Positions 1 to 57,305 of a stretch of 57,305 nt of DNA are shown in pieces. The stretch is taken from IMG/VR virus record IMGVR_UViG_3300021963_000150, positions 1 through 57,305 of that record. One strand, given 5' to 3'. Origin of the DNA: a virus. Made by a program: the position numbers and the translations under genes. Numbering within the stretch: the stretch's first letter is position 1; the number at the start of each line of letters is the position of its first letter. The notes under the pieces are model-generated. The model worked only from the letters and a program-made list of their open reading frames with translations, searched no databases and was not told the DNA's origin.

Positions 1-87
1 TACCTTGTGGTCAAGGCGGGCGAGCGGGCACGGGACTATCTGTCCGACCCCGACTCAGACCACGACGGTCTCGTGAGCGAAAGGTAG
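1..87 (+). CDS. 3' end of a membrane-protein gene, second copy, cut by the window edge
   Basis: The first 28 codons read in frame to TAG at 85-87 and match exactly the C-terminal tail of the complete membrane-protein gene at 15079-15297, because bases 1-110 are an inverted copy of 15056-15165. The start lies outside the window. The stop is 20 bases before the helix-turn-helix gene at 108, so in this arrangement the membrane protein would head the 108-4683 operon. It could be a true second copy, one state of an invertible segment, or an assembly edge effect. Confidence 0.6.
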   Translation, partial: YLVVKAGERARDYLSDPDSDHDGLVSER

Positions 88-110
88 CCACGGGTTGTCA
101 TTACTCAATG
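1..110. repeat. Left arm of exact 110-bp inverted repeat
   Basis: Bases 1-110 are identical to the reverse complement of 15056-15165; identity stops at base 111. The repeat touches the window edge, so its true length on the left is unknown. It covers the tail of a membrane-protein gene and the start codon of the HTH gene at 108. Confidence 0.97.
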
Positions 111-1121
111 AGCAAGGTAGAGTCGGGTGAGATTGAGCCACCCCGATGGGGGAGAAAGAGGAAAAACGTGAATAAGCCGTTGGCTAAGCGTCTCATCAAG
201 CAGATGTCAGACGAGACAATTTCGGCAATCAGGGAGGACATCCAGCGGGACGAGTATCGCCATGATTCCGAGATTGCGAAACTCCACGGAGTCCAATGGG
301 TTGTTGTTGCCCACATCAGGGATGGTCTTGGCTTGAAGCCGATGACCCTGACCCGTATGCGGATGTTTGACATTATCAAACACCTGCGAGAGAATCCGAC
401 CCACACCGACACCAGCATCGCCGAACACTTCGGTGTCAGCGGGGCTACGGTCGCCAAGTACCGCAGGATGTTGGGCATCCCATCAGTACGCAGGGGGAAG
501 CAGCAACCTTCTGATGCCACGCTTAAGGCTCGTGAGTTGCTGACCAACAATCCCTCCATGACTGACTTGGAGGTTTCTCGTCAGTCAAGAATCTCGTTTG
601 CCCACGTCGCTCGGCAACGGGACTTCCTTGGCATCCCACGCTCACCCATCAATAATCGTCGCCCAAGCCCTCGCCTAACTTACGACTACACCGCAGTTGA
701 TGCCGACATCAAGGCGGGCAATTACAGCGTCACCATGATTGCCAAGATTCACGACATTCCTATTGCTTGGGTGAAGAAGCGGATGAATGAGTTGGGTGTT
801 CGGCGTCGCCGTGCCCTCAGTCCCGAAGAGCGCCTACAAGTTGAGTCACTTCTCAAGTCGGGTTCTCCTCGTATGACGTGCAAGCAGATTGCCTCCTTGT
901 ATGGATGCTCTGTCAGCACCATTGACAAGATTCGCAAAGAAGCGGGGCTACGACGGCTCCCTCCGGGCAACCCCAAGTGGGAGGAGCGACGAAAGGCTCG
1001 TGAGATGCTGAACGCATCCGACCGCAAGTCGCTAGAGGTTATCGCTCGTGAGTGTGGTCTCAGCATGACCACCGTCATAAAGATGACCAAAGACGTCAAC
1101 GGGGAAAAGTGGGGAGTCTGA
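108..1121 (+). CDS. Protein built of six tandem helix-turn-helix units
   Basis: The 337-residue protein is almost entirely a row of about 40-residue units, each ending in a helix-turn-helix-like segment. Approximate positions are 40-77, 88-126, 140-177, 197-233, 244-284 and 298-329; units 1 to 5 share a spacing of two helices followed by a Leu-Gly-hydrophobic turn such as LGIP or LGVRR. The first 35 residues are basic. It is likely a sequence-specific DNA-binding protein contacting a long or repeated site. It heads a tight plus-strand operon (TGATG overlap with the next gene). Its ATG lies in the 110-bp inverted repeat. I do not recognise a named family; the repeat architecture is seen directly, the DNA target is inference. 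Confidence 0.8.
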   Translation: MSKVESGEIEPPRWGRKRKNVNKPLAKRLIKQMSDETISAIREDIQRDEYRHDSEIAKLHGVQWVVVAHIRDGLGLKPMTLTRMRMFDIIKHLRENPTHTDTSIAEHFGVSGATVAKYRRMLGIPSVRRGKQQPSDATLKARELLTNNPSMTDLEVSRQSRISFAHVARQRDFLGIPRSPINNRRPSPRLTYDYTAVDADIKAGNYSVTMIAKIHDIPIAWVKKRMNELGVRRRRALSPEERLQVESLLKSGSPRMTCKQIASLYGCSVSTIDKIRKEAGLRRLPPGNPKWEERRKAREMLNASDRKSLEVIARECGLSMTTVIKMTKDVNGEKWGV

Positions 1122-1444
1122 TGACCTTTTCTCGTAAGGAAGTTGCCTTTCACTTTGGATGGCACCCATTCGTCCGCAAGATTGTTTTCCAACTAAGAGA
1201 ACCGGGACGGTACATGTACTTTGAGAACTGGAGATTCACAAAGCGTGTCCGACGAATGTGTGTCTGGGATGGCTCGGCGTGGGTTGACGTTCCCGACAAC
1301 GTGATTGACGCTGACCCCAAGCACATTAACCTACTTCGCTCTTACTCTGACTTGCTTGGTATCAACTTTGATGCCTATCTCCCACGCCAGAGTGAGACCG
1401 ATAACGAAATCCTTACCGAACAACTACCGACAGGAGATGTATGA
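1121..1444 (+). CDS. Hypothetical protein, 107 aa
   Basis: Starts on an ATG that overlaps the stop of the HTH gene (TGATG), so translation is probably coupled. The protein is rich in aromatic and basic residues in its N-terminal half (FHFGW, FENWRF) and acidic toward the C-terminus. No family recognised. It sits second in the 108-4683 operon. Confidence 0.75.
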   Translation: MTFSRKEVAFHFGWHPFVRKIVFQLREPGRYMYFENWRFTKRVRRMCVWDGSAWVDVPDNVIDADPKHINLLRSYSDLLGINFDAYLPRQSETDNEILTEQLPTGDV

Positions 1445-1659
1445 GCAACTTCCCGCCCCCCAACTTCCCATCCAACCCACCCAAAGGGGAGATGGGGCAA
1501 AAGCAATTCGCCAAGAAGGCAGGCTGTATCGGTGCTGGCATCGGTTTTATTGCCCCTCTCGCCAATGGTGGACTCCTGATTGATGGAGTCATAAACGGGG
1601 CCATTTGGTTTGGCATCGTCTATGGAGTCACTCGCCTCATTCAGAAGAACAAGAAGTGA
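1441..1659 (+). CDS. Small membrane protein, 72 aa
   Basis: The ATG overlaps the previous stop (ATGA) and is preceded by a good ribosome site, AGGAG. The N-terminus is proline-rich (PPPNFPSNPP), followed by two hydrophobic Gly/Ala-rich stretches at about residues 28-45 and 47-66 and a lysine-rich tail, suggesting two membrane segments with a cytosolic C-terminus. Function unknown. Confidence 0.75.
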   Translation: MSNFPPPNFPSNPPKGEMGQKQFAKKAGCIGAGIGFIAPLANGGLLIDGVINGAIWFGIVYGVTRLIQKNKK

Positions 1660-2285
1660 ACGGCAAAAAAGCCAAGAAGATGCGGGCTGAGAACGCCCGT
1701 CGTGAGAAGACGGTTCTTGCGGGACTCGCCGCGTGGTGGGACGGACACAAGGAGAGGTACGACTATGCCGCCTGCATCCTCACCGCCCGTGTTGCTACGG
1801 ACGTTTTGACTCACTTCAAGATTCCCCATCGCCTTGTTGCGGTCAAGTCCAATGCCATGAACCTGCAACGCTACGAACGCATCAACAACCTTGCTCAAGA
1901 CGATGACGGTATGACCTTTCTTGATGGCGAATACTGTGTCGGGGCTAACGACGGACAAATTGGCGAGCGAGGATTTGGTGGGCACCTTATTGTCGTCACC
2001 TCCAACGACACCCTGGTAGACCTAACCAACTATCAGTTTGACCGCCCAGAGCATGACATCATCACGGGCAATGCTGTGAGGATTCACAAGTCTCAGGGTG
2101 CTTTCCGAGACTTCACCAACAACAAGGAATTGACGATTCCTCTGGAAAAAGGTGTACTGCTTTACTGGCCATTAGATACGACCTCCTACCGAGATGCCCC
2201 CGACTGGAGACTGTCGTACGCAATGAGCAAGGAAGCGATTACCGCAATCTCTGCCTTGCTCGCCATTGAGGGAGCGAATGCTTGA
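1656..2285 (+). CDS. Putative papain/transglutaminase-fold protein
   Basis: The chosen start is GTG 1656, overlapping the previous stop (GTGA); ATG 1680 is the alternative. After a basic N-terminus the protein shows a Cys in an Ala-Cys-Ile-Leu-Thr helix, a later Gly-His-Leu-Ile-Val-Val strand and a Leu-Val-Asp-Leu-Thr segment. This Cys-His-Asp order and spacing resembles uncharacterised actinobacterial proteins with a transglutaminase-like fold. Catalysis is inferred only. Fourth gene of the operon; the next starts 33 bases downstream. Confidence 0.6.
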   Translation: MNGKKAKKMRAENARREKTVLAGLAAWWDGHKERYDYAACILTARVATDVLTHFKIPHRLVAVKSNAMNLQRYERINNLAQDDDGMTFLDGEYCVGANDGQIGERGFGGHLIVVTSNDTLVDLTNYQFDRPEHDIITGNAVRIHKSQGAFRDFTNNKELTIPLEKGVLLYWPLDTTSYRDAPDWRLSYAMSKEAITAISALLAIEGANA

Positions 2286-2318
2286 CGTTGCCATAAGTCC
2301 CGCCCTACTCTCTGCTTT

Positions 2319-2762
2319 ATGGAATTGTCACGAGCAGAGTTGCGTTGGCTTACGTCAGCCGTTGACATCTGCGATGGGGCAACCCACAAGCAATGGCGTG
2401 TTGGTGCGGTTCTCGTCCGAAGCGGGAATGTGCTTGCCTCTGGCGTCAATAGGTATCGCAATGACCCAGCACAGGTCGAATACGGTCATGTCTCGTATCA
2501 CGCAGAAGAAGTTGCTCTGCGCCGAGTCAGCGACCCCGAGGGTTCAACCATTTACGTCGCTCGCCTCACAAGGAGTGGCAAAATCGGGGCTGCCCGCCCT
2601 TGCCCTAGATGCCAAGCACTACTCTTGGAGCATGGGGTACACACGGCGGTATGGACTGAGCCAAATGGCTGGGGCAAACAAAGGCTCAATAGGCTGATAC
2701 ATGAAGAACTCATCACCCCAGCCGTCAGGCACGCCTCAGCAATCCATCCTCTACTTGGCTGA
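2319..2762 (+). CDS. Cytidine/deoxycytidylate deaminase family protein
   Basis: The 147-residue protein carries the zinc deaminase signature: His-Ala-Glu-Glu near residue 61 (HAE, catalytic Glu) and Pro-Cys-Pro-Arg-Cys near residue 93 (PCxxC). Family members deaminate dCMP or cytidine and in phages feed dTMP synthesis. Length fits a minimal single-domain deaminase. Substrate cannot be told from sequence. The last 62 bases overlap the SNF2 helicase gene in another frame. Confidence 0.82.
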   Translation: MELSRAELRWLTSAVDICDGATHKQWRVGAVLVRSGNVLASGVNRYRNDPAQVEYGHVSYHAEEVALRRVSDPEGSTIYVARLTRSGKIGAARPCPRCQALLLEHGVHTAVWTEPNGWGKQRLNRLIHEELITPAVRHASAIHPLLG

Positions 2763-4683
2763 TGATGTATTGATTTTTGATTTCCCCTACGACCCAGACC
2801 AAGTCAGTCAGGTCAAGGCGTTGCCCGGGGCTAAGTGGGACAAAGTCAGCAGGGTATGGCGTCTGCCGGTTTCCAGCCTGAAGCAGGTTCGTGACCTTGC
2901 GCTGAAATGGAACTTTGACATCTCCAACGAAGTCCTTGCCTTTGACCTGCCCACACACGTCAACCCTGGTGACGGCGTTTCTATTGAGGGCAAGTACCTC
3001 ATGATGTCATTTAGGTATGACCCAGTTATGGTTCGCTCCGTCAAACAGATACCCAGCGTTACTTGGGATGCCAAGACGAAGGCATGGAAAGCCCCGCTGA
3101 CGTCGATTGAGAGCGTCATCAAGTGGGCAACCACATTCAGACAGCCAATACCCGACCATGTTCGTGCCGAGGCTGACCGTATCTCTGCGTCATTGACTGA
3201 GATTCGTGAGGCAAGTCGCTCTGTTGATGCCGACATCTCCATACCTCGCCTCCACGGGGAGTTGCTCCCCTACCAACGGGCTGGGGTTTCTTACGCATCT
3301 CATACTCGTCGCTCGTTTATCGCAGACGAAATGGGGTTGGGTAAGACCATTCAGGCAATGGCGACACTTGAGTACATCCACTCACAGTATGGCGACGACG
3401 ACACAAGTCCCGTTTATCCGGCTGTCGTCGTATGCCCACCAAGCCTTGTCCTGAACTGGAAGAAGGAATACAACAAGTTCTTCCCCGACCTCATCGTTGA
3501 GACGGTTACCAACCGTAAAGAGATTCCGATGTTTGGCACATACGACGTGCTTGTCGTTGGCTACTCCAACATCACGGCATGGGAGAAGCAACTCTGCAAT
3601 CACAACGCCTACGTTTTTGACGAGTCGCACTATTGCAAGTCCCGTGATGCCCAGCGAACCAAGTCAGCCAAGAAGATGACCAAGTCCAATAAGGACGCCG
3701 TTGTGCTCTGCCTGACGGGAACACCCGTTACCAACCGACCCGCGGAGTATGCACCGCAGTTGGACATCATGGGTCAGTTGGACAAGTTCGGTGGGTTGTG
3801 GGGCTTTTATCGTCGCTACTGCAATGCCTTCCAAGATAAGTGGGGGCAATGGCATCTTGAGGGTCACTCAAACCTTGAGGAACTCAACGATAAGTTGCGT
3901 GCTACTTGCTACATTCGTCGTACGAAAGACCAAGTGATGTCTGAATTACCGCCAGTTATCCACGATGAGGTCGTCGTCGACGGGGCTCCGGCAGTAATGA
4001 AGGAGTACAAAAAGGCTGAATCAGACATCGTTGCCTACCTTGTTGAGAGGGCAAAGCAAATTGCCGAAGAACTTGGCTTGCCTGTCGGTGCGGCTGGGGT
4101 AATGGCTCGCCTTAAGGCGGAAGCCAATGAGCATCTTGTTCGTATGAGCGTATTACGCAAGATTGCTGCACGCGCCAAGATGCCCATCGTTGAGGAGTGG
4201 GTGGATGCGCGTATTGCCGATGGCAAGAAGGTTGTTATCGCGGCTCATCACAGAGACATCGTGGACATGCTTGCGAGCAGGTATGGCGGGCTAAAGATTC
4301 AGGGCGGCATGGATGTAGAGGCAGTAGAGGAAGCCAAGCATAAATTCCAGACTCTCCCCGTAGGGGCGGCTCCAGTCATTGTGTTGTCCATTCAGGCCGC
4401 GAAGACGGGACATACGTTGACGGCCGCCCAGGATGTCCTATTCGTGGAGTTGCCATGGACTCCAGCCGATGTTGACCAGACCTACAGTCGTTGTCACCGC
4501 ATTGGGCAGAAGGGTTCAGTAACTTCCACCTACATGCTTGCCTCAGGGACGATTGACGAAGAAATTTATTCTCTAGTTGAACGGAAGCGTGCTGTTGTTG
4601 GCAAGGCGACAGAAGGAGAAATCGTCTTTGACGACAATGATTCCGTTGCGAACCTCGTACTCAGATTAATCAATCTGGACTGA
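2701..4683 (+). CDS. SNF2-family helicase with two N-terminal HARP-like repeats
   Basis: The 660-residue protein has two related N-terminal units (about 17-76 and 95-150) of the form FxYDPxxxxxVKxxPxxxWD...W..P, resembling the HARP domain of SMARCAL1-type annealing helicases. The ATPase follows: Walker A DEMGLGKT near residue 209, DESH near 307, TGTP near 336, and helicase motif VI (CHRIGQKG) near 597. Such enzymes translocate on duplex or branched DNA and rewind or remodel forks; phage versions are thought to act in replication or recombination. It ends the plus operon and faces the minus-strand gene ending at 4733. Family assignment is firm; annealing activity is inferred. Confidence 0.92.
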   Translation: MKNSSPQPSGTPQQSILYLADDVLIFDFPYDPDQVSQVKALPGAKWDKVSRVWRLPVSSLKQVRDLALKWNFDISNEVLAFDLPTHVNPGDGVSIEGKYLMMSFRYDPVMVRSVKQIPSVTWDAKTKAWKAPLTSIESVIKWATTFRQPIPDHVRAEADRISASLTEIREASRSVDADISIPRLHGELLPYQRAGVSYASHTRRSFIADEMGLGKTIQAMATLEYIHSQYGDDDTSPVYPAVVVCPPSLVLNWKKEYNKFFPDLIVETVTNRKEIPMFGTYDVLVVGYSNITAWEKQLCNHNAYVFDESHYCKSRDAQRTKSAKKMTKSNKDAVVLCLTGTPVTNRPAEYAPQLDIMGQLDKFGGLWGFYRRYCNAFQDKWGQWHLEGHSNLEELNDKLRATCYIRRTKDQVMSELPPVIHDEVVVDGAPAVMKEYKKAESDIVAYLVERAKQIAEELGLPVGAAGVMARLKAEANEHLVRMSVLRKIAARAKMPIVEEWVDARIADGKKVVIAAHHRDIVDMLASRYGGLKIQGGMDVEAVEEAKHKFQTLPVGAAPVIVLSIQAAKTGHTLTAAQDVLFVELPWTPADVDQTYSRCHRIGQKGSVTSTYMLASGTIDEEIYSLVERKRAVVGKATEGEIVFDDNDSVANLVLRLINLD

Positions 4684-4686
4684 GTG

Positions 4687-4700
4687 CTTTCCGCCACCGT
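4687..4700 (-). repeat. Dispersed ACGGTGGCGGAAAG element (only minus-strand copy)
   Basis: Exact 14-mer in the 49-bp gap between convergent genes. All other copies in the window read on the plus strand. Confidence 0.85.
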
Positions 4701-4732
4701 AAACCCTTGAGGTTATTGGATTGCCTTAGCCT

Positions 4733-4975
4733 TTAGAAAGGGTGTGCCCCGCGAAACGGATAGCGGTTGCCTTCTTGGTCATTGACATCCACCTGCCCAC
4801 CGACACCACGGGTTTCGGCAAGACGATTGGCCATGAGGTTCTCTTCTTTGTTGAAGAAAAGGCACGGCTCCGACTCCATAAGGGCACGTACGACCGTAGA
4901 GATTTGGATGTTTGTGCCCGACTTCCCCTGCTCTCTACTGTATTCCTCAATGTCGTAGGTGTCTCTGTTGGTCAT
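4733..4975 (-). CDS. Hypothetical protein, 80 aa
   Basis: Small mixed-charge protein without a recognised family. The ATG is preceded by TAGTCT and a 6-base gap, a TANNNT -10 hexamer placed as in actinobacterial leaderless promoters, and there is no Shine-Dalgarno site. It is alone between the SNF2 gene (convergent) and the 5148-5854 pair. Confidence 0.6.
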   Translation of the reverse strand: MTNRDTYDIEEYSREQGKSGTNIQISTVVRALMESEPCLFFNKEENLMANRLAETRGVGGQVDVNDQEGNRYPFRGAHPF

Positions 4976-5108
4976 GCCGCAAGACTACGGCAATGAATAG
5001 AGCATTACGCAAGGGAGCGACTACGGGTTGCAATAAAGTTTGTGAATTGTAGCGTTTTGCTGTTGCTGGAACTACAAGACAATAAGTAGTGTGCATTCCG
5101 AAGGCGTT

Positions 5109-5144
5109 GAGCCCCCGTACCTCACCCCCAGGAGGCGGGGGCTC
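5109..5144. terminator. GC-rich hairpin after the 5148-5854 gene pair
   Basis: Perfect 9-bp stem, GAGCCCCCG pairing with CGGGGGCTC around an 18-base loop, directly downstream of the minus-strand gene ending at 5148. There is no strong T-run, so it may be a terminator or only an mRNA 3' stabiliser. Confidence 0.55.
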
Positions 5145-5147
5145 CGC

Positions 5148-5438
5148 TTATTGTAGGCGACGATTACGCTCTCGGTTTCGTGCCTGAAGAAGCGTTTCCT
5201 TCTCGGGTCGCCATCCAGTCTGCATGATTTCGCATGGCCATGCCGAAAGATTTGATATGTATGGGATGCCACACTCGGAGCAGTAGTTGGCAGTCCCGAC
5301 CATTGACTCGCACCCAAACTTCTGTGCGAGGTCAACCTCAACCCACTTATGGGCGTTGATGTTCTTCCAGCGCTCCTCGGGAGAAATATCAGGAACCTTG
5401 TGAACCCAAGAATTTTTCTCCAACCAGCGAGAACTCAT
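5148..5438 (-). CDS. Small zinc-finger-like protein, 96 aa
   Basis: Overlaps the upstream gene by ATGA, so translation is coupled. It contains CSECG followed about 17 residues later by a PCE segment, a partial zinc-ribbon pattern, and an Arg-rich C-terminus. Function unknown; second gene of a two-gene minus operon. Confidence 0.7.
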   Translation of the reverse strand: MSSRWLEKNSWVHKVPDISPEERWKNINAHKWVEVDLAQKFGCESMVGTANYCSECGIPYISNLSAWPCEIMQTGWRPEKETLLQARNRERNRRLQ

Positions 5439-5854
5439 GCACTGGCCTCTGGGGTTTCGTCATCCTCTTCTTCCTCAATTATTTCAGCGACGATTGACCG
5501 GGCGTACTTTTTTCTGAGTCGCCAAATCTTCTTGTTCAACTCAATGATTGACTCAGAGTTGCGTGCCTTGTCGACAATGTGGGAATCGTAAGTCCCGTGA
5601 ATAGCGAACATTGCATTATCGAAGTCTGCTTGCTCAAAGATGATGTCCGAAATCCAATTGGCTTTACGGTCAATCTCCATCATCAGGGCGCACAGACCCT
5701 CGTGTCCGAACTCCGTAAAAATCTTTGCCACCACGAGGGAGCAAAGATGGTCACGGTACATGACATCTGGATTGGCATTCTGGGACATGAAGTCTCCGAG
5801 GAACTCAATCAGTTCGCTACGGGACATCTCTGCGTCAAAATCATCAGGTTCCAT
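5435..5854 (-). CDS. Hypothetical protein, 139 aa, acidic C-terminus
   Basis: Start chosen at ATG 5854 because AAAGGACG lies 7 bases upstream. The protein looks mostly helical, with a final acidic run (EIIEEEEDDE). No family recognised. First of a two-gene operon with 5148-5438. Confidence 0.72.
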   Translation of the reverse strand: MEPDDFDAEMSRSELIEFLGDFMSQNANPDVMYRDHLCSLVVAKIFTEFGHEGLCALMMEIDRKANWISDIIFEQADFDNAMFAIHGTYDSHIVDKARNSESIIELNKKIWRLRKKYARSIVAEIIEEEEDDETPEASA

Positions 5855-5913
5855 AGCACGTCCTTTTGTGGGGGCACGCCGTGTGCATGCACCCATTCTC
5901 TCACGACTTTACG

Positions 5914-6951
5914 TCAGATAAGGGAAAGGACCGCTACTTGTGCATCCTGCTTCTTCTTGGTCACCCAAGAGTTGGGGTCCATTGACGACTGAGCACGCTC
6001 CGAAGCCTTGGCATCTCGGTAGTGGTCAAGGTATTCCGCGATTGTGTTGTAGGCAGCCCACCCGTTGAAGCCGTATCCGCCCCCATTCTTTTCCGAAGGG
6101 TACAAACCTCTTACCAAAGCGACGATGTCCTCTCGGTTCTTCTGTTGGCGCTCTGTCTCATCCTTCCGCTTGGGGAATACGGCATTGATGATGGTGTCAA
6201 AGCGGGCCGAACTTTCGGGAACAGGGATTGACAGCATTCGCTCCGCAGTAATGCGGAACTCATCAGCCCACGCAGTTGAGAAGTTCAGTACCTCCTGTGC
6301 GTGTTCGATGGCATTGTCCTGATTGCGGGTGTGACGGGCAGTAAAGACTCGCAGGGCTGACTTCATGCCAGCGTTTACGGTGTTCTTGCATACTGCACGA
6401 ATGGAGGTATTGGCATAGGTGATGGGGGTCTTGCCGTCGTGTCCGTTGCGAACGAGCAAGTAACGCTCAATCTTGTCATTCACTCCACGAGGGTCAATGA
6501 TGAGTTGTCCGAGGTCAATGGAGGCGAAGAACTCACGACCACCGTTTAGTACGCCACAGGTGTCCACAACGGCATCACCAGAACTTGCGCCCACAATGTC
6601 CAACGCACGACCAAGGCAATCAGAGTTCTGCTGAACCACATAGCGAGTCCCGACCGTGGAGAGGGCATCAAATGTGCCATCGTTATTGACCCGAACGGTC
6701 GCACGGCTGTCCTCAATCTCCAACGGAATCTCAACACCATTGACATCCTCGGTCATAATGACCTTGCCGTATTCGTCTAGGGCAACAACTCGGGTAAGAA
6801 CGACAGTGAAGTCGGCTTCAGCAGCACGGAGCATCTCCTCTGCCGTACGCAGGCCTTTCATCGGGGTTCCGAGCCTGTGCCACGGGACTTCGTGGTCGGC
6901 GTAGGCCATCCGAATCTTCCCGTCCTTGGTGCTGTCTAATCCATGTGACAT
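5914..6951 (-). CDS. DUF932 (phage/plasmid-like) protein
   Basis: Start at ATG 6951 is supported by AAGGAGAA 7 bases upstream; the open frame continues further but without coding character. The N-terminus (HEVPWHRLG) and the Asn-Thr-rich mid-region (YANTSIRAVCKNT) match the DUF932 family, widespread in phages, plasmids and conjugative elements and of unknown biochemical role. 345 residues is a usual length. It is the distal gene of the minus strand block starting at the WhiB gene. Confidence 0.88.
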   Translation of the reverse strand: MSHGLDSTKDGKIRMAYADHEVPWHRLGTPMKGLRTAEEMLRAAEADFTVVLTRVVALDEYGKVIMTEDVNGVEIPLEIEDSRATVRVNNDGTFDALSTVGTRYVVQQNSDCLGRALDIVGASSGDAVVDTCGVLNGGREFFASIDLGQLIIDPRGVNDKIERYLLVRNGHDGKTPITYANTSIRAVCKNTVNAGMKSALRVFTARHTRNQDNAIEHAQEVLNFSTAWADEFRITAERMLSIPVPESSARFDTIINAVFPKRKDETERQQKNREDIVALVRGLYPSEKNGGGYGFNGWAAYNTIAEYLDHYRDAKASERAQSSMDPNSWVTKKKQDAQVAVLSLI

Positions 6952-7018
6952 TACAGTTCTCCTTCTGGATAAATCTCTTGATGGAAGAATAGCGCCCCCT
7001 TGGGGGTAGGACAACCTC

Positions 7019-7336
7019 TCAGACAGATTTTTCTGATTCTTTCCGGTTGCGTGTTTGGAGTCCGACCGGGGATGAGAGTTCGAACCCGGCATCGTGGCGC
7101 TCAAGTTCTGCTTCGCCGCCCCAAACTCCATATTCCCTGTTGTTCCTGCCGTATTCACGACATTCATTGGAGACAGGGCAAACCCGGCACATTGATTTGG
7201 CGAGGGTTTCACGGCGGACTCGTGTCTGTGGGCGCTCAGCCAAGGGGGCAAAAAAGATGTCAGTGCGACCTCGGCAGATGGCCATAGACATCCATGAGGT
7301 GCTTAGGGTATTGGGGTGGCGGAGAGTTTCTTGCAT
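7019..7336 (-). CDS. WhiB-family iron-sulfur regulator
   Basis: WhiB signature: Cys in AICRG near residue 22, CRVCPVSNEC near 51-60 (C-x2-C-x5-C) and the GVWGG turn near 72. Four cysteines would bind a [4Fe-4S] cluster; WhiB proteins bind sigma-A region 4 and modify promoter choice in actinobacteria, and actinophages carry them to control host or phage transcription. The ATG is 6 bases after TAGTAT, a leaderless-type -10. This is the best single host-range marker in the window together with the second WhiB at 10755. Confidence 0.9.
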   Translation of the reverse strand: MQETLRHPNTLSTSWMSMAICRGRTDIFFAPLAERPQTRVRRETLAKSMCRVCPVSNECREYGRNNREYGVWGGEAELERHDAGFELSSPVGLQTRNRKESEKSV

Positions 7337-7380
7337 AGGCTCATACTAATGAACCCCCCTGTGGGGCGCAAGCAAATTAC

Positions 7381-7551
7381 TCAATCTTCCCGATTTGGGC
7401 CCATTAGCAGGTCATTCTCGTTCTTGACGAGGTTCCACTGGGTGCGCCAGAAGTTCCGCTCTTCTTCCATATCCCACAATCTAGGGGCTGAAGTCATTCG
7501 CCAAGCGACGTAGCCAGTTGCAACGCCAGCCAAGTAGAAAAGTAAGCACAT
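7381..7551 (-). CDS. Small single-pass membrane protein, 56 aa
   Basis: ATG 7551 follows GGAGG at a 6-base distance. A hydrophobic N-terminal segment (about residues 2-18) is followed by a charged, Trp-containing soluble part. Function unknown. Confidence 0.7.
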   Translation of the reverse strand: MCLLFYLAGVATGYVAWRMTSAPRLWDMEEERNFWRTQWNLVKNENDLLMGPNRED

Positions 7552-7645
7552 AGCGCCTCCCCGAATCAAAGTAAGACGAAAGAAATAACCTGCAAATCTT
7601 ACCCTGCTAAACCGACATCAGGGGTGACCTATTTGATTTATCTAG

Positions 7646-7912
7646 TCAGTCTGAGTAAATGGCACGCTTCAGGTGGGCGTACACGGTTACCTTCGTAACA
7701 TTGGCACGGGAGCAGAAGGTCTCGACCGAGTTCCGCATATCAAAGAAACCAATCCCGTACAGGAAGCGAACAGCATCACGGCGAGCATCGACATCAAGTT
7801 CGTTGAGGTCTAGTCCGATGCGTTCTTCATATTGGTCGAGAACAACGTCAATGATGCGGGTGAGGTTGGTGAGGCGTACCTCGCCGACAGTGACCGAGAA
7901 GTCGTGTTCCAT
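7646..7912 (-). CDS. Small HTH DNA-binding protein, 88 aa
   Basis: The C-terminal third (SVETFCSRANVTKVTVYAHL) reads as a helix-turn-helix with a recognition helix TKVTVYAHLKRA. ATG 7912 is 7 bases after TAGGGT, so a leaderless mRNA is likely; its promoter lies in the end of the transglycosylase gene. Likely a transcription regulator. Confidence 0.7.
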   Translation of the reverse strand: MEHDFSVTVGEVRLTNLTRIIDVVLDQYEERIGLDLNELDVDARRDAVRFLYGIGFFDMRNSVETFCSRANVTKVTVYAHLKRAIYSD

Positions 7913-7922
7913 TAGCGGGACC

Positions 7923-8432
7923 CTAGCATCTGGTGGCCCATGGGCGCCAGCCGCACTTATTGCGCTCTTGGCTGTAGTTCCACATGGCGAGCCCTGCACG
8001 TAAGTTGACCTCAGGGTTGAATAAATCCTCACAATTATTGAGGATTCCCTTGGCCTGAAGCCATCCACTCGGGTTGTATTTATTTTTTCGGCACCAATAG
8101 CCGTTGATTTGCATCAGCCCGCGACTTCCGCCATTGGGGTCGCTCTTATTGAATGAGCCGATGTTGCACCGGCTTTCCCGATGAATGACGTAACTCAACT
8201 TGGGCCATTGGGCTTCGGTCCAACCTACGGCAATTGCAAGGTCATGCCACTCACCGCACTTGCCGTACATGAGCCGTGCCAGCCCTGTCCAGTCAACCCC
8301 CGAAAGGTCAATGAGGGCAGTGGTCGTTTGGGTTGAGGTGGCTTTGGATTTCTCCACTCCACAGAGAGATGTCCCGACCGTAAGCACCAGTAGGGCAATA
8401 CCAACCACGAAGCCTCGTCCAATCTTGTTCAT
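7923..8432 (-). CDS. Secreted lysozyme/transglycosylase-like protein A
   Basis: Signal-peptide-like N-terminus (basic start, hydrophobic residues about 8-22), then a lysozyme-superfamily domain with catalytic-type Glu in HRESRC (near residue 87), the GLMQIN motif of soluble lytic transglycosylases and a C-terminal GWRPW. It would cleave peptidoglycan outside the membrane. A clear paralogue lies at 8454-8981. It could be a lysis protein or a cell-wall-remodelling enzyme of an intracellular element; no holin is seen beside it. Confidence 0.85.
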   Translation of the reverse strand: MNKIGRGFVVGIALLVLTVGTSLCGVEKSKATSTQTTTALIDLSGVDWTGLARLMYGKCGEWHDLAIAVGWTEAQWPKLSYVIHRESRCNIGSFNKSDPNGGSRGLMQINGYWCRKNKYNPSGWLQAKGILNNCEDLFNPEVNLRAGLAMWNYSQERNKCGWRPWATRC

Positions 8433-8453
8433 AATTATCCCCAGTCTTTTGTG

Positions 8454-8981
8454 TTATTCCGGTATCGGCCCGCTGAACCTCCACGGGCGCCATCCTGAGG
8501 TTTCCCAAAGACGGAAACCGAATAGGAGATTCTTCTCGGGGTCGAACATGTCCTCGGGGTGGGACATCCCCATCGTCCCCAGCCATTCTGTATGGACTTG
8601 ATTGACTTGCATGAGGCCTGCATCGGCTCCATTCCATGAATCCGGCTGGCAACGGGACTCGCGCCAGATGACCTCCCGCAGGAAATTCCACTCCTCCTCG
8701 GGCCAGCCAACCGAAATGGCCAAATCGTGCCATTCTCCACACTTCCCATAGGCACCCCTAGCCAAAGCAACAAAGTCCACCCCCGAAACATCGGGGAGGG
8801 TGGTGGTGGTCGTGCTCGTCGTGCTCGTCGTGGAAGCGGGCACCGTCTTCGGCACACTGACCACCGGAATCTCCTGCTGTTTCACCTCTTCCGCTGGAGC
8901 CCCGTGGGCTATTCCGACCATCAGGGTCAGCGTAAAAGCAAACGGGAATAAGGGAAGAGCCTTGCGCAGGAGTTGTTTCAT
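8454..8981 (-). CDS. Secreted lysozyme/transglycosylase-like protein B
   Basis: Paralogue of 7923-8432: signal peptide to about residue 27 (AHGA cleavage region), a Thr/Ser-rich linker near residues 50-62, then the same domain with WRESRC, GLMQVN and GWRPW. GGAGAACCG precedes the ATG. The Thr-rich linker suggests crossing the wall. The two copies lie in tandem 21 bases apart, an in situ duplication that has diverged. Confidence 0.85.
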   Translation of the reverse strand: MKQLLRKALPLFPFAFTLTLMVGIAHGAPAEEVKQQEIPVVSVPKTVPASTTSTTSTTTTTLPDVSGVDFVALARGAYGKCGEWHDLAISVGWPEEEWNFLREVIWRESRCQPDSWNGADAGLMQVNQVHTEWLGTMGMSHPEDMFDPEKNLLFGFRLWETSGWRPWRFSGPIPE

Positions 8982-9100
8982 CGGTTCTCCAGTGTCGAGG
9001 GATACGGCATGGAGACGATGTCTCCGAGGGGAAGCCTAGCGACCCCGCTCCCCCAATGTTACCATTTCATTACGGATGTTGTAATGACGAATGAAATAGT

Positions 9101-9373
9101 TTAGATTTCAGTATCCGAAACAATTCGTGCTGAGTAAAAGGCGGAGACAAATTGCCAGGTGTCCTCGAGAGGCTTGATGCGCACCGTGATGGAGTCGCCA
9201 TCTGCCTCAACCACCTCGAGAGACAGAGACTGTAGAAGAAGGTCGGCAACATCGTCGCCGATTTCTGCATTCTCTTCAATCTCTTTCGGCGTGAGGTCAC
9301 CAGAGTCGTTGATGTCTTGGTAGACCGACGAGATGTGGCGGAGGATTTTTAGCAATTCCATTTCGTGTGCCAT
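9101..9373 (-). CDS. Hypothetical protein, 90 aa
   Basis: Start chosen at ATG 9373 because AAAGGA is 7-8 bases upstream. Acidic protein with a helical N-terminus and a C-terminal beta-rich segment (DSITVRIKPLED). Divergent from the ssb gene. No family recognised. Confidence 0.65.
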   Translation of the reverse strand: MAHEMELLKILRHISSVYQDINDSGDLTPKEIEENAEIGDDVADLLLQSLSLEVVEADGDSITVRIKPLEDTWQFVSAFYSARIVSDTEI

Positions 9374-9527
9374 CGCAATTTCCTTTCGTTTCATTGGAGA
9401 CATTAGTGCATGTGGTCGCTCTTGGCAAGGACGAAAAAAAGATGCCGGAATGGTTGACGACCCCTCCGTGACCTGTGCTACGTTCACCTCACCGGATTGG
9501 GGCGTGCCCCAAAAGACAAGGAGAGTT

Positions 9528-9989
9528 ATGAGCCAGTCAGCAACAACAATTATCGGGAATGTCACCGACGACCCGAAACTCACATTCACGGGCGAAGGAA
9601 CTGCTCGCCTCAACTTCGGAGTAGCGGTCAACCACTACTACACCGATGCCAAGGGCGAAAAGCAGGAGAAGGTTTCCTTCATCAACGTGACCGCGTGGCG
9701 CTACCTCGCAGAGGACTCCGCCAGCGTACTGGAAAAAGGTGTTGGCGTTATTGTCAGCGGACGCTTGGAACAGCGTTCGTGGGACGATAAGGAAACCGGA
9801 CAGAAGCGGTCTGTTGTGGAAATCACCGCCGACAATGTTGGTGTACTAACCCGCTCAATCGAGTCCTTCGAGCGCAAGCGTCGTGGTAACTCCGAAGGGG
9901 GAGCCCCGGCCAAGAAGGCTGTGTCGCCCCGTCAGGCGCAATCGCGTCAGTCCGTGCCGAACATCACCGACGAAGAGGAGCCCTTCTGA
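9528..9989 (+). CDS. ssb: Single-stranded DNA-binding protein
   Basis: OB-fold SSB: N-terminal IIGNVTDDPKLTFT, central FINVTAWRYLAE with the conserved Trp, SGRLEQRSWDD, and an acidic C-terminal tip ending DEEEPF that would recruit replication and repair partners. 153 residues is normal for bacterial SSB. AAGGAG precedes the start. It leads the plus replication block and overlaps the RHH gene at 9989 by ATGA-type coupling. Confidence 0.95.
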   Translation: MSQSATTIIGNVTDDPKLTFTGEGTARLNFGVAVNHYYTDAKGEKQEKVSFINVTAWRYLAEDSASVLEKGVGVIVSGRLEQRSWDDKETGQKRSVVEITADNVGVLTRSIESFERKRRGNSEGGAPAKKAVSPRQAQSRQSVPNITDEEEPF

Positions 9990-10150
9990 TGGAAACCAAG
10001 CAAGGTCGGGGTCGCCCCCGCATCAATCCGCAGGAAAACTCACGCCGAGTCACCCTCACTTTTCCTCAGTCATTGATTGAGAAGTTGCAGGATGAGGCCA
10101 ACGGACGGGGCATCTCGTTCGCCGCTTTGGTGCGAGAGAAGATTTCCTGA
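9989..10150 (+). CDS. Ribbon-helix-helix protein, 53 aa
   Basis: ATG overlaps the ssb stop (TGATG). After a basic GRGRPR tail the protein follows the RHH pattern: strand RRVTLTFP, helix QSLIEKLQDEANGRG, turn, helix SFAALVREKI. RHH dimers bind short operators or centromere repeats. Candidate autoregulator of the ssb block or a partition-type binder. Ends before a terminator at 10262. Confidence 0.85.
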   Translation: METKQGRGRPRINPQENSRRVTLTFPQSLIEKLQDEANGRGISFAALVREKIS

Positions 10151-10198
10151 ACACGAATTGCCGATAAGCGCTCACAGGGAGGACGCTCGGCGCAAAAA

Positions 10199-10220
10199 GT
10201 GTCGCCACATATCGCGACAT
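10199..10220. other. Short hairpin
   Basis: TGTCGC and GCGACA flank an 8-base loop between the RHH gene and the terminator. Could be an mRNA 3' structure. Confidence 0.4.
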
Positions 10221-10261
10221 TAGGGGAACCAAACAACAACGGGAACAAATTCTCCGCAAAG

Positions 10262-10287
10262 ACCCACTCCTTCGGGGGTGGGTTTTT
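10262..10287 (+). terminator. Rho-independent terminator
   Basis: ACCCAC-CC, TTCG loop, GG-GTGGGT stem followed by six T. It ends the ssb-RHH transcript. Confidence 0.9.
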
Positions 10288-10332
10288 TGTTGCATCCACC
10301 ACTCTCTTGCGCCTGCGAAGTATTGTCGGCTC

Positions 10333-10758
10333 ATGGACGAAAGACGACAAGCACCGAAGCGAGAAGTAAAAGAGATTCTTCGCGTCGGTGCTTGGGGAAA
10401 CGTCAGGTATCAACACGTTCTCGAATGTGGACACAGCGAGTACAAGCCCCGTGCTTCACGAGCAACACGACTTGCGTGCCTGTGGTGCGTCAAGGCTGGC
10501 GAGAGAGAAGAAGAGTTGCGTGAACTCAACCCGCCACTTCCATCAGTCATTGCATCTTACGAAGATGACAACACGGCATCATCAGAGATTCAACTCAGTC
10601 GAGTGCGTGCCTCGCTCGCATCGAAAATGAAAGTCCCGCTAGAAGCCATTGAAATTGTCGCTTCCGAGAATCGTGGTGTGCTAGAAATAAAAGCGGCGTA
10701 CGTGTTCTTGTCCGCTGGGGACATCAGCAGACTTCTGGGGAAAGGGGAAATGGGATGA
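10333..10758 (+). CDS. Hypothetical protein with Cys-rich N-terminal part, 141 aa
   Basis: Contains LECGHSEY followed by LACLWCVKAG, a possible C-x-H...C-x2-C zinc site, then an acidic/helical C-terminal half. ATG is 6 bases after TATTGT (leaderless-type promoter) and just past the terminator, so it starts a new operon with WhiB and the primase. The stop overlaps the WhiB start. Confidence 0.75.
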   Translation: MDERRQAPKREVKEILRVGAWGNVRYQHVLECGHSEYKPRASRATRLACLWCVKAGEREEELRELNPPLPSVIASYEDDNTASSEIQLSRVRASLASKMKVPLEAIEIVASENRGVLEIKAAYVFLSAGDISRLLGKGEMG

Positions 10759-11060
10759 GTAATCCCCCAATCAATGGGGCTTGCAAAGGACAACCAACCG
10801 AATGGTGGTTTCCCTGTGCTAGCAATCGTGACTCTGCCAAGAATCGCAAAGAGGCTCGCGATGGTGCCGTCAAAGCGATTCAGATTTGCAACTCCTGCTC
10901 CATCCGTGAGGAGTGTCTTGCCTACTCCCTGGAATGGGAGCCGGTGGGCATCTGGGGCGGTATCCCCGAAAACCACAGAGACAAGATGCGACGCAGGCTT
11001 GGCCTGAGGATACTTCGTCCAACGCTCGCCGACGTCCTGGGGTATCCGTCCCGTGTTTGA
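10755..11060 (+). CDS. WhiB-family iron-sulfur regulator, second copy
   Basis: Cys in NGACKG near residue 10, PCASN near 21, CNSCSIREEC near 46-55 and GIWGG near 67 give the WhiB cluster and turn motif. ATGA overlap with the gene before and an 8-base overlap with the GTG start of the primase behind place it inside the replication operon, so it may adjust host sigma-A use while replication genes are expressed. Confidence 0.9.
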   Translation: MSNPPINGACKGQPTEWWFPCASNRDSAKNRKEARDGAVKAIQICNSCSIREECLAYSLEWEPVGIWGGIPENHRDKMRRRLGLRILRPTLADVLGYPSRV

Positions 11061-12879
11061 GCACACATCTGACTTACTTGCTCGCCTAGATGGAGTTGTA
11101 AAGACGGGCAACGGATGGGACGCTAGGTGTCCTTGTCGCAACGATGACAAAATTCCGTCGCTTTCGGTTCACGAGAAACCCACAGGGCAGATTCTTGTGT
11201 ATTGCCACAGAGGTGGAGGGTGTAATGCTTCGCAAATTTGTGATTCATTAGGCATCTCCATGGCCGACCTCATGCCTCCGTCAGAGATGGCGCACGCAAT
11301 CGATACATACCCAACAACGAAGTCCTCAACGTACAACGGTGGTGGAAAGGAAAAGAAGAAACTTCGTTTCGTCGCCGAGTACAACTACTTCGACGCAGAC
11401 GGGACTCTTGCCTTCCAGAAGCGCCGATTCGTAGACGAGGATGGGCGCAAAACCTTCCGTCAGCGCCGACCCGATGGACAGGGCGGTTGGATTAGCACAC
11501 TGGGAAGCATCCCCCGAATCCTGTACAACCTACCGAATGTCCTCAAAGCAAAAGCCAATGGCGAAGAGATTTGGGTCGTTGAGGGCGAAAAGGATGCCGA
11601 CACCCTGAACTCAATGGGGGTCGTTGCGACAACCATGCCCAATGGTGCTGGTTCATGGAGCGACATACATACCGAAGCGCTTGCTGGCGGAATCGTCTTG
11701 GTAATTGCTGACAATGACGAACCGGGACGTAAGCACGCGGCACAGGTGCTGAGCGAACTCCAAAAGGCTGGCTGTGATGTTCAGGCATACAGTCCACCAA
11801 GATGTAAAGACATTACCGACTTCATCAACGATGGCGGGCACACGGATGAACTCGTCAGATTTATCCCGTCAGAAGATGACCAAGCCCCGATGGAGGCTGA
11901 GGAACATCCAGACGATGAGAGCGATGACTACGAGGAGGAGACTCGTGGCGTACCTCGCGTCAACAGCGACGAGACACTCGAGCGACTTCGTGACCTCCTA
12001 GACCGCCCAGACCTCTCTACGGCGACACTCCTGATGAAGGCATCGTCCATCATCAGTTCGGCAACGACGCAGATGCCACTCAACCAAGGACGGCTGGTCA
12101 ACTGGGACAAGTTCGTCAACGAAACGGATGTCGACAACTACGACTGGCTAATCCCGGGACTACTGGAACGTCGTGAGCGAGTCATTGTTGTTGCGGCAGA
12201 GGGCGTTGGTAAGACCATGCTTGCTCGGCAGGTGGCTATCACTACGGCTTGTGGAGTTCAGCCATTCTCCTTTCAGCGAATGCCACCCATCACGACCCTG
12301 ACGATTGACCTAGAAAACCCCGAACGAATCATTCGTCGGTCAACAAGAACCATCATGGGGGCATCCAAGAGTTTGGGCTATTGCTTGGAGCCCCGTGCGC
12401 ATCTTGTCATCAAGCCAGACGGACTCAACCTGCTCGATACCGCCGACAAGTTGTTGTTGGAGTCCTACATGGAACAGATAAAGCCCGACATGCTCATCTT
12501 GGGGCCCCTGTACAAGGCGTTCCTAGACCCCGGCAACAAGACGTCGGAAGCGGTTGCCATTGAGGTCGTCAAGTATCTGGACACCTTGCGTGTGTACTTC
12601 GACTGCGCCCTGTGGTTGGAGCACCACGCCCCTCTTGGCGAGTCACAGACGTCCCGTAATCTGCGACCCTTCGGTTCAGCCGTGTGGTCACGCTGGCCCG
12701 AATTTGGTCTTGCTTTACAGCCAGACCCGACTGCTGTGGGAGAATATGTGTATGACGTCAAGCATTTCCGTGGAGAACGAGACGAGCGTTACTGGCCCGT
12801 CAAGATGAAGCGTGGAAAGTCTGGCAAGTGGCCCTTTGAGACCATTGAGTACAAGAAGGTAGGAGATGGCGGACCGTAA
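11053..12879 (+). CDS. Primase-helicase: CHC2 zinc finger, TOPRIM, RecA-like ATPase
   Basis: Starts at GTG 11053 overlapping the WhiB stop. N-terminal zinc finger (CPC near residue 26, CHRGGGC near 51), a TOPRIM domain with VEGEKD near 175 and ADNDEPG near 222, an acidic linker (about 275-300), then a RecA/DnaB-like ATPase with Walker A EGVGKTM near 384 and a DLENPE motif. It would synthesise primers and unwind or load on DNA at forks; related fusions are common in actinophages. At residues about 95-100 the gene carries an ACGGTGGTGGAAAG copy (11336-11349) encoding NGGGK. Confidence 0.92.
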   Translation: MFEHTSDLLARLDGVVKTGNGWDARCPCRNDDKIPSLSVHEKPTGQILVYCHRGGGCNASQICDSLGISMADLMPPSEMAHAIDTYPTTKSSTYNGGGKEKKKLRFVAEYNYFDADGTLAFQKRRFVDEDGRKTFRQRRPDGQGGWISTLGSIPRILYNLPNVLKAKANGEEIWVVEGEKDADTLNSMGVVATTMPNGAGSWSDIHTEALAGGIVLVIADNDEPGRKHAAQVLSELQKAGCDVQAYSPPRCKDITDFINDGGHTDELVRFIPSEDDQAPMEAEEHPDDESDDYEEETRGVPRVNSDETLERLRDLLDRPDLSTATLLMKASSIISSATTQMPLNQGRLVNWDKFVNETDVDNYDWLIPGLLERRERVIVVAAEGVGKTMLARQVAITTACGVQPFSFQRMPPITTLTIDLENPERIIRRSTRTIMGASKSLGYCLEPRAHLVIKPDGLNLLDTADKLLLESYMEQIKPDMLILGPLYKAFLDPGNKTSEAVAIEVVKYLDTLRVYFDCALWLEHHAPLGESQTSRNLRPFGSAVWSRWPEFGLALQPDPTAVGEYVYDVKHFRGERDERYWPVKMKRGKSGKWPFETIEYKKVGDGGP

Positions 12880-13501
12880 CCCCCAAGTGATGACAAAGGA
12901 GTTTCTCGCAGAACGGGACCTCCGCATATTCAAGCAGCGCCAAGCCGGTGTGCCTATTACCGACATCGCAAAACGATTCGGCGTAACAACCGCTGTCGTC
13001 AACAAGGCAATCCAGCGACAGTTGGACAAGTTGAACCGTGAGGCGTTTTTGGCGTTTCCTGAGGTTCTTCGCATGGAACTTGAACGCCTAGACAGCCTCC
13101 AGTCGGCTATCTGGCCCCTTACCCAGCACAGGAAGGTAACTCTGGATGACGGCAGTGAAGTCACCGTTGAGCCAGACCTCAAGGCAATTCAGCAAGTCTT
13201 GTCCATCATGACTGCCCGCTCAAAGTTGTTGGGGCTTGAGCAAAACAATGTCAACATTCAGATGGATGTCAACTCGAAGCAGGAAATCAAGGCATCTCTC
13301 GCCGGGGCTACGGAGACATTGGCCATCGATGCCTTTGACCCAGAGGTTGAGGCGCGGGCCCTATTGGAAATCATGGGACGAACTGGGGTCATGCCCGCTG
13401 ATGTGGTTGCAAGTATCCTCGGGCAAGAAATAGAGCAACCCTCCCACCAGCCAATACTTGCTGAGTTAGTATCAGGAGAGGAGGTAGATGACAATGAGTG
13501 A
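12866..13501 (+). CDS. HTH protein, 211 aa, terminase-small-subunit-like architecture
   Basis: N-terminal helix-turn-helix (AGVPITDIAKRFGVTTAVVNKAI near residues 29-50), a long helical middle and an acidic C-terminus. This resembles HTH proteins annotated as small terminase-like or sigma-like in actinophages, but no large terminase is adjacent. Overlaps the primase by 14 bases. Role unsettled: DNA recognition for replication or packaging. Confidence 0.7.
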   Translation: MADRNPQVMTKEFLAERDLRIFKQRQAGVPITDIAKRFGVTTAVVNKAIQRQLDKLNREAFLAFPEVLRMELERLDSLQSAIWPLTQHRKVTLDDGSEVTVEPDLKAIQQVLSIMTARSKLLGLEQNNVNIQMDVNSKQEIKASLAGATETLAIDAFDPEVEARALLEIMGRTGVMPADVVASILGQEIEQPSHQPILAELVSGEEVDDNE

Positions 13502-13874
13502 TGTGCGATTCCCACCAGGAACCCCCAATGCCAACCAGTTCGCCGAAACAGTCCCGACCGCAACGCCAACCGAGCAAGACAACCTAAAAGCCGCCGTAAA
13601 TAAACTTGCGGAAACGATAGACATGTCAGTGTCCGCAGTTGTCGGCGAAGATGGCCCGACAACAAAGCAGATTATTGTTCGTACAACCGATGACGACCAT
13701 GAAAGATGGAAGCGTGCATCTCAGCGGGACGGCAAGAGTATGTCGCAGTTCATCCGTGAAGTCGTAAATAGCCGTGTGTCAGAGATTCTTGACTGCCAGC
13801 ATCCGACCAACATGCGTCGGTATTACCCGTGGGCAGAGTTCTGCCTCAAGTGTAACTCTCGCCTACGAGGATGA
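13488..13874 (+). CDS. Ribbon-helix-helix protein with zinc-like C-terminus, 128 aa
   Basis: AGGAGGTAG precedes ATG 13488 (ATG 13494 is an alternative). Residues about 62-100 follow the RHH pattern: strand KQIIVRTT, helix DDHERWKRASQRDG, helix SMSQFIREVVNSRV. The tail has Cys-His and CLKC residues that may bind zinc. Last gene of the replication operon, 0.6 kb from the 18-bp-period array, so it is a candidate array binder. Confidence 0.8.
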   Translation: MTMSDVRFPPGTPNANQFAETVPTATPTEQDNLKAAVNKLAETIDMSVSAVVGEDGPTTKQIIVRTTDDDHERWKRASQRDGKSMSQFIREVVNSRVSEILDCQHPTNMRRYYPWAEFCLKCNSRLRG

Positions 13875-14075
13875 TTCCTCGGATTTACTGAAATCGGTAA
13901 TGGAGTCCCGAGCCTGAGTTACTAGCGTCTGAGCATCTTCTTCGGAAGTTCCAATGGCTACAGCGATGTCGGCGTACTCCATGTTCATTGCGTCTCGCAT
14001 AATGAACGCTTGCCTCTGCTCATCTGGGAGCGACTTGATGGCAAGGGTCAATTCCTCTGCGGTCTTGTTTTCCAT
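13863..14075 (-). CDS. Sigma-factor region-4-only protein, ECF-like
   Basis: The 70-residue protein is a lone region-4-type HTH: LPDEQRQAFIMRD, MEYADIAVAIGTSEEDAQTLVTQARDSI, closely parallel to ECF sigma region 4, with no region 2. The ATG is 6 bases after TAGTGT (leaderless host-type promoter). Region-4-only proteins can redirect or appropriate RNA polymerase at the -35 box. Candidate factor for the AAATCC-type promoters; tail-to-tail with the RHH gene. Confidence 0.75.
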   Translation of the reverse strand: MENKTAEELTLAIKSLPDEQRQAFIMRDAMNMEYADIAVAIGTSEEDAQTLVTQARDSITDFSKSEESSS

Positions 14076-14103
14076 GCCCGCACACTAGCACGAGCGGGAC
14101 CTG

Positions 14104-14274
14104 CTAGCGGCTGCGACCTTGCCCGCGATAGGGCTTTTTGTAATTCTTTGACGACTTCAACTGAGATGTCCCACGCTTGGCGTGGACGCCCTTTCTGTTC
14201 ACGGACTCGTCAATAACGACAACCGAGGGGGCGCTTGATTTGACTGTCTTTTTCTGAGGTGCTGGTTTAGCCAT
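14104..14274 (-). CDS. Small basic protein, 56 aa
   Basis: Start CAT at 14272-14274, five bases after TACAAT, so probably leaderless. Lys/Arg-rich with a conserved-looking core (NRKGVHAKRGTSQLKSSKN) and a C-terminal YRGQGR; short proteins of this type recur in actinophages. Likely nucleic-acid binding. Confidence 0.75.
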   Translation of the reverse strand: MAKPAPQKKTVKSSAPSVVVIDESVNRKGVHAKRGTSQLKSSKNYKKPYRGQGRSR

Positions 14275-14297
14275 ACCCCATTGTAGTCGATTAACTG

Positions 14298-14475
14298 GAG
14301 TCCCGTTAGCAGGGGTTCACCCCCTCCCCCGCGATACGCATGGACTCGCATCTGTCGCCGAGGTGTGCGCCCGACGGCTCACAACTGACCAAGGGGGAAG
14401 GGGAGGACGACTCCTTCGGCCGAAAGGAGGTGACCGGCAGGCTCCCTGCTGTCGCCCTTATGCGACAGTCAGGGT
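14298..14475. other. Structured intergenic region
   Basis: No ORF. Contains hairpins TCCTT/AAGGA (about 14411-14428) and CTGTCGC/GCGACAG (about 14449-14468), plus C-rich and G-rich stretches that could pair over 60 bases. May be a small structured RNA or a processed leader; no AAATCC-type promoter is present. Confidence 0.35.
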
Positions 14476-14488
14476 AGCACAGCCCCGC

Positions 14489-15038
14489 GGTTCACTCTGC
14501 TAAAGCGGTTCTCTCCAGTTGGTCGGCTCGTTCCAAGGTCCTGGTTCTCTAATTTCGAGCGACTCGCACTACGTCATTGGTTCTCTTGGGTCTGATGGCT
14601 CACTCTATCAAGACGGTTCTCTCTGAAGCCCCGGTTCGTTCGCCCTACGTGGTTCTCTCATCGGCTACGACTCACTCCTTGTTCACGGTTCTCTCGCACT
14701 TCCTGGCTCGCTCATGATTGACGGTTCTCTCTGAAGCCTAGGCTCGCTTCAACTGCATCGGTTCTCTCACCACCTGCGGCTCGCTCTGTGAACGTGGTTC
14801 TCTCACTCTTCTCGGCTCGTTCATCCTCAACGGTTCACTCGTTCTTCGGGACTCGTTCGGGTGGCACGGTTCTCTTCACGCTGACGACTCGCTCTCGGTG
14901 TACGGTTCTCACTAGCACTGCGGCTCACTCAACGGTGTTGGTTCTCTTTACCATGTCGGCTCGCTCGCTCCTTTGGGTTCTCTCGCCGGAACCGGCTCGC
15001 TCGTCGGTGAATGGTTCTCTCACAGTCTCGGCTATTCC
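14489..15038 (+). repeat. 31-unit array with 18-bp period (9-bp repeat, 9-bp variable spacer)
   Basis: A 9-mer starting GGTTCTCTC or GGCTCGCTC (also GACTCGTTC, GGCTCACTC) recurs every 18 bases with unrelated 9-base spacers. The two forms largely alternate, giving a 36-bp super-period. Starts run 14489, 14507, 14525, ... 14994, 15013, 15030; 27 of 30 steps are exactly 18, the others 17 or 19. Stops interrupt all long frames, so it is not protein-coding. A 4-unit copy is at 38922-38984. Confidence 0.93.
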
Positions 15039-15055
15039 TCACACCATACAGACTC

Positions 15056-15165
15056 CATTGAGTAATGACAACCCGTGGCTACCTTTCGCTCACGAGACCG
15101 TCGTGGTCTGAGTCGGGGTCGGACAGATAGTCCCGTGCCCGCTCGCCCGCCTTGACCACAAGGTA
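15056..15165. repeat. Right arm of exact 110-bp inverted repeat
   Basis: Reverse complement of 1-110. Starts 17 bases after the 18-bp array and runs into the 3' third of the membrane-protein gene 15079-15297. Confidence 0.97.
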
Positions 15166-15297
15166 GCCAACTGCGAGGGGGACGACGACCCACCAGTTCA
15201 CCAACCCACCCAACCAACGGCTCGTGGGGGCGAATACGATGAGGGCGAATACGACCGCCATCTTGTGCGTCCAGATGAATCTTGCGATGTTCTCCAT
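15079..15297 (-). CDS. Small membrane protein, 72 aa
   Basis: Two hydrophobic segments (about residues 12-27 and 31-48) and a charged tail ending in an Asp-rich stretch (DPDSDHDG) that looks like a calcium-binding or flexible loop. Driven by the element at 15298-15331. Its last 28 codons are duplicated in inverted orientation at 1-87; in that arrangement it would be followed by the six-HTH gene instead of the 18-bp array. Confidence 0.82.
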   Translation of the reverse strand: MENIARFIWTHKMAVVFALIVFAPTSRWLGGLVNWWVVVPLAVGYLVVKAGERARDYLSDPDSDHDGLVSER

Positions 15298-15331
15298 ACT
15301 TCCTCTGTCCCCGTCACCCCCGTAAGGATTT
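15298..15331 (-). promoter_or_regulatory. Leaderless-type element promoter for 15079-15297
   Basis: AAATCCTTAC, 10-bp spacer, GGGACAG, 7 bp, then ATG as +1. Confidence 0.8.
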
Positions 15332-15362
15332 GGGGCAGGGGGCGAACCCCCACCCCGTAGGG

Positions 15363-15536
15363 TCACCCCTTGATGATGTCACCATCCCAAATCGCTCGTT
15401 CCGCGCAACCGTTTCCTCGGAGCGAACCACACAAGGCGATGCTCCCATCGGTCACTGCGTCGTCTGCGTGGCACGGGTGTCCGCACTCATCGCACATAAC
15501 GGGTTCTTCCACATCTTGGTAGTAGTTGGTGTTCAT
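15363..15536 (-). CDS. Small zinc-binding-type protein, 57 aa
   Basis: CDECGHPCH near residue 15 and later Cys residues (LCGS, GNGC) make a likely zinc ribbon. ATG 15536 is fixed by the promoter element immediately upstream. Function unknown. Confidence 0.8.
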   Translation of the reverse strand: MNTNYYQDVEEPVMCDECGHPCHADDAVTDGSIALCGSLRGNGCAERAIWDGDIIKG

Positions 15537-15570
15537 GCCTACTCTGTCCCCACCCAACCAGTATGGATTT
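15537..15570 (-). promoter_or_regulatory. Leaderless-type element promoter for 15363-15536
   Basis: AAATCCATAC, 10 bp, GGGACAG, 7 bp, ATG. A perfect DnaA box lies just upstream. Confidence 0.8.
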
Positions 15571-15590
15571 CCACAACCGCCTGTGGATAA
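15571..15590. promoter_or_regulatory. DnaA-box pair upstream of a block promoter
   Basis: Perfect TGTGGATAA at 15582-15590 facing a partial TCCACA, forming an inverted pair that abuts the AAATCC box. The rest of the 15537-15927 gap holds an ACGGTGGCGGAAAG element and no gene. Confidence 0.6.
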
Positions 15591-15711
15591 CAATTAGTGC
15601 TAATTCGCAAGCGTTGCTAACTTACCCGTGGGTAACTTGTATGATGCAAGTATCTTGTTACGCCTTACAGGGCACAACAAAGTCCCGCTCGAGTCGAAGC
15701 CTCAACACTTT

Positions 15712-15725
15712 ACGGTGGCGGAAAG
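15712..15725 (+). repeat. Dispersed ACGGTGGCGGAAAG element
   Basis: Exact copy in the gap before the plus-strand gene at 15928; AGTCCCG lies 30 bases upstream. Confidence 0.85.
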
Positions 15726-15893
15726 CGACACGCAGATAGATTCAGTTGGACACCTTATGCCCACTTTCGGTGTAGATAGATTCAGAACGAGGAGCATCTC
15801 GCCTCGAAGCACGGGACTTCTCCCCGAACTCGAGGGCGCGGCAAATCTCAAATCTCCTCAACGGCAAAAAGAATAAAAAAACAGTGTGAGTCC

Positions 15894-15927
15894 AAATCCT
15901 TAGAGGGAGAGACGAGACAGAATAAGC
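15894..15927 (+). promoter_or_regulatory. Leaderless-type element promoter for 15928-16098 (plus strand)
   Basis: AAATCCTTAG, 10 bp, GAGACAG, 7 bp, ATG at 15928. One of four plus-strand copies; it points into a plus-strand gene. Confidence 0.78.
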
Positions 15928-16098
15928 ATGGACACCGACGACATCCTTGACCAGATACTTCGCCCACTCACCGAGTGCTGTGGACGAATCCCAACGAACC
16001 ACCTCGCAGACAAGCGGTACTGCCACTACTGCGAGATGAGCGCAGAGTGGTGCCAGTGCGATACGCAGGACATCTGCCAATGCGAGGGGGACAAGTGA
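15928..16098 (+). CDS. Cys-rich small protein, 56 aa
   Basis: Contains CCG, YCHYC, WCQC and ICQC motifs, suggesting one or two zinc sites. ATG fixed by the promoter element. Overlaps the next gene by GTGA. Plus-strand island within a minus-strand region. Confidence 0.8.
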   Translation: MDTDDILDQILRPLTECCGRIPTNHLADKRYCHYCEMSAEWCQCDTQDICQCEGDK

Positions 16099-16214
16099 GC
16101 CTAGACACCTTCCTCTGCCTGCTACTGGGTACCGCCACAAGCATCCCGTGCGGATGGTTCTTCATCAGAATCGCCGACCACATCTCTGGGCAAAACAAAC
16201 TCTGGGGCAAGTAA
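16095..16214 (+). CDS. Tiny membrane protein, 39 aa
   Basis: GTG start overlapping the previous stop. One hydrophobic segment (residues about 5-24) and a short basic tail. Function unknown. Confidence 0.6.
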   Translation: MSLDTFLCLLLGTATSIPCGWFFIRIADHISGQNKLWGK

Positions 16215-16728
16215 CCACGAGCGGGGCTTCGCCACTGTCGGTGGTCACTACACGTCTTAGATAAATCTACACGAACGTGTTTTATGGGGGGCGGATGACA
16301 TCAAATCTCACGGAAAGTGAAAACGCCGGGAAATTCGCGGGCTTTTCGCCTTTGTTTCGCCTCTCTCAGTAGTCCCGCAGCGTCGCCCCAGCGTGTCCTA
16401 CCGAACTCAACTCTTGATTCCACACTCACTCAGGGTGGTCAATCGGTGTTTATCATCACTCCGAGTGGTATTGAGTAAGGTATGAGGAATGGTGTGTGGT
16501 GTGTGGTTCCCCCCATGAACTGCGAGCCAGAGGTCGGCTGATGTGGGAGTCCCGGGACGACCCCCAGACCCGCACGGTGATGTCTCTGTCCCTCGGGGTT
16601 CTCTTCTCCCCCTCTATGTCTCTCCCTCTGTATCTACCGCCTTCGTTATCCGTTGAGGAAGTAAAAGCGCCCATTTGTCTACGAGGAGTTGCACCGAGAC
16701 GGGACTAACCCGCACTACGGTGACAGGG
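16215..16728. other. Intergenic region without recognised gene
   Basis: No ORF with coding character, promoter element or terminator. Contains a palindromic AGATAAATCT (16259-16268) that recurs as AGATTTATCT near 52012, and a pyrimidine-rich run near 16580-16650. Confidence 0.5.
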
Positions 16729-16914
16729 ATGGAGCATGATGAAATCGCTAGTCGCCTTGACCGCCTAAATGCCGACCTAGCCCGCCTAGAGGATGTCATC
16801 GGCACGGTCTACGAGGAAGTTCTTCGCCTTCGAGCCGATGTCTCGGGGACGGAGCCCCGCGGTCGACGCTGGGAAGTGTCCTCGGTCAAGTGGTTCCCCC
16901 CGATGCCCGATTGA
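16729..16914 (+). CDS. Coiled-coil small protein, 61 aa
   Basis: Residues about 5-35 show a heptad pattern (ASRLDRLNADLARLEDVIGTVYEEVLRL split by hydrophobics every 3-4 residues). ATG 16729 is 7 bases after TACGGT, a leaderless-type -10. The last residues are Trp/Pro-rich. Confidence 0.6.
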   Translation: MEHDEIASRLDRLNADLARLEDVIGTVYEEVLRLRADVSGTEPRGRRWEVSSVKWFPPMPD

Positions 16915-16956
16915 CGGGCGAGTGGGGGGAGGGTCTCCCCTGCCCCCCGTGACCCG

Positions 16957-17127
16957 TCAGAGCCAATCGAAAAGGTCCCCGTCGGCGATTTCGGAGTAGT
17001 CGAGGTCATTCGCATCGGCGATTGCCTGCCAGACCGCATCCTCCGTGACGGGGGAATCCCAATCAACGTAGTCCTGCCAATCCTTGCTCGGCGTGGGGGT
17101 GGGTTCGGTGTCATGTGAGTGTTCCAT
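16957..17127 (-). CDS. Acidic small protein, 56 aa
   Basis: Strongly acidic, Asp/Trp-rich (DWQDYVDWDS, DLFDWL). ATG fixed by the promoter element at 17128. Such charge suggests a DNA-mimic or protein-binding role, but this is a guess. Confidence 0.78.
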   Translation of the reverse strand: MEHSHDTEPTPTPSKDWQDYVDWDSPVTEDAVWQAIADANDLDYSEIADGDLFDWL

Positions 17128-17161
17128 ACCTACTCTGTCTCATCCTCTCGGATAAGGATTT
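17128..17161 (-). promoter_or_regulatory. Leaderless-type element promoter for 16957-17127
   Basis: AAATCCTTAT, 10 bp, GAGACAG, 7 bp, ATG. Back-to-back with the plus-strand copy at 17178, 16 bases apart. Confidence 0.8.
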
Positions 17162-17177
17162 AGGCAACACGCTGGAC

Positions 17178-17211
17178 AAATCCTTACTGGCACGTCGGGG
17201 ACAGACTAGGC
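17178..17211 (+). promoter_or_regulatory. Leaderless-type element promoter for 17212-17421 (plus strand)
   Basis: AAATCCTTAC, 10 bp, GGGACAG, 7 bp, ATG. Divergent with 17128-17161. Confidence 0.8.
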
Positions 17212-17421
17212 ATGAGCCACTACCTAGAAATCAACGACACACTGACCGGTGACCTACTGGACATCATCCCGTTCTGCTCGGACTACTGCCACTATTGGTA
17301 CTGCCACGAGAACAACGTGGAGTACGGGGGATGGAACGGGTGTCACGAGCATCCCTACGACGACGAGTGCCGTGAGTGTGGCACTCTCATCAAGGGGCTC
17401 GAGCAGGCGGTTGCCTGCTAA
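17212..17421 (+). CDS. Cys/His-rich small protein, 69 aa
   Basis: Motifs CSDYCHYWYC, CHEHP and CRECG suggest a two-zinc fold. ATG fixed by the promoter element at 17178. Confidence 0.8.
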   Translation: MSHYLEINDTLTGDLLDIIPFCSDYCHYWYCHENNVEYGGWNGCHEHPYDDECRECGTLIKGLEQAVAC

Positions 17422-17840
17422 CCCCCCCCGCCACGGTTCTGCCCACACGCAACAGCAAGTGAGCGTGCGGGACGTGCCCGCCCGTGCCGTCGCCCCTATC
17501 AAGGGTGATAGCACGGGCATTTGGCGTTCTGAGCAGGGATTATAGCGAATACGCTCTCCGAGTAGCCAGAGCCAGCGTCACCCCTGCCCCCACCCGTGTC
17601 GACGCCGGACGTCCCGTGGTCGACTCGAGCCGCCACAACTGTGGGTCATTTCCAAAATTTGCCGATTGAGCAGGGGTGATGGCAGTGATAGCAGGGCTTC
17701 GAGGAAGACGGGACTATCCCATGCTGAGCGTGGGTGCTGTGGTTGTGGGGGTAAATAGAGAACCGGAGAGGCTTATCCAGCCCCTCCGGTGGCGAGGAAT
17801 CGCGTTCCTAATGCCCGTGTGGGCTATGTTGCCTGTCCGA
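17422..17840. other. Intergenic region with inverted repeats
   Basis: No ORF. Nested hairpin at about 17477-17521 (GCCCGTGC with GCACGGGC, inner CTATC/GATAG), and a 10-bp perfect long-range pairing TCACCCCTGC (17579-17588) with GCAGGGGTGA (17671-17680). Possibly a structured RNA or 3' region. Confidence 0.4.
17762..17790 (-). terminator. Hairpin terminator after 17841-17966
   Basis: CCGGAG-GG and CC-CTCCGG stem followed on the minus strand by TTCTCTATTT. Confidence 0.65.
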
Positions 17841-17966
17841 CTACTTGCGGACGAGGGAACGGACGACCGCGTGTTTGGCGCGAGCGAACAAGCCGAGCGA
17901 AACGCCCATGACCCAGTGTCCGTCATCCTCCTGTACGGCTTCGTACCGAGTGAAAAGGTTCATCAT
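17841..17966 (-). CDS. Small protein, 41 aa
   Basis: Preceded by AGGAGGTG; either of two adjacent ATGs (17966, 17963) may start it. In this case the promoter element puts +1 eight bases before ATG, leaving a short leader that is essentially the ribosome site. Basic C-terminus (RAKHAVVRSLVRK). Confidence 0.7.
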   Translation of the reverse strand: MMNLFTRYEAVQEDDGHWVMGVSLGLFARAKHAVVRSLVRK

Positions 17967-17974
17967 CACCTCCT

Positions 17975-18008
17975 ACTGATTCTGTCCCCAGAGGTCGGGT
18001 ATGGATTT
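17975..18008 (-). promoter_or_regulatory. Leaderless-type element promoter for 17841-17966
   Basis: AAATCCATAC, 10 bp, GGGACAG, 7 bp, +1 A at 17974, then AGGAGGTGATGATG. Confidence 0.75.
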
Positions 18009-18013
18009 CCACA

Positions 18014-18025
18014 GAACAAGTGTTC
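18014..18025. promoter_or_regulatory. LexA-like box
   Basis: GAAC-AAGT-GTTC, matching the actinobacterial/Gram-positive LexA half-site pair, 6 bp upstream of the -35 box of the 17975-18008 promoter. Confidence 0.55.
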
Positions 18026-18396
18026 GCGAGTCCCGTACGGAGAATTTGTCGCCGAGGACAAGTTGTCAAGCCATCTAGCAGGGATTATGTAACAATGACA
18101 AATTTGACGAACGGTCTACTGCCGAAAATCGGGGTCGGAACTGCCGTCTGATGGGGTGATAGCACCGGACGGGACTCTCCCGAGGGGGTTGAGTGGGGGC
18201 GAAAGCAGGGTATGGAGGAGCCCCGCTCTCGCCCCCGTGTGGGGGTCGGGCGTGTTGTGGAGGCGGTCACCCGACCGCACGAGCGTTGTGGGGGCTTCTG
18301 CCCCCCGTCCCCGTGGGGGCACTTCGGGGTCACACTCCCCGTTCTGTTGCCACGCCTCATCGGCGCCGACTCTCAGTCAGACGGCTTTACAGGCTC
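18026..18396. other. Non-coding, conserved with 20.40-20.50 and 24.73-24.96 kb
   Basis: G/C-rich stretch without ORF. Its right end (about 18338-18380, GTTCTGTTGCCACG...GACTCTCAGTCAG) is related to the regions after the paralogues at 20506 and 24965; on the minus strand each forms a hairpin followed by GGCAACAGAA. Confidence 0.55.
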
Positions 18397-18534
18397 TTAG
18401 ACCAGCAGTTCGGCGATGAACCGTGCCACCGTCGCCCGAAGGGCGCTGGAGCCGGTTCTACCGTGCTGAGCCTCAGCCTGCGCCAGAGTAGCCAGCAGTT
18501 GCTGAGCCATCTGGAGCCGGAAGGACTCGCTCAT
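18397..18534 (-). CDS. Small paralogous protein A, 45 aa
   Basis: One of three paralogues (others 20506, 24965) sharing SFRLxMAQxLLATLAxAExxHGRT and ALRATVARF. Two helices. ATG 18534 has GGAGGTG upstream, located inside a five-codon leader ORF that begins at the promoter's +1 ATG (18548) and whose TGA overlaps the real start. Possibly translationally coupled to the leader. Function unknown. Confidence 0.8.
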   Translation of the reverse strand: MSESFRLQMAQQLLATLAQAEAQHGRTGSSALRATVARFIAELLV

Positions 18535-18548
18535 TCTTTCACCTCCAT
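18531..18548 (-). CDS. Leader micro-ORF of 5 codons
   Basis: ATG GAG GTG AAA GAA TGA starts at the +1 of the promoter element and ends overlapping the start of paralogue A. In paralogue C the same leader is in frame with the gene, in paralogue B it begins with GTG. Confidence 0.5.
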   Translation of the reverse strand: MEVKE

Positions 18549-18582
18549 GCCTACTCTGTCCCCGTGGGGTAGGTAAGGATTT
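18549..18582 (-). promoter_or_regulatory. Leaderless-type element promoter for paralogue A
   Basis: AAATCCTTAC, 10 bp, GGGACAG, 7 bp, leader ATG. Confidence 0.8.
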
Positions 18583-18622
18583 CCACAACCCTGTGGATAA
18601 CTTGAACCAGCCCTGTGGATAA
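18583..18622. promoter_or_regulatory. DnaA boxes upstream of block promoter
   Basis: Perfect TGTGGATAA at 18592-18600 and 18614-18622, with a facing TCCACAA next to the promoter. Confidence 0.65.
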
Positions 18623-18684
18623 ACCTCAACGAACTTCGCACCCGCGCCCGCAGACGCGGGACTAGGAATACACGGCTAAGCAAT

Positions 18685-18698
18685 ACGGTGGCGGAAAG
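18685..18698 (+). repeat. Dispersed ACGGTGGCGGAAAG element
   Basis: Exact copy, 9 bases past the stop of the minus-strand gene 18708-18899; GCTA six bases upstream; CGGGACT 24 bases upstream. Confidence 0.85.
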
Positions 18699-18707
18699 GA
18701 ACCACGC

Positions 18708-18899
18708 CTACCTGTCACAACGACCGAGTTCATCGGAGATGAGTCGTGATAGCACGAAGTATTCCCCCTCAAGTCTGGAGACGACCGAGTCCCGCTCGAT
18801 GTAGCCCAGATGTGGCGACCTACGAGTGAGGTCAAGAAGTTCAGCCGTCAAAGACACCAACTGTGCGGCGAGGTCTTCGAGGGAGGCGGGACTGGGCAT
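18708..18899 (-). CDS. Helical small protein, 63 aa
   Basis: Leu-rich helices (LEDLAAQLVSLTAELLDL) and acidic C-terminus. Starts 15 bases after the stop of 18915-19124, so likely in the same transcript. No family recognised. Confidence 0.65.
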   Translation of the reverse strand: MPSPASLEDLAAQLVSLTAELLDLTRRSPHLGYIERDSVVSRLEGEYFVLSRLISDELGRCDR

Positions 18900-18914
18900 C
18901 CCGTTGAGATTAGT

Positions 18915-19124
18915 TCAGTCGGGTCGCTCCGACTGGGAGCCACCAACGACAACCAACTCAATGCTGTCGCAGTCAATGTCGTGACCCCACATTCCTCGCC
19001 TGAACCCGTCAAGAAGGTCGGCGATGAAGTCCCGCGCTCGACGCTCCTCGCCGAAGAAGTGGGCGCACTCGGCTTTGGTGTAGTAGCGGTCGGCGTAACG
19101 GGTGTATGAGACTTTGTAGCGCAT
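18915..19124 (-). CDS. Hypothetical protein, 69 aa
   Basis: CAGGAG lies 7 bases before ATG 19124. Aromatic/basic N-terminus (YTRYADRYYTK) resembling small phage proteins; C-terminal beta-like segment. In an operon with 19189-19320 and 18708-18899. Confidence 0.72.
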   Translation of the reverse strand: MRYKVSYTRYADRYYTKAECAHFFGEERRARDFIADLLDGFRRGMWGHDIDCDSIELVVVGGSQSERPD

Positions 19125-19188
19125 GACGGGGCTCCTGTCGTAATGATGGCACACGGAGAGAGGGGGCTTGCGCCCCCACCCCCGTCGT

Positions 19189-19320
19189 TCAGGCTGGCTC
19201 GGTGATTGCCTCGTACCAGTCGGCACCGCAGTCGTCGCAGATGAGTCCGTAGTCCTCTCCGCAGTCGTTGATGTCGTCGGTGGTTCCGCAGAACCGGCAG
19301 GTGTGTTCGTTGTTCTCCAT
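19189..19320 (-). CDS. Zinc-ribbon micro-protein, 43 aa
   Basis: CRFCG and CDDCG separated by about 17 residues form a complete four-Cys ribbon. ATG fixed by the promoter at 19321. Confidence 0.82.
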   Translation of the reverse strand: MENNEHTCRFCGTTDDINDCGEDYGLICDDCGADWYEAITEPA

Positions 19321-19354
19321 ACCTACTCTGTCTCCCGTGGCACGGTAAGGATTT
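19321..19354 (-). promoter_or_regulatory. Leaderless-type element promoter for 19189-19320 operon
   Basis: AAATCCTTAC, 10 bp, GAGACAG, 7 bp, ATG. Confidence 0.82.
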
Positions 19355-19482
19355 GGGAATACTTGCGTACGCCAAATGTATGTCATCGGTATGTTTGCTG
19401 GCCTATCAGGCCCGTGCCAAACAGGCCGACCCACACGGGCCGGAGCCGTGGGCCGGAGGCCGAAGCCCCCGACCCGACCGGC

Positions 19483-19716
19483 TCAGAGGTTCCGGTGAAA
19501 GTCCCACTCTTGCCCGACAGCATCCTGTGCCATCTGGAAGAGCGTTCCCTCAACGAGTCGCAGGATGTCCTTGACTGTGGGGTCGTCGGAGAACCGAGCG
19601 ACATTCAGGTAGGCGTTCTCGGCCCAATCCTGAGGGTTCGCCCCATTGTTCTCCAAGATGGTGGTGATGGCTTGCTTGATGAGTGCCTCCGGTGCGGTCG
19701 GCAGGTTGATGTTCAT
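19483..19716 (-). CDS. Hypothetical protein, 77 aa, paralogue of 26958-27176
   Basis: Shares start MxINxPT, EALxKQxITxIL and DxTVKxxxxLV with the protein at 26958. Mostly helical. ATG fixed by promoter. Both copies follow DnaA-box-bearing block promoters, suggesting duplication of a whole cassette. Confidence 0.78.
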   Translation of the reverse strand: MNINLPTAPEALIKQAITTILENNGANPQDWAENAYLNVARFSDDPTVKDILRLVEGTLFQMAQDAVGQEWDFHRNL

Positions 19717-19750
19717 GCCTATCCTGTCCCCCGTGGCAAGGTAAGGATTT
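19717..19750 (-). promoter_or_regulatory. Leaderless-type element promoter for 19483-19716
   Basis: AAATCCTTAC, 10 bp, GGGACAG, 7 bp, ATG. Confidence 0.82.
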
Positions 19751-19755
19751 CCACA

Positions 19756-19767
19756 GAACAGATGTTC
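19756..19767. promoter_or_regulatory. LexA-like box
   Basis: GAAC-AGAT-GTTC, 6 bp upstream of the promoter at 19717-19750 and followed by two TGTGGACAA (degenerate DnaA boxes). Confidence 0.55.
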
Positions 19768-19944
19768 GCCTGTGGACAAACCTGTGGACAAACCTCAACG
19801 AAGTTCACACATCAGTCGCCCGTGCGACGGAAGTCCCGTCCGCTCGAGAGCGAAGTAAATGCGTCAAGCACACACGACATTTGCGTTCGAGGTCGTCGAA
19901 ACCCGAGTGAACCACAGCAGTCGACGAAGACGGGACTCTCGTTA

Positions 19945-20320
19945 CTCATCTCGAGGGGGTGTCGTTACTAATCTCGAGCGGTGACTCGACGCCTCGAGTG
20001 CCCCATGTCGACTCGTGGGCAGTCCCGGGACGGCTCGATGACTCGATGACTCGAGCGCTCGAGCGGTCGGGCGGTCGAGTGGGCAGTCTTGGAATGGCTC
20101 GAGTGGTCGAGCGGTCGATGACTCGAGCGGTCGACATGACTCGTCGAAAAAAGACGGGACTGGACGGACTCGAGCGCAGTTGCTGAGTGGTCGAGTGGTC
20201 GAGTGGTCGAGGACTCGAGTGGTCGAGTGGGCAGTCCCGGGACGACCCGACTCGAGCGGTCGATGGCTCGAGCGGTCGATGGCTGACTCGACTCGATGAT
20301 TTGGTTGCTCGAGCGAGAAG
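19945..20320. repeat. GTCGAG/CTCGAG-rich low-complexity tract
   Basis: About 370 bases made largely of GGTCGAGTGG, GGTCGATGACTCGAG and CTCGAGCGGTCGA words, many about 10 bases apart, with three AGTCCCG/GGGAC sites embedded. Open frames here (for example MVEWSSG...) have no coding character. The 19768-19944 part holds nothing recognised. Confidence 0.75.
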
Positions 20321-20344
20321 ACGGGACTTTCCCGTCAAAACGCA

Positions 20345-20374
20345 AAAAACCGCCCGTGTGGGGCGGTGTGTCTG
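20345..20374 (-). terminator. Rho-independent terminator (minus strand)
   Basis: On the minus strand CCGCCC-CACA-GGGCGG followed by TTTTTT; ends the transcript of paralogue B at 20506. Confidence 0.85.
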
Positions 20375-20505
20375 CTGATGTTGTGTTCGGCGGGTTTCAC
20401 CCGACCAGCCCGCCGAGGGTCGTCCTCCGTCCCCCCTGCGGGCTACCGCTTCTGTTGCCAAGGCTCCGTGCCTCCGAGTCTCACTCAGAATCCGCTGTGG
20501 GGCTA

Positions 20506-20649
20506 CTAGGCGAGCAGGGTAGCCACGAAGCGAGCCACCGTCGCGCGAAGCGCGGTGGTCGCCGTGCGACCATGCACGCGCTCAGCCTCAGCGAGAGTAG
20601 CCAGCAGTTGCTGAGCCATCTCCAAGCGGAACGACGTACCGTTCATCAT
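20506..20649 (-). CDS. Small paralogous protein B, 47 aa
   Basis: Paralogue of 18397 and 24965 (SFRLEMAQQLLATLAEAE, HGRTATTALRATVARF). AGGAGG precedes two ATGs (20649, 20646); GTG 20661 at the promoter's +1 is in frame and could also start it. Its 3' region shares the conserved hairpin. Confidence 0.78.
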   Translation of the reverse strand: MMNGTSFRLEMAQQLLATLAEAERVHGRTATTALRATVARFVATLLA

Positions 20650-20661
20650 CACCTCCTCCAC

Positions 20662-20695
20662 GCCTACTCTGTCCCCGTTGAGAAGACATGGATTT
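20662..20695 (-). promoter_or_regulatory. Leaderless-type element promoter for paralogue B
   Basis: AAATCCATGT, 10 bp, GGGACAG, 7 bp, +1 GTG. Perfect DnaA box at 20726-20734 upstream. Confidence 0.75.
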
Positions 20696-20787
20696 CCACA
20701 GGGGTGTGGACAACCAAGAGGCTCCTGTGGATAAACCTAACGAAGCGTGCGTGCGTGCGTCACCGGACGGAGTCCCGTCACTTACGT

Positions 20788-21027
20788 CTAGGTATTACGG
20801 TGGCGGAAAGCGTCGGCAGGAAGATGTGCCTTCGTCCAATGAAGCAACTCATCCATGTCCGTGTGCCTGTTCCACAGGTGAAGCGGGGCTTGGTGCCACT
20901 CCTTACCATCCCACACACACAGGTTCGTGATGATTCCACCAAGCCGACGAGACTCGGAATAGATGATGTACCCGTTGGGGTGATGAAGTTGGTGCGTCTT
21001 GTGGGTGAGCCAGCGAGGGATGCGCAT
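20788..21027 (-). CDS. Hypothetical protein, 79 aa
   Basis: ATG 21027 overlaps the previous stop (TGATG). Central HPNGYIIYSESRRLGG...CVWDGKEW segment resembles the C-terminal part of the 1121 protein family style (short Trp/Tyr-rich). The final codons run through the ACGGTGGCGGAAAG element at 20797-20810. Third gene of a three-gene operon. Confidence 0.68.
   Translation of the reverse strand: MRIPRWLTHKTHQLHHPNGYIIYSESRRLGGIITNLCVWDGKEWHQAPLHLWNRHTDMDELLHWTKAHLPADAFRHRNT
20797..20810 (+). repeat. Dispersed ACGGTGGCGGAAAG element
   Basis: Exact copy overlapping the 3' end of the minus-strand gene 20788-21027; CTA six bases upstream and AGTCCCG 26 upstream. Confidence 0.85.
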
Positions 21028-21137
21028 CACGTCCCGCTCTCGGGTTCGGCACACGCCTCGCAGGTTTCGCAGGCAAGATGGTCGCCGTGCTTGACGATGT
21101 GGTCGGTCAGGGTGATACCGCAGTAGTGGCAGGTCAT
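21027..21137 (-). CDS. Zinc-ribbon micro-protein, 36 aa
   Basis: C-x2-C near the N-terminus and CETCEAC near the C-terminus. AAAGGACG precedes ATG 21137, which overlaps the stop of 21134-21253. Confidence 0.75.
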   Translation of the reverse strand: MTCHYCGITLTDHIVKHGDHLACETCEACAEPESGT

Positions 21138-21253
21138 CGCTTGTCGTCCTTTCGGAAAGCGTCTTGGATGTCTTCTCGGAAAATCGCCCAAAGCCCCCAG
21201 ATAATAAGCCCAAAGGGGATGGCTGGCTCAAGAATGTAGTCAATCAGTTCCAT
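21134..21253 (-). CDS. Tiny membrane protein, 39 aa
   Basis: Hydrophobic residues 9-25 (single pass) and a charged tail. First gene of the 21253-20788 operon; ATG fixed by promoter. Confidence 0.75.
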   Translation of the reverse strand: MELIDYILEPAIPFGLIIWGLWAIFREDIQDAFRKDDKR

Positions 21254-21287
21254 ACTTACTCTGTCCCTTGGACTCCAGTAAGGATTT
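21254..21287 (-). promoter_or_regulatory. Leaderless-type element promoter for the 20788-21253 operon
   Basis: AAATCCTTAC, 10 bp, GGGACAG, 7 bp, ATG. Only the first of three overlapping genes has the element. Confidence 0.82.
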
Positions 21288-21292
21288 GCCCG

Positions 21293-21508
21293 TTACTCGC
21301 TCTCGCCCCACTCCTCGTAGATGTATGCGATGAACTCGGCTGGCACATAGTCCTTGTGGAACGGGTCGAGCGGAGTCCCGACCACCGTCTCGGCGAGGTC
21401 GGGTCGCACTTCGTACAAACGGTTGAACCAATGCTGACCCAAACGCTCGGAACGGGACCCCGTGTCCCACGAGCGGGAGGCGTAGGCGACGAACTCGGAG
21501 GGGGTCAC
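21293..21508 (-). CDS. Conserved-type small phage protein, 71 aa
   Basis: GTG 21508 overlaps the previous stop. The core (RLGQHWFNRLYEVRPDLAE...TPLDPFHKD) matches a small family common in actinophages; a diverged relative is at 31066-31323 (YGQAMFNILAIARPSIAE...ALDPFYRD). Function unknown. Confidence 0.8.
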   Translation of the reverse strand: MTPSEFVAYASRSWDTGSRSERLGQHWFNRLYEVRPDLAETVVGTPLDPFHKDYVPAEFIAYIYEEWGESE

Positions 21509-21744
21509 ACGACCTCCCCCTTGACTCGGAAGAACTCCAGAACCTCCACGATGGCGGTCAGGAAATCCTCGGGGGTCACGATGGACTCGCCGTCGTGCGA
21601 CCACGGGAGCATTCCGCTCTCGGGGGTGCGAGAGAGGAAGTCCTCAATCGCGGCTTGGACGGCTTCGCCACCGGAGCAGAGTGTCCAGTATCCGTCCACG
21701 ATGGCTTCGGCAATGGGGCTGAGTGTGTTGGTGTTGGTGTTCAT
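21505..21744 (-). CDS. Hypothetical protein, 79 aa
   Basis: Asn/Thr-rich start, helical remainder. ATG fixed by promoter at 21745; followed by GTGA overlap with 21293-21508. Confidence 0.78.
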   Translation of the reverse strand: MNTNTNTLSPIAEAIVDGYWTLCSGGEAVQAAIEDFLSRTPESGMLPWSHDGESIVTPEDFLTAIVEVLEFFRVKGEVV

Positions 21745-21778
21745 ACCTACTCTGTCTTGTGAAGGGTGGTAAGGATTT
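21745..21778 (-). promoter_or_regulatory. Leaderless-type element promoter for 21293-21744
   Basis: AAATCCTTAC, 10 bp, AAGACAG, 7 bp, ATG. It overlaps the stop of 21777-22007. Confidence 0.8.
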
Positions 21779-22007
21779 AGGCGGTACGCCCGTCTAGCAC
21801 GTCCGACAGAAGGTTTCTCATGTCCAGTAGGTGGTCGGCAACCACAGCCGACGAGCAGATGTTCGTGCCACCCACCTCTCGGAGAGTCCCGTCGATGAGC
21901 GTGAGCAGTTCACGCAGTTGGTTTGTCTCGGCTTCTCGTTCTGCGAGAGCCAAGTCGGCGATGGCTTCATCCACCTGCTCGACCGGCGAAGCGGGGCTAT
22001 TTGTCAT
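21777..22007 (-). CDS. Helical small protein, 76 aa
   Basis: Acidic, Leu/Ala-rich helices suggestive of a coiled coil (EQVDEAIADLALAEREAE). ATGA overlap with 22004-22210. Last of a five-gene operon. Confidence 0.72.
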   Translation of the reverse strand: MTNSPASPVEQVDEAIADLALAEREAETNQLRELLTLIDGTLREVGGTNICSSAVVADHLLDMRNLLSDVLDGRTA

Positions 22008-22210
22008 TTGTTACTCCACCATTCGGTGCGTAGTTGTTGTAGGGCTTCCATTACCTCGCCCAGTTTCTCGTGGGTTGAGTTGTTGATGGAAAGGTTTCGT
22101 ACGAGCCAAGCGAGGTTCTCCGAAACGATGTTCGGTGGCTCTCCGATGTCCCGCCTCATCGCTGGTATGTCCATACTGGCGAGTGCTGTGGTGAGTTCGT
22201 CGTGGTTCAT
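22004..22210 (-). CDS. Hypothetical protein, 68 aa
   Basis: AGGAGAG precedes ATG 22210. Helical protein ending WWSNK. ATGA overlaps on both sides. Confidence 0.74.
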   Translation of the reverse strand: MNHDELTTALASMDIPAMRRDIGEPPNIVSENLAWLVRNLSINNSTHEKLGEVMEALQQLRTEWWSNK

Positions 22211-22299
22211 CGCTCTCTCCTGTGTTGTCGTTCCCACGCCCTGTTGAGGCACACCGCAAGTGTACCCACCGCAAGGAGAAGGAGAACGATGGGGGTCAC
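22207..22299 (-). CDS. Tiny membrane protein, 30 aa
   Basis: GTG start overlapping the previous stop; hydrophobic residues 3-18 then Arg-rich tail. Too short for most gene callers but locked between two stop-start overlaps. Confidence 0.65.
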   Translation of the reverse strand: MTPIVLLLLAVGTLAVCLNRAWERQHRRER

Positions 22300-22592
22300 A
22301 CCCCCACCGCCTCTCGCTCCTTGTTGAGGTGGACGGCGTAGGTGGCGTTCGGCTTGACGACCGTTGCCACGAACCGCCCGACCGACTGCTCGCCCAGACC
22401 AACGAGAACGACGCTGTTGGGGACGAAGTAGCCCCACTCCGCTCCCGAGCGGTAGACGACGTGGACGAAGGCTTCGCCGAACTCCGCTCGCACGGTCACG
22501 ATAACCTTGCTGACCGCCGTGCTGTCCTCGCAGTTCACGACGAGCAGGGCGGTCTGGTCTTTGTCTGTTTTGGGAATGGTTGTGATGTTCAT
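22296..22592 (-). CDS. Hypothetical protein, 98 aa
   Basis: Beta-rich pattern (VIVTVRAEFGEAFVHVVYRSG, GYFVPNSVVLVGLG). ATG fixed by promoter. Heads the five-gene operon 22592 to 21777. Confidence 0.8.
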   Translation of the reverse strand: MNITTIPKTDKDQTALLVVNCEDSTAVSKVIVTVRAEFGEAFVHVVYRSGAEWGYFVPNSVVLVGLGEQSVGRFVATVVKPNATYAVHLNKEREAVGV

Positions 22593-22626
22593 ACCCTCTC
22601 TGTCCCCTGATAGTCGGTAAGGATTT
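22593..22626 (-). promoter_or_regulatory. Leaderless-type element promoter for the 21777-22592 operon
   Basis: AAATCCTTAC, 10 bp, GGGACAG, 7 bp, ATG. Confidence 0.83.
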
Positions 22627-22645
22627 CCACAGGAAACACACAGGC

Positions 22646-22666
22646 TGTGGATAAACCTGTGGATAA
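22646..22666. promoter_or_regulatory. Two perfect DnaA boxes
   Basis: TGTGGATAA at 22646-22654 and 22658-22666 upstream of the 22593 promoter. Confidence 0.65.
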
Positions 22667-22732
22667 CACCAAGCGGAGTCGCTCGTGCGTCTCATCCGTG
22701 AGACGGGGCTTCGCTACTCGTGTCTAAGTAAT

Positions 22733-22746
22733 ACGGTGGCGGAAAG
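22733..22746 (+). repeat. Dispersed ACGGTGGCGGAAAG element
   Basis: Exact copy with CTA six bases upstream; CGGGGCT 29 bases upstream. Confidence 0.85.
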
Positions 22747-22766
22747 CGAACGGTGTTCAGACGGGA

Positions 22767-22815
22767 AACTGCCCCTCCCCTCGGGATGTGGAGGTGAGGT
22801 GAGGGGAGGGCAGCC
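22767..22815 (-). terminator. Strong hairpin terminator candidate
   Basis: Long GC stem (CTGCCC-CCCCTC with GAGGGG-GGGCAG) followed on the minus strand by TTTCCC, downstream of gene 22861-23073. A second hairpin CGGTC/GACCG follows at about 22830-22850. Confidence 0.65.
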
Positions 22816-22860
22816 CCGTGGTGCGGGGGTCGGGGAACACCGACCCGCCCCCGCCGACTG

Positions 22861-23073
22861 TTACTTGCTCGGGTAGAACTGGGGGTCTAGCCCCAACTTC
22901 TCTCCCCAGAAGCGAGCGATGATGAGAGCCTGCTCGTGGCTGAGGCACTCCATCGTCATCACCCCGAAGTCCGAGGAGTCACCCGTGGGACTCTGGTAGT
23001 GGAACCAGACGATGTTCCCGTAGGCATTGACGGCAACGATGTCGCCCTTGTGTGTGGTGGTGGTGTTGTTCAT
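22861..23073 (-). CDS. Hypothetical protein, 70 aa
   Basis: Thr-rich start, SH3-like beta pattern early (GDIVAVNAYGNIVWFHY), helical C-terminal half. ATG fixed by promoter. Confidence 0.78.
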   Translation of the reverse strand: MNNTTTTHKGDIVAVNAYGNIVWFHYQSPTGDSSDFGVMTMECLSHEQALIIARFWGEKLGLDPQFYPSK

Positions 23074-23107
23074 ACCTCTACTGTCTCCAGTCGTGTCGTA
23101 AGGATTT
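23074..23107 (-). promoter_or_regulatory. Leaderless-type element promoter for 22861-23073
   Basis: AAATCCTTAC, 10 bp, GAGACAG, 7 bp, ATG; its spacer is nearly identical to that at 30202. Confidence 0.82.
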
Positions 23108-23111
23108 GGAC

Positions 23112-23435
23112 TCACTCCTCGTCCTCGTCGTCCTCGTCAGCAAACTGACTGATGAGGGTGACGAAACCAGCGTTGGGGTCGTCCTCGTTGTGATAGACGG
23201 CGTTCACGAACCGCAAGAAGCACGAGTTCTCGTACCAACCGATGACGGTGACGAGCATCTCCTCGGGAGTCCCCTCCACGATGTGTTCGTAGTTCTCACG
23301 GAACCAGTCGGCTTCGATGTCGTCCATAGCGAGATAAATCTTGTGGCAACCGTCAGTCGCTACGAGTACGGCGTTTTCGCAATACTCCCGTACTGAGTCA
23401 AATAGTTCTGTGTTGAGTTCGTCGGTGTCGTTCAT
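23112..23435 (-). CDS. Acidic hypothetical protein, 107 aa
   Basis: Ends in an Asp/Glu run (DEDDEDEE). Mixed alpha/beta; contains Cys residues without a clear zinc pattern. ATG fixed by promoter. Confidence 0.78.
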   Translation of the reverse strand: MNDTDELNTELFDSVREYCENAVLVATDGCHKIYLAMDDIEADWFRENYEHIVEGTPEEMLVTVIGWYENSCFLRFVNAVYHNEDDPNAGFVTLISQFADEDDEDEE

Positions 23436-23469
23436 ACTTCTACTGTCCGTTGCCGTCAGATAAGGATTT
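23436..23469 (-). promoter_or_regulatory. Leaderless-type element promoter for 23112-23435
   Basis: AAATCCTTAT, 10 bp, CGGACAG, 7 bp, ATG. It also encodes the last residues of the upstream gene. Confidence 0.8.
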
Positions 23470-23781
23470 GTGCCACTCCTCAACAACGAGGGCAGAAGCG
23501 ACGTACGGAATGTTGCCCGTACCCCACTCGTGCTCGGGGAAGTCCCGCACCTTCGTTGCCCCATCACTATCAACGAACCACAATGAGTATGCCCACTTGG
23601 GGTTGTCGTCGTAGTCGTCCCATACTCGGACGAGGACATGGAACTGCCAATCGTGGTCGTAGACGACTATCGGGACTACGCCACCGAACTTGCTGAAGTA
23701 GATTCCATCAACCTCTCTACCAGTCCGATACACGGCATCAACGATGAGTTCGGGGATTGCCTTGAGTGTTTGGTCAATCAT
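23440..23781 (-). CDS. Hypothetical protein, 113 aa
   Basis: ATG 23781 overlaps the previous stop (ATGA). Beta-rich centre (VVPIVVYDHDWQFHVLVRVWDD). Its C-terminal codons (KSLSDGNGQ) are written across the next gene's promoter element. Confidence 0.75.
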   Translation of the reverse strand: MIDQTLKAIPELIVDAVYRTGREVDGIYFSKFGGVVPIVVYDHDWQFHVLVRVWDDYDDNPKWAYSLWFVDSDGATKVRDFPEHEWGTGNIPYVASALVVEEWHKSLSDGNGQ

Positions 23782-23960
23782 CCCACCCTCGGCTTGTCGC
23801 TCTCCCGAAGCATCGGGTTTCGCATCGCCAGACGGAACGCTCGTTCGTGGCTCACGCCATTGACGTAACGCTCTAGGACGTATGCCTCGCTGAACGCCAT
23901 TGTCCAGCCGTGCCGGTGCCGTGTCTTTAGGGCTAGGTGCTTGATGCTGTATCCACTCAT
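23778..23960 (-). CDS. Small basic protein, 60 aa
   Basis: Basic, His/Arg-rich (KTRHRHGW). ATG fixed by promoter; ATGA overlap with 23440-23781. Confidence 0.77.
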   Translation of the reverse strand: MSGYSIKHLALKTRHRHGWTMAFSEAYVLERYVNGVSHERAFRLAMRNPMLRESDKPRVG

Positions 23961-23994
23961 ACCTACTCTGTCCCCGAGCCTCTGATAAGGATTT
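23961..23994 (-). promoter_or_regulatory. Leaderless-type element promoter for 23440-23960
   Basis: AAATCCTTAT, 10 bp, GGGACAG, 7 bp, ATG; lies inside the 3' end of 23963-24157. Confidence 0.8.
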
Positions 23995-24157
23995 GGGCGT
24001 TTCGGGCAAAGATGTCGTCGCCCAACTCGGCTATCTCCTCGTCACTCAGGACGAATAGTCCCGCATAGGTCGAGTGCTGAACTTGTAGGCACTCATCAAG
24101 CGTCCCTGAGAACAAGATGAACTTGTCGCCCCAGTCCACAACGTGATAGTGGCTCAC
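23963..24157 (-). CDS. Hypothetical protein, 64 aa
   Basis: ATGA overlap with the gene before. Acidic; C-terminal codons overlap the following promoter element. Confidence 0.73.
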   Translation of the reverse strand: MSHYHVVDWGDKFILFSGTLDECLQVQHSTYAGLFVLSDEEIAELGDDIFARNAQILIRGSGTE

Positions 24158-24366
24158 AGGCTTACTATCTTTGCCGAGACTTCACGAACCTGAACCTCTC
24201 GGTACAACTTACGCCAACGCTCTTGCTCACGAAGTAGGCGCGGGACTTCGGTCTCGCTGTAGATACGCCACTCGCACGGGAACAGTCCGTGTATGGCGGT
24301 GAACTCCTCATAATCCTTGTTGATGGGAAGGTGAGCCATGAGGACATACCACTTTCGGTCGCTCAT
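24154..24366 (-). CDS. Hypothetical protein, 70 aa
   Basis: GGAGGGG precedes the ATG. Alpha/beta protein with Arg-rich helix (RLLREQERWRKLYREV). Second gene of the 24643-23963 operon. Confidence 0.73.
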   Translation of the reverse strand: MSDRKWYVLMAHLPINKDYEEFTAIHGLFPCEWRIYSETEVPRLLREQERWRKLYREVQVREVSAKIVSL

Positions 24367-24367
24367 C

Positions 24368-24643
24368 TCAGTACCCCTCCTCGTCGTCGTCGTTGGGGAA
24401 GTCGTCGTAGGCGTGGTTGTAGCACCGCTCGTATGCCTCGCAGAGGTCGTTCACGAAGTCCCCGTCGTCCCCACCGCTGATGATGAGGTCGCCCAGCAGT
24501 TCCGTGATGCTCTCGCCAGCCCACTCGCCGGAGAGAGGAGCGTCGTTGCGAGGCATACCGTTGAGCCTGTCGTCCTGCCCTCGCAGGATGCCACGCCAAC
24601 CAGCCTCGTTGAGCAGGTCGTTTTGTGTGTTGGTTGTGTTCAT
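24368..24643 (-). CDS. Acidic hypothetical protein, 91 aa
   Basis: Asp/Asn-rich with an acidic tail (DDFPNDDDEEGY). ATG fixed by promoter. Confidence 0.78.
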   Translation of the reverse strand: MNTTNTQNDLLNEAGWRGILRGQDDRLNGMPRNDAPLSGEWAGESITELLGDLIISGGDDGDFVNDLCEAYERCYNHAYDDFPNDDDEEGY

Positions 24644-24677
24644 ACTTCCCCTGTCTCTTGATGGTCGGTAAGGATTT
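24644..24677 (-). promoter_or_regulatory. Leaderless-type element promoter for the 23963-24643 operon
   Basis: AAATCCTTAC, 10 bp, GAGACAG, 7 bp, ATG. Perfect DnaA box at 24687-24695. Confidence 0.82.
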
Positions 24678-24714
24678 CCACAGGTCTGTGGATAAGTGGG
24701 CTGGATGGTGATGC

Positions 24715-24960
24715 TAACGGGACTCCGTAGGAGCGGAAGCCCACCGCCCTCGGGCGTTGAGGTGTGGAGGTAGTTGCCCGTGAACGGGGGCTTGCCAGCC
24801 CCGCCTCGGTCGCTCGTGGCGACCCGTGCGCCCCCGTGTGGGGGAGCGGAGGGCGTTCGCCCCCCGTCCGACGGGGAGGGGTCGCATCACCCCGTCCCCA
24901 CCGGACACCGCTTCTGTTGCCAAGACGCTCTGCGCCTCCGATTCTCAGTCAGGGTTCCGT
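24715..24960. other. Non-coding region conserved with 18.1-18.4 and 20.4-20.5 kb
   Basis: GC-rich, no credible ORF. Right end (about 24909-24956) shares GCTTCTGTTGCCAAG...GATTCTCAGTCAG with the other two; on the minus strand GAGGCGC-AGA-GCGTCTT forms a hairpin, with compensating changes among the three copies. Confidence 0.6.
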
Positions 24961-24964
24961 CTGG

Positions 24965-25105
24965 TCAGACCAGCAACTCGGCGATGAATCGCGCGACGGT
25001 CGCTCGGAGAGCGGTCGTGGCGGTTCTGCCGTGATGCTTCTCTGCCTCGGCGAGAGTGGCGAGAAGATTCTGCGCCATCGCGAGACGGAAAGAAGTACCG
25101 TTCAT
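24965..25105 (-). CDS. Small paralogous protein C, 46 aa
   Basis: Third paralogue (SFRLAMAQNLLATLAEAEKHHGRT, ALRATVARF split by TATT). GGAGGTG precedes ATG 25105; the promoter's own ATG at 25117 is in frame and would add four residues. Confidence 0.8.
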   Translation of the reverse strand: MNGTSFRLAMAQNLLATLAEAEKHHGRTATTALRATVARFIAELLV

Positions 25106-25117
25106 TGTCACCTCCAT

Positions 25118-25151
25118 GCCTACTCTGTCCCCTGATGGTCAGTAAGGATTT
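25118..25151 (-). promoter_or_regulatory. Leaderless-type element promoter for paralogue C
   Basis: AAATCCTTAC, 10 bp, GGGACAG, 7 bp, ATG at 25117. Confidence 0.82.
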
Positions 25152-25159
25152 CCACAGGC

Positions 25160-25198
25160 TGTGGATAAGTGGGTTGTGGATAAGTGGGCTGTGGATAA
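25160..25198. promoter_or_regulatory. Three perfect DnaA boxes, 15 bp apart
   Basis: TGTGGATAA at 25160, 25175 and 25190, each separated by TAAGTGGG-type spacers: the most regular DnaA group outside the candidate origin. Confidence 0.7.
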
Positions 25199-25255
25199 CT
25201 CGCTTCGCGCCCGTACGCTCGAGTGAACGGGACTCCGCTATTACGGCTAACTATT

Positions 25256-25269
25256 ACGGTGGCGGAAAG
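25256..25269 (+). repeat. Dispersed ACGGTGGCGGAAAG element
   Basis: Exact copy with GCTA six bases upstream and CGGGACT 28 upstream; 45 bases past the stop of 25314-25535. Confidence 0.85.
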
Positions 25270-25313
25270 GAAACCGAGAACTCCTCAGCGTCGCTCGAGT
25301 GTGCCGAGTCCCG

Positions 25314-25535
25314 TCATGCTCGAGTTCGATGGATGATGATTTCTTTCTTGGGAAGCCAGCCAACCCATTTGCTTGCGAGTGACGACAGAAGAACCTGACC
25401 TTTACGGGAATCGTCCTCTTGTCGAACAAGCACAAAGCGGGGCCCCTGCGAGCGGGTGAGTTTGCGAGTGCGAAGCGAAGCCGTTTGCCCGTTGATGGTG
25501 ATGAGGACTTCCGAGCCGTCAAGAATCTCGGTCAC
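25314..25535 (-). CDS. Small beta-rich protein, 73 aa
   Basis: GTG 25535 overlaps the previous stop (GTGA). Pattern VTEILDGSEVLITINGQT...RFVLVRQEDD looks like an SH3/OB-type barrel. Last of a three-gene operon starting at 26070. Confidence 0.72.
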   Translation of the reverse strand: MTEILDGSEVLITINGQTASLRTRKLTRSQGPRFVLVRQEDDSRKGQVLLSSLASKWVGWLPKKEIIIHRTRA

Positions 25536-25660
25536 TCTTCCTCTATCCACATTTCCTCGCAGGTGTCGCAGGCGTACTCAGTCCCGTGGTCGTACTTCTC
25601 CACGAACAAGCCCGTGTGTGTCTCGCAGTTCTGGCAGTAGGCGAAGTCTTGTTCGCTCAT
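25532..25660 (-). CDS. Zinc-ribbon micro-protein, 42 aa
   Basis: CQNC and CDTC about 19 residues apart. ATGA overlap before and GTGA overlap after. Confidence 0.78.
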   Translation of the reverse strand: MSEQDFAYCQNCETHTGLFVEKYDHGTEYACDTCEEMWIEEE

Positions 25661-26070
25661 TCTTCCTCCTCGCTGAACGGAGTGACCACGATGTTTCCTC
25701 CCATCGGAGCATCGTGGTGGTACAGCCTGCCCGTCAGGTGGTCGGCGTGAACCGTGACTTCCAGTCGCCACTCGGTACGGTCGGGAGTGATGGCGTTCAG
25801 CAGTTCGCTGGCGTTGCGAGCCGAGAAGTATCCGTCAATCGTTCCGTTCCACACGGGGAAACCCGTGATGCGGAACCCTTGATTGTTCTCGGAGAACAAG
25901 TGTTCGGTGATGTTGGCGAAGTCCTCAACGGTGAAGTCCCAGCAGTCGCCATAGCAGTCGTTGGCAGGGACACACTCGTCGGTTTCCTCGTTCCAGACTT
26001 CACAGGAACAGGTATTCGTGTATTCAGCGGAGTAGGTTCCGCTCTCGGTGGGAATGATGGTGGTGGTCAT
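25657..26070 (-). CDS. Hypothetical protein, 137 aa, Cys-rich N-terminal region
   Basis: CSCEVWNEETDEC, NDCYGDC pattern then mixed alpha/beta and an acidic tail. Could be a zinc- or disulfide-stabilised protein; no signal peptide. ATG fixed by promoter. Confidence 0.78.
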   Translation of the reverse strand: MTTTIIPTESGTYSAEYTNTCSCEVWNEETDECVPANDCYGDCWDFTVEDFANITEHLFSENNQGFRITGFPVWNGTIDGYFSARNASELLNAITPDRTEWRLEVTVHADHLTGRLYHHDAPMGGNIVVTPFSEEEE

Positions 26071-26104
26071 ACCCTCTCTGTCTCAACGTCACTCATAAGG
26101 ATTT
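26071..26104 (-). promoter_or_regulatory. Leaderless-type element promoter for the 25314-26070 operon
   Basis: AAATCCTTAT, 10 bp, GAGACAG, 7 bp, ATG; spacer and box nearly identical to 29835. Confidence 0.82.
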
Positions 26105-26110
26105 GTGAGA

Positions 26111-26440
26111 TTAGTCGTTCTTCCACGGGAACAGTTTCCTCAACCGGCGATACGGGAGCCCCGGCTCGCTCGACTCAGGCTTCGATGGGGGGTCGGGAAT
26201 ACAGTCAGGATTGGCTGAATACATCCAGACTCGAGTGCCATCCTCCTCAAACAATTCGAGTCTCCATCCGCTGAAATGAAAATCGGCAGGCACATACTTG
26301 CCATCGACGCCTTCGACAACGGGACTCTCGAGCGAGTCGGCGAGTTGGAGGCAAATGTCGCCGAGTTCTAAGTCGGTCGGCTTTTCGCTTGCCACGACTC
26401 GAATCACGATGTCGTACACCTCGAGTCGTGATTCATCCAT
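26111..26440 (-). CDS. Hypothetical protein, 109 aa, host-type leaderless promoter
   Basis: The ATG is exactly 7 bases after TACCCT (TANNNT), so unlike its neighbours it uses a standard actinobacterial leaderless promoter. Acidic N-terminal half, basic tail (RRLRKLFPWK). No family recognised. Confidence 0.68.
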   Translation of the reverse strand: MDESRLEVYDIVIRVVASEKPTDLELGDICLQLADSLESPVVEGVDGKYVPADFHFSGWRLELFEEDGTRVWMYSANPDCIPDPPSKPESSEPGLPYRRLRKLFPWKND

Positions 26441-26524
26441 GCTCGGCAGGGTAGCACCGCAGTCCCGTGTGCCAGTCCATGCCGAGAGGAGGGGGCTTTC
26501 GCCCCAATCCCCTTGATGCTCGGG

Positions 26525-26848
26525 TCACTCGCAGTCGCTGACTGCCATCTCCTGCGTGTAGTACAGTCGCCCGAACTGTTTGGCGAGGTGCGGTGCGTCT
26601 GCCACCGAGGTGAACTCCAACGCCACCCGAGAACGATTCGGCTTGTAGCGGAGGGTCTCCAAGATGTACGGCTCCGTGATGCCTCGGGCGACGTAGTGGT
26701 GCGACACGACCGAGTACGACACCGACCCGTCCTCATGCTCTGCGTAGTCTGTGACCAGACCGTGCGTCGCCATGCCGACCCGAGGTGCGCCACTCTTGCG
26801 GAGGGGGGTGAGGGTGATGATTCCTGTGGTGGTGGGGTTGATGTTCAT
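26525..26848 (-). CDS. Hypothetical protein, 107 aa
   Basis: Thr-rich start then beta/alpha pattern (SVSYSVVSHHYVARG). ATG fixed by promoter. Confidence 0.78.
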   Translation of the reverse strand: MNINPTTTGIITLTPLRKSGAPRVGMATHGLVTDYAEHEDGSVSYSVVSHHYVARGITEPYILETLRYKPNRSRVALEFTSVADAPHLAKQFGRLYYTQEMAVSDCE

Positions 26849-26882
26849 GTCTTCTCTGTCTCGCCGTTGCCGGTATGGATTT
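26849..26882 (-). promoter_or_regulatory. Leaderless-type element promoter for 26525-26848
   Basis: AAATCCATAC, 10 bp, GAGACAG, 7 bp, ATG. Confidence 0.8.
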
Positions 26883-26957
26883 GGGTCAGCCTGCGCCCTG
26901 CCCTGAAGGTCAGGACGTGGGGAGGGCTGGAGCGTCATGTCCAGCCCCCCCCGAAGG

Positions 26958-27176
26958 TCAGGAGGAGAGAGGCTCCAACGCCATGTCCAGCATCACGTTC
27001 TGAACCAGCATGACGAAGTTCTTGACCGTCTCGTCCTTGACGAACGCCTTGTTCGTGTCCAGACTCCGAATCCAGCCCTCCGTGTCGCCGTGGGTGTGAA
27101 TCAGACCCTCGTCAAGAATGGCGGTGATGACTTGCTTGAGTGCCTCCGTGTGTCCGGTCGGCCAGTTGATGCTCAT
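26958..27176 (-). CDS. Hypothetical protein, 72 aa, paralogue of 19483-19716
   Basis: MSINWPT, EALKQVITAILDEG and DETVKNFVMLVQ correspond to the 19483 protein. ATG fixed by promoter; DnaA boxes upstream as for the paralogue. Confidence 0.78.
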   Translation of the reverse strand: MSINWPTGHTEALKQVITAILDEGLIHTHGDTEGWIRSLDTNKAFVKDETVKNFVMLVQNVMLDMALEPLSS

Positions 27177-27210
27177 ACCTACTCTGTCTCCGACCCATCC
27201 GTGTGGATTT
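27177..27210 (-). promoter_or_regulatory. Leaderless-type element promoter for 26958-27176
   Basis: AAATCCACAC, 10 bp, GAGACAG, 7 bp, ATG. Upstream: TGTGGACAA variants and a perfect DnaA box at 27232-27240. Confidence 0.78.
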
Positions 27211-27322
27211 CCACAGAGGTGTGGACAAACCTGTGGATAACTTCCGTGGACAAATCTCAACAAATGCGTTGCCACTCGAGCGTCGAGCAATAGTCCCGCT
27301 CGAGTCGATACGGCTAACTCTT

Positions 27323-27336
27323 ACGGTGGCGGAAAG
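27323..27336 (+). repeat. Dispersed ACGGTGGCGGAAAG element
   Basis: Exact copy with GCTA six bases upstream; 66 bases before the plus-strand gene 27403. Confidence 0.85.
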
Positions 27337-27402
27337 GGTTGAGTTGTATCAACTCAAGTTTGATGCTTGCCGGAGAAATTCATCTATGAGATACTCGTCG
27401 AT

Positions 27403-27693
27403 ATGACAACAATCGACGACATCATCGAACGAAACAAACAAGCGGGACATCATTTCTTCGACAGCATCACGATGGCGTGGTTCGACAGCAAAATTTACCC
27501 ACAGGTATTTGGGGATTATTTCGTTACCTCGGAAGACCCACATCTGCCCAGTTCCGTGCGTCGTTACACCGTTCGTCAAATTGACTGGAACACGGGGGCG
27601 GTCAATACCGTGGGTAGATTTATGGGTCACTCGACGCTACGCGGGGCTTATCAGCACGCAGAACGGCTGTCCGTTGGGGAAAATGTAAAGTGA
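27403..27693 (+). CDS. Conserved-type small phage protein, 96 aa
   Basis: Plus-strand gene in a minus-strand region. N-terminus MTTIDDIIERN..AG.H.FD, YFVTSE and RRYTVRQ segments match a small uncharacterised family common in actinobacterial phages and plasmids. GATACT, 7 bases before ATG 27403, could be a -10. The antisense frame 27349-27630 is rejected. Confidence 0.78.
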   Translation: MTTIDDIIERNKQAGHHFFDSITMAWFDSKIYPQVFGDYFVTSEDPHLPSSVRRYTVRQIDWNTGAVNTVGRFMGHSTLRGAYQHAERLSVGENVK

Positions 27694-28069
27694 GCACCTT
27701 TTACGACATGCTCAGGTCGGCGTGACTCCTACTGATACGGCTTCTCAAGGTCACGACAACCCGTATCGCACCGCTGTTTCCCACAGCAGTATGGGGGAGG
27801 ACAGAGGGAGCGACCCTCTGCCTGTCAAGCAACGCCTACCTTGCGCCCGTAGCCTAATTTGTCGCCCCACGCGACCGGCTACACACGGAGGGGCTTTCTC
27901 GGCATACGAGACTCGCTGTTCTCCCCCGATGCGGGAGACTTCGCTACCCTGTTACGACTTACAGGTCGTAACCCCAAAACGGCTGTAACCCTTTTGGGTG
28001 GTTCTCTTACGAGGGTTTCCCCTCCGCTCTGAGCCTAAAAGACTGTTTAGAGTCGCTCAGACGACTTGT
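27692..28069 (-). ncRNA. Highly structured non-coding RNA of about 380 nt
   Basis: A promoter element (28070-28103) identical in design to those of the neighbouring genes points into a stretch with no ORF but at least ten hairpins. Helices (top-strand positions): 28028-28034/28055-28061 enclosing 28035-28039/28046-28050; 28011-28015/28020-28024; 27973-27979/27992-27998; 27951-27958/27965-27972; 27921-27925/27933-27937; 27849-27854/27877-27882 enclosing 27861-27865/27871-27875; 27802-27808/27814-27820; 27773-27777/27783-27787. Near the 3' end 27721-27726/27750-27755 and 27734-27740/27761-27767 interlock as a pseudoknot. A last hairpin (27692-27713) may be the terminator. Not tmRNA or RNase P by visible motifs. 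Predicted +1 is A at 28069; ends are inferred. Confidence 0.75.
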
Positions 28070-28274
28070 AACTACCCTGTCCCCAGTCGTGCCGTAAGGA
28101 TTTGGGAGTTAGTGATGGGTAATCATACTCGGCGGTAATGAGTGCTGGCACAACCCCCAGCCTACGACCCTTGTTGTCCCACCACTCCCACGCATCACGC
28201 TTGGAGGCGAATGGTCCGTAGAGTCCCGTTGGCGTTACTCGCTCATCGGCAAAGAAGTATCCCTTGCGAGTCAC
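28047..28274 (-). CDS. Hypothetical protein, 75 aa
   Basis: GTG 28274 overlaps the previous stop (GTGA). Contains GLYGPFASKRDAWEWWD. Its 3' end runs through the ncRNA promoter and about 23 bases into the ncRNA. Confidence 0.68.
   Translation of the reverse strand: MTRKGYFFADERVTPTGLYGPFASKRDAWEWWDNKGRRLGVVPALITAEYDYPSLTPKSLRHDWGQGSYKSSERL
28070..28103 (-). promoter_or_regulatory. Leaderless-type element promoter driving the structured ncRNA
   Basis: AAATCCTTAC, 10 bp, GGGACAG, 7 bp, then A at +1 with no start codon. It shows the element is a transcription signal rather than a translation signal. Confidence 0.82.
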
Positions 28275-28711
28275 TCCTCCCCCTTCCATAGGTCGTCCTC
28301 GGAGAGGAGAGCCGTTGCCTGCTCAATGGCATCGGTCAGGCTGTGGTGAACGCAGTCCAACCAGCCAGCGTCCCCGACATTGTGGTCGGTCGCATACAGG
28401 TCAAACCAAGAGTTGTTCACCCACTCAATGCGTCCCTCCTCGGAGGCTTGGAAGATGTCGGCATCGTTGTTGATGCCGTGTTCCGTCCAACGGTCGCAGT
28501 AGCGAATGATGGAGGGGTCGTTGGTGCGGTCGGCAAGGTCGTACACGAGGACACGCATCTCGCCATCGGCAAAGATGTCTATCTCACGGTCGCCGTTGCT
28601 CACGGTCACAACAAGGTCGTGTGCCGACTGGTAGGTGTACCAAGCGGAGTCCTCACGCCCTTGCGAACGCTCGTCAGGCTGATGCCAAGTGATGTTGATG
28701 GTGGTGGTCAT
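28271..28711 (-). CDS. Hypothetical protein, 146 aa
   Basis: Beta-strand-rich N-terminal half (DLVVTVSNGDREIDIFADGE) and acidic tail. ATG fixed by promoter; GTGA overlap with 28047-28274. Confidence 0.8.
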   Translation of the reverse strand: MTTTINITWHQPDERSQGREDSAWYTYQSAHDLVVTVSNGDREIDIFADGEMRVLVYDLADRTNDPSIIRYCDRWTEHGINNDADIFQASEEGRIEWVNNSWFDLYATDHNVGDAGWLDCVHHSLTDAIEQATALLSEDDLWKGEE

Positions 28712-28745
28712 ACCCGTACTGTCTCTGGTCGGCTGGTAAGGATTT
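28712..28745 (-). promoter_or_regulatory. Leaderless-type element promoter for 28047-28711
   Basis: AAATCCTTAC, 10 bp, GAGACAG, 7 bp, ATG. Confidence 0.82.
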
Positions 28746-29004
28746 ACAGGGCTTGGTCAAGAGCCTGTGCCAAGAGCCGAGCCTTCTCCCGTTCAGCCCA
28801 CGCCACGGCAGCCCCGAGCGCCCGTGCGAGCGATGTTGCCGACCCGTCTAGGGGCAACACATCGTCATCGTATTCCCCGTACCACTCGGACACGGGAACG
28901 AAGCCGTCATCGGTGAGAACCGCCACCTCGGGACTCCGGTTGAGGGAGACAAGGGAGAAAGTCGCACCGTTGGGCAAGGCAAAGCGAATGTGGTTGTGTT
29001 CCAT
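28744..29004 (-). CDS. Hypothetical protein, 86 aa
   Basis: GGGGGAG precedes ATG 29004, 8 bases after the stop of 29013-29477. Beta-rich N-terminal part, Ala-rich helical C-terminus. Confidence 0.73.
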   Translation of the reverse strand: MEHNHIRFALPNGATFSLVSLNRSPEVAVLTDDGFVPVSEWYGEYDDDVLPLDGSATSLARALGAAVAWAEREKARLLAQALDQAL

Positions 29005-29012
29005 CTCTCCCC

Positions 29013-29477
29013 CTACCACGACGACTGGTAGTAGAAGTACCACTCGTCGGGCATGGTGAGCAACTTGTCAATCTTGTCTGCCGTGTAGGTCAGACCCCGT
29101 GTGTACCACTCGTCGTAGTCCGTGCTTCCGAAGAAAAAGCCCTCGGCGGTCGGCAACAGGTCGCTGGCGAGCGAGGGGTCGGCAAGCACCTTGCGACAGG
29201 TGTCTCGCAGTTCTTCCAACTGCTCACGCCCGACGCTCACCTGCTGGCACTCGTCCTCGCCGTTCTGACAGTTCTGAACGAACCAGTTGTGAATGGCGTT
29301 CTGCTTGCGCCAGTAGGCGACGCAGACTTCCATCGTGATAGACGGTGAGTAGTCGTCCATGAACTCGTCCACATTGGCGAGTTTGGCGAGAGCAGAGAAG
29401 ATTTGCTTCTCCTCATCGGGTCGCCAGTCGGAGTTGCTGGTGTAACGCTTTGCGTGTAGGTATTGGTCAAGTCCCAT
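29013..29477 (-). CDS. Conserved phage protein of the MGLDxYL type, 154 aa
   Basis: N-terminal MGLDQYLHAKRY, central WRKQNAIHNWFVQN, and GFFFGSTDYDEWY are signatures of a protein family common in phages of many hosts, function unknown. Length is typical. ATG fixed by promoter. Confidence 0.88.
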   Translation of the reverse strand: MGLDQYLHAKRYTSNSDWRPDEEKQIFSALAKLANVDEFMDDYSPSITMEVCVAYWRKQNAIHNWFVQNCQNGEDECQQVSVGREQLEELRDTCRKVLADPSLASDLLPTAEGFFFGSTDYDEWYTRGLTYTADKIDKLLTMPDEWYFYYQSSW

Positions 29478-29511
29478 GTCTCTTCTGTCTCCAGTCTGTC
29501 GGTAAGGATTT
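29478..29511 (-). promoter_or_regulatory. Leaderless-type element promoter for 28744-29477
   Basis: AAATCCTTAC, 10 bp, GAGACAG, 7 bp, ATG. Confidence 0.82.
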
Positions 29512-29552
29512 GGAAACCCCCACCCCCGAATGGGGGCAGGGGCGAACGTGTG

Positions 29553-29834
29553 TCATTCCTGCGTCAGGAACGCCTTACACCCACTCAGGAACGAGTCGGG
29601 GTAGGCGATTGCGTAGGCGACGACGCTCATCGCCTTGACGGTAGGGAGGCGGTACTTCATGATGTCACCGCAACCCTCGCCTGAGATGACAATACGAGTC
29701 TCCTCGCCGTGAGAGTGGAAGTGTGCGGTCAAGCCTTTCGGCAACTCAACTTGGACATAGTTACTGCCCTCCTGTAGGGAGAGGAAGGAAACGCCCTTGA
29801 TGATGGTGATGGGGGTGGTGTGGGTGGTGTTCAT
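29553..29834 (-). CDS. Hypothetical protein, 93 aa
   Basis: Thr/Ile-rich start and alternating beta strands (YVQVELPKGLTAHFHSHGEETRIVI) with a His-Ser-His pair. ATG fixed by promoter. Confidence 0.78.
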   Translation of the reverse strand: MNTTHTTPITIIKGVSFLSLQEGSNYVQVELPKGLTAHFHSHGEETRIVISGEGCGDIMKYRLPTVKAMSVVAYAIAYPDSFLSGCKAFLTQE

Positions 29835-29868
29835 ACCCTCTCTGTCTCAACGTCGGGCATAAGGATTT
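29835..29868 (-). promoter_or_regulatory. Leaderless-type element promoter for 29553-29834
   Basis: AAATCCTTAT, 10 bp, GAGACAG, 7 bp, ATG; perfect DnaA box at 29877-29885 facing TCCACAG. Confidence 0.82.
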
Positions 29869-29889
29869 CCACAGCCTGTGGATAACACA

Positions 29890-29925
29890 AACCCCCCTGA
29901 CATGAACACCGGAGTCAGGGGGGTC
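29890..29925 (-). terminator. Rho-independent terminator (minus strand)
   Basis: CCCCCCTGAC and GTCAGGGGGG stem, minus-strand tail TTTGTGTT; downstream of 30019-30201. Confidence 0.75.
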
Positions 29926-30002
29926 GTGTTGGCTCGCTCGCACCCGTAATGGAGGTGGGGTGTGAACGAAGAATGAAGACTCGGGACTTCTCCCTAAGTC
30001 AA

Positions 30003-30016
30003 ACGGTGGCGGAAAG
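30003..30016 (+). repeat. Dispersed ACGGTGGCGGAAAG element
   Basis: Exact copy two bases past the stop of 30019-30201; CCTA six bases upstream; CGGGACT 16 upstream. Confidence 0.85.
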
Positions 30017-30018
30017 GT

Positions 30019-30201
30019 CTACTCGCTAGGTGGGGGTGTAACTCCCTTGCGGAACAAACGCTGGGAAAGCAGTCGTCCCATTTCCCTGTTGGCGAGGACG
30101 GTTGCCCGTCCTTGCTTGCGAGCCTCCTTGCGTCGGAGGTTCTTCTTGGCAAATAAGCGTCGTCGCTCTGCCTTCTTGGGGTTCTCGGTTTCTTTGGTCA
30201 T
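30019..30201 (-). CDS. Small highly basic protein, 60 aa
   Basis: Lys/Arg-rich throughout (KKAERRRLFAKKNLRRKEARKQ). Likely nucleic-acid or ribosome binding. ATG fixed by promoter. Confidence 0.78.
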   Translation of the reverse strand: MTKETENPKKAERRRLFAKKNLRRKEARKQGRATVLANREMGRLLSQRLFRKGVTPPPSE

Positions 30202-30235
30202 AGTTCCTCTGTCTCCAGTCGTGTCGTAAGGATTT
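30202..30235 (-). promoter_or_regulatory. Leaderless-type element promoter for 30019-30201
   Basis: AAATCCTTAC, 10 bp, GAGACAG, 7 bp, ATG. Confidence 0.82.
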
Positions 30236-30246
30236 GAGTCCTGTCG

Positions 30247-30765
30247 TCAGCAGATTTGGAAGCCTCCGCTGTCTATTAGGAACTCTGCGAACGCTTGGAC
30301 ATTGAGGACGGAGAACGGGTAGTTGGCTTCCCACGCAATCGTTCTGCCTACTCCCCGACACCCATTACAAGTCCCGAATGCTCGCCCCAAGACGATAGCA
30401 ACATCTTCGGGCAGTTCTTCGGTGTCCATGCCCATCTCCTTGCCAACATCATCGGTTCGGATACCCGTTGCTTGGCAATAGGGGCAGTCTTTCATCGGCA
30501 ACTCAGACATAGCCTTGCGGTACTCGTCCTCGTATGTCTGCGTCACGCCACTTGCGATGTCCCGCAGTAGGCGTTCGCCCAACTCCCGTGCGTCGTCAGC
30601 ATCCAGCCCGTCGCCGTCGTTGAGGTGTCCATTCTCAACCTTGTCGCACAGGTCGGCGTGTAGGTCTTGGCAATACTCCCATAAGGGATGCCACCACCAC
30701 ACATTGTTGCGGAAGTAAGACCCCTTTTCGGAGGTCGGGTTCACCCCGTACACATCCATCCCCAT
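30247..30765 (-). CDS. Conserved phage protein of the MGxDVYG type with zinc-finger insert, 172 aa
   Basis: N-terminal MGMDVYG, YFRNNVWWWHPLW and a DnaJ-like pair CPYCQATG/CNGCRGVG mark a family frequent in phages. TAATG overlap with the gene before. Probably zinc-binding; role unknown. Confidence 0.88.
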   Translation of the reverse strand: MGMDVYGVNPTSEKGSYFRNNVWWWHPLWEYCQDLHADLCDKVENGHLNDGDGLDADDARELGERLLRDIASGVTQTYEDEYRKAMSELPMKDCPYCQATGIRTDDVGKEMGMDTEELPEDVAIVLGRAFGTCNGCRGVGRTIAWEANYPFSVLNVQAFAEFLIDSGGFQIC

Positions 30766-31061
30766 TAGAGGTCATCCTCCTCATCGTCATCGGTCACGCC
30801 TTCGGGGACTTCCACATTCGGGAAGTAGACGATGATGCCCTTGCCCATGTCGTCAAACTTCGGGGACATGAGGGCGACGGCGAGGTCATCGTCGGAAACG
30901 AGCAGGGCGAGGCGAAAGGCATCAGCCAAGTCGTCCAAGTCAATGCCCAAGCACTCCTTACCGAACATTCCCCGACCCGAATAGGGTCGCATCTCTGCCC
31001 CCAAGTCGTCAAGGTGCTGTTCCAGCAGTTCGGTCTGTTCTGTGGTGAGTGTGATGTTCAT
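30765..31061 (-). CDS. Acidic hypothetical protein, 98 aa
   Basis: Helical N-terminus (TEQTELLEQHLDDLG), acidic tail (DDDEEDDL). ATG fixed by promoter. Confidence 0.78.
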   Translation of the reverse strand: MNITLTTEQTELLEQHLDDLGAEMRPYSGRGMFGKECLGIDLDDLADAFRLALLVSDDDLAVALMSPKFDDMGKGIIVYFPNVEVPEGVTDDDEEDDL

Positions 31062-31095
31062 ACTTCTACTGTCCCCCAGACTCCGATAAGGATTT
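31062..31095 (-). promoter_or_regulatory. Leaderless-type element promoter for 30247-31061
   Basis: AAATCCTTAT, 10 bp, GGGACAG, 7 bp, ATG; overlaps the 3' codons of 31066-31323. Confidence 0.8.
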
Positions 31096-31323
31096 GTCCC
31101 ACTCCGATGCCACGAAAGTCCAAGTCTCGTGAGGAATGTCGGCGGGACTGTCCCTGTAGAAGGGGTCAAGTGCCGTCGCTCGCAGTTGCTCTGCGATGCT
31201 AGGTCGGGCAATGGCGAGGATGTTGAACATAGCCTGCCCGTACCTTTCCTCTCGCATCTCCATCCGCTGTGGGATGAGACTCAGGAACTCGTCGTATGCG
31301 ATGTTTCTGTTTGTGATGTTCAT
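31066..31323 (-). CDS. Conserved-type small phage protein, 85 aa
   Basis: Same family as 21293-21508: YGQAMFN, P-SIAE, ALDPFYRD. ATG fixed by promoter. C-terminal codons overlap the next promoter. Confidence 0.8.
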   Translation of the reverse strand: MNITNRNIAYDEFLSLIPQRMEMREERYGQAMFNILAIARPSIAEQLRATALDPFYRDSPADIPHETWTFVASEWDKSLSESGGQ

Positions 31324-31357
31324 ACTTCTACTGTCCCCTGCCATCGGGTAAGGATTT
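31324..31357 (-). promoter_or_regulatory. Leaderless-type element promoter for 31066-31323
   Basis: AAATCCTTAC, 10 bp, GGGACAG, 7 bp, ATG. Confidence 0.82.
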
Positions 31358-31361
31358 TGAC

Positions 31362-31682
31362 TCACTCCCCCTCATGCCAAGGAGCGTCAGGCTCCATCCA
31401 GACCGTGGTGCCGGAGCAAGCCCAATCCAGCACCCACAGGACGGTGTCGCGGCACTCACGGTTGCTCACCTCGCTCACGCCGCTTCGCTCCTCAATGATG
31501 CCCATGAGGTGGTCACGGTCGTCCCAGATGAGGTCGGTGTTGATGCCCTCAGCGAGCATCGTGATGACCGTCTGGGCGACCCTCTGATTGTCCTGACGGG
31601 AGTTCACACCCCAGTCGGCGTTCTCCCAGTTGGTCGTTTGGTCGGCTGTGAGTGTTGCTTTGAGTGTCTTAGTTGTGTTCAT
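31362..31682 (-). CDS. Hypothetical protein, 106 aa
   Basis: Helical protein with Trp-rich C-terminus (WVLDWAC, WMEPDAPW). ATG fixed by promoter. Confidence 0.78.
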   Translation of the reverse strand: MNTTKTLKATLTADQTTNWENADWGVNSRQDNQRVAQTVITMLAEGINTDLIWDDRDHLMGIIEERSGVSEVSNRECRDTVLWVLDWACSGTTVWMEPDAPWHEGE

Positions 31683-31716
31683 GCCACTCCTGTCTCGGGG
31701 TGTCGTGTAAGGATTT
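31683..31716 (-). promoter_or_regulatory. Leaderless-type element promoter for 31362-31682
   Basis: AAATCCTTAC, 10 bp, GAGACAG, 7 bp, ATG; spacer identical to 38495. Confidence 0.82.
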
Positions 31717-31797
31717 GGGCAACTGTGAAACGAGCATGGTCGGTCGCCCACCCGTGCGTTGTGCGTACCGGACGGGACTTATGTCCGGCTAACTCTT

Positions 31798-31811
31798 ACG
31801 GTGGTGGAAAG
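31798..31811 (+). repeat. Dispersed ACGGTGGTGGAAAG element
   Basis: One-base variant, three bases past the stop of 31815-32390; GCTA six bases upstream; CGGGACT 24 upstream. Confidence 0.82.
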
Positions 31812-31814
31812 CGG

Positions 31815-32390
31815 TCAGCAACTCGCCAATCCGCAGAACAGCCACTCGCCGTCGTTTACCTTGATAGCGACACATTCTTCCCACTTCTCGTCAAACACAT
31901 CGCACATACGCTCCCAGTCCTTGCGTCCCATCCTGTCGGCAAAGAACTTCGCATCGGCACGGGAGTTCTCTTCACGCTTGCGCTCTTTAGCGAGGTAGTC
32001 CTCACGGTTTTCTTCCTTGACCCAACTCGGAACGCCCTCGCTCTCAATCGGAGTAGCGAACACATCGGAAACAGCGATGGGGTTGTAAGTGCCTTTCTCA
32101 TAGCGATACCGCTTGCTCTGATACCAGTAGATAGCGTTTCCAACGCGACTCTCAAGGGGGACGGTGACCATCATCTTCGTCGCACCCGTACGGGTGTAGT
32201 AGGACTGTTCCATCTCTTGGATGGGCAGGTCGGAAAGCGGAACATAGAACTCAATGAACGAGGGCTTCTCGGCAATCGTCCCCGTGTATCCGCTATGTCC
32301 GTGGTCGTAGCGAGCCTCTGCCTGTGCGGAGGCGAATGCCTCGCTGACAGTCTTGCCCGTTGCGTAAGTGAAGAATGTTGTTGCTCCCAT
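31815..32390 (-). CDS. Conserved-type phage protein, 191 aa
   Basis: N-terminal MGATTFFTYATGKTVSEAF, then EARYDHGHSGYTGTIAEK, a segment that recurs in actinophage proteins of unknown function. C-terminal half is Lys/Glu-rich. ATG fixed by promoter. A 358-codon antisense frame is rejected. Confidence 0.85.
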   Translation of the reverse strand: MGATTFFTYATGKTVSEAFASAQAEARYDHGHSGYTGTIAEKPSFIEFYVPLSDLPIQEMEQSYYTRTGATKMMVTVPLESRVGNAIYWYQSKRYRYEKGTYNPIAVSDVFATPIESEGVPSWVKEENREDYLAKERKREENSRADAKFFADRMGRKDWERMCDVFDEKWEECVAIKVNDGEWLFCGLASC

Positions 32391-32424
32391 ACCTCTACTG
32401 TCTCCTATTCACCCGTAAGGATTT
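32391..32424 (-). promoter_or_regulatory. Leaderless-type element promoter for 31815-32390
   Basis: AAATCCTTAC, 10 bp, GAGACAG, 7 bp, ATG; spacer identical to 40286. Confidence 0.82.
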
Positions 32425-32650
32425 CGTCGCTTCGTGGGTTCATCTCGTAGTAGGCGTAAAACGCCTCCAACAGAGCGTCCTTGATGTCGTTGTCAGTCCC
32501 GCCGTTGTCCTCGTTGATAGAAACCCACGCCTCACCCGTCCAGATTGGGCGACTTGTTGAGAAGTTTCCAACCTCGTCCTCAATAGTGAATGAGATAGAA
32601 CCATCGGCATTCATCGTTCCAGCGACGAGGAAACAATGTTGATTAGTCAA
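32405..32650 (-). CDS. Hypothetical protein, 81 aa, TTG start
   Basis: TTG 32650 follows GGAGG at 6 bases and overlaps the upstream gene by 8. Beta-rich N-terminal half. Its 3' codons overlap the promoter at 32391. Confidence 0.7.
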   Translation of the reverse strand: MTNQHCFLVAGTMNADGSISFTIEDEVGNFSTSRPIWTGEAWVSINEDNGGTDNDIKDALLEAFYAYYEMNPRSDEILTGE

Positions 32651-32990
32651 GGTCGCCCTCCTCCATCATCACGACACGGACGCTGGCAATACGCTTGCCC
32701 CACACGGGGTCATCAACGATGACGGCATACACGGGATACACCCCGTCGCCTAGTCCTGACGAGAACGCCACAGCCGTAGCGTTGCCGATTTCTCCGAACC
32801 TCTTGTCGGACAGAGTTGCCGCACACACTCCGTTGAGGGTCATCGGGTACTTGCCCGAGGCATCGGGGCTAGAGGGATTGAAGTCATCGTCGGCAAAGTC
32901 CTTGCCGATGTAGCACGGGTCGCAGAGCATCAGTTGCCCTGAGTCCACGCCGACATACCCGATGAGTTGTTCGGTGTAGGTGATGGTCAT
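32643..32990 (-). CDS. Hypothetical protein, 115 aa
   Basis: MTITYTEQ, then VDSGQLMLCDPCYIGKDF, GVCAATL and VYPVYAVI. The DPCY motif with following beta strands resembles small conserved bacterial/phage DUF4241-like or immunity-type proteins, not certain. ATGA overlap before. Confidence 0.72.
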   Translation of the reverse strand: MTITYTEQLIGYVGVDSGQLMLCDPCYIGKDFADDDFNPSSPDASGKYPMTLNGVCAATLSDKRFGEIGNATAVAFSSGLGDGVYPVYAVIVDDPVWGKRIASVRVVMMEEGDLD

Positions 32991-33358
32991 ACCGCACCTG
33001 CTTCCGTGACTCGCAGGTGGTTCTCCACCCACATCTTGTAGGCATCGGCGTGAAAGGCGATGACCGACAGTTGCTCCAGCGTGAGGGGATGCGAGTCCCC
33101 GTCATACTCGCCCTTGTCGTTGAGGTGCGAGTAAACCACGCAGTTCCCAACGAGGATGCGACCGAACAGGGCGGTGGCAATCGGGTTGAGTTGTAACCCG
33201 ATGAGCAAACCCTCGTCGTGGACATAGCCCACGAGGGATTCGGTGGTGACGCAATCAAACCAACCGCCCACCTGCTCGTGGATGGTGGTGTGGTCGCCCA
33301 ACGGAATGGGCGTGATTGAGGTGTGGGTGATGAGGAGTCCTTGCGGTGTCGTAGTCAT
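32987..33358 (-). CDS. Hypothetical protein, 123 aa
   Basis: Alpha/beta protein with no recognised family. ATG fixed by promoter; heads a three-gene overlap chain with 32643 and 32405. Confidence 0.78.
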   Translation of the reverse strand: MTTTPQGLLITHTSITPIPLGDHTTIHEQVGGWFDCVTTESLVGYVHDEGLLIGLQLNPIATALFGRILVGNCVVYSHLNDKGEYDGDSHPLTLEQLSVIAFHADAYKMWVENHLRVTEAGAV

Positions 33359-33392
33359 ACCTCTACTGTCCCCTCGCCTGCCGTATGGATTT
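33359..33392 (-). promoter_or_regulatory. Leaderless-type element promoter for the 32405-33358 operon
   Basis: AAATCCATAC, 10 bp, GGGACAG, 7 bp, ATG; overlaps the 3' codons of 33363-33647. Confidence 0.8.
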
Positions 33393-33647
33393 GAGTGCTG
33401 GATGCTCTCGGTACTGCTCCGACAGGATGAACACACGGGACTTCGCTTCGGGGAGAGTGTCGTAGATGCCAAGCATCGTGTCGTCCCACCCATAGGCAAC
33501 CCACGACCACGGACGGGAGAAGAACCCGTCACGCAATGGAACGGCGTAGCCAATTTTGACTTTGCCGATGTAGCAGTACGAACGCTGGTTCATTGTCCAT
33601 TGTTCACGGAAGTCGTAGTACGAGTCCCGCAGTCCGTTCAGAGCCAT
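33363..33647 (-). CDS. Hypothetical protein, 94 aa
   Basis: AGGAG lies 10 bases before ATG 33647, which overlaps the previous gene by 10. Tyr/Trp-rich (SYCYIGKVKIGYAVPL, WSWVAYGW). Confidence 0.72.
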   Translation of the reverse strand: MALNGLRDSYYDFREQWTMNQRSYCYIGKVKIGYAVPLRDGFFSRPWSWVAYGWDDTMLGIYDTLPEAKSRVFILSEQYREHPALKSIRQARGQ

Positions 33648-33865
33648 GTATCTCTCACTCCTGTGATTTCTACGGTTGCCACTTTCTCCATGTCCCACCC
33701 GTAGTGGTGCGACAGAATGTTCTTGGCGAGGTCAATGGCGACCCCCTCCAAAGCGTCAAAGTCTTTGGGGTCAATCTCGGGGGTGTCCTCAGGCTCAACC
33801 TCTACGGTCGTTACCAAATAGAAGTAGTCACCGACAAAGGTGATGTTCCAAGTTTGGATACTCAC
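33638..33865 (-). CDS. Hypothetical protein, 75 aa
   Basis: GTG 33865 overlaps the previous stop. Beta N-terminal half, then ILSHHYGWDMEKVATVEI, a segment common in small phage proteins. Confidence 0.72.
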   Translation of the reverse strand: MSIQTWNITFVGDYFYLVTTVEVEPEDTPEIDPKDFDALEGVAIDLAKNILSHHYGWDMEKVATVEITGVRDTWL

Positions 33866-34344
33866 CGCTTGCCACCGTTCATCTCGTAGGACGGAACGAG
33901 TCCGAACTCCACACGAATCCACTGCTCGTAGGCGGTTTTGTATTCGTTGGTCAGGGCAAACGAACCCTCATCGGTCGGACGACGGAGAATCCGTCGCCAC
34001 CACACACTTGCCCACTTCGTGTAGACGGTGCGGAACTCATCGCTGGCAAGCCAACGCTGGTCGTAGAAGTCGCCCTCGTCCTGCTCCTCACGATGGGCGA
34101 GCCAACGCTCCACCCACTCGTCAAGCGACTTCTCATAGTCGCTGGTGGACAGGTACAGGTCAAGAACCGAACCCGTCACGGGCTGGTGTTCGGACAGGCA
34201 GTCTCTCTGCCAAGTCTCAAACGCCGACTGGTGTTCCTCGGAGGAGAGATACAACTCCTCCAACGCTTCCAGAGCCTCGCCGTTGCGGAGACTGTCCTGA
34301 TAGGGGGCTTCCAGCCAAGTGTCGTAGTTGCTGTGAATGTTCAT
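33862..34344 (-). CDS. Hypothetical protein, 160 aa with internal repeats
   Basis: Made of four or five copies of a short helical unit around YxxWxxxx (for example AFETWQRD, SLDEWVERW, VYTKWAS, AYEQWIRV), each about 30-35 residues apart. Likely an all-helical repeat protein. ATG fixed by promoter. Confidence 0.78.
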   Translation of the reverse strand: MNIHSNYDTWLEAPYQDSLRNGEALEALEELYLSSEEHQSAFETWQRDCLSEHQPVTGSVLDLYLSTSDYEKSLDEWVERWLAHREEQDEGDFYDQRWLASDEFRTVYTKWASVWWRRILRRPTDEGSFALTNEYKTAYEQWIRVEFGLVPSYEMNGGKR

Positions 34345-34646
34345 ACCCCCTCTGTCTCAGGATTGCCCGTAAGGATTTGCCGTTTCCCTTTCTTGGTTGG
34401 CTTCCTATGGCGAGATGAGACAGGCTCAACAGCCCCGTTGGTGAACTCACGGATGATTTTCCGCAGGTTATGGAGGTCATTTCTTGGGTCGGTCGGTGTT
34501 AGAGCAATCATCTGCGTCCGTCCTCCCAGACGAATCATCACATGGTTCTTTCCTGTGATTTTCAGCAAGCCACCCATCTCCGTAATCTGTCGGAGAAGTG
34601 GGCGAACTTCCTTGTCGCAGGCTCTAATGATGCTGTGGTGGTTCAT
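34341..34646 (-). CDS. HicA-like small protein, 101 aa
   Basis: KEVRPLLRQITEMGG, TGKNHVMIRLGG and a PTDPRNDLHNLRKII segment fit the double-stranded-RNA-binding-like fold of HicA toxins, with the His in the expected strand. No HicB partner is adjacent, so it may be a solitary homologue. AAGGGGAA precedes the ATG. Confidence 0.6.
   Translation of the reverse strand: MNHHSIIRACDKEVRPLLRQITEMGGLLKITGKNHVMIRLGGRTQMIALTPTDPRNDLHNLRKIIREFTNGAVEPVSSRHRKPTKKGKRQILTGNPETEGV
34345..34378 (-). promoter_or_regulatory. Leaderless-type element promoter for the 33363-34344 operon
   Basis: AAATCCTTAC, 10 bp, GAGACAG, 7 bp, ATG. Confidence 0.82.
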
Positions 34647-34667
34647 TTCCCCTTCTTGTGTTGGCTC

Positions 34668-34736
34668 CTAATGGGAGAATTTACTAATGAGAATCGCCAT
34701 AACAATCATCAGCAGGAGGAGGATAAAGAGGTTCAT
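34668..34736 (-). CDS. Tiny membrane protein, 22 aa
   Basis: AGGAG lies 8 bases before ATG. Nearly all hydrophobic (single span) with a polar tail. It lies just 13 bases from an ACGGTGGCGGAAAG element. Confidence 0.55.
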   Translation of the reverse strand: MNLFILLLLMIVMAILISKFSH

Positions 34737-34748
34737 GTGGTAACTCCT

Positions 34749-34762
34749 ACGGTGGCGGAAAG
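34749..34762 (+). repeat. Dispersed ACGGTGGCGGAAAG element
   Basis: Exact copy between 34736 and 34792; GTA six bases upstream; CGGGACT 16 bases downstream. Confidence 0.85.
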
Positions 34763-34791
34763 CAGGCGACTCGAGGTGCGGGACTTTCGTG

Positions 34792-35145
34792 TCACAGGAT
34801 GATTTCCTGAACAATGATGGGTGTTTGTTCACCGACCCACGCACCGACGCAGTTGTAGTCAATGTATTCGGTCGCTTCGTCGTAGTCCATGCCGTCACGG
34901 GTCATTAGCACCTCAACCATCTTGTCGTATGAGTAGACGGCGAGAACAGGCTCGTTGATGCGACGAGAGAAGCCAAGAAAGGCATCCTCAAAGCCGTCCA
35001 TGAGGAGAGTGGACTCGTCCATGTCCTCCAAGTAGTCGCTGAGTTGCTGTCGGGTGGGCATTGGGGGTTCCTTTTCTAGTAGGTCGTGGTACGGGCTGGC
35101 ATCTATGTAACGGAAATGCGAGTGGAGAAGGTCATTGGTCGTCAT
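34792..35145 (-). CDS. Conserved-type phage protein, 117 aa
   Basis: LLMDGFEDAFLGF, MVEVLMTRDGMDYDEATEYID and VGAWVGEQTPII define a small family widespread in phages. ATG 35145 is chosen for its SD-like GAGGTGG; ATG 35061 (AAGGA 7 bases upstream) is an equally good start nearer the family norm. Confidence 0.82.
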   Translation of the reverse strand: MTTNDLLHSHFRYIDASPYHDLLEKEPPMPTRQQLSDYLEDMDESTLLMDGFEDAFLGFSRRINEPVLAVYSYDKMVEVLMTRDGMDYDEATEYIDYNCVGAWVGEQTPIIVQEIIL

Positions 35146-35218
35146 CGTGCCACCTCTTGATGGCTAGCCCACCGCCGATGGTGATGAACAGAAACAGGGT
35201 AAGAACAAATCCAACCAC
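35132..35218 (-). CDS. Tiny membrane protein, 28 aa
   Basis: GTG 35218 follows AGGAGG. Single hydrophobic span and charged C-terminus. Overlaps the next gene by 14 bases. Confidence 0.55.
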   Translation of the reverse strand: MVGFVLTLFLFITIGGGLAIKRWHDDDQ

Positions 35219-35241
35219 GGCTAAACCTCCTGAGTTGCGAG

Positions 35242-35346
35242 TCAGCGTCGTGGGCAACAGCCCCGTGGTCGCTGAACAACACGGCGTACAAATTCCGGCT
35301 TATTCTCAGCAGGCTTTTCTTCGGGTTGTGGCTCGGGTTCACTCAT
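35242..35346 (-). CDS. Small Pro/Glu-rich protein, 34 aa
   Basis: ATG 35346 is 6 bases after TAATCT, a leaderless-type -10. Pro-Glu-Lys-rich N-terminus, Arg/Cys-rich tail. Confidence 0.55.
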   Translation of the reverse strand: MSEPEPQPEEKPAENKPEFVRRVVQRPRGCCPRR

Positions 35347-35355
35347 TCTCCTAGA

Positions 35356-35775
35356 TTACACCGAACCGTAGTAAAGGGCATTCAGGGACTCAATTTCTTC
35401 CCTATCATCAGACGAACACGATTGGGGCATGAAGTGATAGTAGACACTCATGGAAGGGCGGTTGCTGGCATCTTCCCAAAATTCCTCGTATTCGCTGTCG
35501 CTGAATTTCTCGGTGTCCCTATCCAGTTGTATCCATTCACCCACATCGCCAAGATAGTAAAGTTCGGTGGTTGAGAGATTGACAAAGTTGGACACACAAT
35601 CAAGTTGCGATTCGTAGTCAATGTTCGGGTCGGAGTCGCAATAGTCCCGTAGGCGAGCCATGAGCGTGTAGACATCGTGTGCTCCGTCAGGTCGGTGCTG
35701 GCGACCGTTTTCTACGACCCAGCGAACCTTTGCCATCGCTCCAATGAGAAATCTGTATTCCTTGCTGTATTTCAT
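35356..35775 (-). CDS. Hypothetical protein, 139 aa
   Basis: Mostly helical, acidic, Tyr-rich. AGGGAAAG precedes the ATG. Follows 35784-35996 in the same direction by 8 bases. Confidence 0.75.
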   Translation of the reverse strand: MKYSKEYRFLIGAMAKVRWVVENGRQHRPDGAHDVYTLMARLRDYCDSDPNIDYESQLDCVSNFVNLSTTELYYLGDVGEWIQLDRDTEKFSDSEYEEFWEDASNRPSMSVYYHFMPQSCSSDDREEIESLNALYYGSV

Positions 35776-35783
35776 AACTTTCC

Positions 35784-35996
35784 CTAGAACAGGGTCGGTG
35801 ATTCTTCAGGCTTGCTCGTCAGACAATGCTCGTGAGCAAACACTGGTTCCTCATCAACAATTTGATAAACGGTTTTCTTGCCGATACGAACCCACGCCCG
35901 TACACGACGCAGGGCGTACTGGGACTTGTCGTCCACTTCCAACTGGCAGACAGCACAGGTAATGAGGGGTGGGAGTCCCATCGCACCACGGTTCAC
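35784..35996 (-). CDS. Small zinc-finger-like protein, 70 aa
   Basis: GTG 35996 overlaps the previous stop. CAVC near residue 14 and HEHC near 56 suggest a zinc site. Confidence 0.73.
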   Translation of the reverse strand: MNRGAMGLPPLITCAVCQLEVDDKSQYALRRVRAWVRIGKKTVYQIVDEEPVFAHEHCLTSKPEESPTLF

Positions 35997-36328
35997 GGGG
36001 CTACCTCGGCTTCACGGATTTCTCGTAGCCCATCGTTGATGGTGTCCCACACGCCGTCCCACATGGCTTCGGATAGTCCCTTACGCCATGCCCAAGTGTC
36101 TTGGAACTTCTCCCACATCTCGTCGGTGAAGGGGGGTGCGTCCTTGTCGTCTGCGAGGTAGTCCTCACGCCAAGCGTCTGCCACATCGCCACGGGTTACG
36201 ACCGTTACAACAATGCCGTACTGCTTCTCCATTGAGTAGAGGTGTGTGATGAGTTCGGTCATCTGCTCGGGCGTGTACCTCAGGGGGTTCGGCTCGGGGT
36301 CAGGCTCGTCAATCGGTTCACGGAACAT
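35993..36328 (-). CDS. Hypothetical protein, 111 aa
   Basis: Trp/Asp-rich helical C-terminal half (WEKFQDTWAWRKG). TGATG overlap with the gene before. Confidence 0.75.
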   Translation of the reverse strand: MFREPIDEPDPEPNPLRYTPEQMTELITHLYSMEKQYGIVVTVVTRGDVADAWREDYLADDKDAPPFTDEMWEKFQDTWAWRKGLSEAMWDGVWDTINDGLREIREAEVAP

Positions 36329-36687
36329 CAGACCGTGACTTCCTCACGGAGGCGGTCGGTCACCCGTGTACCCAGCGAGGGGTCGTGAGCCTTGACCTTG
36401 ACGACCTTGCCAAGGGGCTTCACATACGAGTTCAGCCACTTACCCAACGAAAGGACGGGCTGGGTGAACAGTGAGCCAAAGATGTTGGCAAGGGTGAACT
36501 GGGTGGAGAAGTAGGCGTACTCCGACCCGTCTTTGAGGACGAACAGGATAAGCCATTCGTCCTTGTCGTCGTTGGGCTTGGAAAGGGCGACAGCCTCCAC
36601 GAACGCCGACTCTTGGGCGTAGATGAAGTAAGCCTCCCCGTCTTGCTCAACGGCGATTGCTGGAAGTGTCTCGGTTGTGGTTGTCAT
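36328..36687 (-). CDS. Hypothetical protein, 119 aa
   Basis: Beta-rich middle (DEWLILFVLKDGSEYAYFS), basic C-terminus. Heads a five-gene overlap chain 36687 to 35356. ATG fixed by promoter. Confidence 0.8.
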   Translation of the reverse strand: MTTTTETLPAIAVEQDGEAYFIYAQESAFVEAVALSKPNDDKDEWLILFVLKDGSEYAYFSTQFTLANIFGSLFTQPVLSLGKWLNSYVKPLGKVVKVKAHDPSLGTRVTDRLREEVTV

Positions 36688-36721
36688 GTTTCCTCTGTCT
36701 CCCTTTGTCCTGTAAGGATTT
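36688..36721 (-). promoter_or_regulatory. Leaderless-type element promoter for the 35356-36687 operon
   Basis: AAATCCTTAC, 10 bp, GAGACAG, 7 bp, ATG. Confidence 0.82.
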
Positions 36722-36726
36722 ACCCG

Positions 36727-37002
36727 TCAGACCGCTTGGAGAACGCTGTCGCCGTTCTCGTCGGTGATGACGGTAGTCCCGAGTCCGTTGAGCGAGACAA
36801 GTGAGTCCACGCACAGGTCGCCAATCGTGACCTCGGGAACCTCATCGGTCGCACCCGTGTCGTACCACAGGCTCTCCACCGTTGCGTTGATGGGGAAGTC
36901 CGTCAGGGTGTTTATCATGTCCTCGGCGGTGAAATCGTCGGGAACATCAACATCAACCGTGATGGTCAGTTCGTAGGTCTGCGTCAGATAGACACGCTTC
37001 AT
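36727..37002 (-). CDS. Hypothetical protein, 91 aa
   Basis: All-beta looking, Thr/Val/Asp-rich. ATG 37002 overlaps the previous stop (ATGA). Confidence 0.75.
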   Translation of the reverse strand: MKRVYLTQTYELTITVDVDVPDDFTAEDMINTLTDFPINATVESLWYDTGATDEVPEVTIGDLCVDSLVSLNGLGTTVITDENGDSVLQAV

Positions 37003-37403
37003 CGTGACCACCACGCTTCCAGAGCGTCACGCAATCCACCCTCGCTGTTTTCCTGCTCGGTCACATCGTCAGGCTCGTTGGCTTTCGTCAGCAGGGAAGT
37101 GAACGAGTCCATTCCCTTACAGGCGACAACACGCACACGAATACGCTCGGGGTGCTTGCTCGGCGGTACTCCGTCATCGCAGGTCGGGGAAGCCCAGCCC
37201 GTCGCAACGAGGGCAACGGCGGTCAGTCCGTTAGGACGAGGCGTACCCCAAATCAGTTCGTAGGGGTCGCTGTCCTCACCCAAGAGGTACACCCCATCAG
37301 GGTCGCACCCGTACAGGCGAGTCTCAAACTCAAAGGGGTCGCTTGCGTCACGGGCAACGAGGTCGTTCACCTTGTGGGCAACTTGCGAAAGTGTCGGGGT
37401 CAT
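36999..37403 (-). CDS. Hypothetical protein, 134 aa
   Basis: Alpha/beta; core DGVYLLGEDSDPYELIWGTPRP, LTAVALVATGWA and RIRVRVVACKGMDSF resembles small actinophage proteins. ATGA overlap before and after. Confidence 0.78.
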   Translation of the reverse strand: MTPTLSQVAHKVNDLVARDASDPFEFETRLYGCDPDGVYLLGEDSDPYELIWGTPRPNGLTAVALVATGWASPTCDDGVPPSKHPERIRVRVVACKGMDSFTSLLTKANEPDDVTEQENSEGGLRDALEAWWSR

Positions 37404-37693
37404 TGTGCCAATCCAATCTTGTTGAGAGCGTCGTGAATGTTGTGGAAGTAGTCGCCCCCACCCACACTCCACCCGTGGGGCAGAGCAGAGATGGTGCGAG
37501 TGGCGTAGTCGTGGAAGTTCTTGCCCCCACGCACGGTGACGGCGTACCACAAGTGGTAGTTGTAGCCCCCGTCCTCGCAGAGTCGGTGGTCATCCAACTT
37601 GCGGAAGGCGATGACGGTTTCCCCGTTGGGGAGAGCCATGCCAACCGTCAGTTGGGCGGTGGCACAGTCGTAGGTGGTTTCGGTGATGGTCAT
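37400..37693 (-). CDS. Hypothetical protein, 97 aa
   Basis: Beta-rich with YNYHLWYAVTVRG. ATG fixed by promoter; first gene of the 37693 to 36727 operon. Confidence 0.8.
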   Translation of the reverse strand: MTITETTYDCATAQLTVGMALPNGETVIAFRKLDDHRLCEDGGYNYHLWYAVTVRGGKNFHDYATRTISALPHGWSVGGGDYFHNIHDALNKIGLAQ

Positions 37694-37893
37694 ACCCCCT
37701 CTGTCCCCTCGTCTGCCGTATGGATTTGCTCGTACTCGCAACGCATCCCGTTACACGACCCGTATGACTTACAGTACGACTCGTAGTTCAGGCACTCGGA
37801 GTCACGGTTATCGTGGACAACGATGGTCTCAGAGTCCCGTTTACCGCTCCGCTTGCCCAACTTGTAGGCGATGACGGTCGTGAACAGACCCAT
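37690..37893 (-). CDS. Small Cys-containing protein, 67 aa
   Basis: Basic N-terminus; SECLNYESYCKSYGSCNGMRC may bind metal. TAATG overlap before; its 3' end contains the next promoter and ends in ATGA overlap with it. Confidence 0.72.
   Translation of the reverse strand: MGLFTTVIAYKLGKRSGKRDSETIVVHDNRDSECLNYESYCKSYGSCNGMRCEYEQIHTADEGTEGV
37694..37727 (-). promoter_or_regulatory. Leaderless-type element promoter for the 36727-37693 operon
   Basis: AAATCCATAC, 10 bp, GGGACAG, 7 bp, ATG. Confidence 0.82.
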
Positions 37894-38306
37894 TACTCCA
37901 ACTCCTTTGCTAGTTCAGCGAGGATTGCGTCCTCACGCTCTCGTTGTCCCATCCGCTCGGAGATGAAACTAAATAGGTCATCCTGTAAGGCAATCATCTC
38001 TGCCTTGCCCTCGTCGGATAGTGCCTCATACTCGCGGTTTGCTTCTTCCTCCCAGTTGGGATTCAGATGTTCGTCGGCTCGCAACCAGCATTCGTGAACC
38101 TCGTCCTCGGAGTAGCGACCGCCAAAGAACTTCTCGGCTTCCTTCTCAAAGTACGAGGGGAGCCACTCTTTCGTCACAAGCCAATGGCTCGTTCGGGCAT
38201 TGGTGAAACTCTGCCACGCTTGGAACAGCAGTACGGAGTTCTCCAATACCGTGATGTCGGTGTCGGGCGTGATGCCGTGCGATGCCATAATGCCGTTGAT
38301 GGTCAC
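37893..38306 (-). CDS. Hypothetical protein, 137 aa
   Basis: GTG 38306 overlaps the previous stop. Helical, Glu-rich; resembles long helical phage proteins without known role. Confidence 0.76.
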   Translation of the reverse strand: MTINGIMASHGITPDTDITVLENSVLLFQAWQSFTNARTSHWLVTKEWLPSYFEKEAEKFFGGRYSEDEVHECWLRADEHLNPNWEEEANREYEALSDEGKAEMIALQDDLFSFISERMGQREREDAILAELAKELE

Positions 38307-38494
38307 TTCGCCTCCTCAAAGCGATGAAGTTGTCCGCAGGGAGGGCAGAGATACAGCCCGTCCCAGTCGGAGTCCAGCGTCGGCTCCATCTCGTTCCCCT
38401 CGCTATCGCAGGGGAAGAAGCCGTCAGAGCGAGTGTCGTTTCCGCACTCGCACACAATGTCTGTTCCGTCAGGATGAATGGTGATGATGCTCAT
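38303..38494 (-). CDS. Zinc-ribbon protein, 63 aa
   Basis: CECGN, FFPCDSEG and LCPPCGQLH give a likely zinc ribbon. ATG fixed by promoter. Confidence 0.82.
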   Translation of the reverse strand: MSIITIHPDGTDIVCECGNDTRSDGFFPCDSEGNEMEPTLDSDWDGLYLCPPCGQLHRFEEAK

Positions 38495-38528
38495 ACCGCT
38501 TCTGTCTCGGGGTGTCGTGTAAGGATTT
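38495..38528 (-). promoter_or_regulatory. Leaderless-type element promoter for the 37690-38494 operon
   Basis: AAATCCTTAC, 10 bp, GAGACAG, 7 bp, ATG. Confidence 0.82.
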
Positions 38529-38531
38529 GGG

Positions 38532-38906
38532 CTAGGGATTCCACTTGTACGCCTGTTTCGGACAGATGTAATACGCTGATGCCTCGGCAGATGCCAGCCA
38601 CAAGTCCATCTCGGCTTGGTCGCTCGCCATCTCCGTAATCCACGCAACCACATTGGTCTTGCCCATGCCCCGTTCCATGAAGTCACACCACGTTTCTGAA
38701 TGCTCCAAGAGCGTGTTGTGGGTAATCATTGCTGGGACAGACACCCGTTCGTGAATGAACACAAAGTATTTCCCAAAGTCTGCTTGTTCGTCACTTGGGC
38801 TTGGTACACCCGTCGTCGGTAACGGCGACAAGGTGTCGGGGCTTGCGGTCTCGCTAACGCACCCAATGAGGGTGATGCTGGCTATGAAGGCAATCAACGC
38901 TTTCAT
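38532..38906 (-). CDS. Exported lipoprotein, DUF732-like
   Basis: AAAGGAG precedes ATG 38906. Lipoprotein signal (basic start, hydrophobic core, LIGC lipobox near residue 13-16), Ser/Pro/Thr linker, then a helical domain with a Trp-Cys and a late YYICP, a Cys pairing as in DUF732-type actinobacterial secreted proteins. Likely membrane-anchored outside the cell. Uncommon among its cytosolic neighbours. Confidence 0.75.
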   Translation of the reverse strand: MKALIAFIASITLIGCVSETASPDTLSPLPTTGVPSPSDEQADFGKYFVFIHERVSVPAMITHNTLLEHSETWCDFMERGMGKTNVVAWITEMASDQAEMDLWLASAEASAYYICPKQAYKWNP

Positions 38907-38921
38907 GCGTTCTCCTTTCTC

Positions 38922-38984
38922 GGTTCTCTCCCACAAAATGACTCACTCATCATTTTCGGTTCTCTCAACGACACTGGCTTACAA
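38922..38984 (+). repeat. Four-unit copy of the 18-bp-period repeat
   Basis: GGTTCTCTC (38922), GACTCACTC (38940), GGTTCTCTC (38958) and GGCTT (38976) keep the exact 18-bp step of the large array at 14.5-15.0 kb. It lies directly upstream of the lipoprotein gene. Confidence 0.85.
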
Positions 38985-39866
38985 CTTGGGCTTTGCGTCC
39001 TCAACCGCTTTGGCGTGTGCCTCGGGGATGTGCGGAATCGGAATGTAATGGGCGTGTCCACCGTGTTCCAGTACCCACGGCTTCGGGGGCAACTTGCCGT
39101 TGTGGGCAAAGTAAGCCACCTCAAACCAATGCGACAGGAAAATCTTGGTGGCATAGCGACGGGCTTGTAGTTCTATCCGTCCCGCTGGCAACATTCCCCG
39201 TTCCAGCGTCGCTCGCAAGTCCTTGTCTCGGATGTTCTTGGAGTTCAGGGTTTCTTTGGCGAGGTCGGCGTAGTCCCCAGCCTCGTTCTTGGCGAGGCGA
39301 CGAGCCTTGTCTTGGGCGTACAACTTGCCGTAGAAGCAGTCATCTCGCTTGTGGAACTTCATAAACGAGTCGCCAATCTTGTAGCACAGAAGTTTGAGTT
39401 CGGCATTCCACGGTCGCTTCTCGCCCTTGTCCCACTTGGTATTCGGGTCTAGACCGGCGTATCGCCAAATTTGTCCGACCGTTTCCACCCGTGAGATGTC
39501 AATGTGGGCGAGTAGCCCCGCACTGATGACATGACCAATGCCGTACTGCTCCATTGCCCAACGCCCAGCGGTGTGTGCTTCGGCAAACTTCTTTAGAGCA
39601 GGCTTGACAGATTCCTCCAACACAGCCATCTGAACATGGAAGTGGTCAATGATGGTGTTGTCATCGGCGGTGAGCGAGGCTTTCTGATTGCCCATACCGA
39701 CTCGCATCTTCTGTAGGCGGTAGTAGAAGTCCACCAACGCCCTTGCTCCTGACGCATCCAGCGTCCCTGCCTTTACGAGGAGGTCTTTCTCTAGTCGCTT
39801 GGCGACCTCGGGGGCGAGAAAGTCCTCTGTCTCCATGAGGAGACTGTCGTAGTAGGAGTCGGTCAC
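38979..39866 (-). CDS. IS110 Transposase_20-like helix-hairpin-helix protein
   Basis: GTG 39866 overlaps the previous stop. The 295-residue protein has YGIGHVISAGLLAHIDI and QIWRYAGLDPNTKWDKGEKRPWN, closely following the C-terminal domain of IS110/IS116 transposases (GIGPVTAAxLLAxI...YAGLxP). No N-terminal DEDD RuvC-type domain and no flanking repeats are apparent, so it is probably a phage DNA-binding protein derived from, or sharing a fold with, that domain. Confidence 0.75.
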   Translation of the reverse strand: MTDSYYDSLLMETEDFLAPEVAKRLEKDLLVKAGTLDASGARALVDFYYRLQKMRVGMGNQKASLTADDNTIIDHFHVQMAVLEESVKPALKKFAEAHTAGRWAMEQYGIGHVISAGLLAHIDISRVETVGQIWRYAGLDPNTKWDKGEKRPWNAELKLLCYKIGDSFMKFHKRDDCFYGKLYAQDKARRLAKNEAGDYADLAKETLNSKNIRDKDLRATLERGMLPAGRIELQARRYATKIFLSHWFEVAYFAHNGKLPPKPWVLEHGGHAHYIPIPHIPEAHAKAVEDAKPKL

Positions 39867-40285
39867 TTCACCAACTCCTCAATCGTCTTAGCGACTCCCT
39901 TACGGCAGTCCACTCGCACGACCGGCTTGATGGTGACGACTTCCTGCTCCACGGTGGAGGGGATGAGTCCGTCCTTGACAGCCTTGTCAAAGGCATCCTT
40001 GTCCACGGTCATCTTGACGACCTGACGCAGGACGCTCGCAGGGATGAGTGCCTCCAACTTCTCCAAGTCAAAGTCACGGTTCGTGACGGCGACGCACTCA
40101 ACTTTGTGGTCGTCCACGAACACGACTTCCACGCCGTCAAAGGCGAAAGCGTCAATGACGGTCTGGCGAGCAGAGTCGTATGCCTTGCCAGCGTCGGTCT
40201 TTGCCTGCTTCGCACGGATGAAGGTGCGTCCAGCCTGCTCAGAGGGGGTTTCGGTGGTGGGGGTGGGGGTGATGATGGTTTCCAT
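39863..40285 (-). CDS. Hypothetical protein, 140 aa
   Basis: Pro/Thr-rich start, helical segment (RAKQAKTDAGKAYDSARQ), then a beta segment and helical C-terminus. Paired with 38979-39866 in one operon; ATG fixed by promoter. Confidence 0.8.
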   Translation of the reverse strand: METIITPTPTTETPSEQAGRTFIRAKQAKTDAGKAYDSARQTVIDAFAFDGVEVVFVDDHKVECVAVTNRDFDLEKLEALIPASVLRQVVKMTVDKDAFDKAVKDGLIPSTVEQEVVTIKPVVRVDCRKGVAKTIEELVK

Positions 40286-40319
40286 GTCTCTACTGTCTCC
40301 TATTCACCCGTAAGGATTT
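40286..40319 (-). promoter_or_regulatory. Leaderless-type element promoter for 38979-40285
   Basis: AAATCCTTAC, 10 bp, GAGACAG, 7 bp, ATG. Confidence 0.82.
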
Positions 40320-40426
40320 GCGTCCTCGGCGTGATGTTGTCCTTTCTATGTAACGAACGGTTGTGTGCGGAATGTGATTCTGTTGCGGAATAGTCCCGTG
40401 AGCAGGGATTATTCAGGCTAGGTATT

Positions 40427-40440
40427 ACGGTGGTGGAAAG
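40427..40440 (+). repeat. Dispersed ACGGTGGTGGAAAG element
   Basis: One-base variant, two bases past the stop of 40443-40652; GCTA six bases upstream; AGTCCCG 36 upstream. Confidence 0.82.
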
Positions 40441-40442
40441 CC

Positions 40443-40652
40443 TCAGTCAAGGACGACCCAGCGGTCGCCAAACTCGGCATTTAGCCCTAAAGAGGAACCG
40501 CTGTCCCACTTCACGGACACAGTTCCCGTGTCGTCCACAAAGTCAATGACTCCCTCGTCGCCCTGACGCAGTTTCGTGTAGGGGTCGTTGGTGTACTGGA
40601 GTTGGACTCGCTTGCCAATCAAGGCTCGGAGATGTGCGTATTGGGTGTTCAC
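40443..40652 (-). CDS. DUF4314-type protein, 69 aa
   Basis: LIGKRVQLQYTNDPYTKL, GDEGVIDFVDDTG and VKWDSGSSLGL match DUF4314, a small SH3-like family common on phages and plasmids. GTG overlaps the previous stop. Confidence 0.88.
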   Translation of the reverse strand: MNTQYAHLRALIGKRVQLQYTNDPYTKLRQGDEGVIDFVDDTGTVSVKWDSGSSLGLNAEFGDRWVVLD

Positions 40653-40924
40653 TCGTCCTCCTCGTAGTCGGTGATTTCGTTGCCGTTCTCGTCTTGGAAG
40701 ATGAGGTCACGCAAGTGCGTTACTTCCGCAAAGTCGTCGTAGCAGTAGTTCTCAATCCTGTCCATCACATCGGCAAGGGTGATGGGTTCATCGGATGCCA
40801 GCGGGCGAGCCCCGTTGCGGTCGTAGATGACCTCGGACTCTCGGTCGGCTTTGATTTGTTCCACGATGGTCGCCACATCATACGAAATGACTCGCATCGC
40901 ATTGACTCGTTCAGGCAGGCTCAT
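40649..40924 (-). CDS. Hypothetical protein, 91 aa
   Basis: ATG 40924 overlaps the previous stop (ATGA). Helical N-terminal half, acidic end (DYEEDE). Confidence 0.75.
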   Translation of the reverse strand: MSLPERVNAMRVISYDVATIVEQIKADRESEVIYDRNGARPLASDEPITLADVMDRIENYCYDDFAEVTHLRDLIFQDENGNEITDYEEDE

Positions 40925-41043
40925 CGGCTGTTGCTTCTCCATTCGCAATAAGCGTTGTAGGTTTCGTCGTCGTCGGGGTCAAGTCCGTTCGCTTCGCACC
41001 ACTCGTCGTAGGTCGGGTCGGACTCAAAGACTCGGATAGTCAT
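40921..41043 (-). CDS. Small acidic protein, 40 aa
   Basis: Asp/Trp/Cys-rich (DEWCEANGLDPDDD, YCEWR). Locked by ATGA overlaps on both sides. Confidence 0.68.
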   Translation of the reverse strand: MTIRVFESDPTYDEWCEANGLDPDDDETYNAYCEWRSNSR

Positions 41044-41237
41044 ACCTTCTCCTTGTAGATGCTCGGCAAGAAGTACCAAGAGTTGTCCGTGATGAACAGT
41101 TGTGCGTCAGCAAGCGTCGCAAACCGATTGGTCGTGGAGGACGGTTGGAGTTCTACGCACCAACCAAGACCGTCTGCTTCCTTCATGTCTGCGTCGTAGT
41201 AGATGACGATGTGGCGAACATTGAGTTCCTCGCTCAT
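41040..41237 (-). CDS. Hypothetical protein, 65 aa
   Basis: Alpha/beta with a RHIVIYYDADM strand. ATGA overlap before and after. Confidence 0.74.
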   Translation of the reverse strand: MSEELNVRHIVIYYDADMKEADGLGWCVELQPSSTTNRFATLADAQLFITDNSWYFLPSIYKEKV

Positions 41238-41455
41238 TCTCCCTCTACCTCCTCAATACACGCCGACGAAATAGCCGTGTAAATGTCGGTGTCGTCGTAG
41301 TGCTTGTAGAAGTTGTCGGCAACAGCGAACCACGCATCGTCAGTGATTTCCAGTCCACCGCCAGTGAACATCGCCTTGTGGTAGATGAGGGCGATGATTT
41401 CCTCGTCGGGGTTCAGTTCGGCGGTCAGCCGTGTGATGAGTTCGTGAACTTTCAT
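41234..41455 (-). CDS. Hypothetical protein, 73 aa
   Basis: Helical N-terminus, acidic C-terminus. ATG fixed by promoter; heads the five-gene chain 41455 to 40443. Confidence 0.78.
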   Translation of the reverse strand: MKVHELITRLTAELNPDEEIIALIYHKAMFTGGGLEITDDAWFAVADNFYKHYDDTDIYTAISSACIEEVEGE

Positions 41456-41838
41456 AGTTCCTCTGTCGCCACAGTGTCGGTAAGGATTTTGACCCCGTGA
41501 GCCTCCATCCACCCCTCGGGCGTGAACTCTCCGCACCCGTAGTGAATCTTGGGCATGGCTCCGAATCCATCCCATACGACATAGGGAATCTCATGCTCGT
41601 TATCGCACGGTGAGCCAACGGAGATGCCGTAGCCCGTAGAGCCACCCGTCAAGCCCGTGAGGGTGTCAAAGATGATTCGTGTCGCATAGGAGGGGTCGTC
41701 CAAGCGTCGCTCCTCAGCACACTTACGCAGTCCCTCTGCGAGGACATGGCACACTTCGCTACCGCCCCAGTGCGTGTAGAGGTAGATACTCACTTCCTCA
41801 TGCGGTTGGCGAATGCCAATGTTTCCACGGTCACCCAT
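41452..41838 (-). CDS. Conserved MGDRGNI-type protein, 128 aa
   Basis: MGDRGNI, VSIYLYTHWGGSE and a GYGIS segment mark a small family found in actinobacterial phages and genomes; function unknown. AAGGAG precedes ATG 41838. Confidence 0.85.
   Translation of the reverse strand: MGDRGNIGIRQPHEEVSIYLYTHWGGSEVCHVLAEGLRKCAEERRLDDPSYATRIIFDTLTGLTGGSTGYGISVGSPCDNEHEIPYVVWDGFGAMPKIHYGCGEFTPEGWMEAHGVKILTDTVATEEL
41456..41489 (-). promoter_or_regulatory. Leaderless-type element promoter for the 40443-41455 operon
   Basis: AAATCCTTAC, 10 bp, GCGACAG, 7 bp, ATG. Confidence 0.8.
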
Positions 41839-42268
41839 TGTCTTGCTCCTTGTGTTGCTCGTGTCCCCATTTGAGTCCATCGGTCAGAGAGACTCGGTAG
41901 GTTGCCCACAGGTCGTCGTCGTTCAGAATCCATGCTCCGACTTCATTGAGTTCGTCGTCGGTGGCGATGTAGGCACACCAACGGACGGCTTCTGCTTCCT
42001 CGCTGGTGTCCTCGGGTTCGTAGTAGCCCATACCACCCAGCAGTTCCCGTGCCTCCTCACGCAGGGCGAGAGGCGAGAATGCCATGATGTTCGGGGACAG
42101 CAGTTCGCTGACGGGCAACCCGTTGTCCTCGGCTCGCTCCACGATTTCGTGGTCGTCCAAGTGGGTTCCCGTGCCAGCGTCCTCCAAGTCCTCGTCAGGG
42201 AGGGTAACGATAAGGCACTCATCGGCAGGGATAATCGTGCCAGTTCCAGCGTGAACAATCAGTTTCAT
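41831..42268 (-). CDS. Acidic hypothetical protein, 145 aa
   Basis: Acidic throughout; VRWCAYIATDDELNEVGAWI. Overlaps the next gene by 8. ATG fixed by promoter. Confidence 0.78.
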   Translation of the reverse strand: MKLIVHAGTGTIIPADECLIVTLPDEDLEDAGTGTHLDDHEIVERAEDNGLPVSELLSPNIMAFSPLALREEARELLGGMGYYEPEDTSEEAEAVRWCAYIATDDELNEVGAWILNDDDLWATYRVSLTDGLKWGHEQHKEQDNG

Positions 42269-42654
42269 GGTTTCACTGTCCCCGTGTCCGTCGTAAGGAT
42301 TTCGTCGTAGGTAAGTCGGAAGATGGATACAACATTTATCGGCTCAAACGCATCCGTAGGGTCGTCGCCCCACGACATACCGCCCGTGATGAGCCAATCA
42401 GTCCCGTCAATGGTGCGTACATCGGTTTCACGGGAGCCACGCTCGTAGTACCCGTAGACCTCGGCAACCTTGCCCGTGAGCCACTCAATCGCTTCGGCGT
42501 ATTCATCTTCGTCAGATTCGTTGCCGAACTCCATCGCACAGTAGTTGTACATAGTGTGAAGCACATCTTCTTGCGTGAGCGACTTCAGTTTGGCAATCGC
42601 TTCGTCCTGCGTCTTACGCATCGGAATCATGGCGACGATTAGGTCAGCACCCAT
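42265..42654 (-). CDS. Hypothetical protein, 129 aa
   Basis: N-terminal MGADLIVAMIPM, WLITGGMSWGDDPTD late: this start and Trp-Gly-Asp-Asp-Pro segment recur in small conserved bacterial/phage proteins. AAGGAG precedes the ATG; stop overlaps the next ATG. Confidence 0.8.
   Translation of the reverse strand: MGADLIVAMIPMRKTQDEAIAKLKSLTQEDVLHTMYNYCAMEFGNESDEDEYAEAIEWLTGKVAEVYGYYERGSRETDVRTIDGTDWLITGGMSWGDDPTDAFEPINVVSIFRLTYDEILTTDTGTVKP
42269..42302 (-). promoter_or_regulatory. Leaderless-type element promoter for 41452-42268
   Basis: AAATCCTTAC, 10 bp, GGGACAG, 7 bp, ATG; lies within the 3' codons of 42265-42654. Confidence 0.82.
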
Positions 42655-42782
42655 CAGAAATCTCCTTCGGGAGGGTCGCAGTCAAAGCACCGACGCTCCT
42701 GCGTCACGCCCGAAAGCGTGAACACATCAAACAGGGTGCTGGTGTCGTCGTGGGTATCGCACCCACACAGGTCGCAGGTCAC
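42654..42782 (-). CDS. Zinc-ribbon micro-protein, 42 aa
   Basis: CDLCGC and CFDC motifs. GTG overlaps the previous stop, TGATG overlaps the next start. Confidence 0.75.
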   Translation of the reverse strand: MTCDLCGCDTHDDTSTLFDVFTLSGVTQERRCFDCDPPEGDF

Positions 42783-43090
42783 TCGTCCTCCAAGTCAAGA
42801 GCGAGTGGCTCAATCTGCTGAAAGTGGAACAACAGCCTGTCCCAGTCGTACTCCGACCAATCGGGATGGTCACCCGTGGAGTCGGCAAAGTTGAGCAAGG
42901 CGAGCGTGTCGTCCTCGTTCCACCCCAAGTGGAGAACCGTGTTCACCATGTTGGGGGACTTGCCACGAAACTTCTCGGGCAGAGGATTGGTGCTGTTGTT
43001 GTAGTTGTACTCACAAGAGATTCGCATTCTCTCGTTCCAAGCAGGATTCCGCTCGGACAACATCTCGGAGAACTTCGTGTTACGGGTCAT
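42779..43090 (-). CDS. Hypothetical protein, 103 aa
   Basis: Asn-rich N-terminal half, acidic Trp-rich C-terminus. ATG fixed by promoter. Confidence 0.78.
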   Translation of the reverse strand: MTRNTKFSEMLSERNPAWNERMRISCEYNYNNSTNPLPEKFRGKSPNMVNTVLHLGWNEDDTLALLNFADSTGDHPDWSEYDWDRLLFHFQQIEPLALDLEDE

Positions 43091-43404
43091 GCCTGTCCTG
43101 TCCCAATGTCGTCCGTAAGGATTTCGGTCAGAATGTCCTCATTGTCGGCGAGGCTCCAATACTGGTCAAGCAAGCGACAACGCTCGCACTCCTCGGCAAT
43201 GCCGTTGTTCTCAAACTCGGGAGCCTCAAAGATGAGGTACAGCATTCGCTCCGCAGGGGTCTTACGCTCCATGATGGGAGCCATCTTGGTTTCCCATTCG
43301 GCGTATTCGGGCGTTGATGAGCATTGGCACTCCTGCTTGCCAACAAAGGACTTCATTGCGTCAGCAATAACTCGCCAGTTGGGGTTGCTTGATGAATCGG
43401 TCAT
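43087..43404 (-). CDS. Hypothetical protein, 105 aa, Cys pairs
   Basis: CQC and CERC separated by about 45 residues may form a zinc site. ATG fixed by promoter; stop overlaps the next gene. Confidence 0.78.
   Translation of the reverse strand: MTDSSSNPNWRVIADAMKSFVGKQECQCSSTPEYAEWETKMAPIMERKTPAERMLYLIFEAPEFENNGIAEECERCRLLDQYWSLADNEDILTEILTDDIGTGQA
43091..43124 (-). promoter_or_regulatory. Leaderless-type element promoter for the 42265-43090 chain
   Basis: AAATCCTTAC, 10 bp, GGGACAG, 7 bp, ATG. Confidence 0.82.
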
Positions 43405-43438
43405 GTCTCCACTGTCTCCGTGTCTGTCGTAAGGATTT
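43405..43438 (-). promoter_or_regulatory. Leaderless-type element promoter for 43087-43404
   Basis: AAATCCTTAC, 10 bp, GAGACAG, 7 bp, ATG. Confidence 0.82.
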
Positions 43439-43547
43439 GCGTGTCTCGGCATACCCAATCAACGAACAATGACCGCCAAAGTGTGCGTCGCCGAGTCTGG
43501 AGCCCCGTTTGGTATGATTTACCCCTACAGGACGCAAGGAGAATGCG

Positions 43548-43772
43548 ATGAGGAAACTAACCCCCGAGGAGCGAGCCGCCAAGAAGGCTCTCGCCCATGT
43601 ACACGACGAGAACTGCGGTCATTCGGTCGCTGAAGCACCCGTAGCCGAGGAAACCCCTGCTCAAGAAGCCTCTGCCCCAGCCGAGGAAGCCCCAGCCGAG
43701 GAATCAGCCGAGGAAGCCAAGCCCAAGAAGAAGAAGAAGGCGGAAGAAGCCACGGTGGCGGAAGAAGCCTGA
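43548..43772 (+). CDS. Ala/Glu-rich low-complexity protein, 74 aa
   Basis: AAGGAG precedes ATG 43548 and TATGAT near 43512 may be a -10. Short N-terminal part with HVHDENCGH, then repeated Ala-Glu-Pro units and a KKKKK block. The 3' end carries an ACGGTGGCGGAAGA element (43752-43765) in the frame Thr-Val-Ala-Glu. Plus-strand gene among minus-strand genes. Confidence 0.7.
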   Translation: MRKLTPEERAAKKALAHVHDENCGHSVAEAPVAEETPAQEASAPAEEAPAEESAEEAKPKKKKKAEEATVAEEA

Positions 43773-43780
43773 TTAGAGGC

Positions 43781-44476
43781 TCATTCCACCCCAACGGGTA
43801 GGAAACCACCCGAACGCAGGAGGCGGTACACCGTGTCCTCGCAAAATTCCTTCATCTCCTGATTTATGTCCATGAGTTCTTCGTGTGCCTCCCACTTCAC
43901 ATCGTCATCGTCGGAGTTCCAGCGTTCCTCAATGTCCTTGCGTCGCTCGGCAAAGACTTCGGGCATCTCTCCGTCAGACATTCCGTGAGAGGCAATCTCC
44001 TTGCCTGCCTGAAACGCCTCGCAACCCCAAAATCCCATTCCTTCTTCGTCAAAGGAGTTGGTGATAAGGAGTGTCGGGAAGATTTCGCTGATTTTCCGCA
44101 ACAGACCCGTGGGGGGCGACCAAGCGGTGTCGTAGGACAGGGAAAGGACATCCCCGTCAATCTCCACCTCGGATTCCTCCAAGTCGGGTGACCACTTCGT
44201 TCCCCAGTTGGCGATGTTCCAGTCGTACCAGTCTTGGTGTCCGTACTTCGCCTTGTTCGCTTCGTACTTTTTCAGCAACTCCTGATGCTCAGGGTCGTCG
44301 CTGTCGGTACGGAAGAACACGGACGGAATTTGGAGTTCCGTTGGGGTCGGGAACAAGAGCGTCAGGTCGTGACGAACCTTGCCGTCCTCGTTGGTCGTTG
44401 TGATGGCTTCCACGAGTTTCGTCAGAGTCTCGTTGTCGCCGTGGAAAGTTGTTGAGTTGTAGCACCAGTTAGGCAT
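43781..44476 (-). CDS. DUF1281/Api92-like protein, 231 aa
   Basis: N-terminal MPNWCYN and an early ITTTNEDG... LFPTP segment match the Api92-like ferredoxin-fold family found on phages and integrative elements. Function unknown. ATG fixed by promoter. Confidence 0.88.
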   Translation of the reverse strand: MPNWCYNSTTFHGDNETLTKLVEAITTTNEDGKVRHDLTLLFPTPTELQIPSVFFRTDSDDPEHQELLKKYEANKAKYGHQDWYDWNIANWGTKWSPDLEESEVEIDGDVLSLSYDTAWSPPTGLLRKISEIFPTLLITNSFDEEGMGFWGCEAFQAGKEIASHGMSDGEMPEVFAERRKDIEERWNSDDDDVKWEAHEELMDINQEMKEFCEDTVYRLLRSGGFLPVGVE

Positions 44477-44510
44477 ACTTCTACTGTCCCCCAGTATCCG
44501 ATAAGGATTT
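44477..44510 (-). promoter_or_regulatory. Leaderless-type element promoter for 43781-44476
   Basis: AAATCCTTAT, 10 bp, GGGACAG, 7 bp, ATG. Confidence 0.82.
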
Positions 44511-44521
44511 GCGAATCACAC

Positions 44522-44553
44522 GCTGGGGTGGGAGCGAACCCCCACCCCACAGA
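44522..44553 (-). terminator. GC-rich hairpin after 44563-44919
   Basis: CTGGGGTGGG pairs with CCCACCCCAG-type arm; no long T-run. Confidence 0.5.
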
Positions 44554-44562
44554 GCGTATGAA

Positions 44563-44919
44563 TCAGACCTTCGCCTTGGGCTTCTTGGCGGTGGTCGCCT
44601 TCTTGGGGGCAGTCGCCTTCTTGGCTCGCTTCGTGGCTCGCTGTGCCTTCTCGGCAACACGGCTCTTGATGCCAGCCTCGGTCAGCACCATGAAGTAGAC
44701 GGTGAAAGTCTCGCCGTCCTTGTTCTGACGAACCGACACACGGAGGTCATTCCGCTTGGAGGCGATGGAGTAGTAGTACGAGATGTACTTCGCCTCACGG
44801 GTGTAGACCGCCCACTTGTCGGGGGTTTCGGACAGACGGGCGATGAAGGACTGAACAGCCCCGCCGTTGCGTCCACGAGTCGCAGGTGTCGGATTCTCAA
44901 ACACAATACGCTTATTCAC
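44563..44919 (-). CDS. Basic protein with histone-H1-like Lys/Ala tail, 118 aa
   Basis: GTG 44919 after AAGAGG, overlapping the previous stop. N-terminal alpha/beta domain (about 80 residues), then an extended Lys-Ala-Pro-Thr tail typical of DNA-compacting proteins. Confidence 0.76.
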   Translation of the reverse strand: MNKRIVFENPTPATRGRNGGAVQSFIARLSETPDKWAVYTREAKYISYYYSIASKRNDLRVSVRQNKDGETFTVYFMVLTEAGIKSRVAEKAQRATKRAKKATAPKKATTAKKPKAKV

Positions 44920-45335
44920 TTGATTCCTCTTTCTTTCTTGGTGAGTAAAATGTCCAATTTGGACTTGACTTCCGAGAACTTTCGTTCTGCGTCGTTCTCC
45001 AGATGAAGTGCCTTTCGTTTGGCTACCTCATCCCTGAAAGACGGTGCGTCTACTACTTGCTCTCGGGACTTCCTCGCTTGTGACAGCGATGGCTGGATTC
45101 GGTCGGTGAACTTCACCCGTGAGGATGACACCCACTTCTTCCCCTCTCCGAACTTCGGCGTGATGCTGAAGTCCAGTCGCCCGTAAGCCAAACGGGCTGA
45201 GACTATGGTGACGGCGACATCTAGCCCATCTAGGCAGATAATCCCATCTTTGTTCTTGTATGCGTCCACATCCAAAGAGCCGTCCGATGTGCGGATGACC
45301 TCTGTTGCGTGTGTTGCGTCTTGTTCGTTATTCAT
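44916..45335 (-). CDS. Hypothetical protein, 139 aa
   Basis: Start chosen at ATG 45335. Beta segment (VAVTIVSARLAYGRLDFSI), then a Lys-rich helical C-terminus. Co-transcribed with 44563-44919. No promoter element visible; the 45336-45396 gap holds nothing recognised. Confidence 0.7.
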   Translation of the reverse strand: MNNEQDATHATEVIRTSDGSLDVDAYKNKDGIICLDGLDVAVTIVSARLAYGRLDFSITPKFGEGKKWVSSSRVKFTDRIQPSLSQARKSREQVVDAPSFRDEVAKRKALHLENDAERKFSEVKSKLDILLTKKERGIK

Positions 45336-45396
45336 GTGTATCCAATGCGTGATGTAAGCGGAAATTACTTCATCCGACAACCTAGTGTGACGAGAG

Positions 45397-45618
45397 TCAC
45401 AGACTAGGGTCGGCTGTGGGGCATGAGTCAAACCACTCCTGCCATGTACGTCCTGTGGTTCGCACGAGTTCCCCATCGGTGTAGAAGTCCATCAGTAGCC
45501 CCTCGTTTGTGAGGTGGACGATACAGACATTCTGCTTGAGGTCGTACTTGTCGTCAATGACCGTAACAACGATGTCCAATGGTTCGCTGATACCGCAGTC
45601 AAAGTCAATCGGCTTCAC
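45397..45618 (-). CDS. Hypothetical protein, 73 aa
   Basis: GTG 45618 with GGAG 6 bases upstream, overlapping the previous gene by 14. Beta-rich (LDIVVTVIDDKYDL). Confidence 0.72.
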   Translation of the reverse strand: MKPIDFDCGISEPLDIVVTVIDDKYDLKQNVCIVHLTNEGLLMDFYTDGELVRTTGRTWQEWFDSCPTADPSL

Positions 45619-45832
45619 TCATGGCTCCTGTCGTGATGATGTCGGTGAGTCGTTGCGTCATCTCCCTGATGTCCTCTAAGAGCGTCGTCGCAAACAGCGT
45701 GATGTCCTCGTCAGGGCTTCCGTCCGTCCATTCGTTTATGGCATCTACGAATAGGTTGTGGAAGGCTCGGTATGTATTCCATCCCCAAGCGTCGGGGTCG
45801 GGGAGCAGTGCGTAGAGTTCCGTGCGGTTCAT
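45605..45832 (-). CDS. Hypothetical protein, 75 aa
   Basis: Helical; TELYALLPDPDAWGWNTYRAF. ATGA overlap with the sigma region 4 gene. Confidence 0.74.
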   Translation of the reverse strand: MNRTELYALLPDPDAWGWNTYRAFHNLFVDAINEWTDGSPDEDITLFATTLLEDIREMTQRLTDIITTGAMSEAD

Positions 45833-46086
45833 GCGTCCTCCGTCTGTGCGTCAAACGCCCCCCGTTGGACGAGGCTCTGAATGGCTCGTGCCTCGGTGCG
45901 ACGGACGCTTTCACGGGTTTCCCCGTTGCCAAGAATCTCGGCGACCTCACTGAGGGTTCGTGCGATGAATCCGTTGTCCACTCCGTATCGGAGCGTGAGA
46001 ACCTGTCGCTCGTGCGTGTCCAGCATCTCCAAAATCTGAATGCGACGCTCCCGTGGGTACGAGGCGAGGTTGATGTTGTAACTCAC
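45829..46086 (-). CDS. Sigma-70 region-4-only protein
   Basis: 85 residues. LDTHERQVLTLRYGVDNGF..RTLSEVAEILGNGETRESVRRTEARAIQSL follows region 4 of primary sigma factors (LDxREREVLxLRFGL...TLEEIGxxLGxTRERVRQIExxAL) almost position by position, but regions 1-3 are absent. It could contact the -35 box or dock on RNA polymerase. It is the sixth gene of an operon itself driven by the AAATCC element at 47013, a possible positive loop. Confidence 0.85.
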   Translation of the reverse strand: MSYNINLASYPRERRIQILEMLDTHERQVLTLRYGVDNGFIARTLSEVAEILGNGETRESVRRTEARAIQSLVQRGAFDAQTEDA

Positions 46087-46280
46087 TTATCCTCCTCAAA
46101 GGTGTCAAAGCCTTCTAGGGCTTCCAACATCTCTTGATGGTTCGTGGTCATTTGGGCAATACGCAAGAGCAACGCCTTGATGACGAGCATTGGCTCGTTC
46201 CTGAGGCAATCGTCGGCATCCTCATACTCGGAGCCAGCCACAGCGACACCCAGCGAGTAAGCGTGGTTGTAGGTGGTCAT
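46083..46280 (-). CDS. Hypothetical protein, 65 aa
   Basis: Helical; overlaps both neighbours (TGATG before, ATGA after). Confidence 0.74.
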   Translation of the reverse strand: MTTYNHAYSLGVAVAGSEYEDADDCLRNEPMLVIKALLLRIAQMTTNHQEMLEALEGFDTFEEDK

Positions 46281-46504
46281 CAGTCCCCCTCAAAGTATTC
46301 AGGGTAATGACCCTCAATGACGAACTCGGGGTTCGCCGATTCCGCAACTCGGTAGTAGAGCGACCCATCAGGCTCACGAATGAACTCAATCGCAAAGATT
46401 TCATCGTCAGCAACACAGATGGACATTAGGTACGGGCTGTCCTTGCGACAGTCGTCCTTGTGAACGATGACAATCGCATCATTCCCTCGGTGTATTTCGG
46501 TCAT
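46280..46504 (-). CDS. Hypothetical protein, 74 aa
   Basis: Beta-rich with DAIVIVHKDDC and LMSICVADDEIFAIEFI. TGATG/ATGA overlaps on both sides. Confidence 0.74.
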   Translation of the reverse strand: MTEIHRGNDAIVIVHKDDCRKDSPYLMSICVADDEIFAIEFIREPDGSLYYRVAESANPEFVIEGHYPEYFEGD

Positions 46505-46710
46505 CAGAGGCTCACCATCATGTCGTCGGGCTTGTGTCCAATCGCACGGAGAACGAGGCTTCCCAAAGGGACGCTATGTCCACCGAACTCCCTGTCCAGC
46601 ACATCGGCGTGATACAGGGCAACGCCCGTGGGCATAATCGCTTCGGAGAAAGCCACAGCGTCCTCCAGTGTCTCAAAGTTCATCGTCAGGGTGTACTTCT
46701 TCGGTTTCAT
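46504..46710 (-). CDS. Hypothetical protein, 68 aa
   Basis: GAGGAG precedes ATG 46710, which overlaps the previous stop. Small alpha/beta protein. Confidence 0.75.
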   Translation of the reverse strand: MKPKKYTLTMNFETLEDAVAFSEAIMPTGVALYHADVLDREFGGHSVPLGSLVLRAIGHKPDDMMVSL

Positions 46711-47012
46711 ACTGTCTCCTCAATGTTCTCGCCGTAGTTGGCGATTCCGTGCTTGCTTTCGTCGTAACACTCGGTGTGGTAGTTGCCGTAGTGGTAGTTG
46801 CCGTCCTCGTCCTCAAACTCCACTCGGGTTTCGTGGTCAAGGTAAATCTGCTTCTCGCACTCGTCGCACTCAAAGCCCGAACACTCGGCACAGCCCCAGC
46901 CGTCATCCACGGGGATGCGGTTGATGAACTTGCCGATGAGTGAGCCGTCCGCACGGGTCGCACCGAACTCGGTGGACTCTCCGCAATAGACGCAGTTGTA
47001 GTTCGTAGTCAT
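46707..47012 (-). CDS. Zinc-finger protein, 101 aa
   Basis: CVYCG, GCAECSGFECDEC and a later HTEC give two possible zinc sites. Heads the eight-gene operon 47012 to 45397 containing the region-4 gene. ATG fixed by promoter. Confidence 0.8.
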   Translation of the reverse strand: MTTNYNCVYCGESTEFGATRADGSLIGKFINRIPVDDGWGCAECSGFECDECEKQIYLDHETRVEFEDEDGNYHYGNYHTECYDESKHGIANYGENIEETV

Positions 47013-47419
47013 AAGGCTTCTGTCGCCAATCGTGCCGTAAGGATTTCGGCATCACGGACACACCACCCGTGGGCGTACCCGTCGGCATAGCGTGTCGGGC
47101 GAGAACCGTCGCCCTTGCCACGCATCGGCTCACCGCACTCACCACACGACTCGTCGTAGTGCCACTCGGCAGGCTCCTGAATGAAGCCGATGGTGACGAA
47201 CTCGCCATACGCCGTACGACCGTCAATGGTCATCGGGTAGGCGGTCACACGGGTTGGCTGGTCGTATTGCCCGCTCCCAAGTTCGTAGGAGTCCCAGATG
47301 TTCACATCCCAGTCGTCGTTGTACGCACCCCACCAGTCGCCCCCGTATTCGGATTTGGGCATGGTGTCCAGTTGTTGTTGCGCCCAAGCGAGAATCGCCT
47401 GCTTCATCTGTTCGTTCAT
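47009..47419 (-). CDS. Hypothetical protein, 136 aa
   Basis: Trp/Tyr/Asp-rich; CGECGEP near residue 92 and a later Cys may bind zinc. ATG fixed by promoter. Confidence 0.78.
   Translation of the reverse strand: MNEQMKQAILAWAQQQLDTMPKSEYGGDWWGAYNDDWDVNIWDSYELGSGQYDQPTRVTAYPMTIDGRTAYGEFVTIGFIQEPAEWHYDESCGECGEPMRGKGDGSRPTRYADGYAHGWCVRDAEILTARLATEAL
47013..47046 (-). promoter_or_regulatory. Leaderless-type element promoter for the eight-gene operon 45397-47012
   Basis: AAATCCTTAC, 10 bp, GCGACAG, 7 bp, ATG; within the 3' codons of 47009-47419. Confidence 0.8.
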
Positions 47420-47784
47420 GCTCCCTCTGTCTCCTTGTAGGTCGTAAGGATTTGCTGACGGATGCGACGCACCAGTTCTGATGCCTGCGAGCCACGACCG
47501 TTGTAGTCGTTGTTGGAGTCAATGCCCAACGCACCGCAGAGCCAGTAGAGGAACGACAGGTTGTAGACACCCTCCATCTTGTCCACGGGGTTGCCGTTGG
47601 CATCAAAGATGGTGGACTTCGGGTTGGAATAGTCGGATTCCAGCGTCTGAATGAGTCGTGCCTTGCGGAGTTCATCCTCGGTGAAGTGGGGGGCGTAGAA
47701 CTCGGGAAGGAAGATGGTATGCCCGTCGCCGATGACTTTGCCGTCAGCGAGGGCGTTGCTTGTGCGTTGTAGTAAGTCGGTCAT
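47416..47784 (-). CDS. Hypothetical protein, 122 aa
   Basis: Alpha/beta, ends in helical Lys/Arg-rich segment. ATG fixed by promoter. Right-most gene of the minus-strand region. Confidence 0.78.
   Translation of the reverse strand: MTDLLQRTSNALADGKVIGDGHTIFLPEFYAPHFTEDELRKARLIQTLESDYSNPKSTIFDANGNPVDKMEGVYNLSFLYWLCGALGIDSNNDYNGRGSQASELVRRIRQQILTTYKETEGA
47420..47453 (-). promoter_or_regulatory. Leaderless-type element promoter for 47009-47419
   Basis: AAATCCTTAC, 10 bp, GAGACAG, 7 bp, ATG. Confidence 0.82.
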
Positions 47785-47818
47785 ACTCCCTCTGTCCCCC
47801 GACACGGGATAAGGATTT
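47785..47818 (-). promoter_or_regulatory. Leaderless-type element promoter for 47416-47784
   Basis: AAATCCTTAT, 10 bp, GGGACAG, 7 bp, ATG. Divergent from the plus-strand copy at 47861. Confidence 0.82.
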
Positions 47819-47860
47819 ATGGGTCGTGAACAGCGGAAAAGCCCCGCGATGAGGGCTGGG

Positions 47861-47896
47861 AAATCCTTACGGTGGTCATTGGGGCAGTGTGATTCT
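47861..47896 (+). promoter_or_regulatory. Degenerate leaderless-type element promoter for 47897-48385
   Basis: AAATCCTTAC, 10 bp, GGGGCAG, then 9 bp to the first ATG. Confidence 0.65.
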
Positions 47897-48385
47897 ATGA
47901 TGACCGACATGACCCAACCATTGACTGAGCAAGAGGCGGTACGCCGTTACAAGGAGGGCGTTGCCCTGTTGGAGAAGGAGTACGGGAGCGTATTCCGTGC
48001 GCCCTCCGAGGAAGTCCGTGAGAACTCCGAGCGCATGAGGGCGTTCTACGTCATTCAGAAGTACGGCGGTTCCATCACTCGCCAAGTGCTGTCCCAATAC
48101 ATGATTCCCCCCTCCATTGCCGAGGCTGTTCTTGCCGAGTGTGGGGGCGATGGGGTGACGACCGTTGAGCCGAAAGTGAGCCGTGCCGACCAATACAAGG
48201 CGTTTGAGCAGTGGGCGAGCGACCACGACTCCGAGCAGTTCACGACCGACCAGTTAGTTGAGCAGTCGGGATTCTCGTACCCCACCGTTCTCAAGTTCAT
48301 TGAGGGCAGTCCGTACTTCCGCAAGGTAAAGAAGGGCTTGTACGAGTGTCGTAACGACCGCCTGCGTCGGGAGCAAGCCGAATAA
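47897..48385 (+). CDS. Winged-helix-like DNA-binding protein, 162 aa
   Basis: Starts at either of two adjacent ATGs. The C-terminal half (QFTTDQLVEQSGFSYPTVLKFI...FRKVKKGLYE) looks like a winged helix; an earlier ITRQVLSQYMIPPSIAEAVL may be a second one. Precedes the AAA+/VWA pair on the same strand. Confidence 0.72.
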   Translation: MMTDMTQPLTEQEAVRRYKEGVALLEKEYGSVFRAPSEEVRENSERMRAFYVIQKYGGSITRQVLSQYMIPPSIAEAVLAECGGDGVTTVEPKVSRADQYKAFEQWASDHDSEQFTTDQLVEQSGFSYPTVLKFIEGSPYFRKVKKGLYECRNDRLRREQAE

Positions 48386-48403
48386 CCCCTGCGTGAGGGT
48401 CGC

Positions 48404-48437
48404 AAATCCTTACGGCGAGGGTTGCGACAGTAGGGGT
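48404..48437 (+). promoter_or_regulatory. Leaderless-type element promoter for 48438-50674 (plus strand)
   Basis: AAATCCTTAC, 10 bp, GCGACAG, 7 bp, ATG at 48438. Confidence 0.8.
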
Positions 48438-49178
48438 ATGACCATCACAACCGACATCACCAAACTTCCCCCCTGCTGGCAGAAAGTCGCTAAGGCTCTC
48501 AACGCTGGCATTGACCGCATCATTCTGTTCGGACCTTCCGGCACTGGCAAGACCTACGCCGGACTGTCCTACGGCTTCACCCGTGGAGGCGCACACCGCC
48601 TCGTTTGTACGGAGGACATGACTAACGCCGATGTGTGCGGTGCGTTCATGCCCGACCGAAGTGGCTCGTTCTCGTGGGTCGCTGGTTCTGCGCTCAAGGC
48701 GTGGGACGGCGACGGCATCGTGGGCGGTCGCCTCGTTGCCGACGAAGTGGACAAGGCTGGGGGCGATGTTCTCGCTACCCTGCTCGCCTTCATGGACTCT
48801 CCTGAGTCTGCGTCGTGGGAGAACCCCGAAACGGGTCGTGTCCACCGCCCTCGTGAGGGCTTTTCGGTCGTAATGACGACCAACATTGAGAACATGAGGG
48901 AGTTGCCCACGGCACTCACCGACCGTTTCCCTGTTCGGATTCGCATTGACCAACCGCATCCCGACGCTCTCGCTCGCCTCTCACAAGACTTGCGTGGGAT
49001 TGCCGTGCGTCTTGCCGACGCTGGGCGTGAGCGACTGTCGCTCCGTGCGTTCTACGCCTTTGACAAGTTGCGCTCGTCGCTCCCCATTGAGGAAGCCGCC
49101 GACATTGTGTTCGGTGACCGTGCGACGGCGATACTGGAAGCGATGCGTATTGACTCGTTGTCGGGGAGTTCGCTGTGA
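48438..49178 (+). CDS. MoxR/CobS-type AAA+ ATPase
   Basis: Walker A GPSGTGKT at residues 32-39, Walker B LVADEVDK at 99-106, sensor-type TTN near 146 and an Arg in LTDRFPVRI near 161. Single AAA+ domain of 246 residues, as in MoxR chaperones that work with VWA proteins to insert metals or remodel complexes. It overlaps the metallopeptidase/VWA gene by GTGA, so the two probably form a complex. Confidence 0.9.
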   Translation: MTITTDITKLPPCWQKVAKALNAGIDRIILFGPSGTGKTYAGLSYGFTRGGAHRLVCTEDMTNADVCGAFMPDRSGSFSWVAGSALKAWDGDGIVGGRLVADEVDKAGGDVLATLLAFMDSPESASWENPETGRVHRPREGFSVVMTTNIENMRELPTALTDRFPVRIRIDQPHPDALARLSQDLRGIAVRLADAGRERLSLRAFYAFDKLRSSLPIEEAADIVFGDRATAILEAMRIDSLSGSSL

Positions 49179-50674
49179 CCGACACGATGACTACGGGCAT
49201 TCGCCCCTTGCCCGAGGCGTTGGGGCGTGGAGACATTGCCCCTCGCACGGGCGAATGGCGAGTGAATGAGTGCGCCCCTGTCCGTGGAGTACCCGTGACC
49301 TCTGTTGAGGACAGGTTCATGCGTGTCCCTATGGGCAACGACGAACTCTCCGAGATTGTGCGTGTTCACGAACTTGTCCATGCCAAGGTGTCGCCAAGAG
49401 ACTTGCGACCGTGGGTTGCTCGTGGCATTGCGAGCGATGATGCCATGCGAGCAGTAGAGGAGATGCGAGTGAACTACCTCGCCTCCACGCTGGGGTACGA
49501 CATGAACCTCATCGTAGACGGTTCGGAAACCCAGTCGGGCGAACAACTTGCCAAGATGGGCGAATGGCGTGGACTCGTGATGATGACTATGGCACTCGCT
49601 GGAACGGGTGGACTCAAGAAGTTTCTCACGGGCGTTCGCCGTCATAACCGAGTGTGGGGCAATGTTCTGAACGACATCGCTAAGAAGGCGATGAAGGAGA
49701 TGAAGCGTACGGGTAAGGAGAGACTCGCCTCCACCGATGTCGGGCTGAACGGACTCCCCATCGGGTTCTGTACGACCGAACGCATTGCGGAGTGGGCAGA
49801 CCGTATGGCTGGCGAAGCACCTGACGACAAGTCGTCTGACGACAAGGGCGATGCTGGCGGTGACGACAAGGGCGATGCTGGCAGTGACGACACGGACAAG
49901 GGCGAGATGTCTCCCAAGAAGCGTGGGCGACCGAAGTTGGGCGATGTTGATACTGGCGAAGCCTCCAAGAAGGTTCGTGACTCTGCCATTCTCCCTGACG
50001 CACCTCCATCGTGGATGTCGCTGAAAGTAGAACGCCTACCACTCCCCGAAGTGTTGGGTGGAGCCATCGGCAAGAAGCGTGTTGCCTCACAAGTGGGCAA
50101 GAACCCTCGTCGCCTTCATCGTTTGCTCACCGACCCTCAGAAGCGTGTGTTTGACCGAGTGGTACGGGGTAAGGGTGGAGTCGTCGTCATTGACGCTAGT
50201 GGCTCTATGTCTCTCTCACGGGAGCAAATTCGTGAAGTGGTCTTGTCTGCCCCAGGGTGTACGGTTCTCACCTACACTTGCTTTGAGTGGGAGAAAGATG
50301 AGAACGGCGAGGCTATTCGCCCTAATGCGTGGGTGCTTGCCAACAAGGGGCGTATCTGCGATGAGATGCCATTCAGTAGTGGCAGTGGCAATGGAGTAGA
50401 CCTTCCTGCGTTGGAGTGGGCTGTGGCTCATCGCCAGCGTTCGTCTACTCCTATCGTGTGGGTGAGCGACATGGGTGTATCGGGTATGTATGACCGTTTC
50501 CACGATGCCCTCACTCTCAAGTGTGTGGAGTATTGCGAACGGCACAACATTGTCGTCGTACCTGACACTAAGACGGCGAGTATGTACCTCACGGCATTGG
50601 CGAATGGGGAACGAATGAAGGTTCGGAAACCGAGTCGCTGGAAAGATGTGGAGAGTAAGTACCTCTCCAAGTAA
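49175..50674 (+). CDS. DUF2201-type metallopeptidase-like and VWA-domain protein
   Basis: GTG start overlapping the ATPase. N-terminal HELVH (residues 65-69) and a following Glu-Glu helix (EEMRVNYLAS) fit an HExxH metallopeptidase-like domain; a low-complexity Asp/Lys/Gly linker lies at about 208-250; the C-terminal VWA domain has the MIDAS motif DASGSMS near residue 340 and a late SDMG. 499 residues. The ATPase/VWA pair parallels CobS/CobT and MoxR/VWA systems; substrate unknown. Confidence 0.85.
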   Translation: MTDTMTTGIRPLPEALGRGDIAPRTGEWRVNECAPVRGVPVTSVEDRFMRVPMGNDELSEIVRVHELVHAKVSPRDLRPWVARGIASDDAMRAVEEMRVNYLASTLGYDMNLIVDGSETQSGEQLAKMGEWRGLVMMTMALAGTGGLKKFLTGVRRHNRVWGNVLNDIAKKAMKEMKRTGKERLASTDVGLNGLPIGFCTTERIAEWADRMAGEAPDDKSSDDKGDAGGDDKGDAGSDDTDKGEMSPKKRGRPKLGDVDTGEASKKVRDSAILPDAPPSWMSLKVERLPLPEVLGGAIGKKRVASQVGKNPRRLHRLLTDPQKRVFDRVVRGKGGVVVIDASGSMSLSREQIREVVLSAPGCTVLTYTCFEWEKDENGEAIRPNAWVLANKGRICDEMPFSSGSGNGVDLPALEWAVAHRQRSSTPIVWVSDMGVSGMYDRFHDALTLKCVEYCERHNIVVVPDTKTASMYLTALANGERMKVRKPSRWKDVESKYLSK

Positions 50675-51350
50675 GTCTGACGACTACTCACAAGTGGTGT
50701 TGGTCATTCAGTAGTGAGTGGTCGTCACCTAAGGGGAGTGGTGTACCTGATGAGGGTATGCCACTCCCTCTCTCTATGTATGGGGTAAAGCGAGGGGGCG
50801 AGTGAGAGATGAGAGTGATGAGTGAGTAGGTGAGTGAGTAGGTGAGTGAGAGATGAGAGTAGGTGAGTAGGTGAGTGAGTAGGTGAGTAGGTGAGTGAGT
50901 AGGTGATGGGTGAGTAGGTGAGTGAGTAGGTGAGTGAGAGATGAGTAGGTAAGTGAGTAGGTGAGTGATGAGAGTGATGAGTAAGTGAGTAGGTGAGTGA
51001 GTAGGTGATGGGTGAGAGTGATGAGTAAGTGAGTAGGTGAGTGAGTAGGTGATGGGTGAGTGAGTAAGTGATGATTGTTTGTATGCGTCTATGTATGCGT
51101 CTATGTATGCGTCTATGTATGCGTATGACGATAATGGGATAGTGGTATGTGTGTAGTACCCGTAAGCAACCCGTGGCACTTGTGCGACGACTATGTAGTG
51201 AGTGAGAGATGAGTACGGGGTGGGGTAGGTATGTAGGTGGGGTATGTAGGCAAGTAGGGAGAGGGGTATGTATGTAGTACCCGTAAGATACCCGTGAGGC
51301 TTGCGACTAAAGCAACAACGACGACGACTCTCATTACCTACCTCAACGAC
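50675..51350. repeat. GTGAGTAG microsatellite and 12-bp repeats
   Basis: From about 50800 to 51070 the sequence is built from GTGAGTAG/GTGAGTGAGAGATGAG words; 51084-51125 holds four copies of GTATGCGTCTAT; two imperfect copies of a segment starting TGTAGTACCCGTAAG lie near 51151 and 51271. The minus-strand frame 50688-51179 only translates the repeats (TYSLTYSLTH). No gene seen. Confidence 0.85.
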
Positions 51351-51554
51351 GTGACTAAGAGTGATTGCTCACACGATAAAGATGTGACTCATTACGAGTT
51401 CGGGTAGACGGCAATCGTGTTGGCGAGACAATGAGACACAATGTGTCCACTTGTATCACTATGTATGACTGTGTAATACAAGCGTCACTGTAAGTATGTA
51501 TGTGGTTATGTATGCGTAAACATACGGAACAATGTATGACCATACGGCATACGC
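51351..51554. other. AT-richer flank of the candidate origin
   Basis: No gene recognised. Contains TATGTATG and CATACGG words; composition falls toward A/T compared with the rest of the window. Confidence 0.4.
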
Positions 51555-51850
51555 AGTTGTGGATAACTTGTGAATAACTTGTGGACAACTTGTGAATAAC
51601 GAAGTGTAATAACTACTATTACTGTAGAACAATAGTTCAGGTTGTGGATAACTTTTATCTAACGAAGATAGACAAGGTGTTATCAACAGATTTATCAACA
51701 GGTTGTGGATAACTTATCAACAGGTTTATTCACAGATTGTGGATAAAGTAACAAGTTATCAACAGAATGAAAGCGGTTATCCACAAGTCCATAGGTGATT
51801 TCGGCAGTCCCGAGTATTGATTATCAACTTATCAACAGGGTTATCCACAT
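51555..51850. other. Candidate replication origin with dense DnaA boxes
   Basis: Perfect DnaA boxes at 51558, 51643, 51704, 51738, 51777 and 51841 (both orientations) and at least nine one-mismatch boxes (TTATCAACA, TGTGAATAA, TTATTCACA, TGTGGACAA) in 300 AT-rich bases. This density is what bacterial and plasmid DnaA-dependent origins look like. No iteron-binding Rep gene is adjacent. Confidence 0.75.
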
Positions 51851-51851
51851 C

Positions 51852-51911
51852 GAACGAATGTTTTCCGAACAGATGTTCGGTGCGAACAGGTGTACGACGA
51901 ACAAATGTTCG
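51852..51911. promoter_or_regulatory. Four tandem LexA-like boxes
   Basis: GAACGAATGTTT, GAACAGATGTTC, GAACAGGTGTAC and GAACAAATGTTC at 51852, 51867, 51884 and 51899 (steps 15, 17, 15). Two are perfect GAAC-N4-GTTC. They directly follow the DnaA-box cluster. Confidence 0.6.
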
Positions 51912-52048
51912 CCTCACCGACCCCGTAAGAGAAACAGCGGGACTTTTTCGCGAAAGACTTTCGAGGGGGGCAGCCCTGTACACAATTTTGAGGTCAGCCT
52001 CATCTCAGTTAGATTTATCTAAACCGTGTTCAGGATGACTCAAGGCAT

Positions 52049-52062
52049 AACGGTGGCGGAAA
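52049..52062 (+). repeat. Dispersed ACGGTGGCGGAAAG element
   Basis: Exact copy 46 bases past the stop of the methyltransferase; palindromic AGATTTATCT lies about 35 bases upstream. Confidence 0.85.
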
Positions 52063-52107
52063 GGGCCCCTGATGTTGTTCGTCCCCTGGGGGATGCGGCG
52101 AATGTGG

Positions 52108-53193
52108 CTACATTTCCACTGCCGATGTGGCTACATTCCCTCTAGCCCACTCCAGGCGCTTGTTGATTATCTCTAGGTACTCCCCAGTCATCTCTATCCC
52201 GATGCTGTTGAACCCCTCTAGGGTTGCTGCCACTAATGTGGAGCCGGAGCCAGCGAACGGGTCCAAGATAGTCCCGGCCGTCGGCGTTATCAGTTTGCAG
52301 AGATAACGCATTAAGGCTAAGGGCTTGACCGTTGGATGATTGTTGCCGTCTTTGACGTCCATTCCGGCATTTCTTTCTGACTTGGACGCTTTTGCGCAGT
52401 AGAAATATGGCGTCCAGTCCGCCTCGATGGAATCATCGATGATGACGTTGGCGGGCCATCGCCCCACGGTGGAGGAAAGCAACTCGGCTTTTTGCTCCGA
52501 ATCGGTTTTCCAGATGCCGCCTCGCGGGGATGCCCACTTACCCTGGCCGCCCTCCCCTACCCGGGTGGCATCAATATTGAGAGCCCCGGTTCCGTGTGTC
52601 AGGACATTGTTGGCGTTCGAGCCCTCGAAGGGCTTGCGGGCGAGCACAATTGGCTCGTGGGCCGGTTTTAAAGCCGTTCCCCAGCCTTCCCACTGTTTTG
52701 CTTCTTTCGTTGAAGGAGCGGTGATTGGCACGCTAATGGCGGCAACTCCGACGCTGTTTGTGTTTGACGCGTACGTGCCGCCCTTTTCTTTGGTGGATTG
52801 GGCCGCATTGCCGCCGAGTTTCTTTTCGCCGATGACTTCGCGCGTCGCTCCGGCCGCCTTGTCGATGGCTTTTGAAATATCGTGCGATTTTGGAAAGCCG
52901 CTGCCGTAAATCCAGTGCAGGGAGTCTCGGGTTTCAAAACCGGCGTCTTCGATGGCGCATGCCATCCGGTGGTAGGTCCTGGTGCCCCCGAAGGCTACAA
53001 GATGTCCGCCGGGCTTGAGTACGCGTAAACAGTGGGCCCAAATGGTGACGTTGTACGCGATTCCTGAAGAATCCCACTTTTTGCCCATAAAACCTAATTC
53101 ATACGGCGGGTCGGTGACGATGGCGTCGATGCTGCAGTCGGCGAGGTACGGGAGTTCGTTCAGGCTATTTCCATGGATGATTTGCGTGTTCAT
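52108..53193 (-). CDS. DNA methyltransferase (beta-class, N4-cytosine or N6-adenine)
   Basis: TDPPYELGF near residue 27 (motif IV) comes before LDPFAGSGSTLVAA near 312 (motif I), the beta-class order. 361 residues is normal. It would methylate phage DNA to escape host restriction or tag it. Target sequence cannot be told. No endonuclease neighbour, so a solitary enzyme. An ACGGTGGAGGAAAG variant (52466-52479) lies inside it. No Shine-Dalgarno site is evident at the ATG. Confidence 0.92.
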   Translation of the reverse strand: MNTQIIHGNSLNELPYLADCSIDAIVTDPPYELGFMGKKWDSSGIAYNVTIWAHCLRVLKPGGHLVAFGGTRTYHRMACAIEDAGFETRDSLHWIYGSGFPKSHDISKAIDKAAGATREVIGEKKLGGNAAQSTKEKGGTYASNTNSVGVAAISVPITAPSTKEAKQWEGWGTALKPAHEPIVLARKPFEGSNANNVLTHGTGALNIDATRVGEGGQGKWASPRGGIWKTDSEQKAELLSSTVGRWPANVIIDDSIEADWTPYFYCAKASKSERNAGMDVKDGNNHPTVKPLALMRYLCKLITPTAGTILDPFAGSGSTLVAATLEGFNSIGIEMTGEYLEIINKRLEWARGNVATSAVEM

Positions 53194-53398
53194 GATGCAA
53201 AAGACATTAGTTCACGTCTACGTGGCGGCCGTGCACTCGATGGAATTCCTTGACCGGTCTCGAGGGCTGCCGGGCGGGTTTTTTATTTATTTGATGTTTT
53301 TCCCAGGGGCCCTTCAGCCAGGGGCTCAAAATATATAACTCGCGATTTGGTGACTGGATAAATTTAACCAAACGTGATGGGGGTATGCGCTACGTATG

Positions 53399-53412
53399 AC
53401 GGTGGCGGAAGA
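53399..53412 (+). repeat. Dispersed ACGGTGGCGGAAGA element
   Basis: One-base variant; GCTA six bases upstream. Confidence 0.75.
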
Positions 53413-53439
53413 GCCTGGCGGCCGGAGCCTGAAGGTGAT

Positions 53440-53664
53440 TTATTCGCTTTTTGCGAAATTTGACGTGAGGGCCGTGAGCCACATGCGCGTGAACAGCCAA
53501 ACGAAGGACAGTCCGGCGGCCTCAAGCCAGGAGATATCCAGTCCGGCCGCTGACGACGTCAACCAAATCGCGAACTGCAGCAGCAGCAGCGAAAGTGCCC
53601 ATAAAAAGATTAAAGCCATTGCGGCGCCCGGCGGCAGGTTCGAGTATTTGTTTTCAGGCGCCAT
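53440..53664 (-). CDS. Small membrane protein, 74 aa
   Basis: Two hydrophobic segments (about residues 15-35 and 45-62), Trp-rich. Overlaps the 3' end of 53654-54025 by 11 bases. An ACGGTGGCGGAAGA element (53399-53412) lies 27 bases past its stop. The 53194-53439 gap contains a T-run after a GC-rich stretch (53262-53288) that may be a terminator. Confidence 0.7.
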   Translation of the reverse strand: MAPENKYSNLPPGAAMALIFLWALSLLLLQFAIWLTSSAAGLDISWLEAAGLSFVWLFTRMWLTALTSNFAKSE

Positions 53665-54025
53665 TGCTTTTCACGATTTGATGCACGCGCTGCCGAGAAA
53701 TATTGAATTCATCGGAAATTTGCGTAATCGACAGGCCATCGCGGCGCATTTCCAGGATGCGGGCATTGCGCTCAGCCTTGCGGCGCGGGCCGCGCTTCAG
53801 AGGGCCCCAGGTCCATCCGGAGATTTTATTTAATTCCTCGAGATACGACGGCGCAATCTTGCCAGTCTTCTGGCGCTGCCGCATATAGGAGACCCAGGCA
53901 CCAAGTTGGATTTGTGAGCCGTTGAGAATCTCAATGTGCTTCGCCGGTACCCGGGGGTGACCTTCGCGTGCGGCGAATTGGGCGAGGGCATTGATGTACT
54001 GAGTGAAACGTGTTCCGTTGTCCAT
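53654..54025 (-). CDS. Helicase-associated domain plus HTH protein
   Basis: Residues about 38-80 (LGAWVSYMRQRQKTGKIAPSY...GWTWG split) match the helicase-associated domain (LGxWVxxxRxxxxxGxL...GFxW), here without a helicase. The C-terminus (SITQISDEFNISRQRVHQIV) is a sigma/resolvase-like HTH. Probably a DNA-binding accessory factor. ATG 54025 chosen; the frame is open further upstream into the divergent promoter region. Confidence 0.8.
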   Translation of the reverse strand: MDNGTRFTQYINALAQFAAREGHPRVPAKHIEILNGSQIQLGAWVSYMRQRQKTGKIAPSYLEELNKISGWTWGPLKRGPRRKAERNARILEMRRDGLSITQISDEFNISRQRVHQIVKSNGA

Positions 54026-54086
54026 GCCGTGAACCTTAATCGACGTAACCCCTTGCGTGGTGTAACTTTGATATGTGCTACCCCTC

Positions 54087-54100
54087 ACGGTGGCGGAAAG
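54087..54100 (+). repeat. Dispersed ACGGTGGCGGAAAG element
   Basis: Exact copy with GCTA six bases upstream, ending 8 bases before the ATG of 54109, so here it would be in the 5' leader. Confidence 0.85.
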
Positions 54101-54108
54101 CAGGCGCC

Positions 54109-54639
54109 ATGAGTTCCTGGGAAGATGATTACGATGAAATTATCTACTGGTTGGACAGAGATGAAGATGGCGTAGTCCCGATTCCGCCGGACATGCGTGA
54201 CAATTCCGTGCTTGGGTTTATTGCGGGTCTATCTCATAAAGACCGCTCGAGGCTGCGTGAGGCACTTGATTCACTGATGAATGAACTATCAGGGAATCTT
54301 GATGATGAGATGGAATTTACAGGCAGAGCCCCGGAAGATTTATTATTTATCGGCTCAGATGGAAAACGTGTTGTCAAAGGTTTTCATTATGCGCGCGAAG
54401 TTTTGGGCGAAGACGGACCGGTTATTTTGCCATCCTCCTCTCCATTTGTGATTATCGGGGCTTTTTCCGACGAGTACGTACGGGAGCATGCCGACGAAAT
54501 CAATGATTGCTACGACTCCCATGATGAAAAACAAGCAGCATGGGAACAACAAATGGCCCATTACGCAGTTTTAATCGCCGAAAAGCACGATTTATATCCG
54601 CCACTGACGCCGGATGAATTTCTTCGCAGCATCGACTAG
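54109..54639 (+). CDS. Acidic hypothetical protein, 176 aa
   Basis: Acidic, helical N- and C-terminal parts. ATG chosen 8 bases after the dispersed element. No family recognised. Divergent from 53654-54025. Confidence 0.72.
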   Translation: MSSWEDDYDEIIYWLDRDEDGVVPIPPDMRDNSVLGFIAGLSHKDRSRLREALDSLMNELSGNLDDEMEFTGRAPEDLLFIGSDGKRVVKGFHYAREVLGEDGPVILPSSSPFVIIGAFSDEYVREHADEINDCYDSHDEKQAAWEQQMAHYAVLIAEKHDLYPPLTPDEFLRSID

Positions 54640-54687
54640 CCTTCGCCGTGCGTGCACACTCGGTGCACCGGTTGATTGGAGAATGTT

Positions 54688-55275
54688 GTGCATTTTTGGG
54701 AGCAGGCCTCTGAGCAGGCCATTTCCGAGATTTATAAAGTTGACTACGCGCTAACGGACAATCTTCAGGTTGAGGTCCTCCTGGGCAACGTCCGGGCCCG
54801 GCTGGAAGGGCATATTGATGCATATTGGGCACCGGTCGACGGAGACGCTGCAGACGTCTACGAAGGTTGGCGCGAATTTGGCGCAGCAGCCAGGGCCCTG
54901 GGAAGAAAACTCGGTTTTTTGAAAAAATTCGGTCTCGAGTATTCGGACGTGCACGCAGTGGTCTGCCGCAAGCAGCGCGATTATGGCCACAAAAACATTT
55001 CGCGTTTCGGCCGCCAGGGATTAATGGTCCGCCTTCATGACAAGGTCGCGCGCCTGGAGAATCTCATCAGCGCTTCGCGGGAACCAAATAACGAGTCCGT
55101 TGAGGACAATGTGTTGGACCTGGTTGGTTATGCGTGCATCGGGATGATGTGGGAAACAGATACGTTCCTTCTTCCGTGCTACGACTCAACGGTGGCGGAA
55201 AGCCCAAAGATTTTGCATGTTGGTCGGGCCATGGACGACTTGTTCGCTAAAATGGGTATCGGCAGTTCTCTGTAG
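54688..55275 (+). CDS. Nmad1 (DUF1599)-type nucleotide-modification-associated protein
   Basis: RKQRDYGHKNISRFG, GLMVRLHDKVARLENL and NNESVEDNVLDLVGYACIGMM match the Nmad1 signature (DYGxxNI...R..DKxxRLxNL...ESVxDTLxDLxxYAxI). The family is linked to phage DNA base modification and dNTP metabolism. GTG 54688 follows TTGGAG; TTG 54676 is the alternative. An exact ACGGTGGCGGAAAG copy (55189-55202) is read as Thr-Val-Ala-Glu-Ser in this gene. Confidence 0.85.
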   Translation: MHFWEQASEQAISEIYKVDYALTDNLQVEVLLGNVRARLEGHIDAYWAPVDGDAADVYEGWREFGAAARALGRKLGFLKKFGLEYSDVHAVVCRKQRDYGHKNISRFGRQGLMVRLHDKVARLENLISASREPNNESVEDNVLDLVGYACIGMMWETDTFLLPCYDSTVAESPKILHVGRAMDDLFAKMGIGSSL

Positions 55276-55856
55276 GAGAGATTGGGGGCCCCGCTGCGGC
55301 GGTATGGGGAGCGACCCGGGTTGGCGCCACCTGCTAACGCCTCCCCGGGTCGGCTCAACCCGGTCGACCTCCAGAGAGAAAGGGGGAAAACTCCTTCGGC
55401 CTGGAGGGCACATTACTGAGCCCATCATCTTCGTGCAAGTAAAATTAATTTGCGAATAGTTCTCTCGATTTGCGCAGCACGCTGGGAGGATTTTTCGAGG
55501 TCGCAAAGAAATTTGTCTGGAATGCTTGCACGGCCCCTGACCTTCGATTACGTTGTCGAGTACAACCAAACAGGGGCGCCCACACACCTGTAGAACTCTG
55601 AGTCCAAGACCAGAAGTTCTCTTCGGCGACCCCCGGAACGAACTTTTGTTTATCAAAGGTTCCCCCGGACCCCCTCCAAAGTAGGGTTAAGTTCTCTGGG
55701 ATTGTCCTGTTCTGGTAAATCGAGCCTGTGTTATTTCCGTTGATGGAAATGATGAGTCCTTGACTGTCTTTCCTCAACGGTTTAGTATTCGAATATCGAC
55801 ACGCGTGCGCGCGCGAGACAAAGGGGAAAAACTTGGTCACTATACTGACCCTCAGC
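55276..55856. other. Intergenic region, hairpins and promoter for the replication genes
   Basis: No convincing gene; the minus-strand frame 55445-55858 lacks a ribosome site and coding character. GC-rich inverted repeats around 55305-55410 may end the Nmad1 transcript. TATACT at 55839-55844 lies 10 bases before the ATG of 55857 and is probably its -10 box. Confidence 0.5.
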
Positions 55857-56246
55857 ATGGAAGAAATCCCTCACCAGCCGAAAAAGCCCAAGAAACGGCG
55901 GGCTTCGCCACTCCAAAAGGCTGAACAGTCAGGCAAAGCATCAACGGTGGCGGAAAGCGAGATGGAAGAGGTTTATCAGTACTGGCTATCGGTGATGCGT
56001 CCAGGTCGTACGAGGGTTCCCAAGATGGACGTGGAGAGGTCCCGCAAGGTGAAGGCCGCCATTGCCGACTACGGGGTGGAGATGTGCAAGCAGGCAATTG
56101 ATGGCTGCGCGGCGTCGGACTTCCATATGGGCAAGAACCGGGCCAATAAGCGCTACGACGACTTGGAACTGATTTTCCGAGACCAATCGCACATCGAGAT
56201 GTTCCTCGAGCGCTCCGAGGGAAGAAAACAAAAAGGCGATTTTTGA
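55857..56246 (+). CDS. Replisome-organizer-type protein, 129 aa
   Basis: Basic Pro/Lys N-terminus, then YQYWLSVMRPGRTRVPKM, AIDGCAASDFHMG, RYDDLELIFRDQSHIEMFLE, a pattern found in phage replication-initiation/organizer proteins upstream of helicase loaders. It probably marks origin or recruits DnaB. Contains an exact ACGGTGGCGGAAAG copy at 55944-55957 (Thr-Val-Ala-Glu-Ser). Confidence 0.8.
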   Translation: MEEIPHQPKKPKKRRASPLQKAEQSGKASTVAESEMEEVYQYWLSVMRPGRTRVPKMDVERSRKVKAAIADYGVEMCKQAIDGCAASDFHMGKNRANKRYDDLELIFRDQSHIEMFLERSEGRKQKGDF

Positions 56247-56247
56247 T

Positions 56248-56715
56248 ATGACCAAGGTTGAACTCGAGGACTTCGTGCGCGAAGCATTTGCGACATACAA
56301 CCAGACGTTCTACGAGGCCGACCGGGAATACATCTTGCGGGCATGGTGGAATCTGCTCAAGGACTTGGACGTTGCTGATGTGCGGACCAAGTTCTCCAAG
56401 ATGGCCGTTGCCAGTCGTGTATTGCCGACCCCAGGGATGCTGCGGCGAGCGGTGGTGGAAAGCAAGATGGACAAGGTGCCACCAAGCCCCCAGGAGGCCT
56501 GGGCGTTATTGCAGCGAATCACCCAAGGCATGAACCAGGGCACGCACCAGACCTCCGAGATTCACCCCGTCTTAGGGGAGACCATCAAGGTCCTGGGGCC
56601 CGTTGCCTTCACGTTGTCCACCAATGGCGACCGCGAATACTTCATGGGTATCTATTCGGACCGTTTGGCCGACTATCTTGTGGAGACGTACGAGGTGGAT
56701 GGAGGTGTGGGATGA
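56248..56715 (+). CDS. Helicase-loader-like protein, 155 aa
   Basis: N-terminal helical domain (FYEADREYILRAWWNLLKDLDVADV, TPGMLRRAV) resembles small phage helicase loaders of the G39P type. Next to the organizer gene and overlapping the RHH gene by ATGA. An element variant GCGGTGGTGGAAAG (56449-56462) lies inside. Loader role is inferred. Confidence 0.7.
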   Translation: MTKVELEDFVREAFATYNQTFYEADREYILRAWWNLLKDLDVADVRTKFSKMAVASRVLPTPGMLRRAVVESKMDKVPPSPQEAWALLQRITQGMNQGTHQTSEIHPVLGETIKVLGPVAFTLSTNGDREYFMGIYSDRLADYLVETYEVDGGVG

Positions 56716-56882
56716 AACGCAACACAGGGCGCCCGGCAAAGATTCCTACAACGGATAAAACGACGTTGACCATGAAGATTGACGCCGACCTCAAGCGTCT
56801 CATCATCAAACAGTCGCAGGCCTACGGAATGACCATCACCGAGTATGTCACCATGCTGGTTGAGAGGGATGGGGGTTTGTGA
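56712..56882 (+). CDS. Ribbon-helix-helix protein, 56 aa
   Basis: TGATG-type overlaps with both neighbours. GRPAK start, strand TTLTMKI, helix DADLKRLIIKQSQAYG, helix TITEYVTMLVERD: a classic RHH regulator. Confidence 0.82.
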   Translation: MKRNTGRPAKIPTTDKTTLTMKIDADLKRLIIKQSQAYGMTITEYVTMLVERDGGL

Positions 56883-57305
56883 TGGGGGTGGATATTCTCT
56901 CAGCAAGGGAAGTGTTTGATTTTGATGTCACAAAACTCATTAACTCCATGCCGACACCCAGCGCCTTGCCTGTTCCAGCAACAGAGGAAAACCAACGACT
57001 GAACGACGAAATCCTCAAGTATGCGAGCAATTGGGGTAAGCCATTTGGTTTTGCCAAAGAGCAAGGTGGAAGGTTGGTTCAAGACCTATTCCCAATCAAG
57101 AAAAATGAGACCGAACAGATTTCATCGTCATCCAAAGTTGATTTGGAAATGCACACCGAAACCGCATTCCACTCTCATGCCCCACGTTACGTCTTGTTGT
57201 TTTGTGTCCGCGGTGATGAAAACGCTGGAACAACATTGTCGTTTTTGACGGACGTGGTGTCAGGCCTCCATGATGACGAGATATCAATCCTAAGCCAAGA
57301 AATGT
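56882..57305 (+). CDS. TauD/clavaminate-synthase-like 2-oxoglutarate oxygenase, 3'-truncated by window
   Basis: The first 141 residues include MHTETAFHSHAPRYVLLFCVRGDENAGTT split around the metal-binding His-x-Glu, as in TauD/TfdA and CAS-type Fe(II)/2-oxoglutarate oxygenases. Phages carry these enzymes, some to modify DNA bases or nucleotides. The second His and Arg lie beyond the right edge. Confidence 0.8.
   Translation, partial: MGVDILSAREVFDFDVTKLINSMPTPSALPVPATEENQRLNDEILKYASNWGKPFGFAKEQGGRLVQDLFPIKKNETEQISSSSKVDLEMHTETAFHSHAPRYVLLFCVRGDENAGTTLSFLTDVVSGLHDDEISILSQEM

Follow-up and report, generated by a model that had tools for sequence, protein, structure and literature searches.

The motif array and associated genes

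The window, by which we mean the whole stretch of 57,305 nucleotides analysed, belongs to an uncultured and probably actinobacterial phage. It encodes a protein with six HTH repeats at 168-1,121 on the plus strand (the six-HTH protein) and two short minus-strand proteins that match region 4 of sigma factors only, namely one of 70 aa and ECF type (13,863-14,075) and one of 85 aa and RpoD type (45,829-46,086). A Pistol self-cleaving ribozyme (RF02679, 54.2 bits) occupies 28,005-28,066 on the minus strand. A tRNA-Lys call lies antisense within a TasR-like gene and is probably spurious.

A bipartite motif is repeated across the window, with the consensus AAATCCWTAY-N10-RRGACAG-N7-ATG, in which AAATCCWTAY is box 1 and RRGACAG(W) is box 2. 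A search matrix built on 38 exact matches (the seed copies) finds 47 copies, all scoring at least 22.6, compared with a maximum of 12.6 in simulated sequences matched for dinucleotide content. Between 15,298 and 48,437 there are 46 copies (42 on the minus and four on the plus strand), a recount identical to that of the earlier note. The remaining copy, at 1,407-1,440 on the plus strand (start codon at 1,441), sits inside the upstream gene at its 3' end and has been conserved among relatives, which contradicts the claim that the flanks contain none.

With the start position in brackets, minus-strand copies lie at 15,298-15,331 (15,297), 15,537-15,570 (15,536), 17,128-17,161 (17,127), 19,321-19,354 (19,320), 19,717-19,750 (19,716), 21,254-21,287 (21,253), 21,745-21,778 (21,744), 22,593-22,626 (22,592), 23,074-23,107 (23,073), 23,436-23,469 (23,435), 23,961-23,994 (23,960), 24,644-24,677 (24,643), 25,118-25,151 (25,117), 26,071-26,104 (26,070), 26,849-26,882 (26,848), 27,177-27,210 (27,176; AAATCCACAC), 28,712-28,745 (28,711), 29,478-29,511 (29,477), 29,835-29,868 (29,834), 30,202-30,235 (30,201), 31,062-31,095 (31,061), 31,324-31,357 (31,323), 31,683-31,716 (31,682), 32,391-32,424 (32,390), 33,359-33,392 (33,358), 34,345-34,378 (34,344), 36,688-36,721 (36,687), 38,495-38,528 (38,494), 40,286-40,319 (40,285), 43,405-43,438 (43,404), 44,477-44,510 (44,476) and 47,785-47,818 (47,784). 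On the plus strand they lie at 15,894-15,927 (15,928), 17,178-17,211 (17,212), which is divergent with the copy at 17,128-17,161, and 48,404-48,437 (48,438). A TTATCCACA..TGTGG palindrome precedes the copy at 15,537-15,570; about ten copies adjoin such a palindrome, which is a possible operator.

Six further minus-strand copies lie inside the upstream gene, at 37,694-37,727 (37,693), 41,456-41,489 (41,455), 42,269-42,302 (42,268), 43,091-43,124 (43,090), 47,013-47,046 (47,012) and 47,420-47,453 (47,419), and according to our own gene predictions each precedes a gene that shares 4 nt with the one upstream. In four other cases the motif-led gene starts within 2-4 bp of the upstream gene's stop, and the gene starting at 1,441 also overlaps its upstream neighbour. 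The motif is thus not restricted to operon heads, as had been proposed.

Spacing and the predicted transcription start

The fixed geometry described in the earlier note is borne out, as both spacings are nearly invariant. In 46 copies GACAG follows AAATCC at a distance of 22 bases, never 21 or 23, and in 43 of 46 a gap of 7 bases separates GACAG from ATG; G is present at -12 in all 38 seed copies. The base at -1 is a pyrimidine in 47/47 copies (vs 14/47 for internal genes) and that at +1 is A in 45/47, a combination that is kept even where no ATG stands at +1. Motif-led genes have A/C-rich, unstructured 5' starts, and SD-like 4-mers are rarer in them (48% vs 81%).

A few copies depart from the leaderless arrangement. 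The copy at 28,070-28,103 (minus strand, predicted +1 at 28,069) has no start codon and runs into the Pistol ribozyme, the first base of which (28,066) is 3 nt past the predicted +1, which agrees with the proposal that one copy drives a non-coding RNA. Downstream displacement of the start codon had been proposed for three copies and is seen in two of them: at 17,975-18,008 (minus strand, predicted +1 17,974) a AGGAGGTGATG SD leader precedes a gene start at 17,966, and at 18,549-18,582 (minus strand, +1 18,548) the gene is preceded by a uORF of five codons, the stop of which overlaps its ATG. The third, at 20,662-20,695 (minus strand, AAATCCATGT), has an in-frame GTG at its +1; an in-frame GTG/ATG is found at +1 at both 20,661 and 25,117. 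A displaced start not listed before follows the plus-strand copy at 47,861-47,894, which has GGGGCAG as box 2, a +1 at 47,895 and an ATG 2 nt later at 47,897.

These features bear on whether the motif acts in transcription or in translation. A translation signal within longer mRNAs, comparable to the presumed role of the Cluster K SAS, would fit a motif that is locked to start codons and purine-rich just upstream of ATG, and also the six array copies whose genes overlap the preceding gene by 4 nt, an arrangement in which translation is usually coupled. We nevertheless regard it as very improbable, because the -1 pyrimidine and +1 A are found in nearly all copies with or without an ATG, the copy ahead of the ribozyme has no start codon, and the motif keeps its position even where a displaced start comes with an SD sequence: the ribozyme copy and the SD-leader copy keep the same promoter and A at +1. 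The motif is very probably a phage-specific promoter class, with predicted transcripts that start at the A of the start codon, as the earlier note had proposed. One feature was counted against the promoter reading, namely that box 2, although -10-like in position, does not match TANNNT, which matters for melting by the polymerase.

Turnover of the probable promoters among relatives

The motif class is common to at least seven related contigs, so that the description of it as private is accurate in being lineage-specific but not in being confined to this phage; it is one of several lineage-specific versions. The array has no megablast match among known phages, and the AAATCC matches in viral contigs L009, L011, L013, L049-L059 and L061 are chance-like and without arrays.

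In the close relatives G002-G004, AAATCC and GACA are kept at the sampled sites while the rest of box 1 has changed from WTAY to AAAT, and orthologous promoters carry AAATCCAAAT where the window has AAATCCWTAY. Such a concerted change of box 1 further favours a promoter over a translation signal, as the ribosome does not change between these lineages. More distant relatives have unrelated start-locked motifs, each ending in the actinobacterial -10 element TANNNT 6-7 nt before ATG. TANNNT at -13 and -12 occurs 25 and 17 times in G009 (6.4 expected per position) and 22 and 19 times in G008 (7.9 expected), and at -12 it occurs 49 times in G006 (22.5 expected). The element also lies 6-7 nt before the start codon in G011, in which the same promoter stands before 10 genes with the start codon at the leaderless position and before at least 10 genes with a CACCTACTA..GGAG-type leader. 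That one promoter drives both leaderless and SD-leader genes argues for the promoter reading, as does the fact that distant relatives, with other start-locked promoters, have a recognisable -10 element at this same distance. At the level of sequence, this phage family seems to have rewired its promoters on repeated occasions.

Two other readings are weakened by these comparisons. An operator or stoperator array of a phage repressor, with no promoter element, would account for many copies in one orientation and for the palindromes that about ten of them abut; stoperators are, however, not locked base-exactly to start codons, and initiation is indicated by the fixed distance to +1, by the initiator signature and by box 2 occupying the place of the relatives' -10 element, so we find this reading scarcely credible. 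It is also improbable that an unmodified alternative sigma of the host reads the promoter with no phage factor required. The bipartite, fixed-spacing layout does resemble that of alternative-sigma promoters, but a search of 84,980 species (one genome each) gave six isolated single matches, where about 7.5 were estimated by chance, and none in Actinobacteria; moreover, box 1 was switched in concert among close relatives, and distant relatives use unrelated upstream boxes.

Candidate recognition proteins

Sigma region 2 (PF04542) is absent from eight records (up to 151 kb), whereas its profile matched 10 control genomes. RNA polymerase beta and beta-prime (PF00562, PF00623) are absent from the same number of records and present in 14/14 controls, although very divergent subunits could escape the profiles. 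The T7-type RNA polymerase profile (PF00940) gave no match, but it also matched 0 control genomes. Region-4-only proteins are present in place of a complete phage sigma (regions 2 + 4). An 879-aa open frame in G006 was rejected as a sigma, its strong region-4 match being an internal HTH in a long multidomain frame with no region 2. With neither a polymerase subunit nor a complete sigma detected, host RNA polymerase acting with a phage factor is likely.

The six-HTH protein is our leading candidate for that factor, a tentative assignment. It has only generic HTH matches (Pfam, NCBIfam) and no match among known phages; a PHROG hit to a "D5-like transcriptional regulator" (1e-15) was set aside as unspecific, since the profile matches 11/14 control genomes. 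The AlphaFold model shows six three-helix units, although not how these are arranged (pTM 0.32), and a Foldseek search with it returned nothing below E 0.001. The protein is found in seven contigs, all motif-bearing, and is absent from 10 other relatives, a co-occurrence that is not statistically independent because both are confined to a single clade. Between the motif groups, the recognition helices of repeats 2 and 3 are conserved (67% and 89%), while those of repeats 1, 4, 5 and 6 diverge (21-44%).

Alternatively, the promoter may be real and read by one or both of the sigma-region-4-only proteins, either as a split sigma or in replacement of the host sigma's region 4. Both proteins match region 4 above curated cut-offs (PF08281, 1.2e-11, for the ECF type; PF04545, 6.4e-9, for the RpoD type), and the position of box 1 is roughly that expected for contact with region 4. 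Only G000 and G001, both with the WTAY box 1, carry the ECF-type gene; in G003 and G004 its flanking genes are present without it. Its protein has no match among known phages, and the gene is preceded by a conserved promoter-like TGCTAGTGT-N6-ATG of its own. (Extended -10 leaderless promoters, TGNTANNNT, were rejected as a window-wide class, with three matches vs 0-7 in controls and thus no enrichment.) Yet G002-G004, which lack the ECF-type gene, have a motif of identical core and geometry. For the RpoD-type protein, the matches among known phages are generic region-4 ones only; its gene was found only in this phage, its position not being spanned by the relatives' contigs. Region 2, which would be needed to read GACAG, is in neither protein. 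We therefore consider recognition by these proteins rather unlikely and treat them as alternative or auxiliary factors.

Proposed mechanism and significance

We judge it likely that the motif is a promoter used by host RNA polymerase together with a phage specificity factor, with the six-HTH protein as the likeliest such factor. AAATCCWTAY at -34 to -25 would stand in for a -35 element and RRGACAGW would occupy the -10 region, with transcription predicted to begin at the conserved A 8 bases past GACAG. Since this A usually opens the start codon, most mRNAs would be leaderless. Where the gene starts further downstream, the transcript would have an extra leader with a ribosome site, and where no gene follows (28,069) it would be an RNA beginning with the ribozyme. 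The six-HTH protein is long enough for both boxes and may recruit or re-aim the host polymerase as MotA does in T4. A bolder version, to which we give little credence, is that the six tandem HTH units alone read the two boxes, serving as a ruler that spans -34 to -8, and take over promoter recognition from sigma. If true, recognition would be a modular promoter code with one domain per few bases, and changes in single HTH units would let lineages of this phage family alter all the promoters of a gene set together.

Neither phage-specific promoter classes nor leaderless mRNAs are new in themselves. We found no counterpart in the literature searched to 40-50 leaderless promoters that share a base-exact geometry, lack a recognisable -10 and turn over in concert among related phages. 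If the interpretation is right, these phages offer a natural series of promoter and recognition-protein variants for dissecting promoter specificity and an example of a virus rewiring dozens of promoters simultaneously. Sequence alone would then suffice to call both start codons and transcription starts in uncultured actinophages.

Comparison with known systems

The sigma-54 signature (GG at -24, GC at -12, fixed spacing) does not agree with the position counts of the motif. The late promoter of phage AR9, AACA-N6-TR with R as +1, is read by the phage's own multisubunit RNA polymerase and gives leaders of 26-491 nt (PMC5312081). It is superficially like GACAG-N7-A with its -1 pyrimidine, but box 1 has no counterpart there, and the transcripts predicted here are leaderless, with no beta or beta-prime gene found in the phage or its relatives.

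In T4 middle promoters, a MotA box centred at about -30 replaces the -35 element, and sigma appropriation redirects the host polymerase (PMC6755090). Box 1 is similarly centred at -29.5 when the predicted +1 is taken as the A, whereas T4 middle promoters need an excellent sigma-70 -10 and the -10 region here is RRGACAGW. T4 middle transcripts are also not known to be linked to start codons. No relatives of MotA or AsiA are among the 25 of 34 Pfam families listed for the window, which is a fragment, so that other transcription factors may be missing.

The Cluster K SAS is GGGATAGGAGCCC, located 3-9 bp from the start codon and presumed to be translational, and the ESAS, an inverted repeat of 17 bp, includes SigA-like hexamers and has half-sites that vary by subcluster (PMC3203893, PMC11373665, PMC12699233). 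Like the SAS, the window motif is a conserved repeat tied to the start codons of many non-structural genes; unlike the SAS and ESAS, it contains neither GGGATAGGAGCCC nor the 17-bp inverted repeat (38-47 aligned copies compared with the published definitions).

SigA-like leaderless promoters are known in actinophages (Cluster O PL1/PR2; PMC4351075) and in actinobacteria. The Cluster O examples are single SigA-type promoters, whereas the window has dozens of copies without TANNNT. The distant relatives G006, G008, G009 and G011, which keep TANNNT, are intermediate between the SigA-like leaderless promoters and the window motif.

Motif copies and their geometry

The window contains 38 exact matches to the motif AAATCCWTAY-N10-RRGACAG; in 36 of these, an ATG follows exactly 7 bases downstream. 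When a position matrix built from these 38 matches was used and copies were counted at a score of at least 22.6, 47 copies were found, while simulated sequence of equal dinucleotide content peaked at 12.6. The scan reproduced exactly the 42 minus-strand and 4 plus-strand copies that an earlier note had reported in 15,298-48,437. The AAATCC-to-GACAG distance equals 22 for 46 copies, and no copy has 21 or 23. Two further claims of that note have to be given up: the flanks were said to be free of the motif, but a 47th copy lies at 1,407-1,440 and is kept in relatives; and only operon heads were said to carry it, but, according to our own gene calls, six array copies sit within the end of the upstream gene, ahead of starts that overlap by 4 nt, and another four motif-led genes begin 2-4 bp from the upstream stop. 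The window is, like most relatives, a fragment.

On the minus strand in 15,590-29,885, a DnaA-box-like TT[AG]TCCACA stands ahead of about ten copies (e.g., 25,198, 22,666, and 18,622), in which TGTGG adjoins AAATCC, giving an imperfect palindrome that overlaps box 1 (-34 to -25). The palindrome was also found in the related contigs G001, G002, and G004, and its bearers are possibly a subset under second control. Seven TT[AG]TCCACA sites cluster at 51,560-51,850, a possible replication origin.

Transcription or translation signal

Several independent sequence arguments suggest that the motif is a promoter. A pyrimidine stands at -1 in all 47 copies (14 of 47 internal genes without the motif), and the predicted +1 is A in 45 of 47; a pyrimidine at -1 and a purine at +1 are the usual pattern at bacterial transcription starts. 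The T at -1 and A at +1 are kept at 28,069 although there is no start codon there, a complete Pistol ribozyme (54 bits; cut-off 34.5) beginning three bases on, and also at 17,974, where a strong ribosome site comes next and the gene only after. SD-like 4-mers occur in 48% of motif-led genes compared with 81% of internal genes, and the beginnings of motif-led genes are A/C-rich and weakly folded over 40 nt (median -2.2 versus -5.7 kcal/mol), as expected for leaderless mRNA.

No genes were called over ~800 bases past the ribozyme (28,069 to about 27,250, minus strand); this stretch may yield a long non-coding RNA, freed when the ribozyme cleaves itself. At 18,548-18,531 (minus strand), a leaderless five-codon uORF (ATGGAGGTGAAAGAATGA) is predicted, the stop of which overlaps the ATG of the next gene.

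Close and distant relatives

With the SNF2-type helicase (2,701-4,683) as the query, 33 related contigs were retrieved; the primase and other proteins point, though only distantly, to actinobacterial phages. Contig L010 is the same phage (99.99%), and G001 (L012), with ~77% identity across most aligned blocks, has seven motif copies with unchanged boxes. In G002, G003, and G004, whose helicase is 92-93% identical, the motif is AAATCCAAAT plus GACA(G/A) with the geometry of the window. Where orthologous promoters were compared (ahead of the genes at 1,441, 17,212, and 22,861), WTAY in the right half of box 1 has given way to AAAT, and one G004 site has AAATCT; sites changing together in this way are expected if a sequence-specific reader recognizes the DNA. 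The primase genes of G001 and G005 carry a ~1 kb insertion, perhaps an intein or homing element, that splits the primase at residue 318/319.

Searching the sequence ahead of open frames for words at fixed positions revealed start-locked motifs in distant relatives: ATTATTGCCTGTAAGGT-N6-ATG in G006, CATaATaACCGATAGnnT-N7-ATG in G008, GGTTGnnaTTgtncCtAATAACGGATACnnT-N7-ATG in G009, and GTCTCAYnaGCGTCCCA followed by TAnnnT in G011. TANNNT is enriched at -13/-12 in these records, which is the actinobacterial leaderless arrangement, and box 2 of the window (-14 to -8) sits at this place. The G011 promoter is followed directly by the start codon in 10 cases, whereas at least 10 further copies lead into a leader of the CACCTACTA...GGAG type; the start codon is thus shifted by 20-30 bases with the promoter fixed, which argues against a translation signal. 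This conserved leader is common to at least 10 predicted G011 transcripts (L086-L087, record 100,001-140,000).

Candidate readers of the probable promoter

In eight records (three of 136-151 kb), neither sigma region 2 nor RNAP beta/beta-prime domains were found, and the controls worked; the search for a T7-type polymerase gave no match, nor did it in any control genome, so that such an enzyme may still be encoded. The window encodes two proteins with sigma region 4 only, and a 317-aa protein with six HTH repeats (168-1,121, plus strand), modeled by AlphaFold as six three-helix units (mean pLDDT 80.5) of uncertain relative placement (pTM 0.32). The AAATCC..GACA motif is present in all seven contigs known to encode this protein (the window and six others), and the protein is absent from ten other relatives. 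Between the WTAY and AAAT groups of contigs, recognition helices are conserved in repeats 2 and 3 (67% and 89%) and 21-44% identical in repeats 1, 4, 5, and 6, a loose parallel to the boxes with their constant core and altered flank. Repeat 2 shows a weak resemblance to the RpoN-box HTH of sigma-54. Co-occurrence within one clade and this loosely parallel divergence make the six-HTH protein a lead as the motif reader, not a proven one. The ECF-type sigma4 gene (13,863-14,075, minus strand) occurs only alongside the WTAY version; in G003 and G004, the genes that flank it are present, but it is missing from between them. The window and G001 agree exactly in the promoter-like TGCTAGTGT-N6-ATG of this gene.

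Other elements in the window

The sequence at 15,056-15,165 is repeated exactly, inverted, as the first 110 bases (1-110). In G001, the homologue of the gene at 15,297 is directly followed by the six-HTH gene, a gene order which implies that segment 1-15,056 is inverted in the window, via assembly or a real inversion. In a 36-nt-period array of 14-15 units (14,490-15,025, minus strand), spacers of ~9 nt separate GAGAACC and (G)CGAGCCG repeats; G002, G003, and G004 have arrays like it. The gene at 38,979-39,866 (minus strand) scores 178 bits against the NCBIfam TIGR-Tas endonuclease (cut-off 100), and two further repeats lie 36 nt apart directly downstream (38,964 and 38,928). Array and gene constitute a TIGR-Tas system as defined previously (PMC12045711). 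Dense intergenic CTCGAGT/CGAC repeats occupy 19,900-20,340 (minus strand).

Comparison with known systems

In the genomes of 84,980 species (one per species), the exact motif occurs at chance level only. Among phage systems, AR9 uses a polymerase of its own for its late promoters (AACA-N6-TR; PMC5312081), whereas no polymerase of this type was found for the window phage in the eight records searched for beta/beta-prime. The SAS/ESAS of Cluster K mycobacteriophages, thought to be translational or SigA-like, are shorter than the window motif and placed differently (PMC3203893, PMC11373665, PMC12699233), and the leaderless promoters of Cluster O mycobacteriophages are predicted to be SigA-like (PMC4351075). 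In T4 middle promoters, the MotA box, centered at -30, takes the place of -35, and a good -10 element is required (PMC6755090). The window motif belongs fully to none of these four classes; in its working, it is most like the T4 middle promoters.

Follow-up and report, generated by a model that had tools for sequence, protein, structure and literature searches.

Genetic Environment and General Features of the RNA

The stretch of DNA analyzed here (the window) comprises 57,305 nucleotides of the virus IMGVR_UViG_3300021963_000150 and carries, on its minus strand from 28070 to 27692, a structured phage RNA of about 380 nt. A start-associated element precedes this RNA, an 80-codon open reading frame runs into its 5′ part, and a DUF7447 gene meets its 3′ end (Table 1). 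As the latter gene is convergent and overlaps the RNA, no feature of the same direction follows the terminal pseudoknot.

Table 1. Features of the RNA locus and its surroundings, given in window coordinates.
Feature	Position	Strand	Basis or remark
Convergent gene, DUF7447 (PF24239)	27403..27693	+	Stop codon overlaps 3′ end of the ncRNA by 2 nt
3′-terminal compact H-type pseudoknot, 29 nt	27692..27720	-	Member of a recurrent phage motif
Structured body, no known family	27721..28009	-	Folding z −5.06 (27692–28009), stem statistics
H-type pseudoknot of the first-pass annotation, 7 bp + 6 bp	27721..27767	-	Stem search, one sequence
Perfect 7-bp hairpin CAGAGGG-UCGCU-CCCUCUG	27802..27820	-	Stem search
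GUAGCC/GGCUAC helix enclosing GUCGC...GCGAC hairpin	27849..27882	-	Folding and stem search, one sequence
Two adjacent hairpins, 27998–27992/27979–27973 and 27972–27965/27958–27951	27951..27998	-	Stem search
Pistol self-cleaving ribozyme, full length	28005..28066	-	RF02679, 54.2 bits, model positions 1–68 of 68
Predicted cleavage site G28010^U28009, GU at P3/P2 junction	28009..28010	-	Alignment and rule (PMC4604425)
80-codon ORF, reality uncertain	28047..28289	-	Overlaps the element and first 20 nt of Pistol
Start-associated element AAATCCTTAC-N12-GACAG-N7	28070..28103	-	Followed by Pistol, not by a start codon

A first-pass annotation, made from the letters alone, had proposed a new structured ncRNA here. 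Its structured nature is borne out by an excess of stems, by the folding statistics and by the position of its pseudoknot. The region 27692–28066 contains 10 perfect stems of at least 6 bp, while 2.1 ± 1.3 are expected from 500 dinucleotide shuffles, none of which reached this number (maximum 7). Four crossing pairs of such stems were counted against a null mean of 0.26, a value reached by 0.3% of the shuffles. Comparison of minimum free energies with those of shuffled sequences yielded a z of −5.2 for 27680–28110 and the value listed in Table 1 for the body alone, the genome background being −0.89 (mean of 360 windows, SD 1.46). The “ten perfect hairpins” of the annotation thus exist as perfect stems, but two or three of them are alternative or tertiary pairings, so that the count was generous. 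Both strands fold well (z −5.06 vs. −3.97 for the opposite one), and the strand assignment therefore rests on the ribozyme, the start-associated element and the 3′ pseudoknot. Elsewhere in the window, the strongest folding signal (z −7.9) belongs to a block of CTCGAG/GGTCGA repeats at 19950–20310, which is followed by a GC-rich hairpin at 20340–20370. Dense DnaA-box-like repeats (TTATCCACA, TTATCAACA, TGTGGATAA) at 51550–51860 likely represent a replication origin, and a strong folding signal lies close to them (z about −5.9).

The statement that no ORF crosses the RNA is not literally true. An 88-codon ORF with a GTG start (27722–27988, plus strand) is nested inside the region, and the 80-codon ORF extends into the 5′ half of the ribozyme. 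The former has a codon score of −0.36, which is typical of wrong-frame ORFs (median −0.49; genuine genes +0.43), and looks non-coding; the latter, for which no homologue was found, has an ambiguous score of −0.13. Neither ARAGORN nor Rfam detected a tmRNA or RNase P signature in this RNA, just as the annotation had it. There is good support for an autonomous phage RNA, structured and non-coding, that is encoded on the minus strand.

The Start-Associated Element

Forty-six copies of the 33-bp element are present in the window, most of them on the minus strand, and almost all read AAATCC-N16-GACAG-N7-ATG, that is, they are located at a fixed distance before an ATG. No copy scored in mononucleotide-shuffled controls. 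Two weaker copies (18008 and 20695) lack an in-register ATG, yet run into sequence containing GTG/ATG. The copy at 28070–28103, correctly described earlier as having no start codon, runs into TACAAG and the ribozyme, which starts 4 nt after it. Since it is hard to see what a ribosome-binding feature would do before a ribozyme, we infer that the element is the promoter of the ncRNA. The 33-bp elements in general are possibly promoters for a phage-specific polymerase producing leaderless mRNAs. IMG/VR records bearing the element comprise the same phage (L309, 99.99% identical over 40.7–54.8 kb), a relative (G010) that ends before the ncRNA region, and a single-copy match (L311).

A Pistol Ribozyme Forms the 5′ End

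The first 62 nt of the RNA (28066–28005) constitute a Pistol ribozyme, the score of which lies well above the gathering threshold of 34.5 bits (E 4e-7; E 7.5e-9 in a local search). The RNA as a whole can thus no longer be called new: a match to a known Rfam family, which had been named as a finding that would speak against novelty, exists for the Pistol part, whereas the body and the 3′ pseudoknot are without any Rfam match. The ribozyme had been overlooked, as had the 6-bp loop–loop contact and the additional small 3′ pseudoknot described below. In the Pistol alignment, all conserved core letters are present, P3 has 5 bp and a GAAA loop, and the three stems are complemented by the pseudoknot between the P1 loop and the junction (UCUGAGC/GCUCAGA). 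Pistol ribozymes cleave at a GU where the right shoulders of P3 and P2 meet (PMC4604425). Here, the junction reads CCCUCG^UAAGA, and cleavage is predicted to leave an RNA of 318 nt with a 5′-OH. While the match over the whole model, the phage context and the GU junction are those of the family (RF02679), the placement is different: the ribozyme immediately follows a phage start element and forms the head of a long ncRNA, whereas in actinophage relatives it comes after a coding sequence.

Phages of Curtobacterium, Microbacterium, and Gordonia contain close Pistol sequences, most of them located at, or shortly behind, the stop codon of a coding sequence. Such placement speaks for an alternative in which the main task of the ribozyme is to process or destroy the 3′ end of a preceding mRNA, here that of ORF 28047–28289, the hairpins being nothing but the boundary to the convergent gene. 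The Pistols of Curtobacterium and Microbacterium phages overlap the upstream stop codon or adjoin it, the 80-codon ORF runs into the ribozyme of the window, and 45 out of 121 non-redundant Pistol loci have an ORF of 60–70 codons or more within 100 nt downstream. We nevertheless consider this alternative unlikely: a dedicated element directly precedes the ribozyme, 318 nt of dense structure including pseudoknots far exceed the needs of a terminator, no intrinsic-terminator match adjoins the region, and the ORF is the one without homologue.

Scanning IMG/VR with a Pistol pattern retrieved 59 stretches and at least 120 with a looser version; by a crude count, 30 of the 121 non-redundant ribozymes precede 300 nt or more that are free of ORFs of 60–70 codons, and the RNA of the window ranks among the strongest of the set by folding score (z −5.8). 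Nine loci (L021, L030, L037, L038, L042, L047, L050, L052, and L053) share a conserved RNA behind Pistol that has no Rfam entry. It is composed of a CUGUGAAGG...ACACAG hairpin, a hairpin with a palindromic loop and then ACAAAAAACCGC, and every occurrence of its core motif in all loci examined lies 54–164 nt after a Pistol. RNAalifold lends support to the first hairpin only (family A). Judged by eye, the palindromic loop keeps its palindromy while its sequence changes (UGAUCA, UAGCUA, AUCGAU), which suggests homodimeric kissing loops. A structured phage RNA headed by Pistol thus seems to be an arrangement that recurs, and the window provides one example, in which the body is of its own kind. 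Two further observations concern Pistol loci. In L041, two ribozymes lie 326 nt apart, and such tandem ribozymes would cut out an RNA unit. Judged by eye, P3 appears to contain inserts of about 70–150 nt with conserved structure of their own in Microbacterium phage Count (L007, 1502–1700) and likewise in L020, L021, L025, L047, and L053.

The Body of the RNA

Several 7-bp hairpins are found in the body. The interlocked pair reported earlier is exact to the base (GAUACGG 27767–27761/CCGUAUC 27740–27734 crossing CGUGAC 27755–27750/GUCACG 27726–27721). The two hairpins at 27951–27998 adjoin each other with no nucleotide in between, and their loops are complementary over 6 nt (UUACAG 27988–27983 with CUGUAA 27964–27959), so that a kissing loop may form, either within one molecule or between two.

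Relatives of the body were sought by several routes. Rfam gave no match even at E ≤ 10, and distant blastn comparison with phages found Pistol only. Blastn and nhmmer searches against more than 100 Pistol-bearing loci returned chance-level matches and the 3′ motif only, and a DNA pattern for the kissing-loop hairpins had no match in viral_contigs. Ten records encoding a primase relative contained neither Pistol nor the body, synteny via DUF7447 led to one contig, in which a coding region was found and the RNA was absent, and synteny via the neighboring 80-aa ORF yielded no relative. The fold of the body therefore rests on one sequence. Covariation in homologues, proposed at the outset as a check, is strong for the 3′ pseudoknot, while the body yielded no homologues to align.

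The first-pass annotation had likened the RNA to GOLLD and ROOL, phage ncRNAs that form nanocages (PMC12286853). This comparison is valid in kind, as all are ornate phage ncRNAs, but not in family, as no Rfam match emerged even at E ≤ 10. With GOLLD the RNA has in common that it is a large, ornate ncRNA of a phage or prophage with kissing loops; GOLLD, however, exceeds 800 nt, compared with about 318 nt after cleavage here, and is located in a tRNA island, whereas the only tRNA of the window is found at 39250. Multiple pseudoknots and a phage origin are shared with ROOL, which is about twice as long. Intermolecular kissing loops might let the RNA assemble into rings or cages comparable to those of GOLLD, ROOL, or the pRNA of phi29. 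Fully complementary 6-nt loops on hairpins with zero nucleotides between them would suit such a structure, as would the loop palindromes of GATC, AGCT, or ATCGAT type kept in the nine-member family. The same contact can, however, form within a single molecule as part of a three-way-junction fold, the palindromes were judged by eye in nine sequences, and Rfam sees neither GOLLD nor ROOL in this RNA, all of which makes self-assembly distinctly improbable in our opinion.

A Covarying Pseudoknot at the 3′ End

The pseudoknot that ends the RNA came to light when weak matches between the body and other Pistol loci turned out to lie on this motif. Its stems are P1 (CGAC/GUCG, 27719–27716/27707–27704) and P2 (GAGCA/UGCUC, 27713–27709/27696–27692), connected by the loops L1 (CU), L2 (U), and L3 (UAAAAGG). 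The consensus of the motif is NNNCCUGRGCAUGN'N'N'UAAAACUGCYC. We searched with a pattern that prescribed the loops, P2, and a single pair of P1 while leaving the other P1 positions free; it is worth about 19 base equivalents and allows four gap lengths, such that about 7 chance matches are expected in 257 Gb on both strands. The motif was found in at least 120 IMG/VR stretches (L189–L308) and in 66 stretches of bacterial genome assemblies (genome_contigs; L313–L378). Sequences bearing it come from many phyla, and named phages, matched by similarity, include cyanophage S-RIM4, Synechococcus phage S-EIVl, Mycobacterium phage Labelle, and Paracoccus phage ParMal1. Each of the three P1 pairs not prescribed by the pattern was scored in 134 copies and is present in 134, 133, and 107 of them, counts that are not weighted for relatedness, and 53 of 55 genome_contigs copies form at least two of the three free pairs. 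Among 44 diverse copies, 98% of cells pair, compared with 45% or less in slid versions, and the covariation score is 0.504 versus 0.122 after shuffling. P2 also exhibits an exchange of A-U for G-C.

No Rfam 15 family matched the pseudoknot at the gathering threshold or at E ≤ 5–10, and a text search of the literature for the motif sequence found no paper, although it may sit unnamed in large surveys of phage RNAs. Compact A-rich H-type pseudoknots are familiar from the preQ1-I class and the leader of T4 gene 32. The motif resembles these in its stems of 4 and 5 bp and in its A-rich third loop, but differs in having invariant letters of its own, in lacking an Rfam match and in occurring mainly after stop codons or before tRNAs.

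Genomic Setting and Possible Role of the Pseudoknot

In 97 copies, an upstream frame of 90 or more codons terminates within 200 nt, and 56 of these copies begin no more than 15 nt after its stop codon; the spacing is mostly 4–15 nt but extends up to 200. A simple count of ORFs places 92 out of 109 copies between genes of the motif's own direction and 8 between divergent genes, the latter being a poor fit to a pure 3′-end role. Eighteen of 132 copies have a tRNA gene 4–14 nt downstream and none has one upstream, and 17 of 19 motif-adjacent tRNAs are tRNA-Asp. With this spacing, the upstream RNA would carry the motif at its 3′ end after cleavage by RNase P. A linkage to tRNA genes is also known for the HDV-like theta ribozymes of gut phages, which are self-cleaving (PMC10879173); theta ribozymes belong to a class different from Pistol and have no match in the RNA of the window. 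L034 contains four terminal pseudoknots (4530–5082), one of them before tRNA-Lys, and tandem copies of this kind would delimit RNA units. Genes upstream of the motif include those for SSB/Gp2.5, Hsp20, capsid, sliding clamp, and DUF932, and annotated genes downstream mostly encode helicases, primase, and clamp loader. The SSB, capsid, Hsp20, and sliding clamp genes are probably strongly expressed, as is usual for these gene types.

Stop-codon readthrough was rejected as a function, because the distance to the stop varies widely and the copy in the window does not follow the end of an ORF. An intrinsic terminator fits poorly, as most copies lack a U-run behind them. With no gene of the same direction directly after it, the pseudoknot in the window can only serve the RNA upstream. 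Judged by its position, protection or setting of 3′ ends is its most likely role.

Two other proposals would have the RNA released at both ends. The pseudoknot could itself be a new RNA-processing device, either a tiny self-cleaving motif or a nuclease signal, that together with Pistol excises the 318-nt body from both sides, possibly for circularization or assembly of RNA particles, which we regard as very improbable. Alternatively, the 5′-OH left by Pistol and the 2′,3′-cyclic phosphate from a second cleavage could be joined by a ligase such as RtcB, giving a circular RNA. Pistol chemistry does yield the required 5′-OH and the related locus L041 has its pair of ribozymes; here, however, Rfam searches at E ≤ 10 uncovered no further ribozyme, either within the body or behind it, and the pseudoknot has no known catalytic activity, so that we give circularization very little credence.

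A Model for the Phage RNA

The sequence modules with their positions and statistics and the covariation of the 3′ pseudoknot are direct observations. The reading that we favor, and consider probable, is a stable phage ncRNA trimmed by Pistol and capped by the pseudoknot, for which we infer transcription start, cleavage, stability, and function as follows. Transcription from the phage's own start element would begin at or just before Pistol, which, given its intact consensus, should fold co-transcriptionally and cut between G28010 and U28009. This cut would remove the leader with the 5′ triphosphate and release the RNA of about 318 nt, which may then fold compactly by means of the pair of kissing-loop hairpins and the H-type pseudoknot. 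The compact pseudoknot at the end would most likely block 3′-to-5′ decay or fix the 3′ end, and the resulting RNA would be long-lived and untranslated and might serve as a scaffold, decoy, or sponge.

Pistol would thereby obtain a concrete and testable role in phages, namely maturation of the 5′ end of a phage ncRNA. Because the covarying 3′ motif, absent from Rfam, follows stop codons, often those of genes that are usually strongly expressed, it suggests a general way in which phages may set the 3′ ends or the stability of their RNAs.

Follow-up and report, generated by a model that had tools for sequence, protein, structure and literature searches.

In the cellular SigO-RsoA system, sigma domains 4 and 2 reside on separate proteins (PMC10028694), and the domain-2 partner is known. 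In phage T4, AsiA and MotA take over the job of sigma region 4 and the -35 element is replaced by a box near -30 (PMC6755090), with a host-type -10 element being kept. In T4 late transcription, gp33 binds the flap and gp55 reads the -10 element, as separate phage proteins (PMC7892883); gp33 is structurally unrelated to region 4 and acts with the sliding clamp. Lastly, Cluster K mycobacteriophages carry 13-19 copies of the repeat SAS (GGGATAGGAGCCC) within 3-9 nt of gene starts (PMC3203893). Its extended form, ESAS, holds a putative promoter that was later linked to SigA-like promoters (PMC3203893, PMC11373665), and no linked sigma fragment is reported in that work.

Here, we analyze a viral contig of 57,305 nucleotides (IMG/VR record IMGVR_UViG_3300021963_000150), the full length of which we refer to as the window. 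It carries an array of putative leaderless promoters with the boxes AAATCC and GACAG, and a gene, P0002, for a primary-sigma homolog that consists of region 4 only (Table 1). As in SigO-RsoA, domain 4 is found apart from domain 2 and, in the case of P0002 by prediction, serves its own promoter, but the region 4 of P0002 is of the primary-sigma type. As in T4 sigma appropriation, a phage box is found at the -35 position; however, T4 keeps the host-type -10 element, which the AAATCC phages have exchanged for GACAG, and AsiA and MotA, unlike P0002, are not sigma region 4. The scheme that we propose below resembles gp33 and gp55 in that flap binding and -10 reading would be split between proteins, although no gp55-like protein was recognized in the window. 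With Cluster K, the AAATCC class shares the many short repeat copies just upstream of gene starts, but its consensus, AAATCCTTAC...GnGACAGaggagGtATG, is not that of SAS, and ESAS retains SigA-like hexamers. As we read the open-access literature, none of SigO-RsoA, T4 and Cluster K has a free-standing primary-sigma region 4 together with a leaderless array whose -35 and -10 elements are rewritten, which is a statement about these sources and no proof of novelty.

Table 1. Coordinates of the main features in the window
Feature	Position	Strand	Basis or remark
Protein with several HTH motifs (three-HTH), D5-like match	108..1121	+	In AAATCC phages only, among helicase-centered loci
P0003, 70-aa ECF-type region-4-only protein	13863..14075	-	Sigma70_r4_2, 1.2e-11
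Host-type extended -10 of P0003, TGC-TAGTGT, 6 nt before ATG	14082..14090	-	Sequence; conserved in G003 and L024
Strongly basic 56-aa protein (...GVHAKRGTSQLKSSKNYKKPYRGQGR), directly preceding P0003, with a host-type TACAAT promoter	14104..14274	-	Sequence
Array of 40 exact AAATCC promoters	15298..47818	-	40 of 44 elements
AAATCC promoter copies on the plus strand	starts 1407, 15894, 17178, 48404	+	Sequence
Nine-gene operon, w112 to w104	45397..47784	-	P0002 is the 7th gene; successive genes overlap by 1-14 bases
P0002 (gene w106), 85-aa region-4-only primary-sigma homolog	45829..46086	-	GTG at 46086, stop at 45829
AAATCC promoter of w110, within w111; closest one upstream of P0002	47013..47046	-	Sequence
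AAATCC promoter of w111, within w112	47420..47453	-	Sequence
AAATCC promoter of w112 (AAATCC-N16-GACAG-N7-ATG), first of the operon	47785..47818	-	Sequence

The AAATCC promoter class

The hexamer AAATCC occurs 63 times in the window, against 25 expected copies. In 46 cases it is followed at rigid spacing by the second box (AAATCC-N16-GACAG), and one further copy has GACAG 21 nt downstream. An ATG or GTG lies exactly 7 nt past GACAG in 44 of the 46, and the pattern AAATCC-N16-GACA-N8-[AG]TG is thereby found 44 times, against 0.01 in Markov sequences. This geometry places AAATCC at -34 to -29, GACAG at -12 to -8 and the A of ATG at +1. It is also that of sigma-A leaderless promoters: judged from the sequence, a start codon stands at the predicted +1 in 44 of the 46 copies, and the two copies without a start codon have an A there. 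The -10 hexamer itself departs from sigma-A TANNNT, since positions -12 to -7 read GACAGA, GACAGT or GACAGG in 44 of 44 copies, and only the A at -11 is retained in every one of them.

The starts that follow the elements differ from others in the window: a pyrimidine precedes the start in all 43 element genes, compared with 13 of 49 operon-internal genes. Shine-Dalgarno strength is -7.6 kcal/mol for element genes and -9.4 for operon-internal genes (random, -4.1), values that are not decisive on leaderless starts because the element is itself purine-rich. In 14 of 43 cases, the element is contained in the upstream open reading frame. We conclude that the AAATCC/GACAG class is real, with promoter activity and leaderless starts being putative. 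We reject a mainly translational role of the element, given that the A at +1 is kept where a start codon is missing and that the Shine-Dalgarno leaders of relatives, described below, start at the same point.

About ten elements between 15 and 30 kb of the window (e.g. at 24677, 25151 and 18582) directly abut upstream inverted repeats of the form TTATCCACAG...CTGTGG, which resemble DnaA boxes.

Related phages and the assignment of the two boxes

Related contigs were gathered via an AAA-ATPase gene and a helicase gene. Two of them, L043 and L079, have arrays of TTGACA-N17-TANNNT with an ATG some 6-7 nt further on; L046, L047, L050, L060 and L069 have GTTGT...TANNNT arrays with a geometry like that of the AAATCC class, and L109, L216, L222 and L228 have arrays of like geometry but other sequences. 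Where the ATG is absent, a short leader with a Shine-Dalgarno sequence begins at the same point (ACCTACTA...AAGGAG in L222 and L050; AGGAGGTGATGATG in the window). Because the TTGACA or GTTGT and the TANNNT of these relatives occupy the same positions, we assign AAATCC as the -35 and GACAG as the -10 element by position. The sigma-A leaderless promoters of L043, L079, L046, L047 and L060 thus share positions and leaderless geometry with the AAATCC class, whereas both of their hexamers differ from AAATCC and GACAG of the window. The sequences predict that the AAATCC lineage replaced both the -35 and the -10 element and kept the leaderless geometry.

More generally, each of the lineages L038, L043, L046, L047, L050, L051, L059, L060, L079, L109, L216, L222 and L228 has a start-associated promoter of its own at these positions. 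At one extreme is perfect TTGACA/TANNNT, at the other are boxes of a wholly different sequence, and the spacer is conserved in some. An actinobacterial host is suggested by the leaderless TANNNT promoters that the relatives carry, together with helicase matches to Arthrobacter and Gordonia phages. In GenBank phages, no near relative was found for the first 25 kb of the window.

A free-standing primary-sigma region 4

The first-pass annotation had described P0002 as a sigma-70 homolog that is reduced to region 4 and lacks the core-binding region 2, and profile searches bear out both parts. Residues 19-72 match Pfam Sigma70_r4 (E=6.4e-9), the C-termini of RpoD/SigA are the top NCBIfam models, and a phmmer search of the PDB aligns residues 13-72 with region 4 of the RpoD structure 4g8x (E=4e-7). 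Sigma70_r2, by contrast, gave no match anywhere in the window, with the threshold relaxed to E<=10. Compared with a complete sigma-70 factor, P0002 hence has the region for -35 and flap binding, but not the one for core binding and -10 recognition. An AlphaFold model from the single sequence reached a pLDDT of 58, so it was left out of the fold searches.

The gene is preceded by an AGGAGG Shine-Dalgarno sequence and overlaps each of its two neighbors by 4 bases. While GenBank phages contain no close homolog of P0002 or of P0003 (see below), the related contig G001 encodes 37 aa of one (MNYNINLASYSTERREKILNLLEPHEQTVLILRFGLD; 59-61% identical) before it is truncated by the contig end. The codon differences between the two comprise 12 synonymous and 15 non-synonymous ones. 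By all these signs, P0002 looks like a real, conserved gene.

Region 4.2 had been regarded as almost entire. This is true for most positions of the recognition helix (TRESVRRTEARAI in P0002, TRERIRQIEAKAL in 4g8x), which agree with primary sigma, and four basic residues remain in this helix; two residues differ, however, and the turn of the HTH is longer by 2 residues than in the RpoD chain. Region 4.1 appears intact, with RYGVD in P0002 and RFGLD in the G001 homolog. These features bear on two other views of the protein. An ordinary HTH regulator that resembles region 4 by chance, and that would act on operators without contacting the polymerase, is very unlikely: small HTH proteins commonly score against sigma models, and two other families in this phage group do so, but primary-sigma models align with P0002 across 4.1 as well as 4.2 (residues 13-72), and thus beyond the HTH. 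We also consider it decidedly unlikely that P0002 is a flap-binding decoy, which would displace sigma-A region 4 and switch off host promoters without reading AAATCC itself. The intact-looking region 4.1, the altered recognition helix and the lengthened turn would suit such a role, and region 4 or the flap is a frequent target of phage proteins (T4 AsiA, PMC6755090; gp33, PMC7892883); against it stand the basic residues of the recognition helix, a predicted expression within the regulon rather than early, and the confinement of the gene to AAATCC phages.

The operon of P0002 and its distribution

The earlier claim that P0002 is expressed from an AAATCC-type promoter applies at the level of the operon, which lies behind three tandem elements (Table 1); P0002 has no element of its own. 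As a predicted product of the class that it might serve, P0002 fits the part of an amplifier and is excluded as its sole or first trigger.

The AAATCC phages fall into two subtypes, AAATCCTTAC (the window, the identical G002, and G003) and AAATCCAAAT (G048, G001, G007, L197, L199, L200 and L201). The P0002 gene occurs in both of them wherever a contig covers the locus, i.e. in the window/G002 and in G001, whereas the remaining 50 records of the search did not yield it; a few of these are AAATCC-type contigs that do not extend over the locus, and many are fragments. Several non-AAATCC relatives without the P0002 gene have kept its neighbors w107 and w110-w112; L246, for instance, has w111, w110 and w107 in order, with an unrelated gene at the position of P0002. 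Among the relatives searched, the comparison thus supports an association of the gene with AAATCC promoters, as seen in two distinct phages, one of them with the 37-aa fragment. Because all AAATCC phages form one group, this association amounts to a single evolutionary event without independent repeats.

Candidate readers of AAATCC and GACAG

Our preferred explanation, which we hold tentatively and somewhat short of an even chance, is that P0002 is a detached primary-sigma region 4 that helps the phage to redirect host RNA polymerase, standing in for sigma-A region 4 at AAATCC promoters. P0002 would dock on the tip of the beta flap, displace sigma-A region 4 and contact AAATCC as the -35 element, while the GACAG end would be opened by region 2 of host sigma-A or by an unrecognized region-2 partner. 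An early trigger would first be made from a host-type promoter, and P0002 would then act as a feed-forward amplifier, as suggested by the location of its gene inside the AAATCC regulon. Amplification of the class or replacement of sigma-A region 4, both proposed in the first-pass annotation, are plausible since P0002 is primary-sigma-like, confined to region 4 and encoded within the regulon, and its distribution agrees with them; the change to GACAG, however, is not explained by a region 4 alone. This mechanism is weakest on the -10 side, because only the A at -11 is kept throughout among the TANNNT positions.

A partner for the -10 side leads to a two-piece phage sigma, in which P0002 would read AAATCC and a second, unrecognized phage protein GACAG, so that both host-recognition halves would be replaced at some 45 leaderless promoters. 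We regard this version as unlikely. Of the two parts of a SigO-RsoA-type sigma factor, P0002 represents the free-standing domain 4; for the domain-2 partner, neither the window nor 42 related contigs, some of them 145-160 kb long, gave a Sigma70_r2 match, in a search that a diverged gp55-like protein could escape and that covers a window contig which looks incomplete. As relatives are still on sigma-A-like promoters, such a change of code would be traceable within one phage family. If the preferred explanation is right, we have a natural example of a viral promoter code that was altered at the -35 as well as the -10 element, with the leaderless geometry being kept and a free-standing region 4 carried along. 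Relatives with shared gene content but different codes would then allow one to ask, as a natural series, how promoter specificity is rebuilt and which sigma piece or partner has to change. The leaderless promoters would also make up a defined set, open to testing, within a large group of uncultured viruses.

The same searches for region 2 speak for another reader of the -10 element, which could be an alternative sigma factor of the host that recognizes AAATCC/GACAG with nothing being supplied by the phage. This is highly improbable, as the exact element is at about chance level in prokaryotes: 84,980 GTDB genomes (257 Gb) yielded 7 scattered single matches and thus no host regulon with the full pattern, though the host may not be among the sampled genomes, and its sites may match the element only in part.

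The strongest rival reader is the multi-HTH protein at the left end of the window, and it is conceivable, if on the whole rather unlikely, that this protein or a factor from a missing part of the genome reads AAATCC, with P0002 having a separate role downstream. The protein is encoded outside the AAATCC array and is present in 6 of 6 AAATCC contigs that cover its locus, but in none of the non-AAATCC helicase-centered loci; these loci are local, so other phages may carry it elsewhere. It has a D5-like match and several HTH motifs, but nothing in it beyond weak HTH matches resembles a polymerase-binding domain, and as the reader it would leave the retention of a sigma region 4 in the lineage unexplained. 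A missing factor is possible insofar as the largest open reading frame of the apparently incomplete contig has <=660 aa, compared with open frames of >2000 aa in relatives.

The second region-4 gene and its neighborhood

P0003 is, as first described, an ECF-like protein with region 4 only, and its putative host-type leaderless promoter is likewise seen in the sequence and is conserved in G003, where the copy of the protein is 66% identical. Its proposed role as the early trigger is weakened. The gene is absent between the flanking genes in three AAATCC-type contigs (G048, L200 and L201; this locus only), for which reason we reject it as a general AAATCC reader; AAATCC promoters as a class would not need it, unless those genomes encode it elsewhere. 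Furthermore, its recognition helix is acidic, with a net charge of -3 (0 in the G003 copy) compared with +3 in the aligned stretches of SigJ and SigC. This is suggestive of a decoy that binds a partner or the polymerase, rather than of a protein that reads promoters; by this prediction, P0003 may bind polymerase without reading DNA. The small basic protein encoded next to it has homologs in L024, L198, L200 and L201, and its conservation extends to both AAATCC subtypes. On the minus strand at 14500-15050, the motifs GAGAGAACC and GAGCGAGCC alternate about every 24 bases, and similar arrays are found in L198.

Other features of the window

Two further proteins score against region 4. The one at 53654-54025 was rejected as a sigma fragment, being a protein with a helicase-associated domain and an HTH that is widespread in relatives. 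The other, at 12866-13501, looks like a terminase small subunit from its N-terminal HTH and helical pattern; its PHROG label is RNase E, and the region-4-scoring proteins of relatives are of similar length (201-236 aa). An 89-base tRNA-Lys, possibly spurious, was called by ARAGORN on the plus strand at 39250-39338, inside a transposase-like open reading frame on the minus strand (38979-39866). Lastly, in the stretch from 50800 to 51850, low-complexity GAGTAGGTGAGTGA repeats give way to clustered TGTGGATAA/TTATCCACA boxes and the GC skew changes strongly, so that this stretch is likely to be a replication origin.
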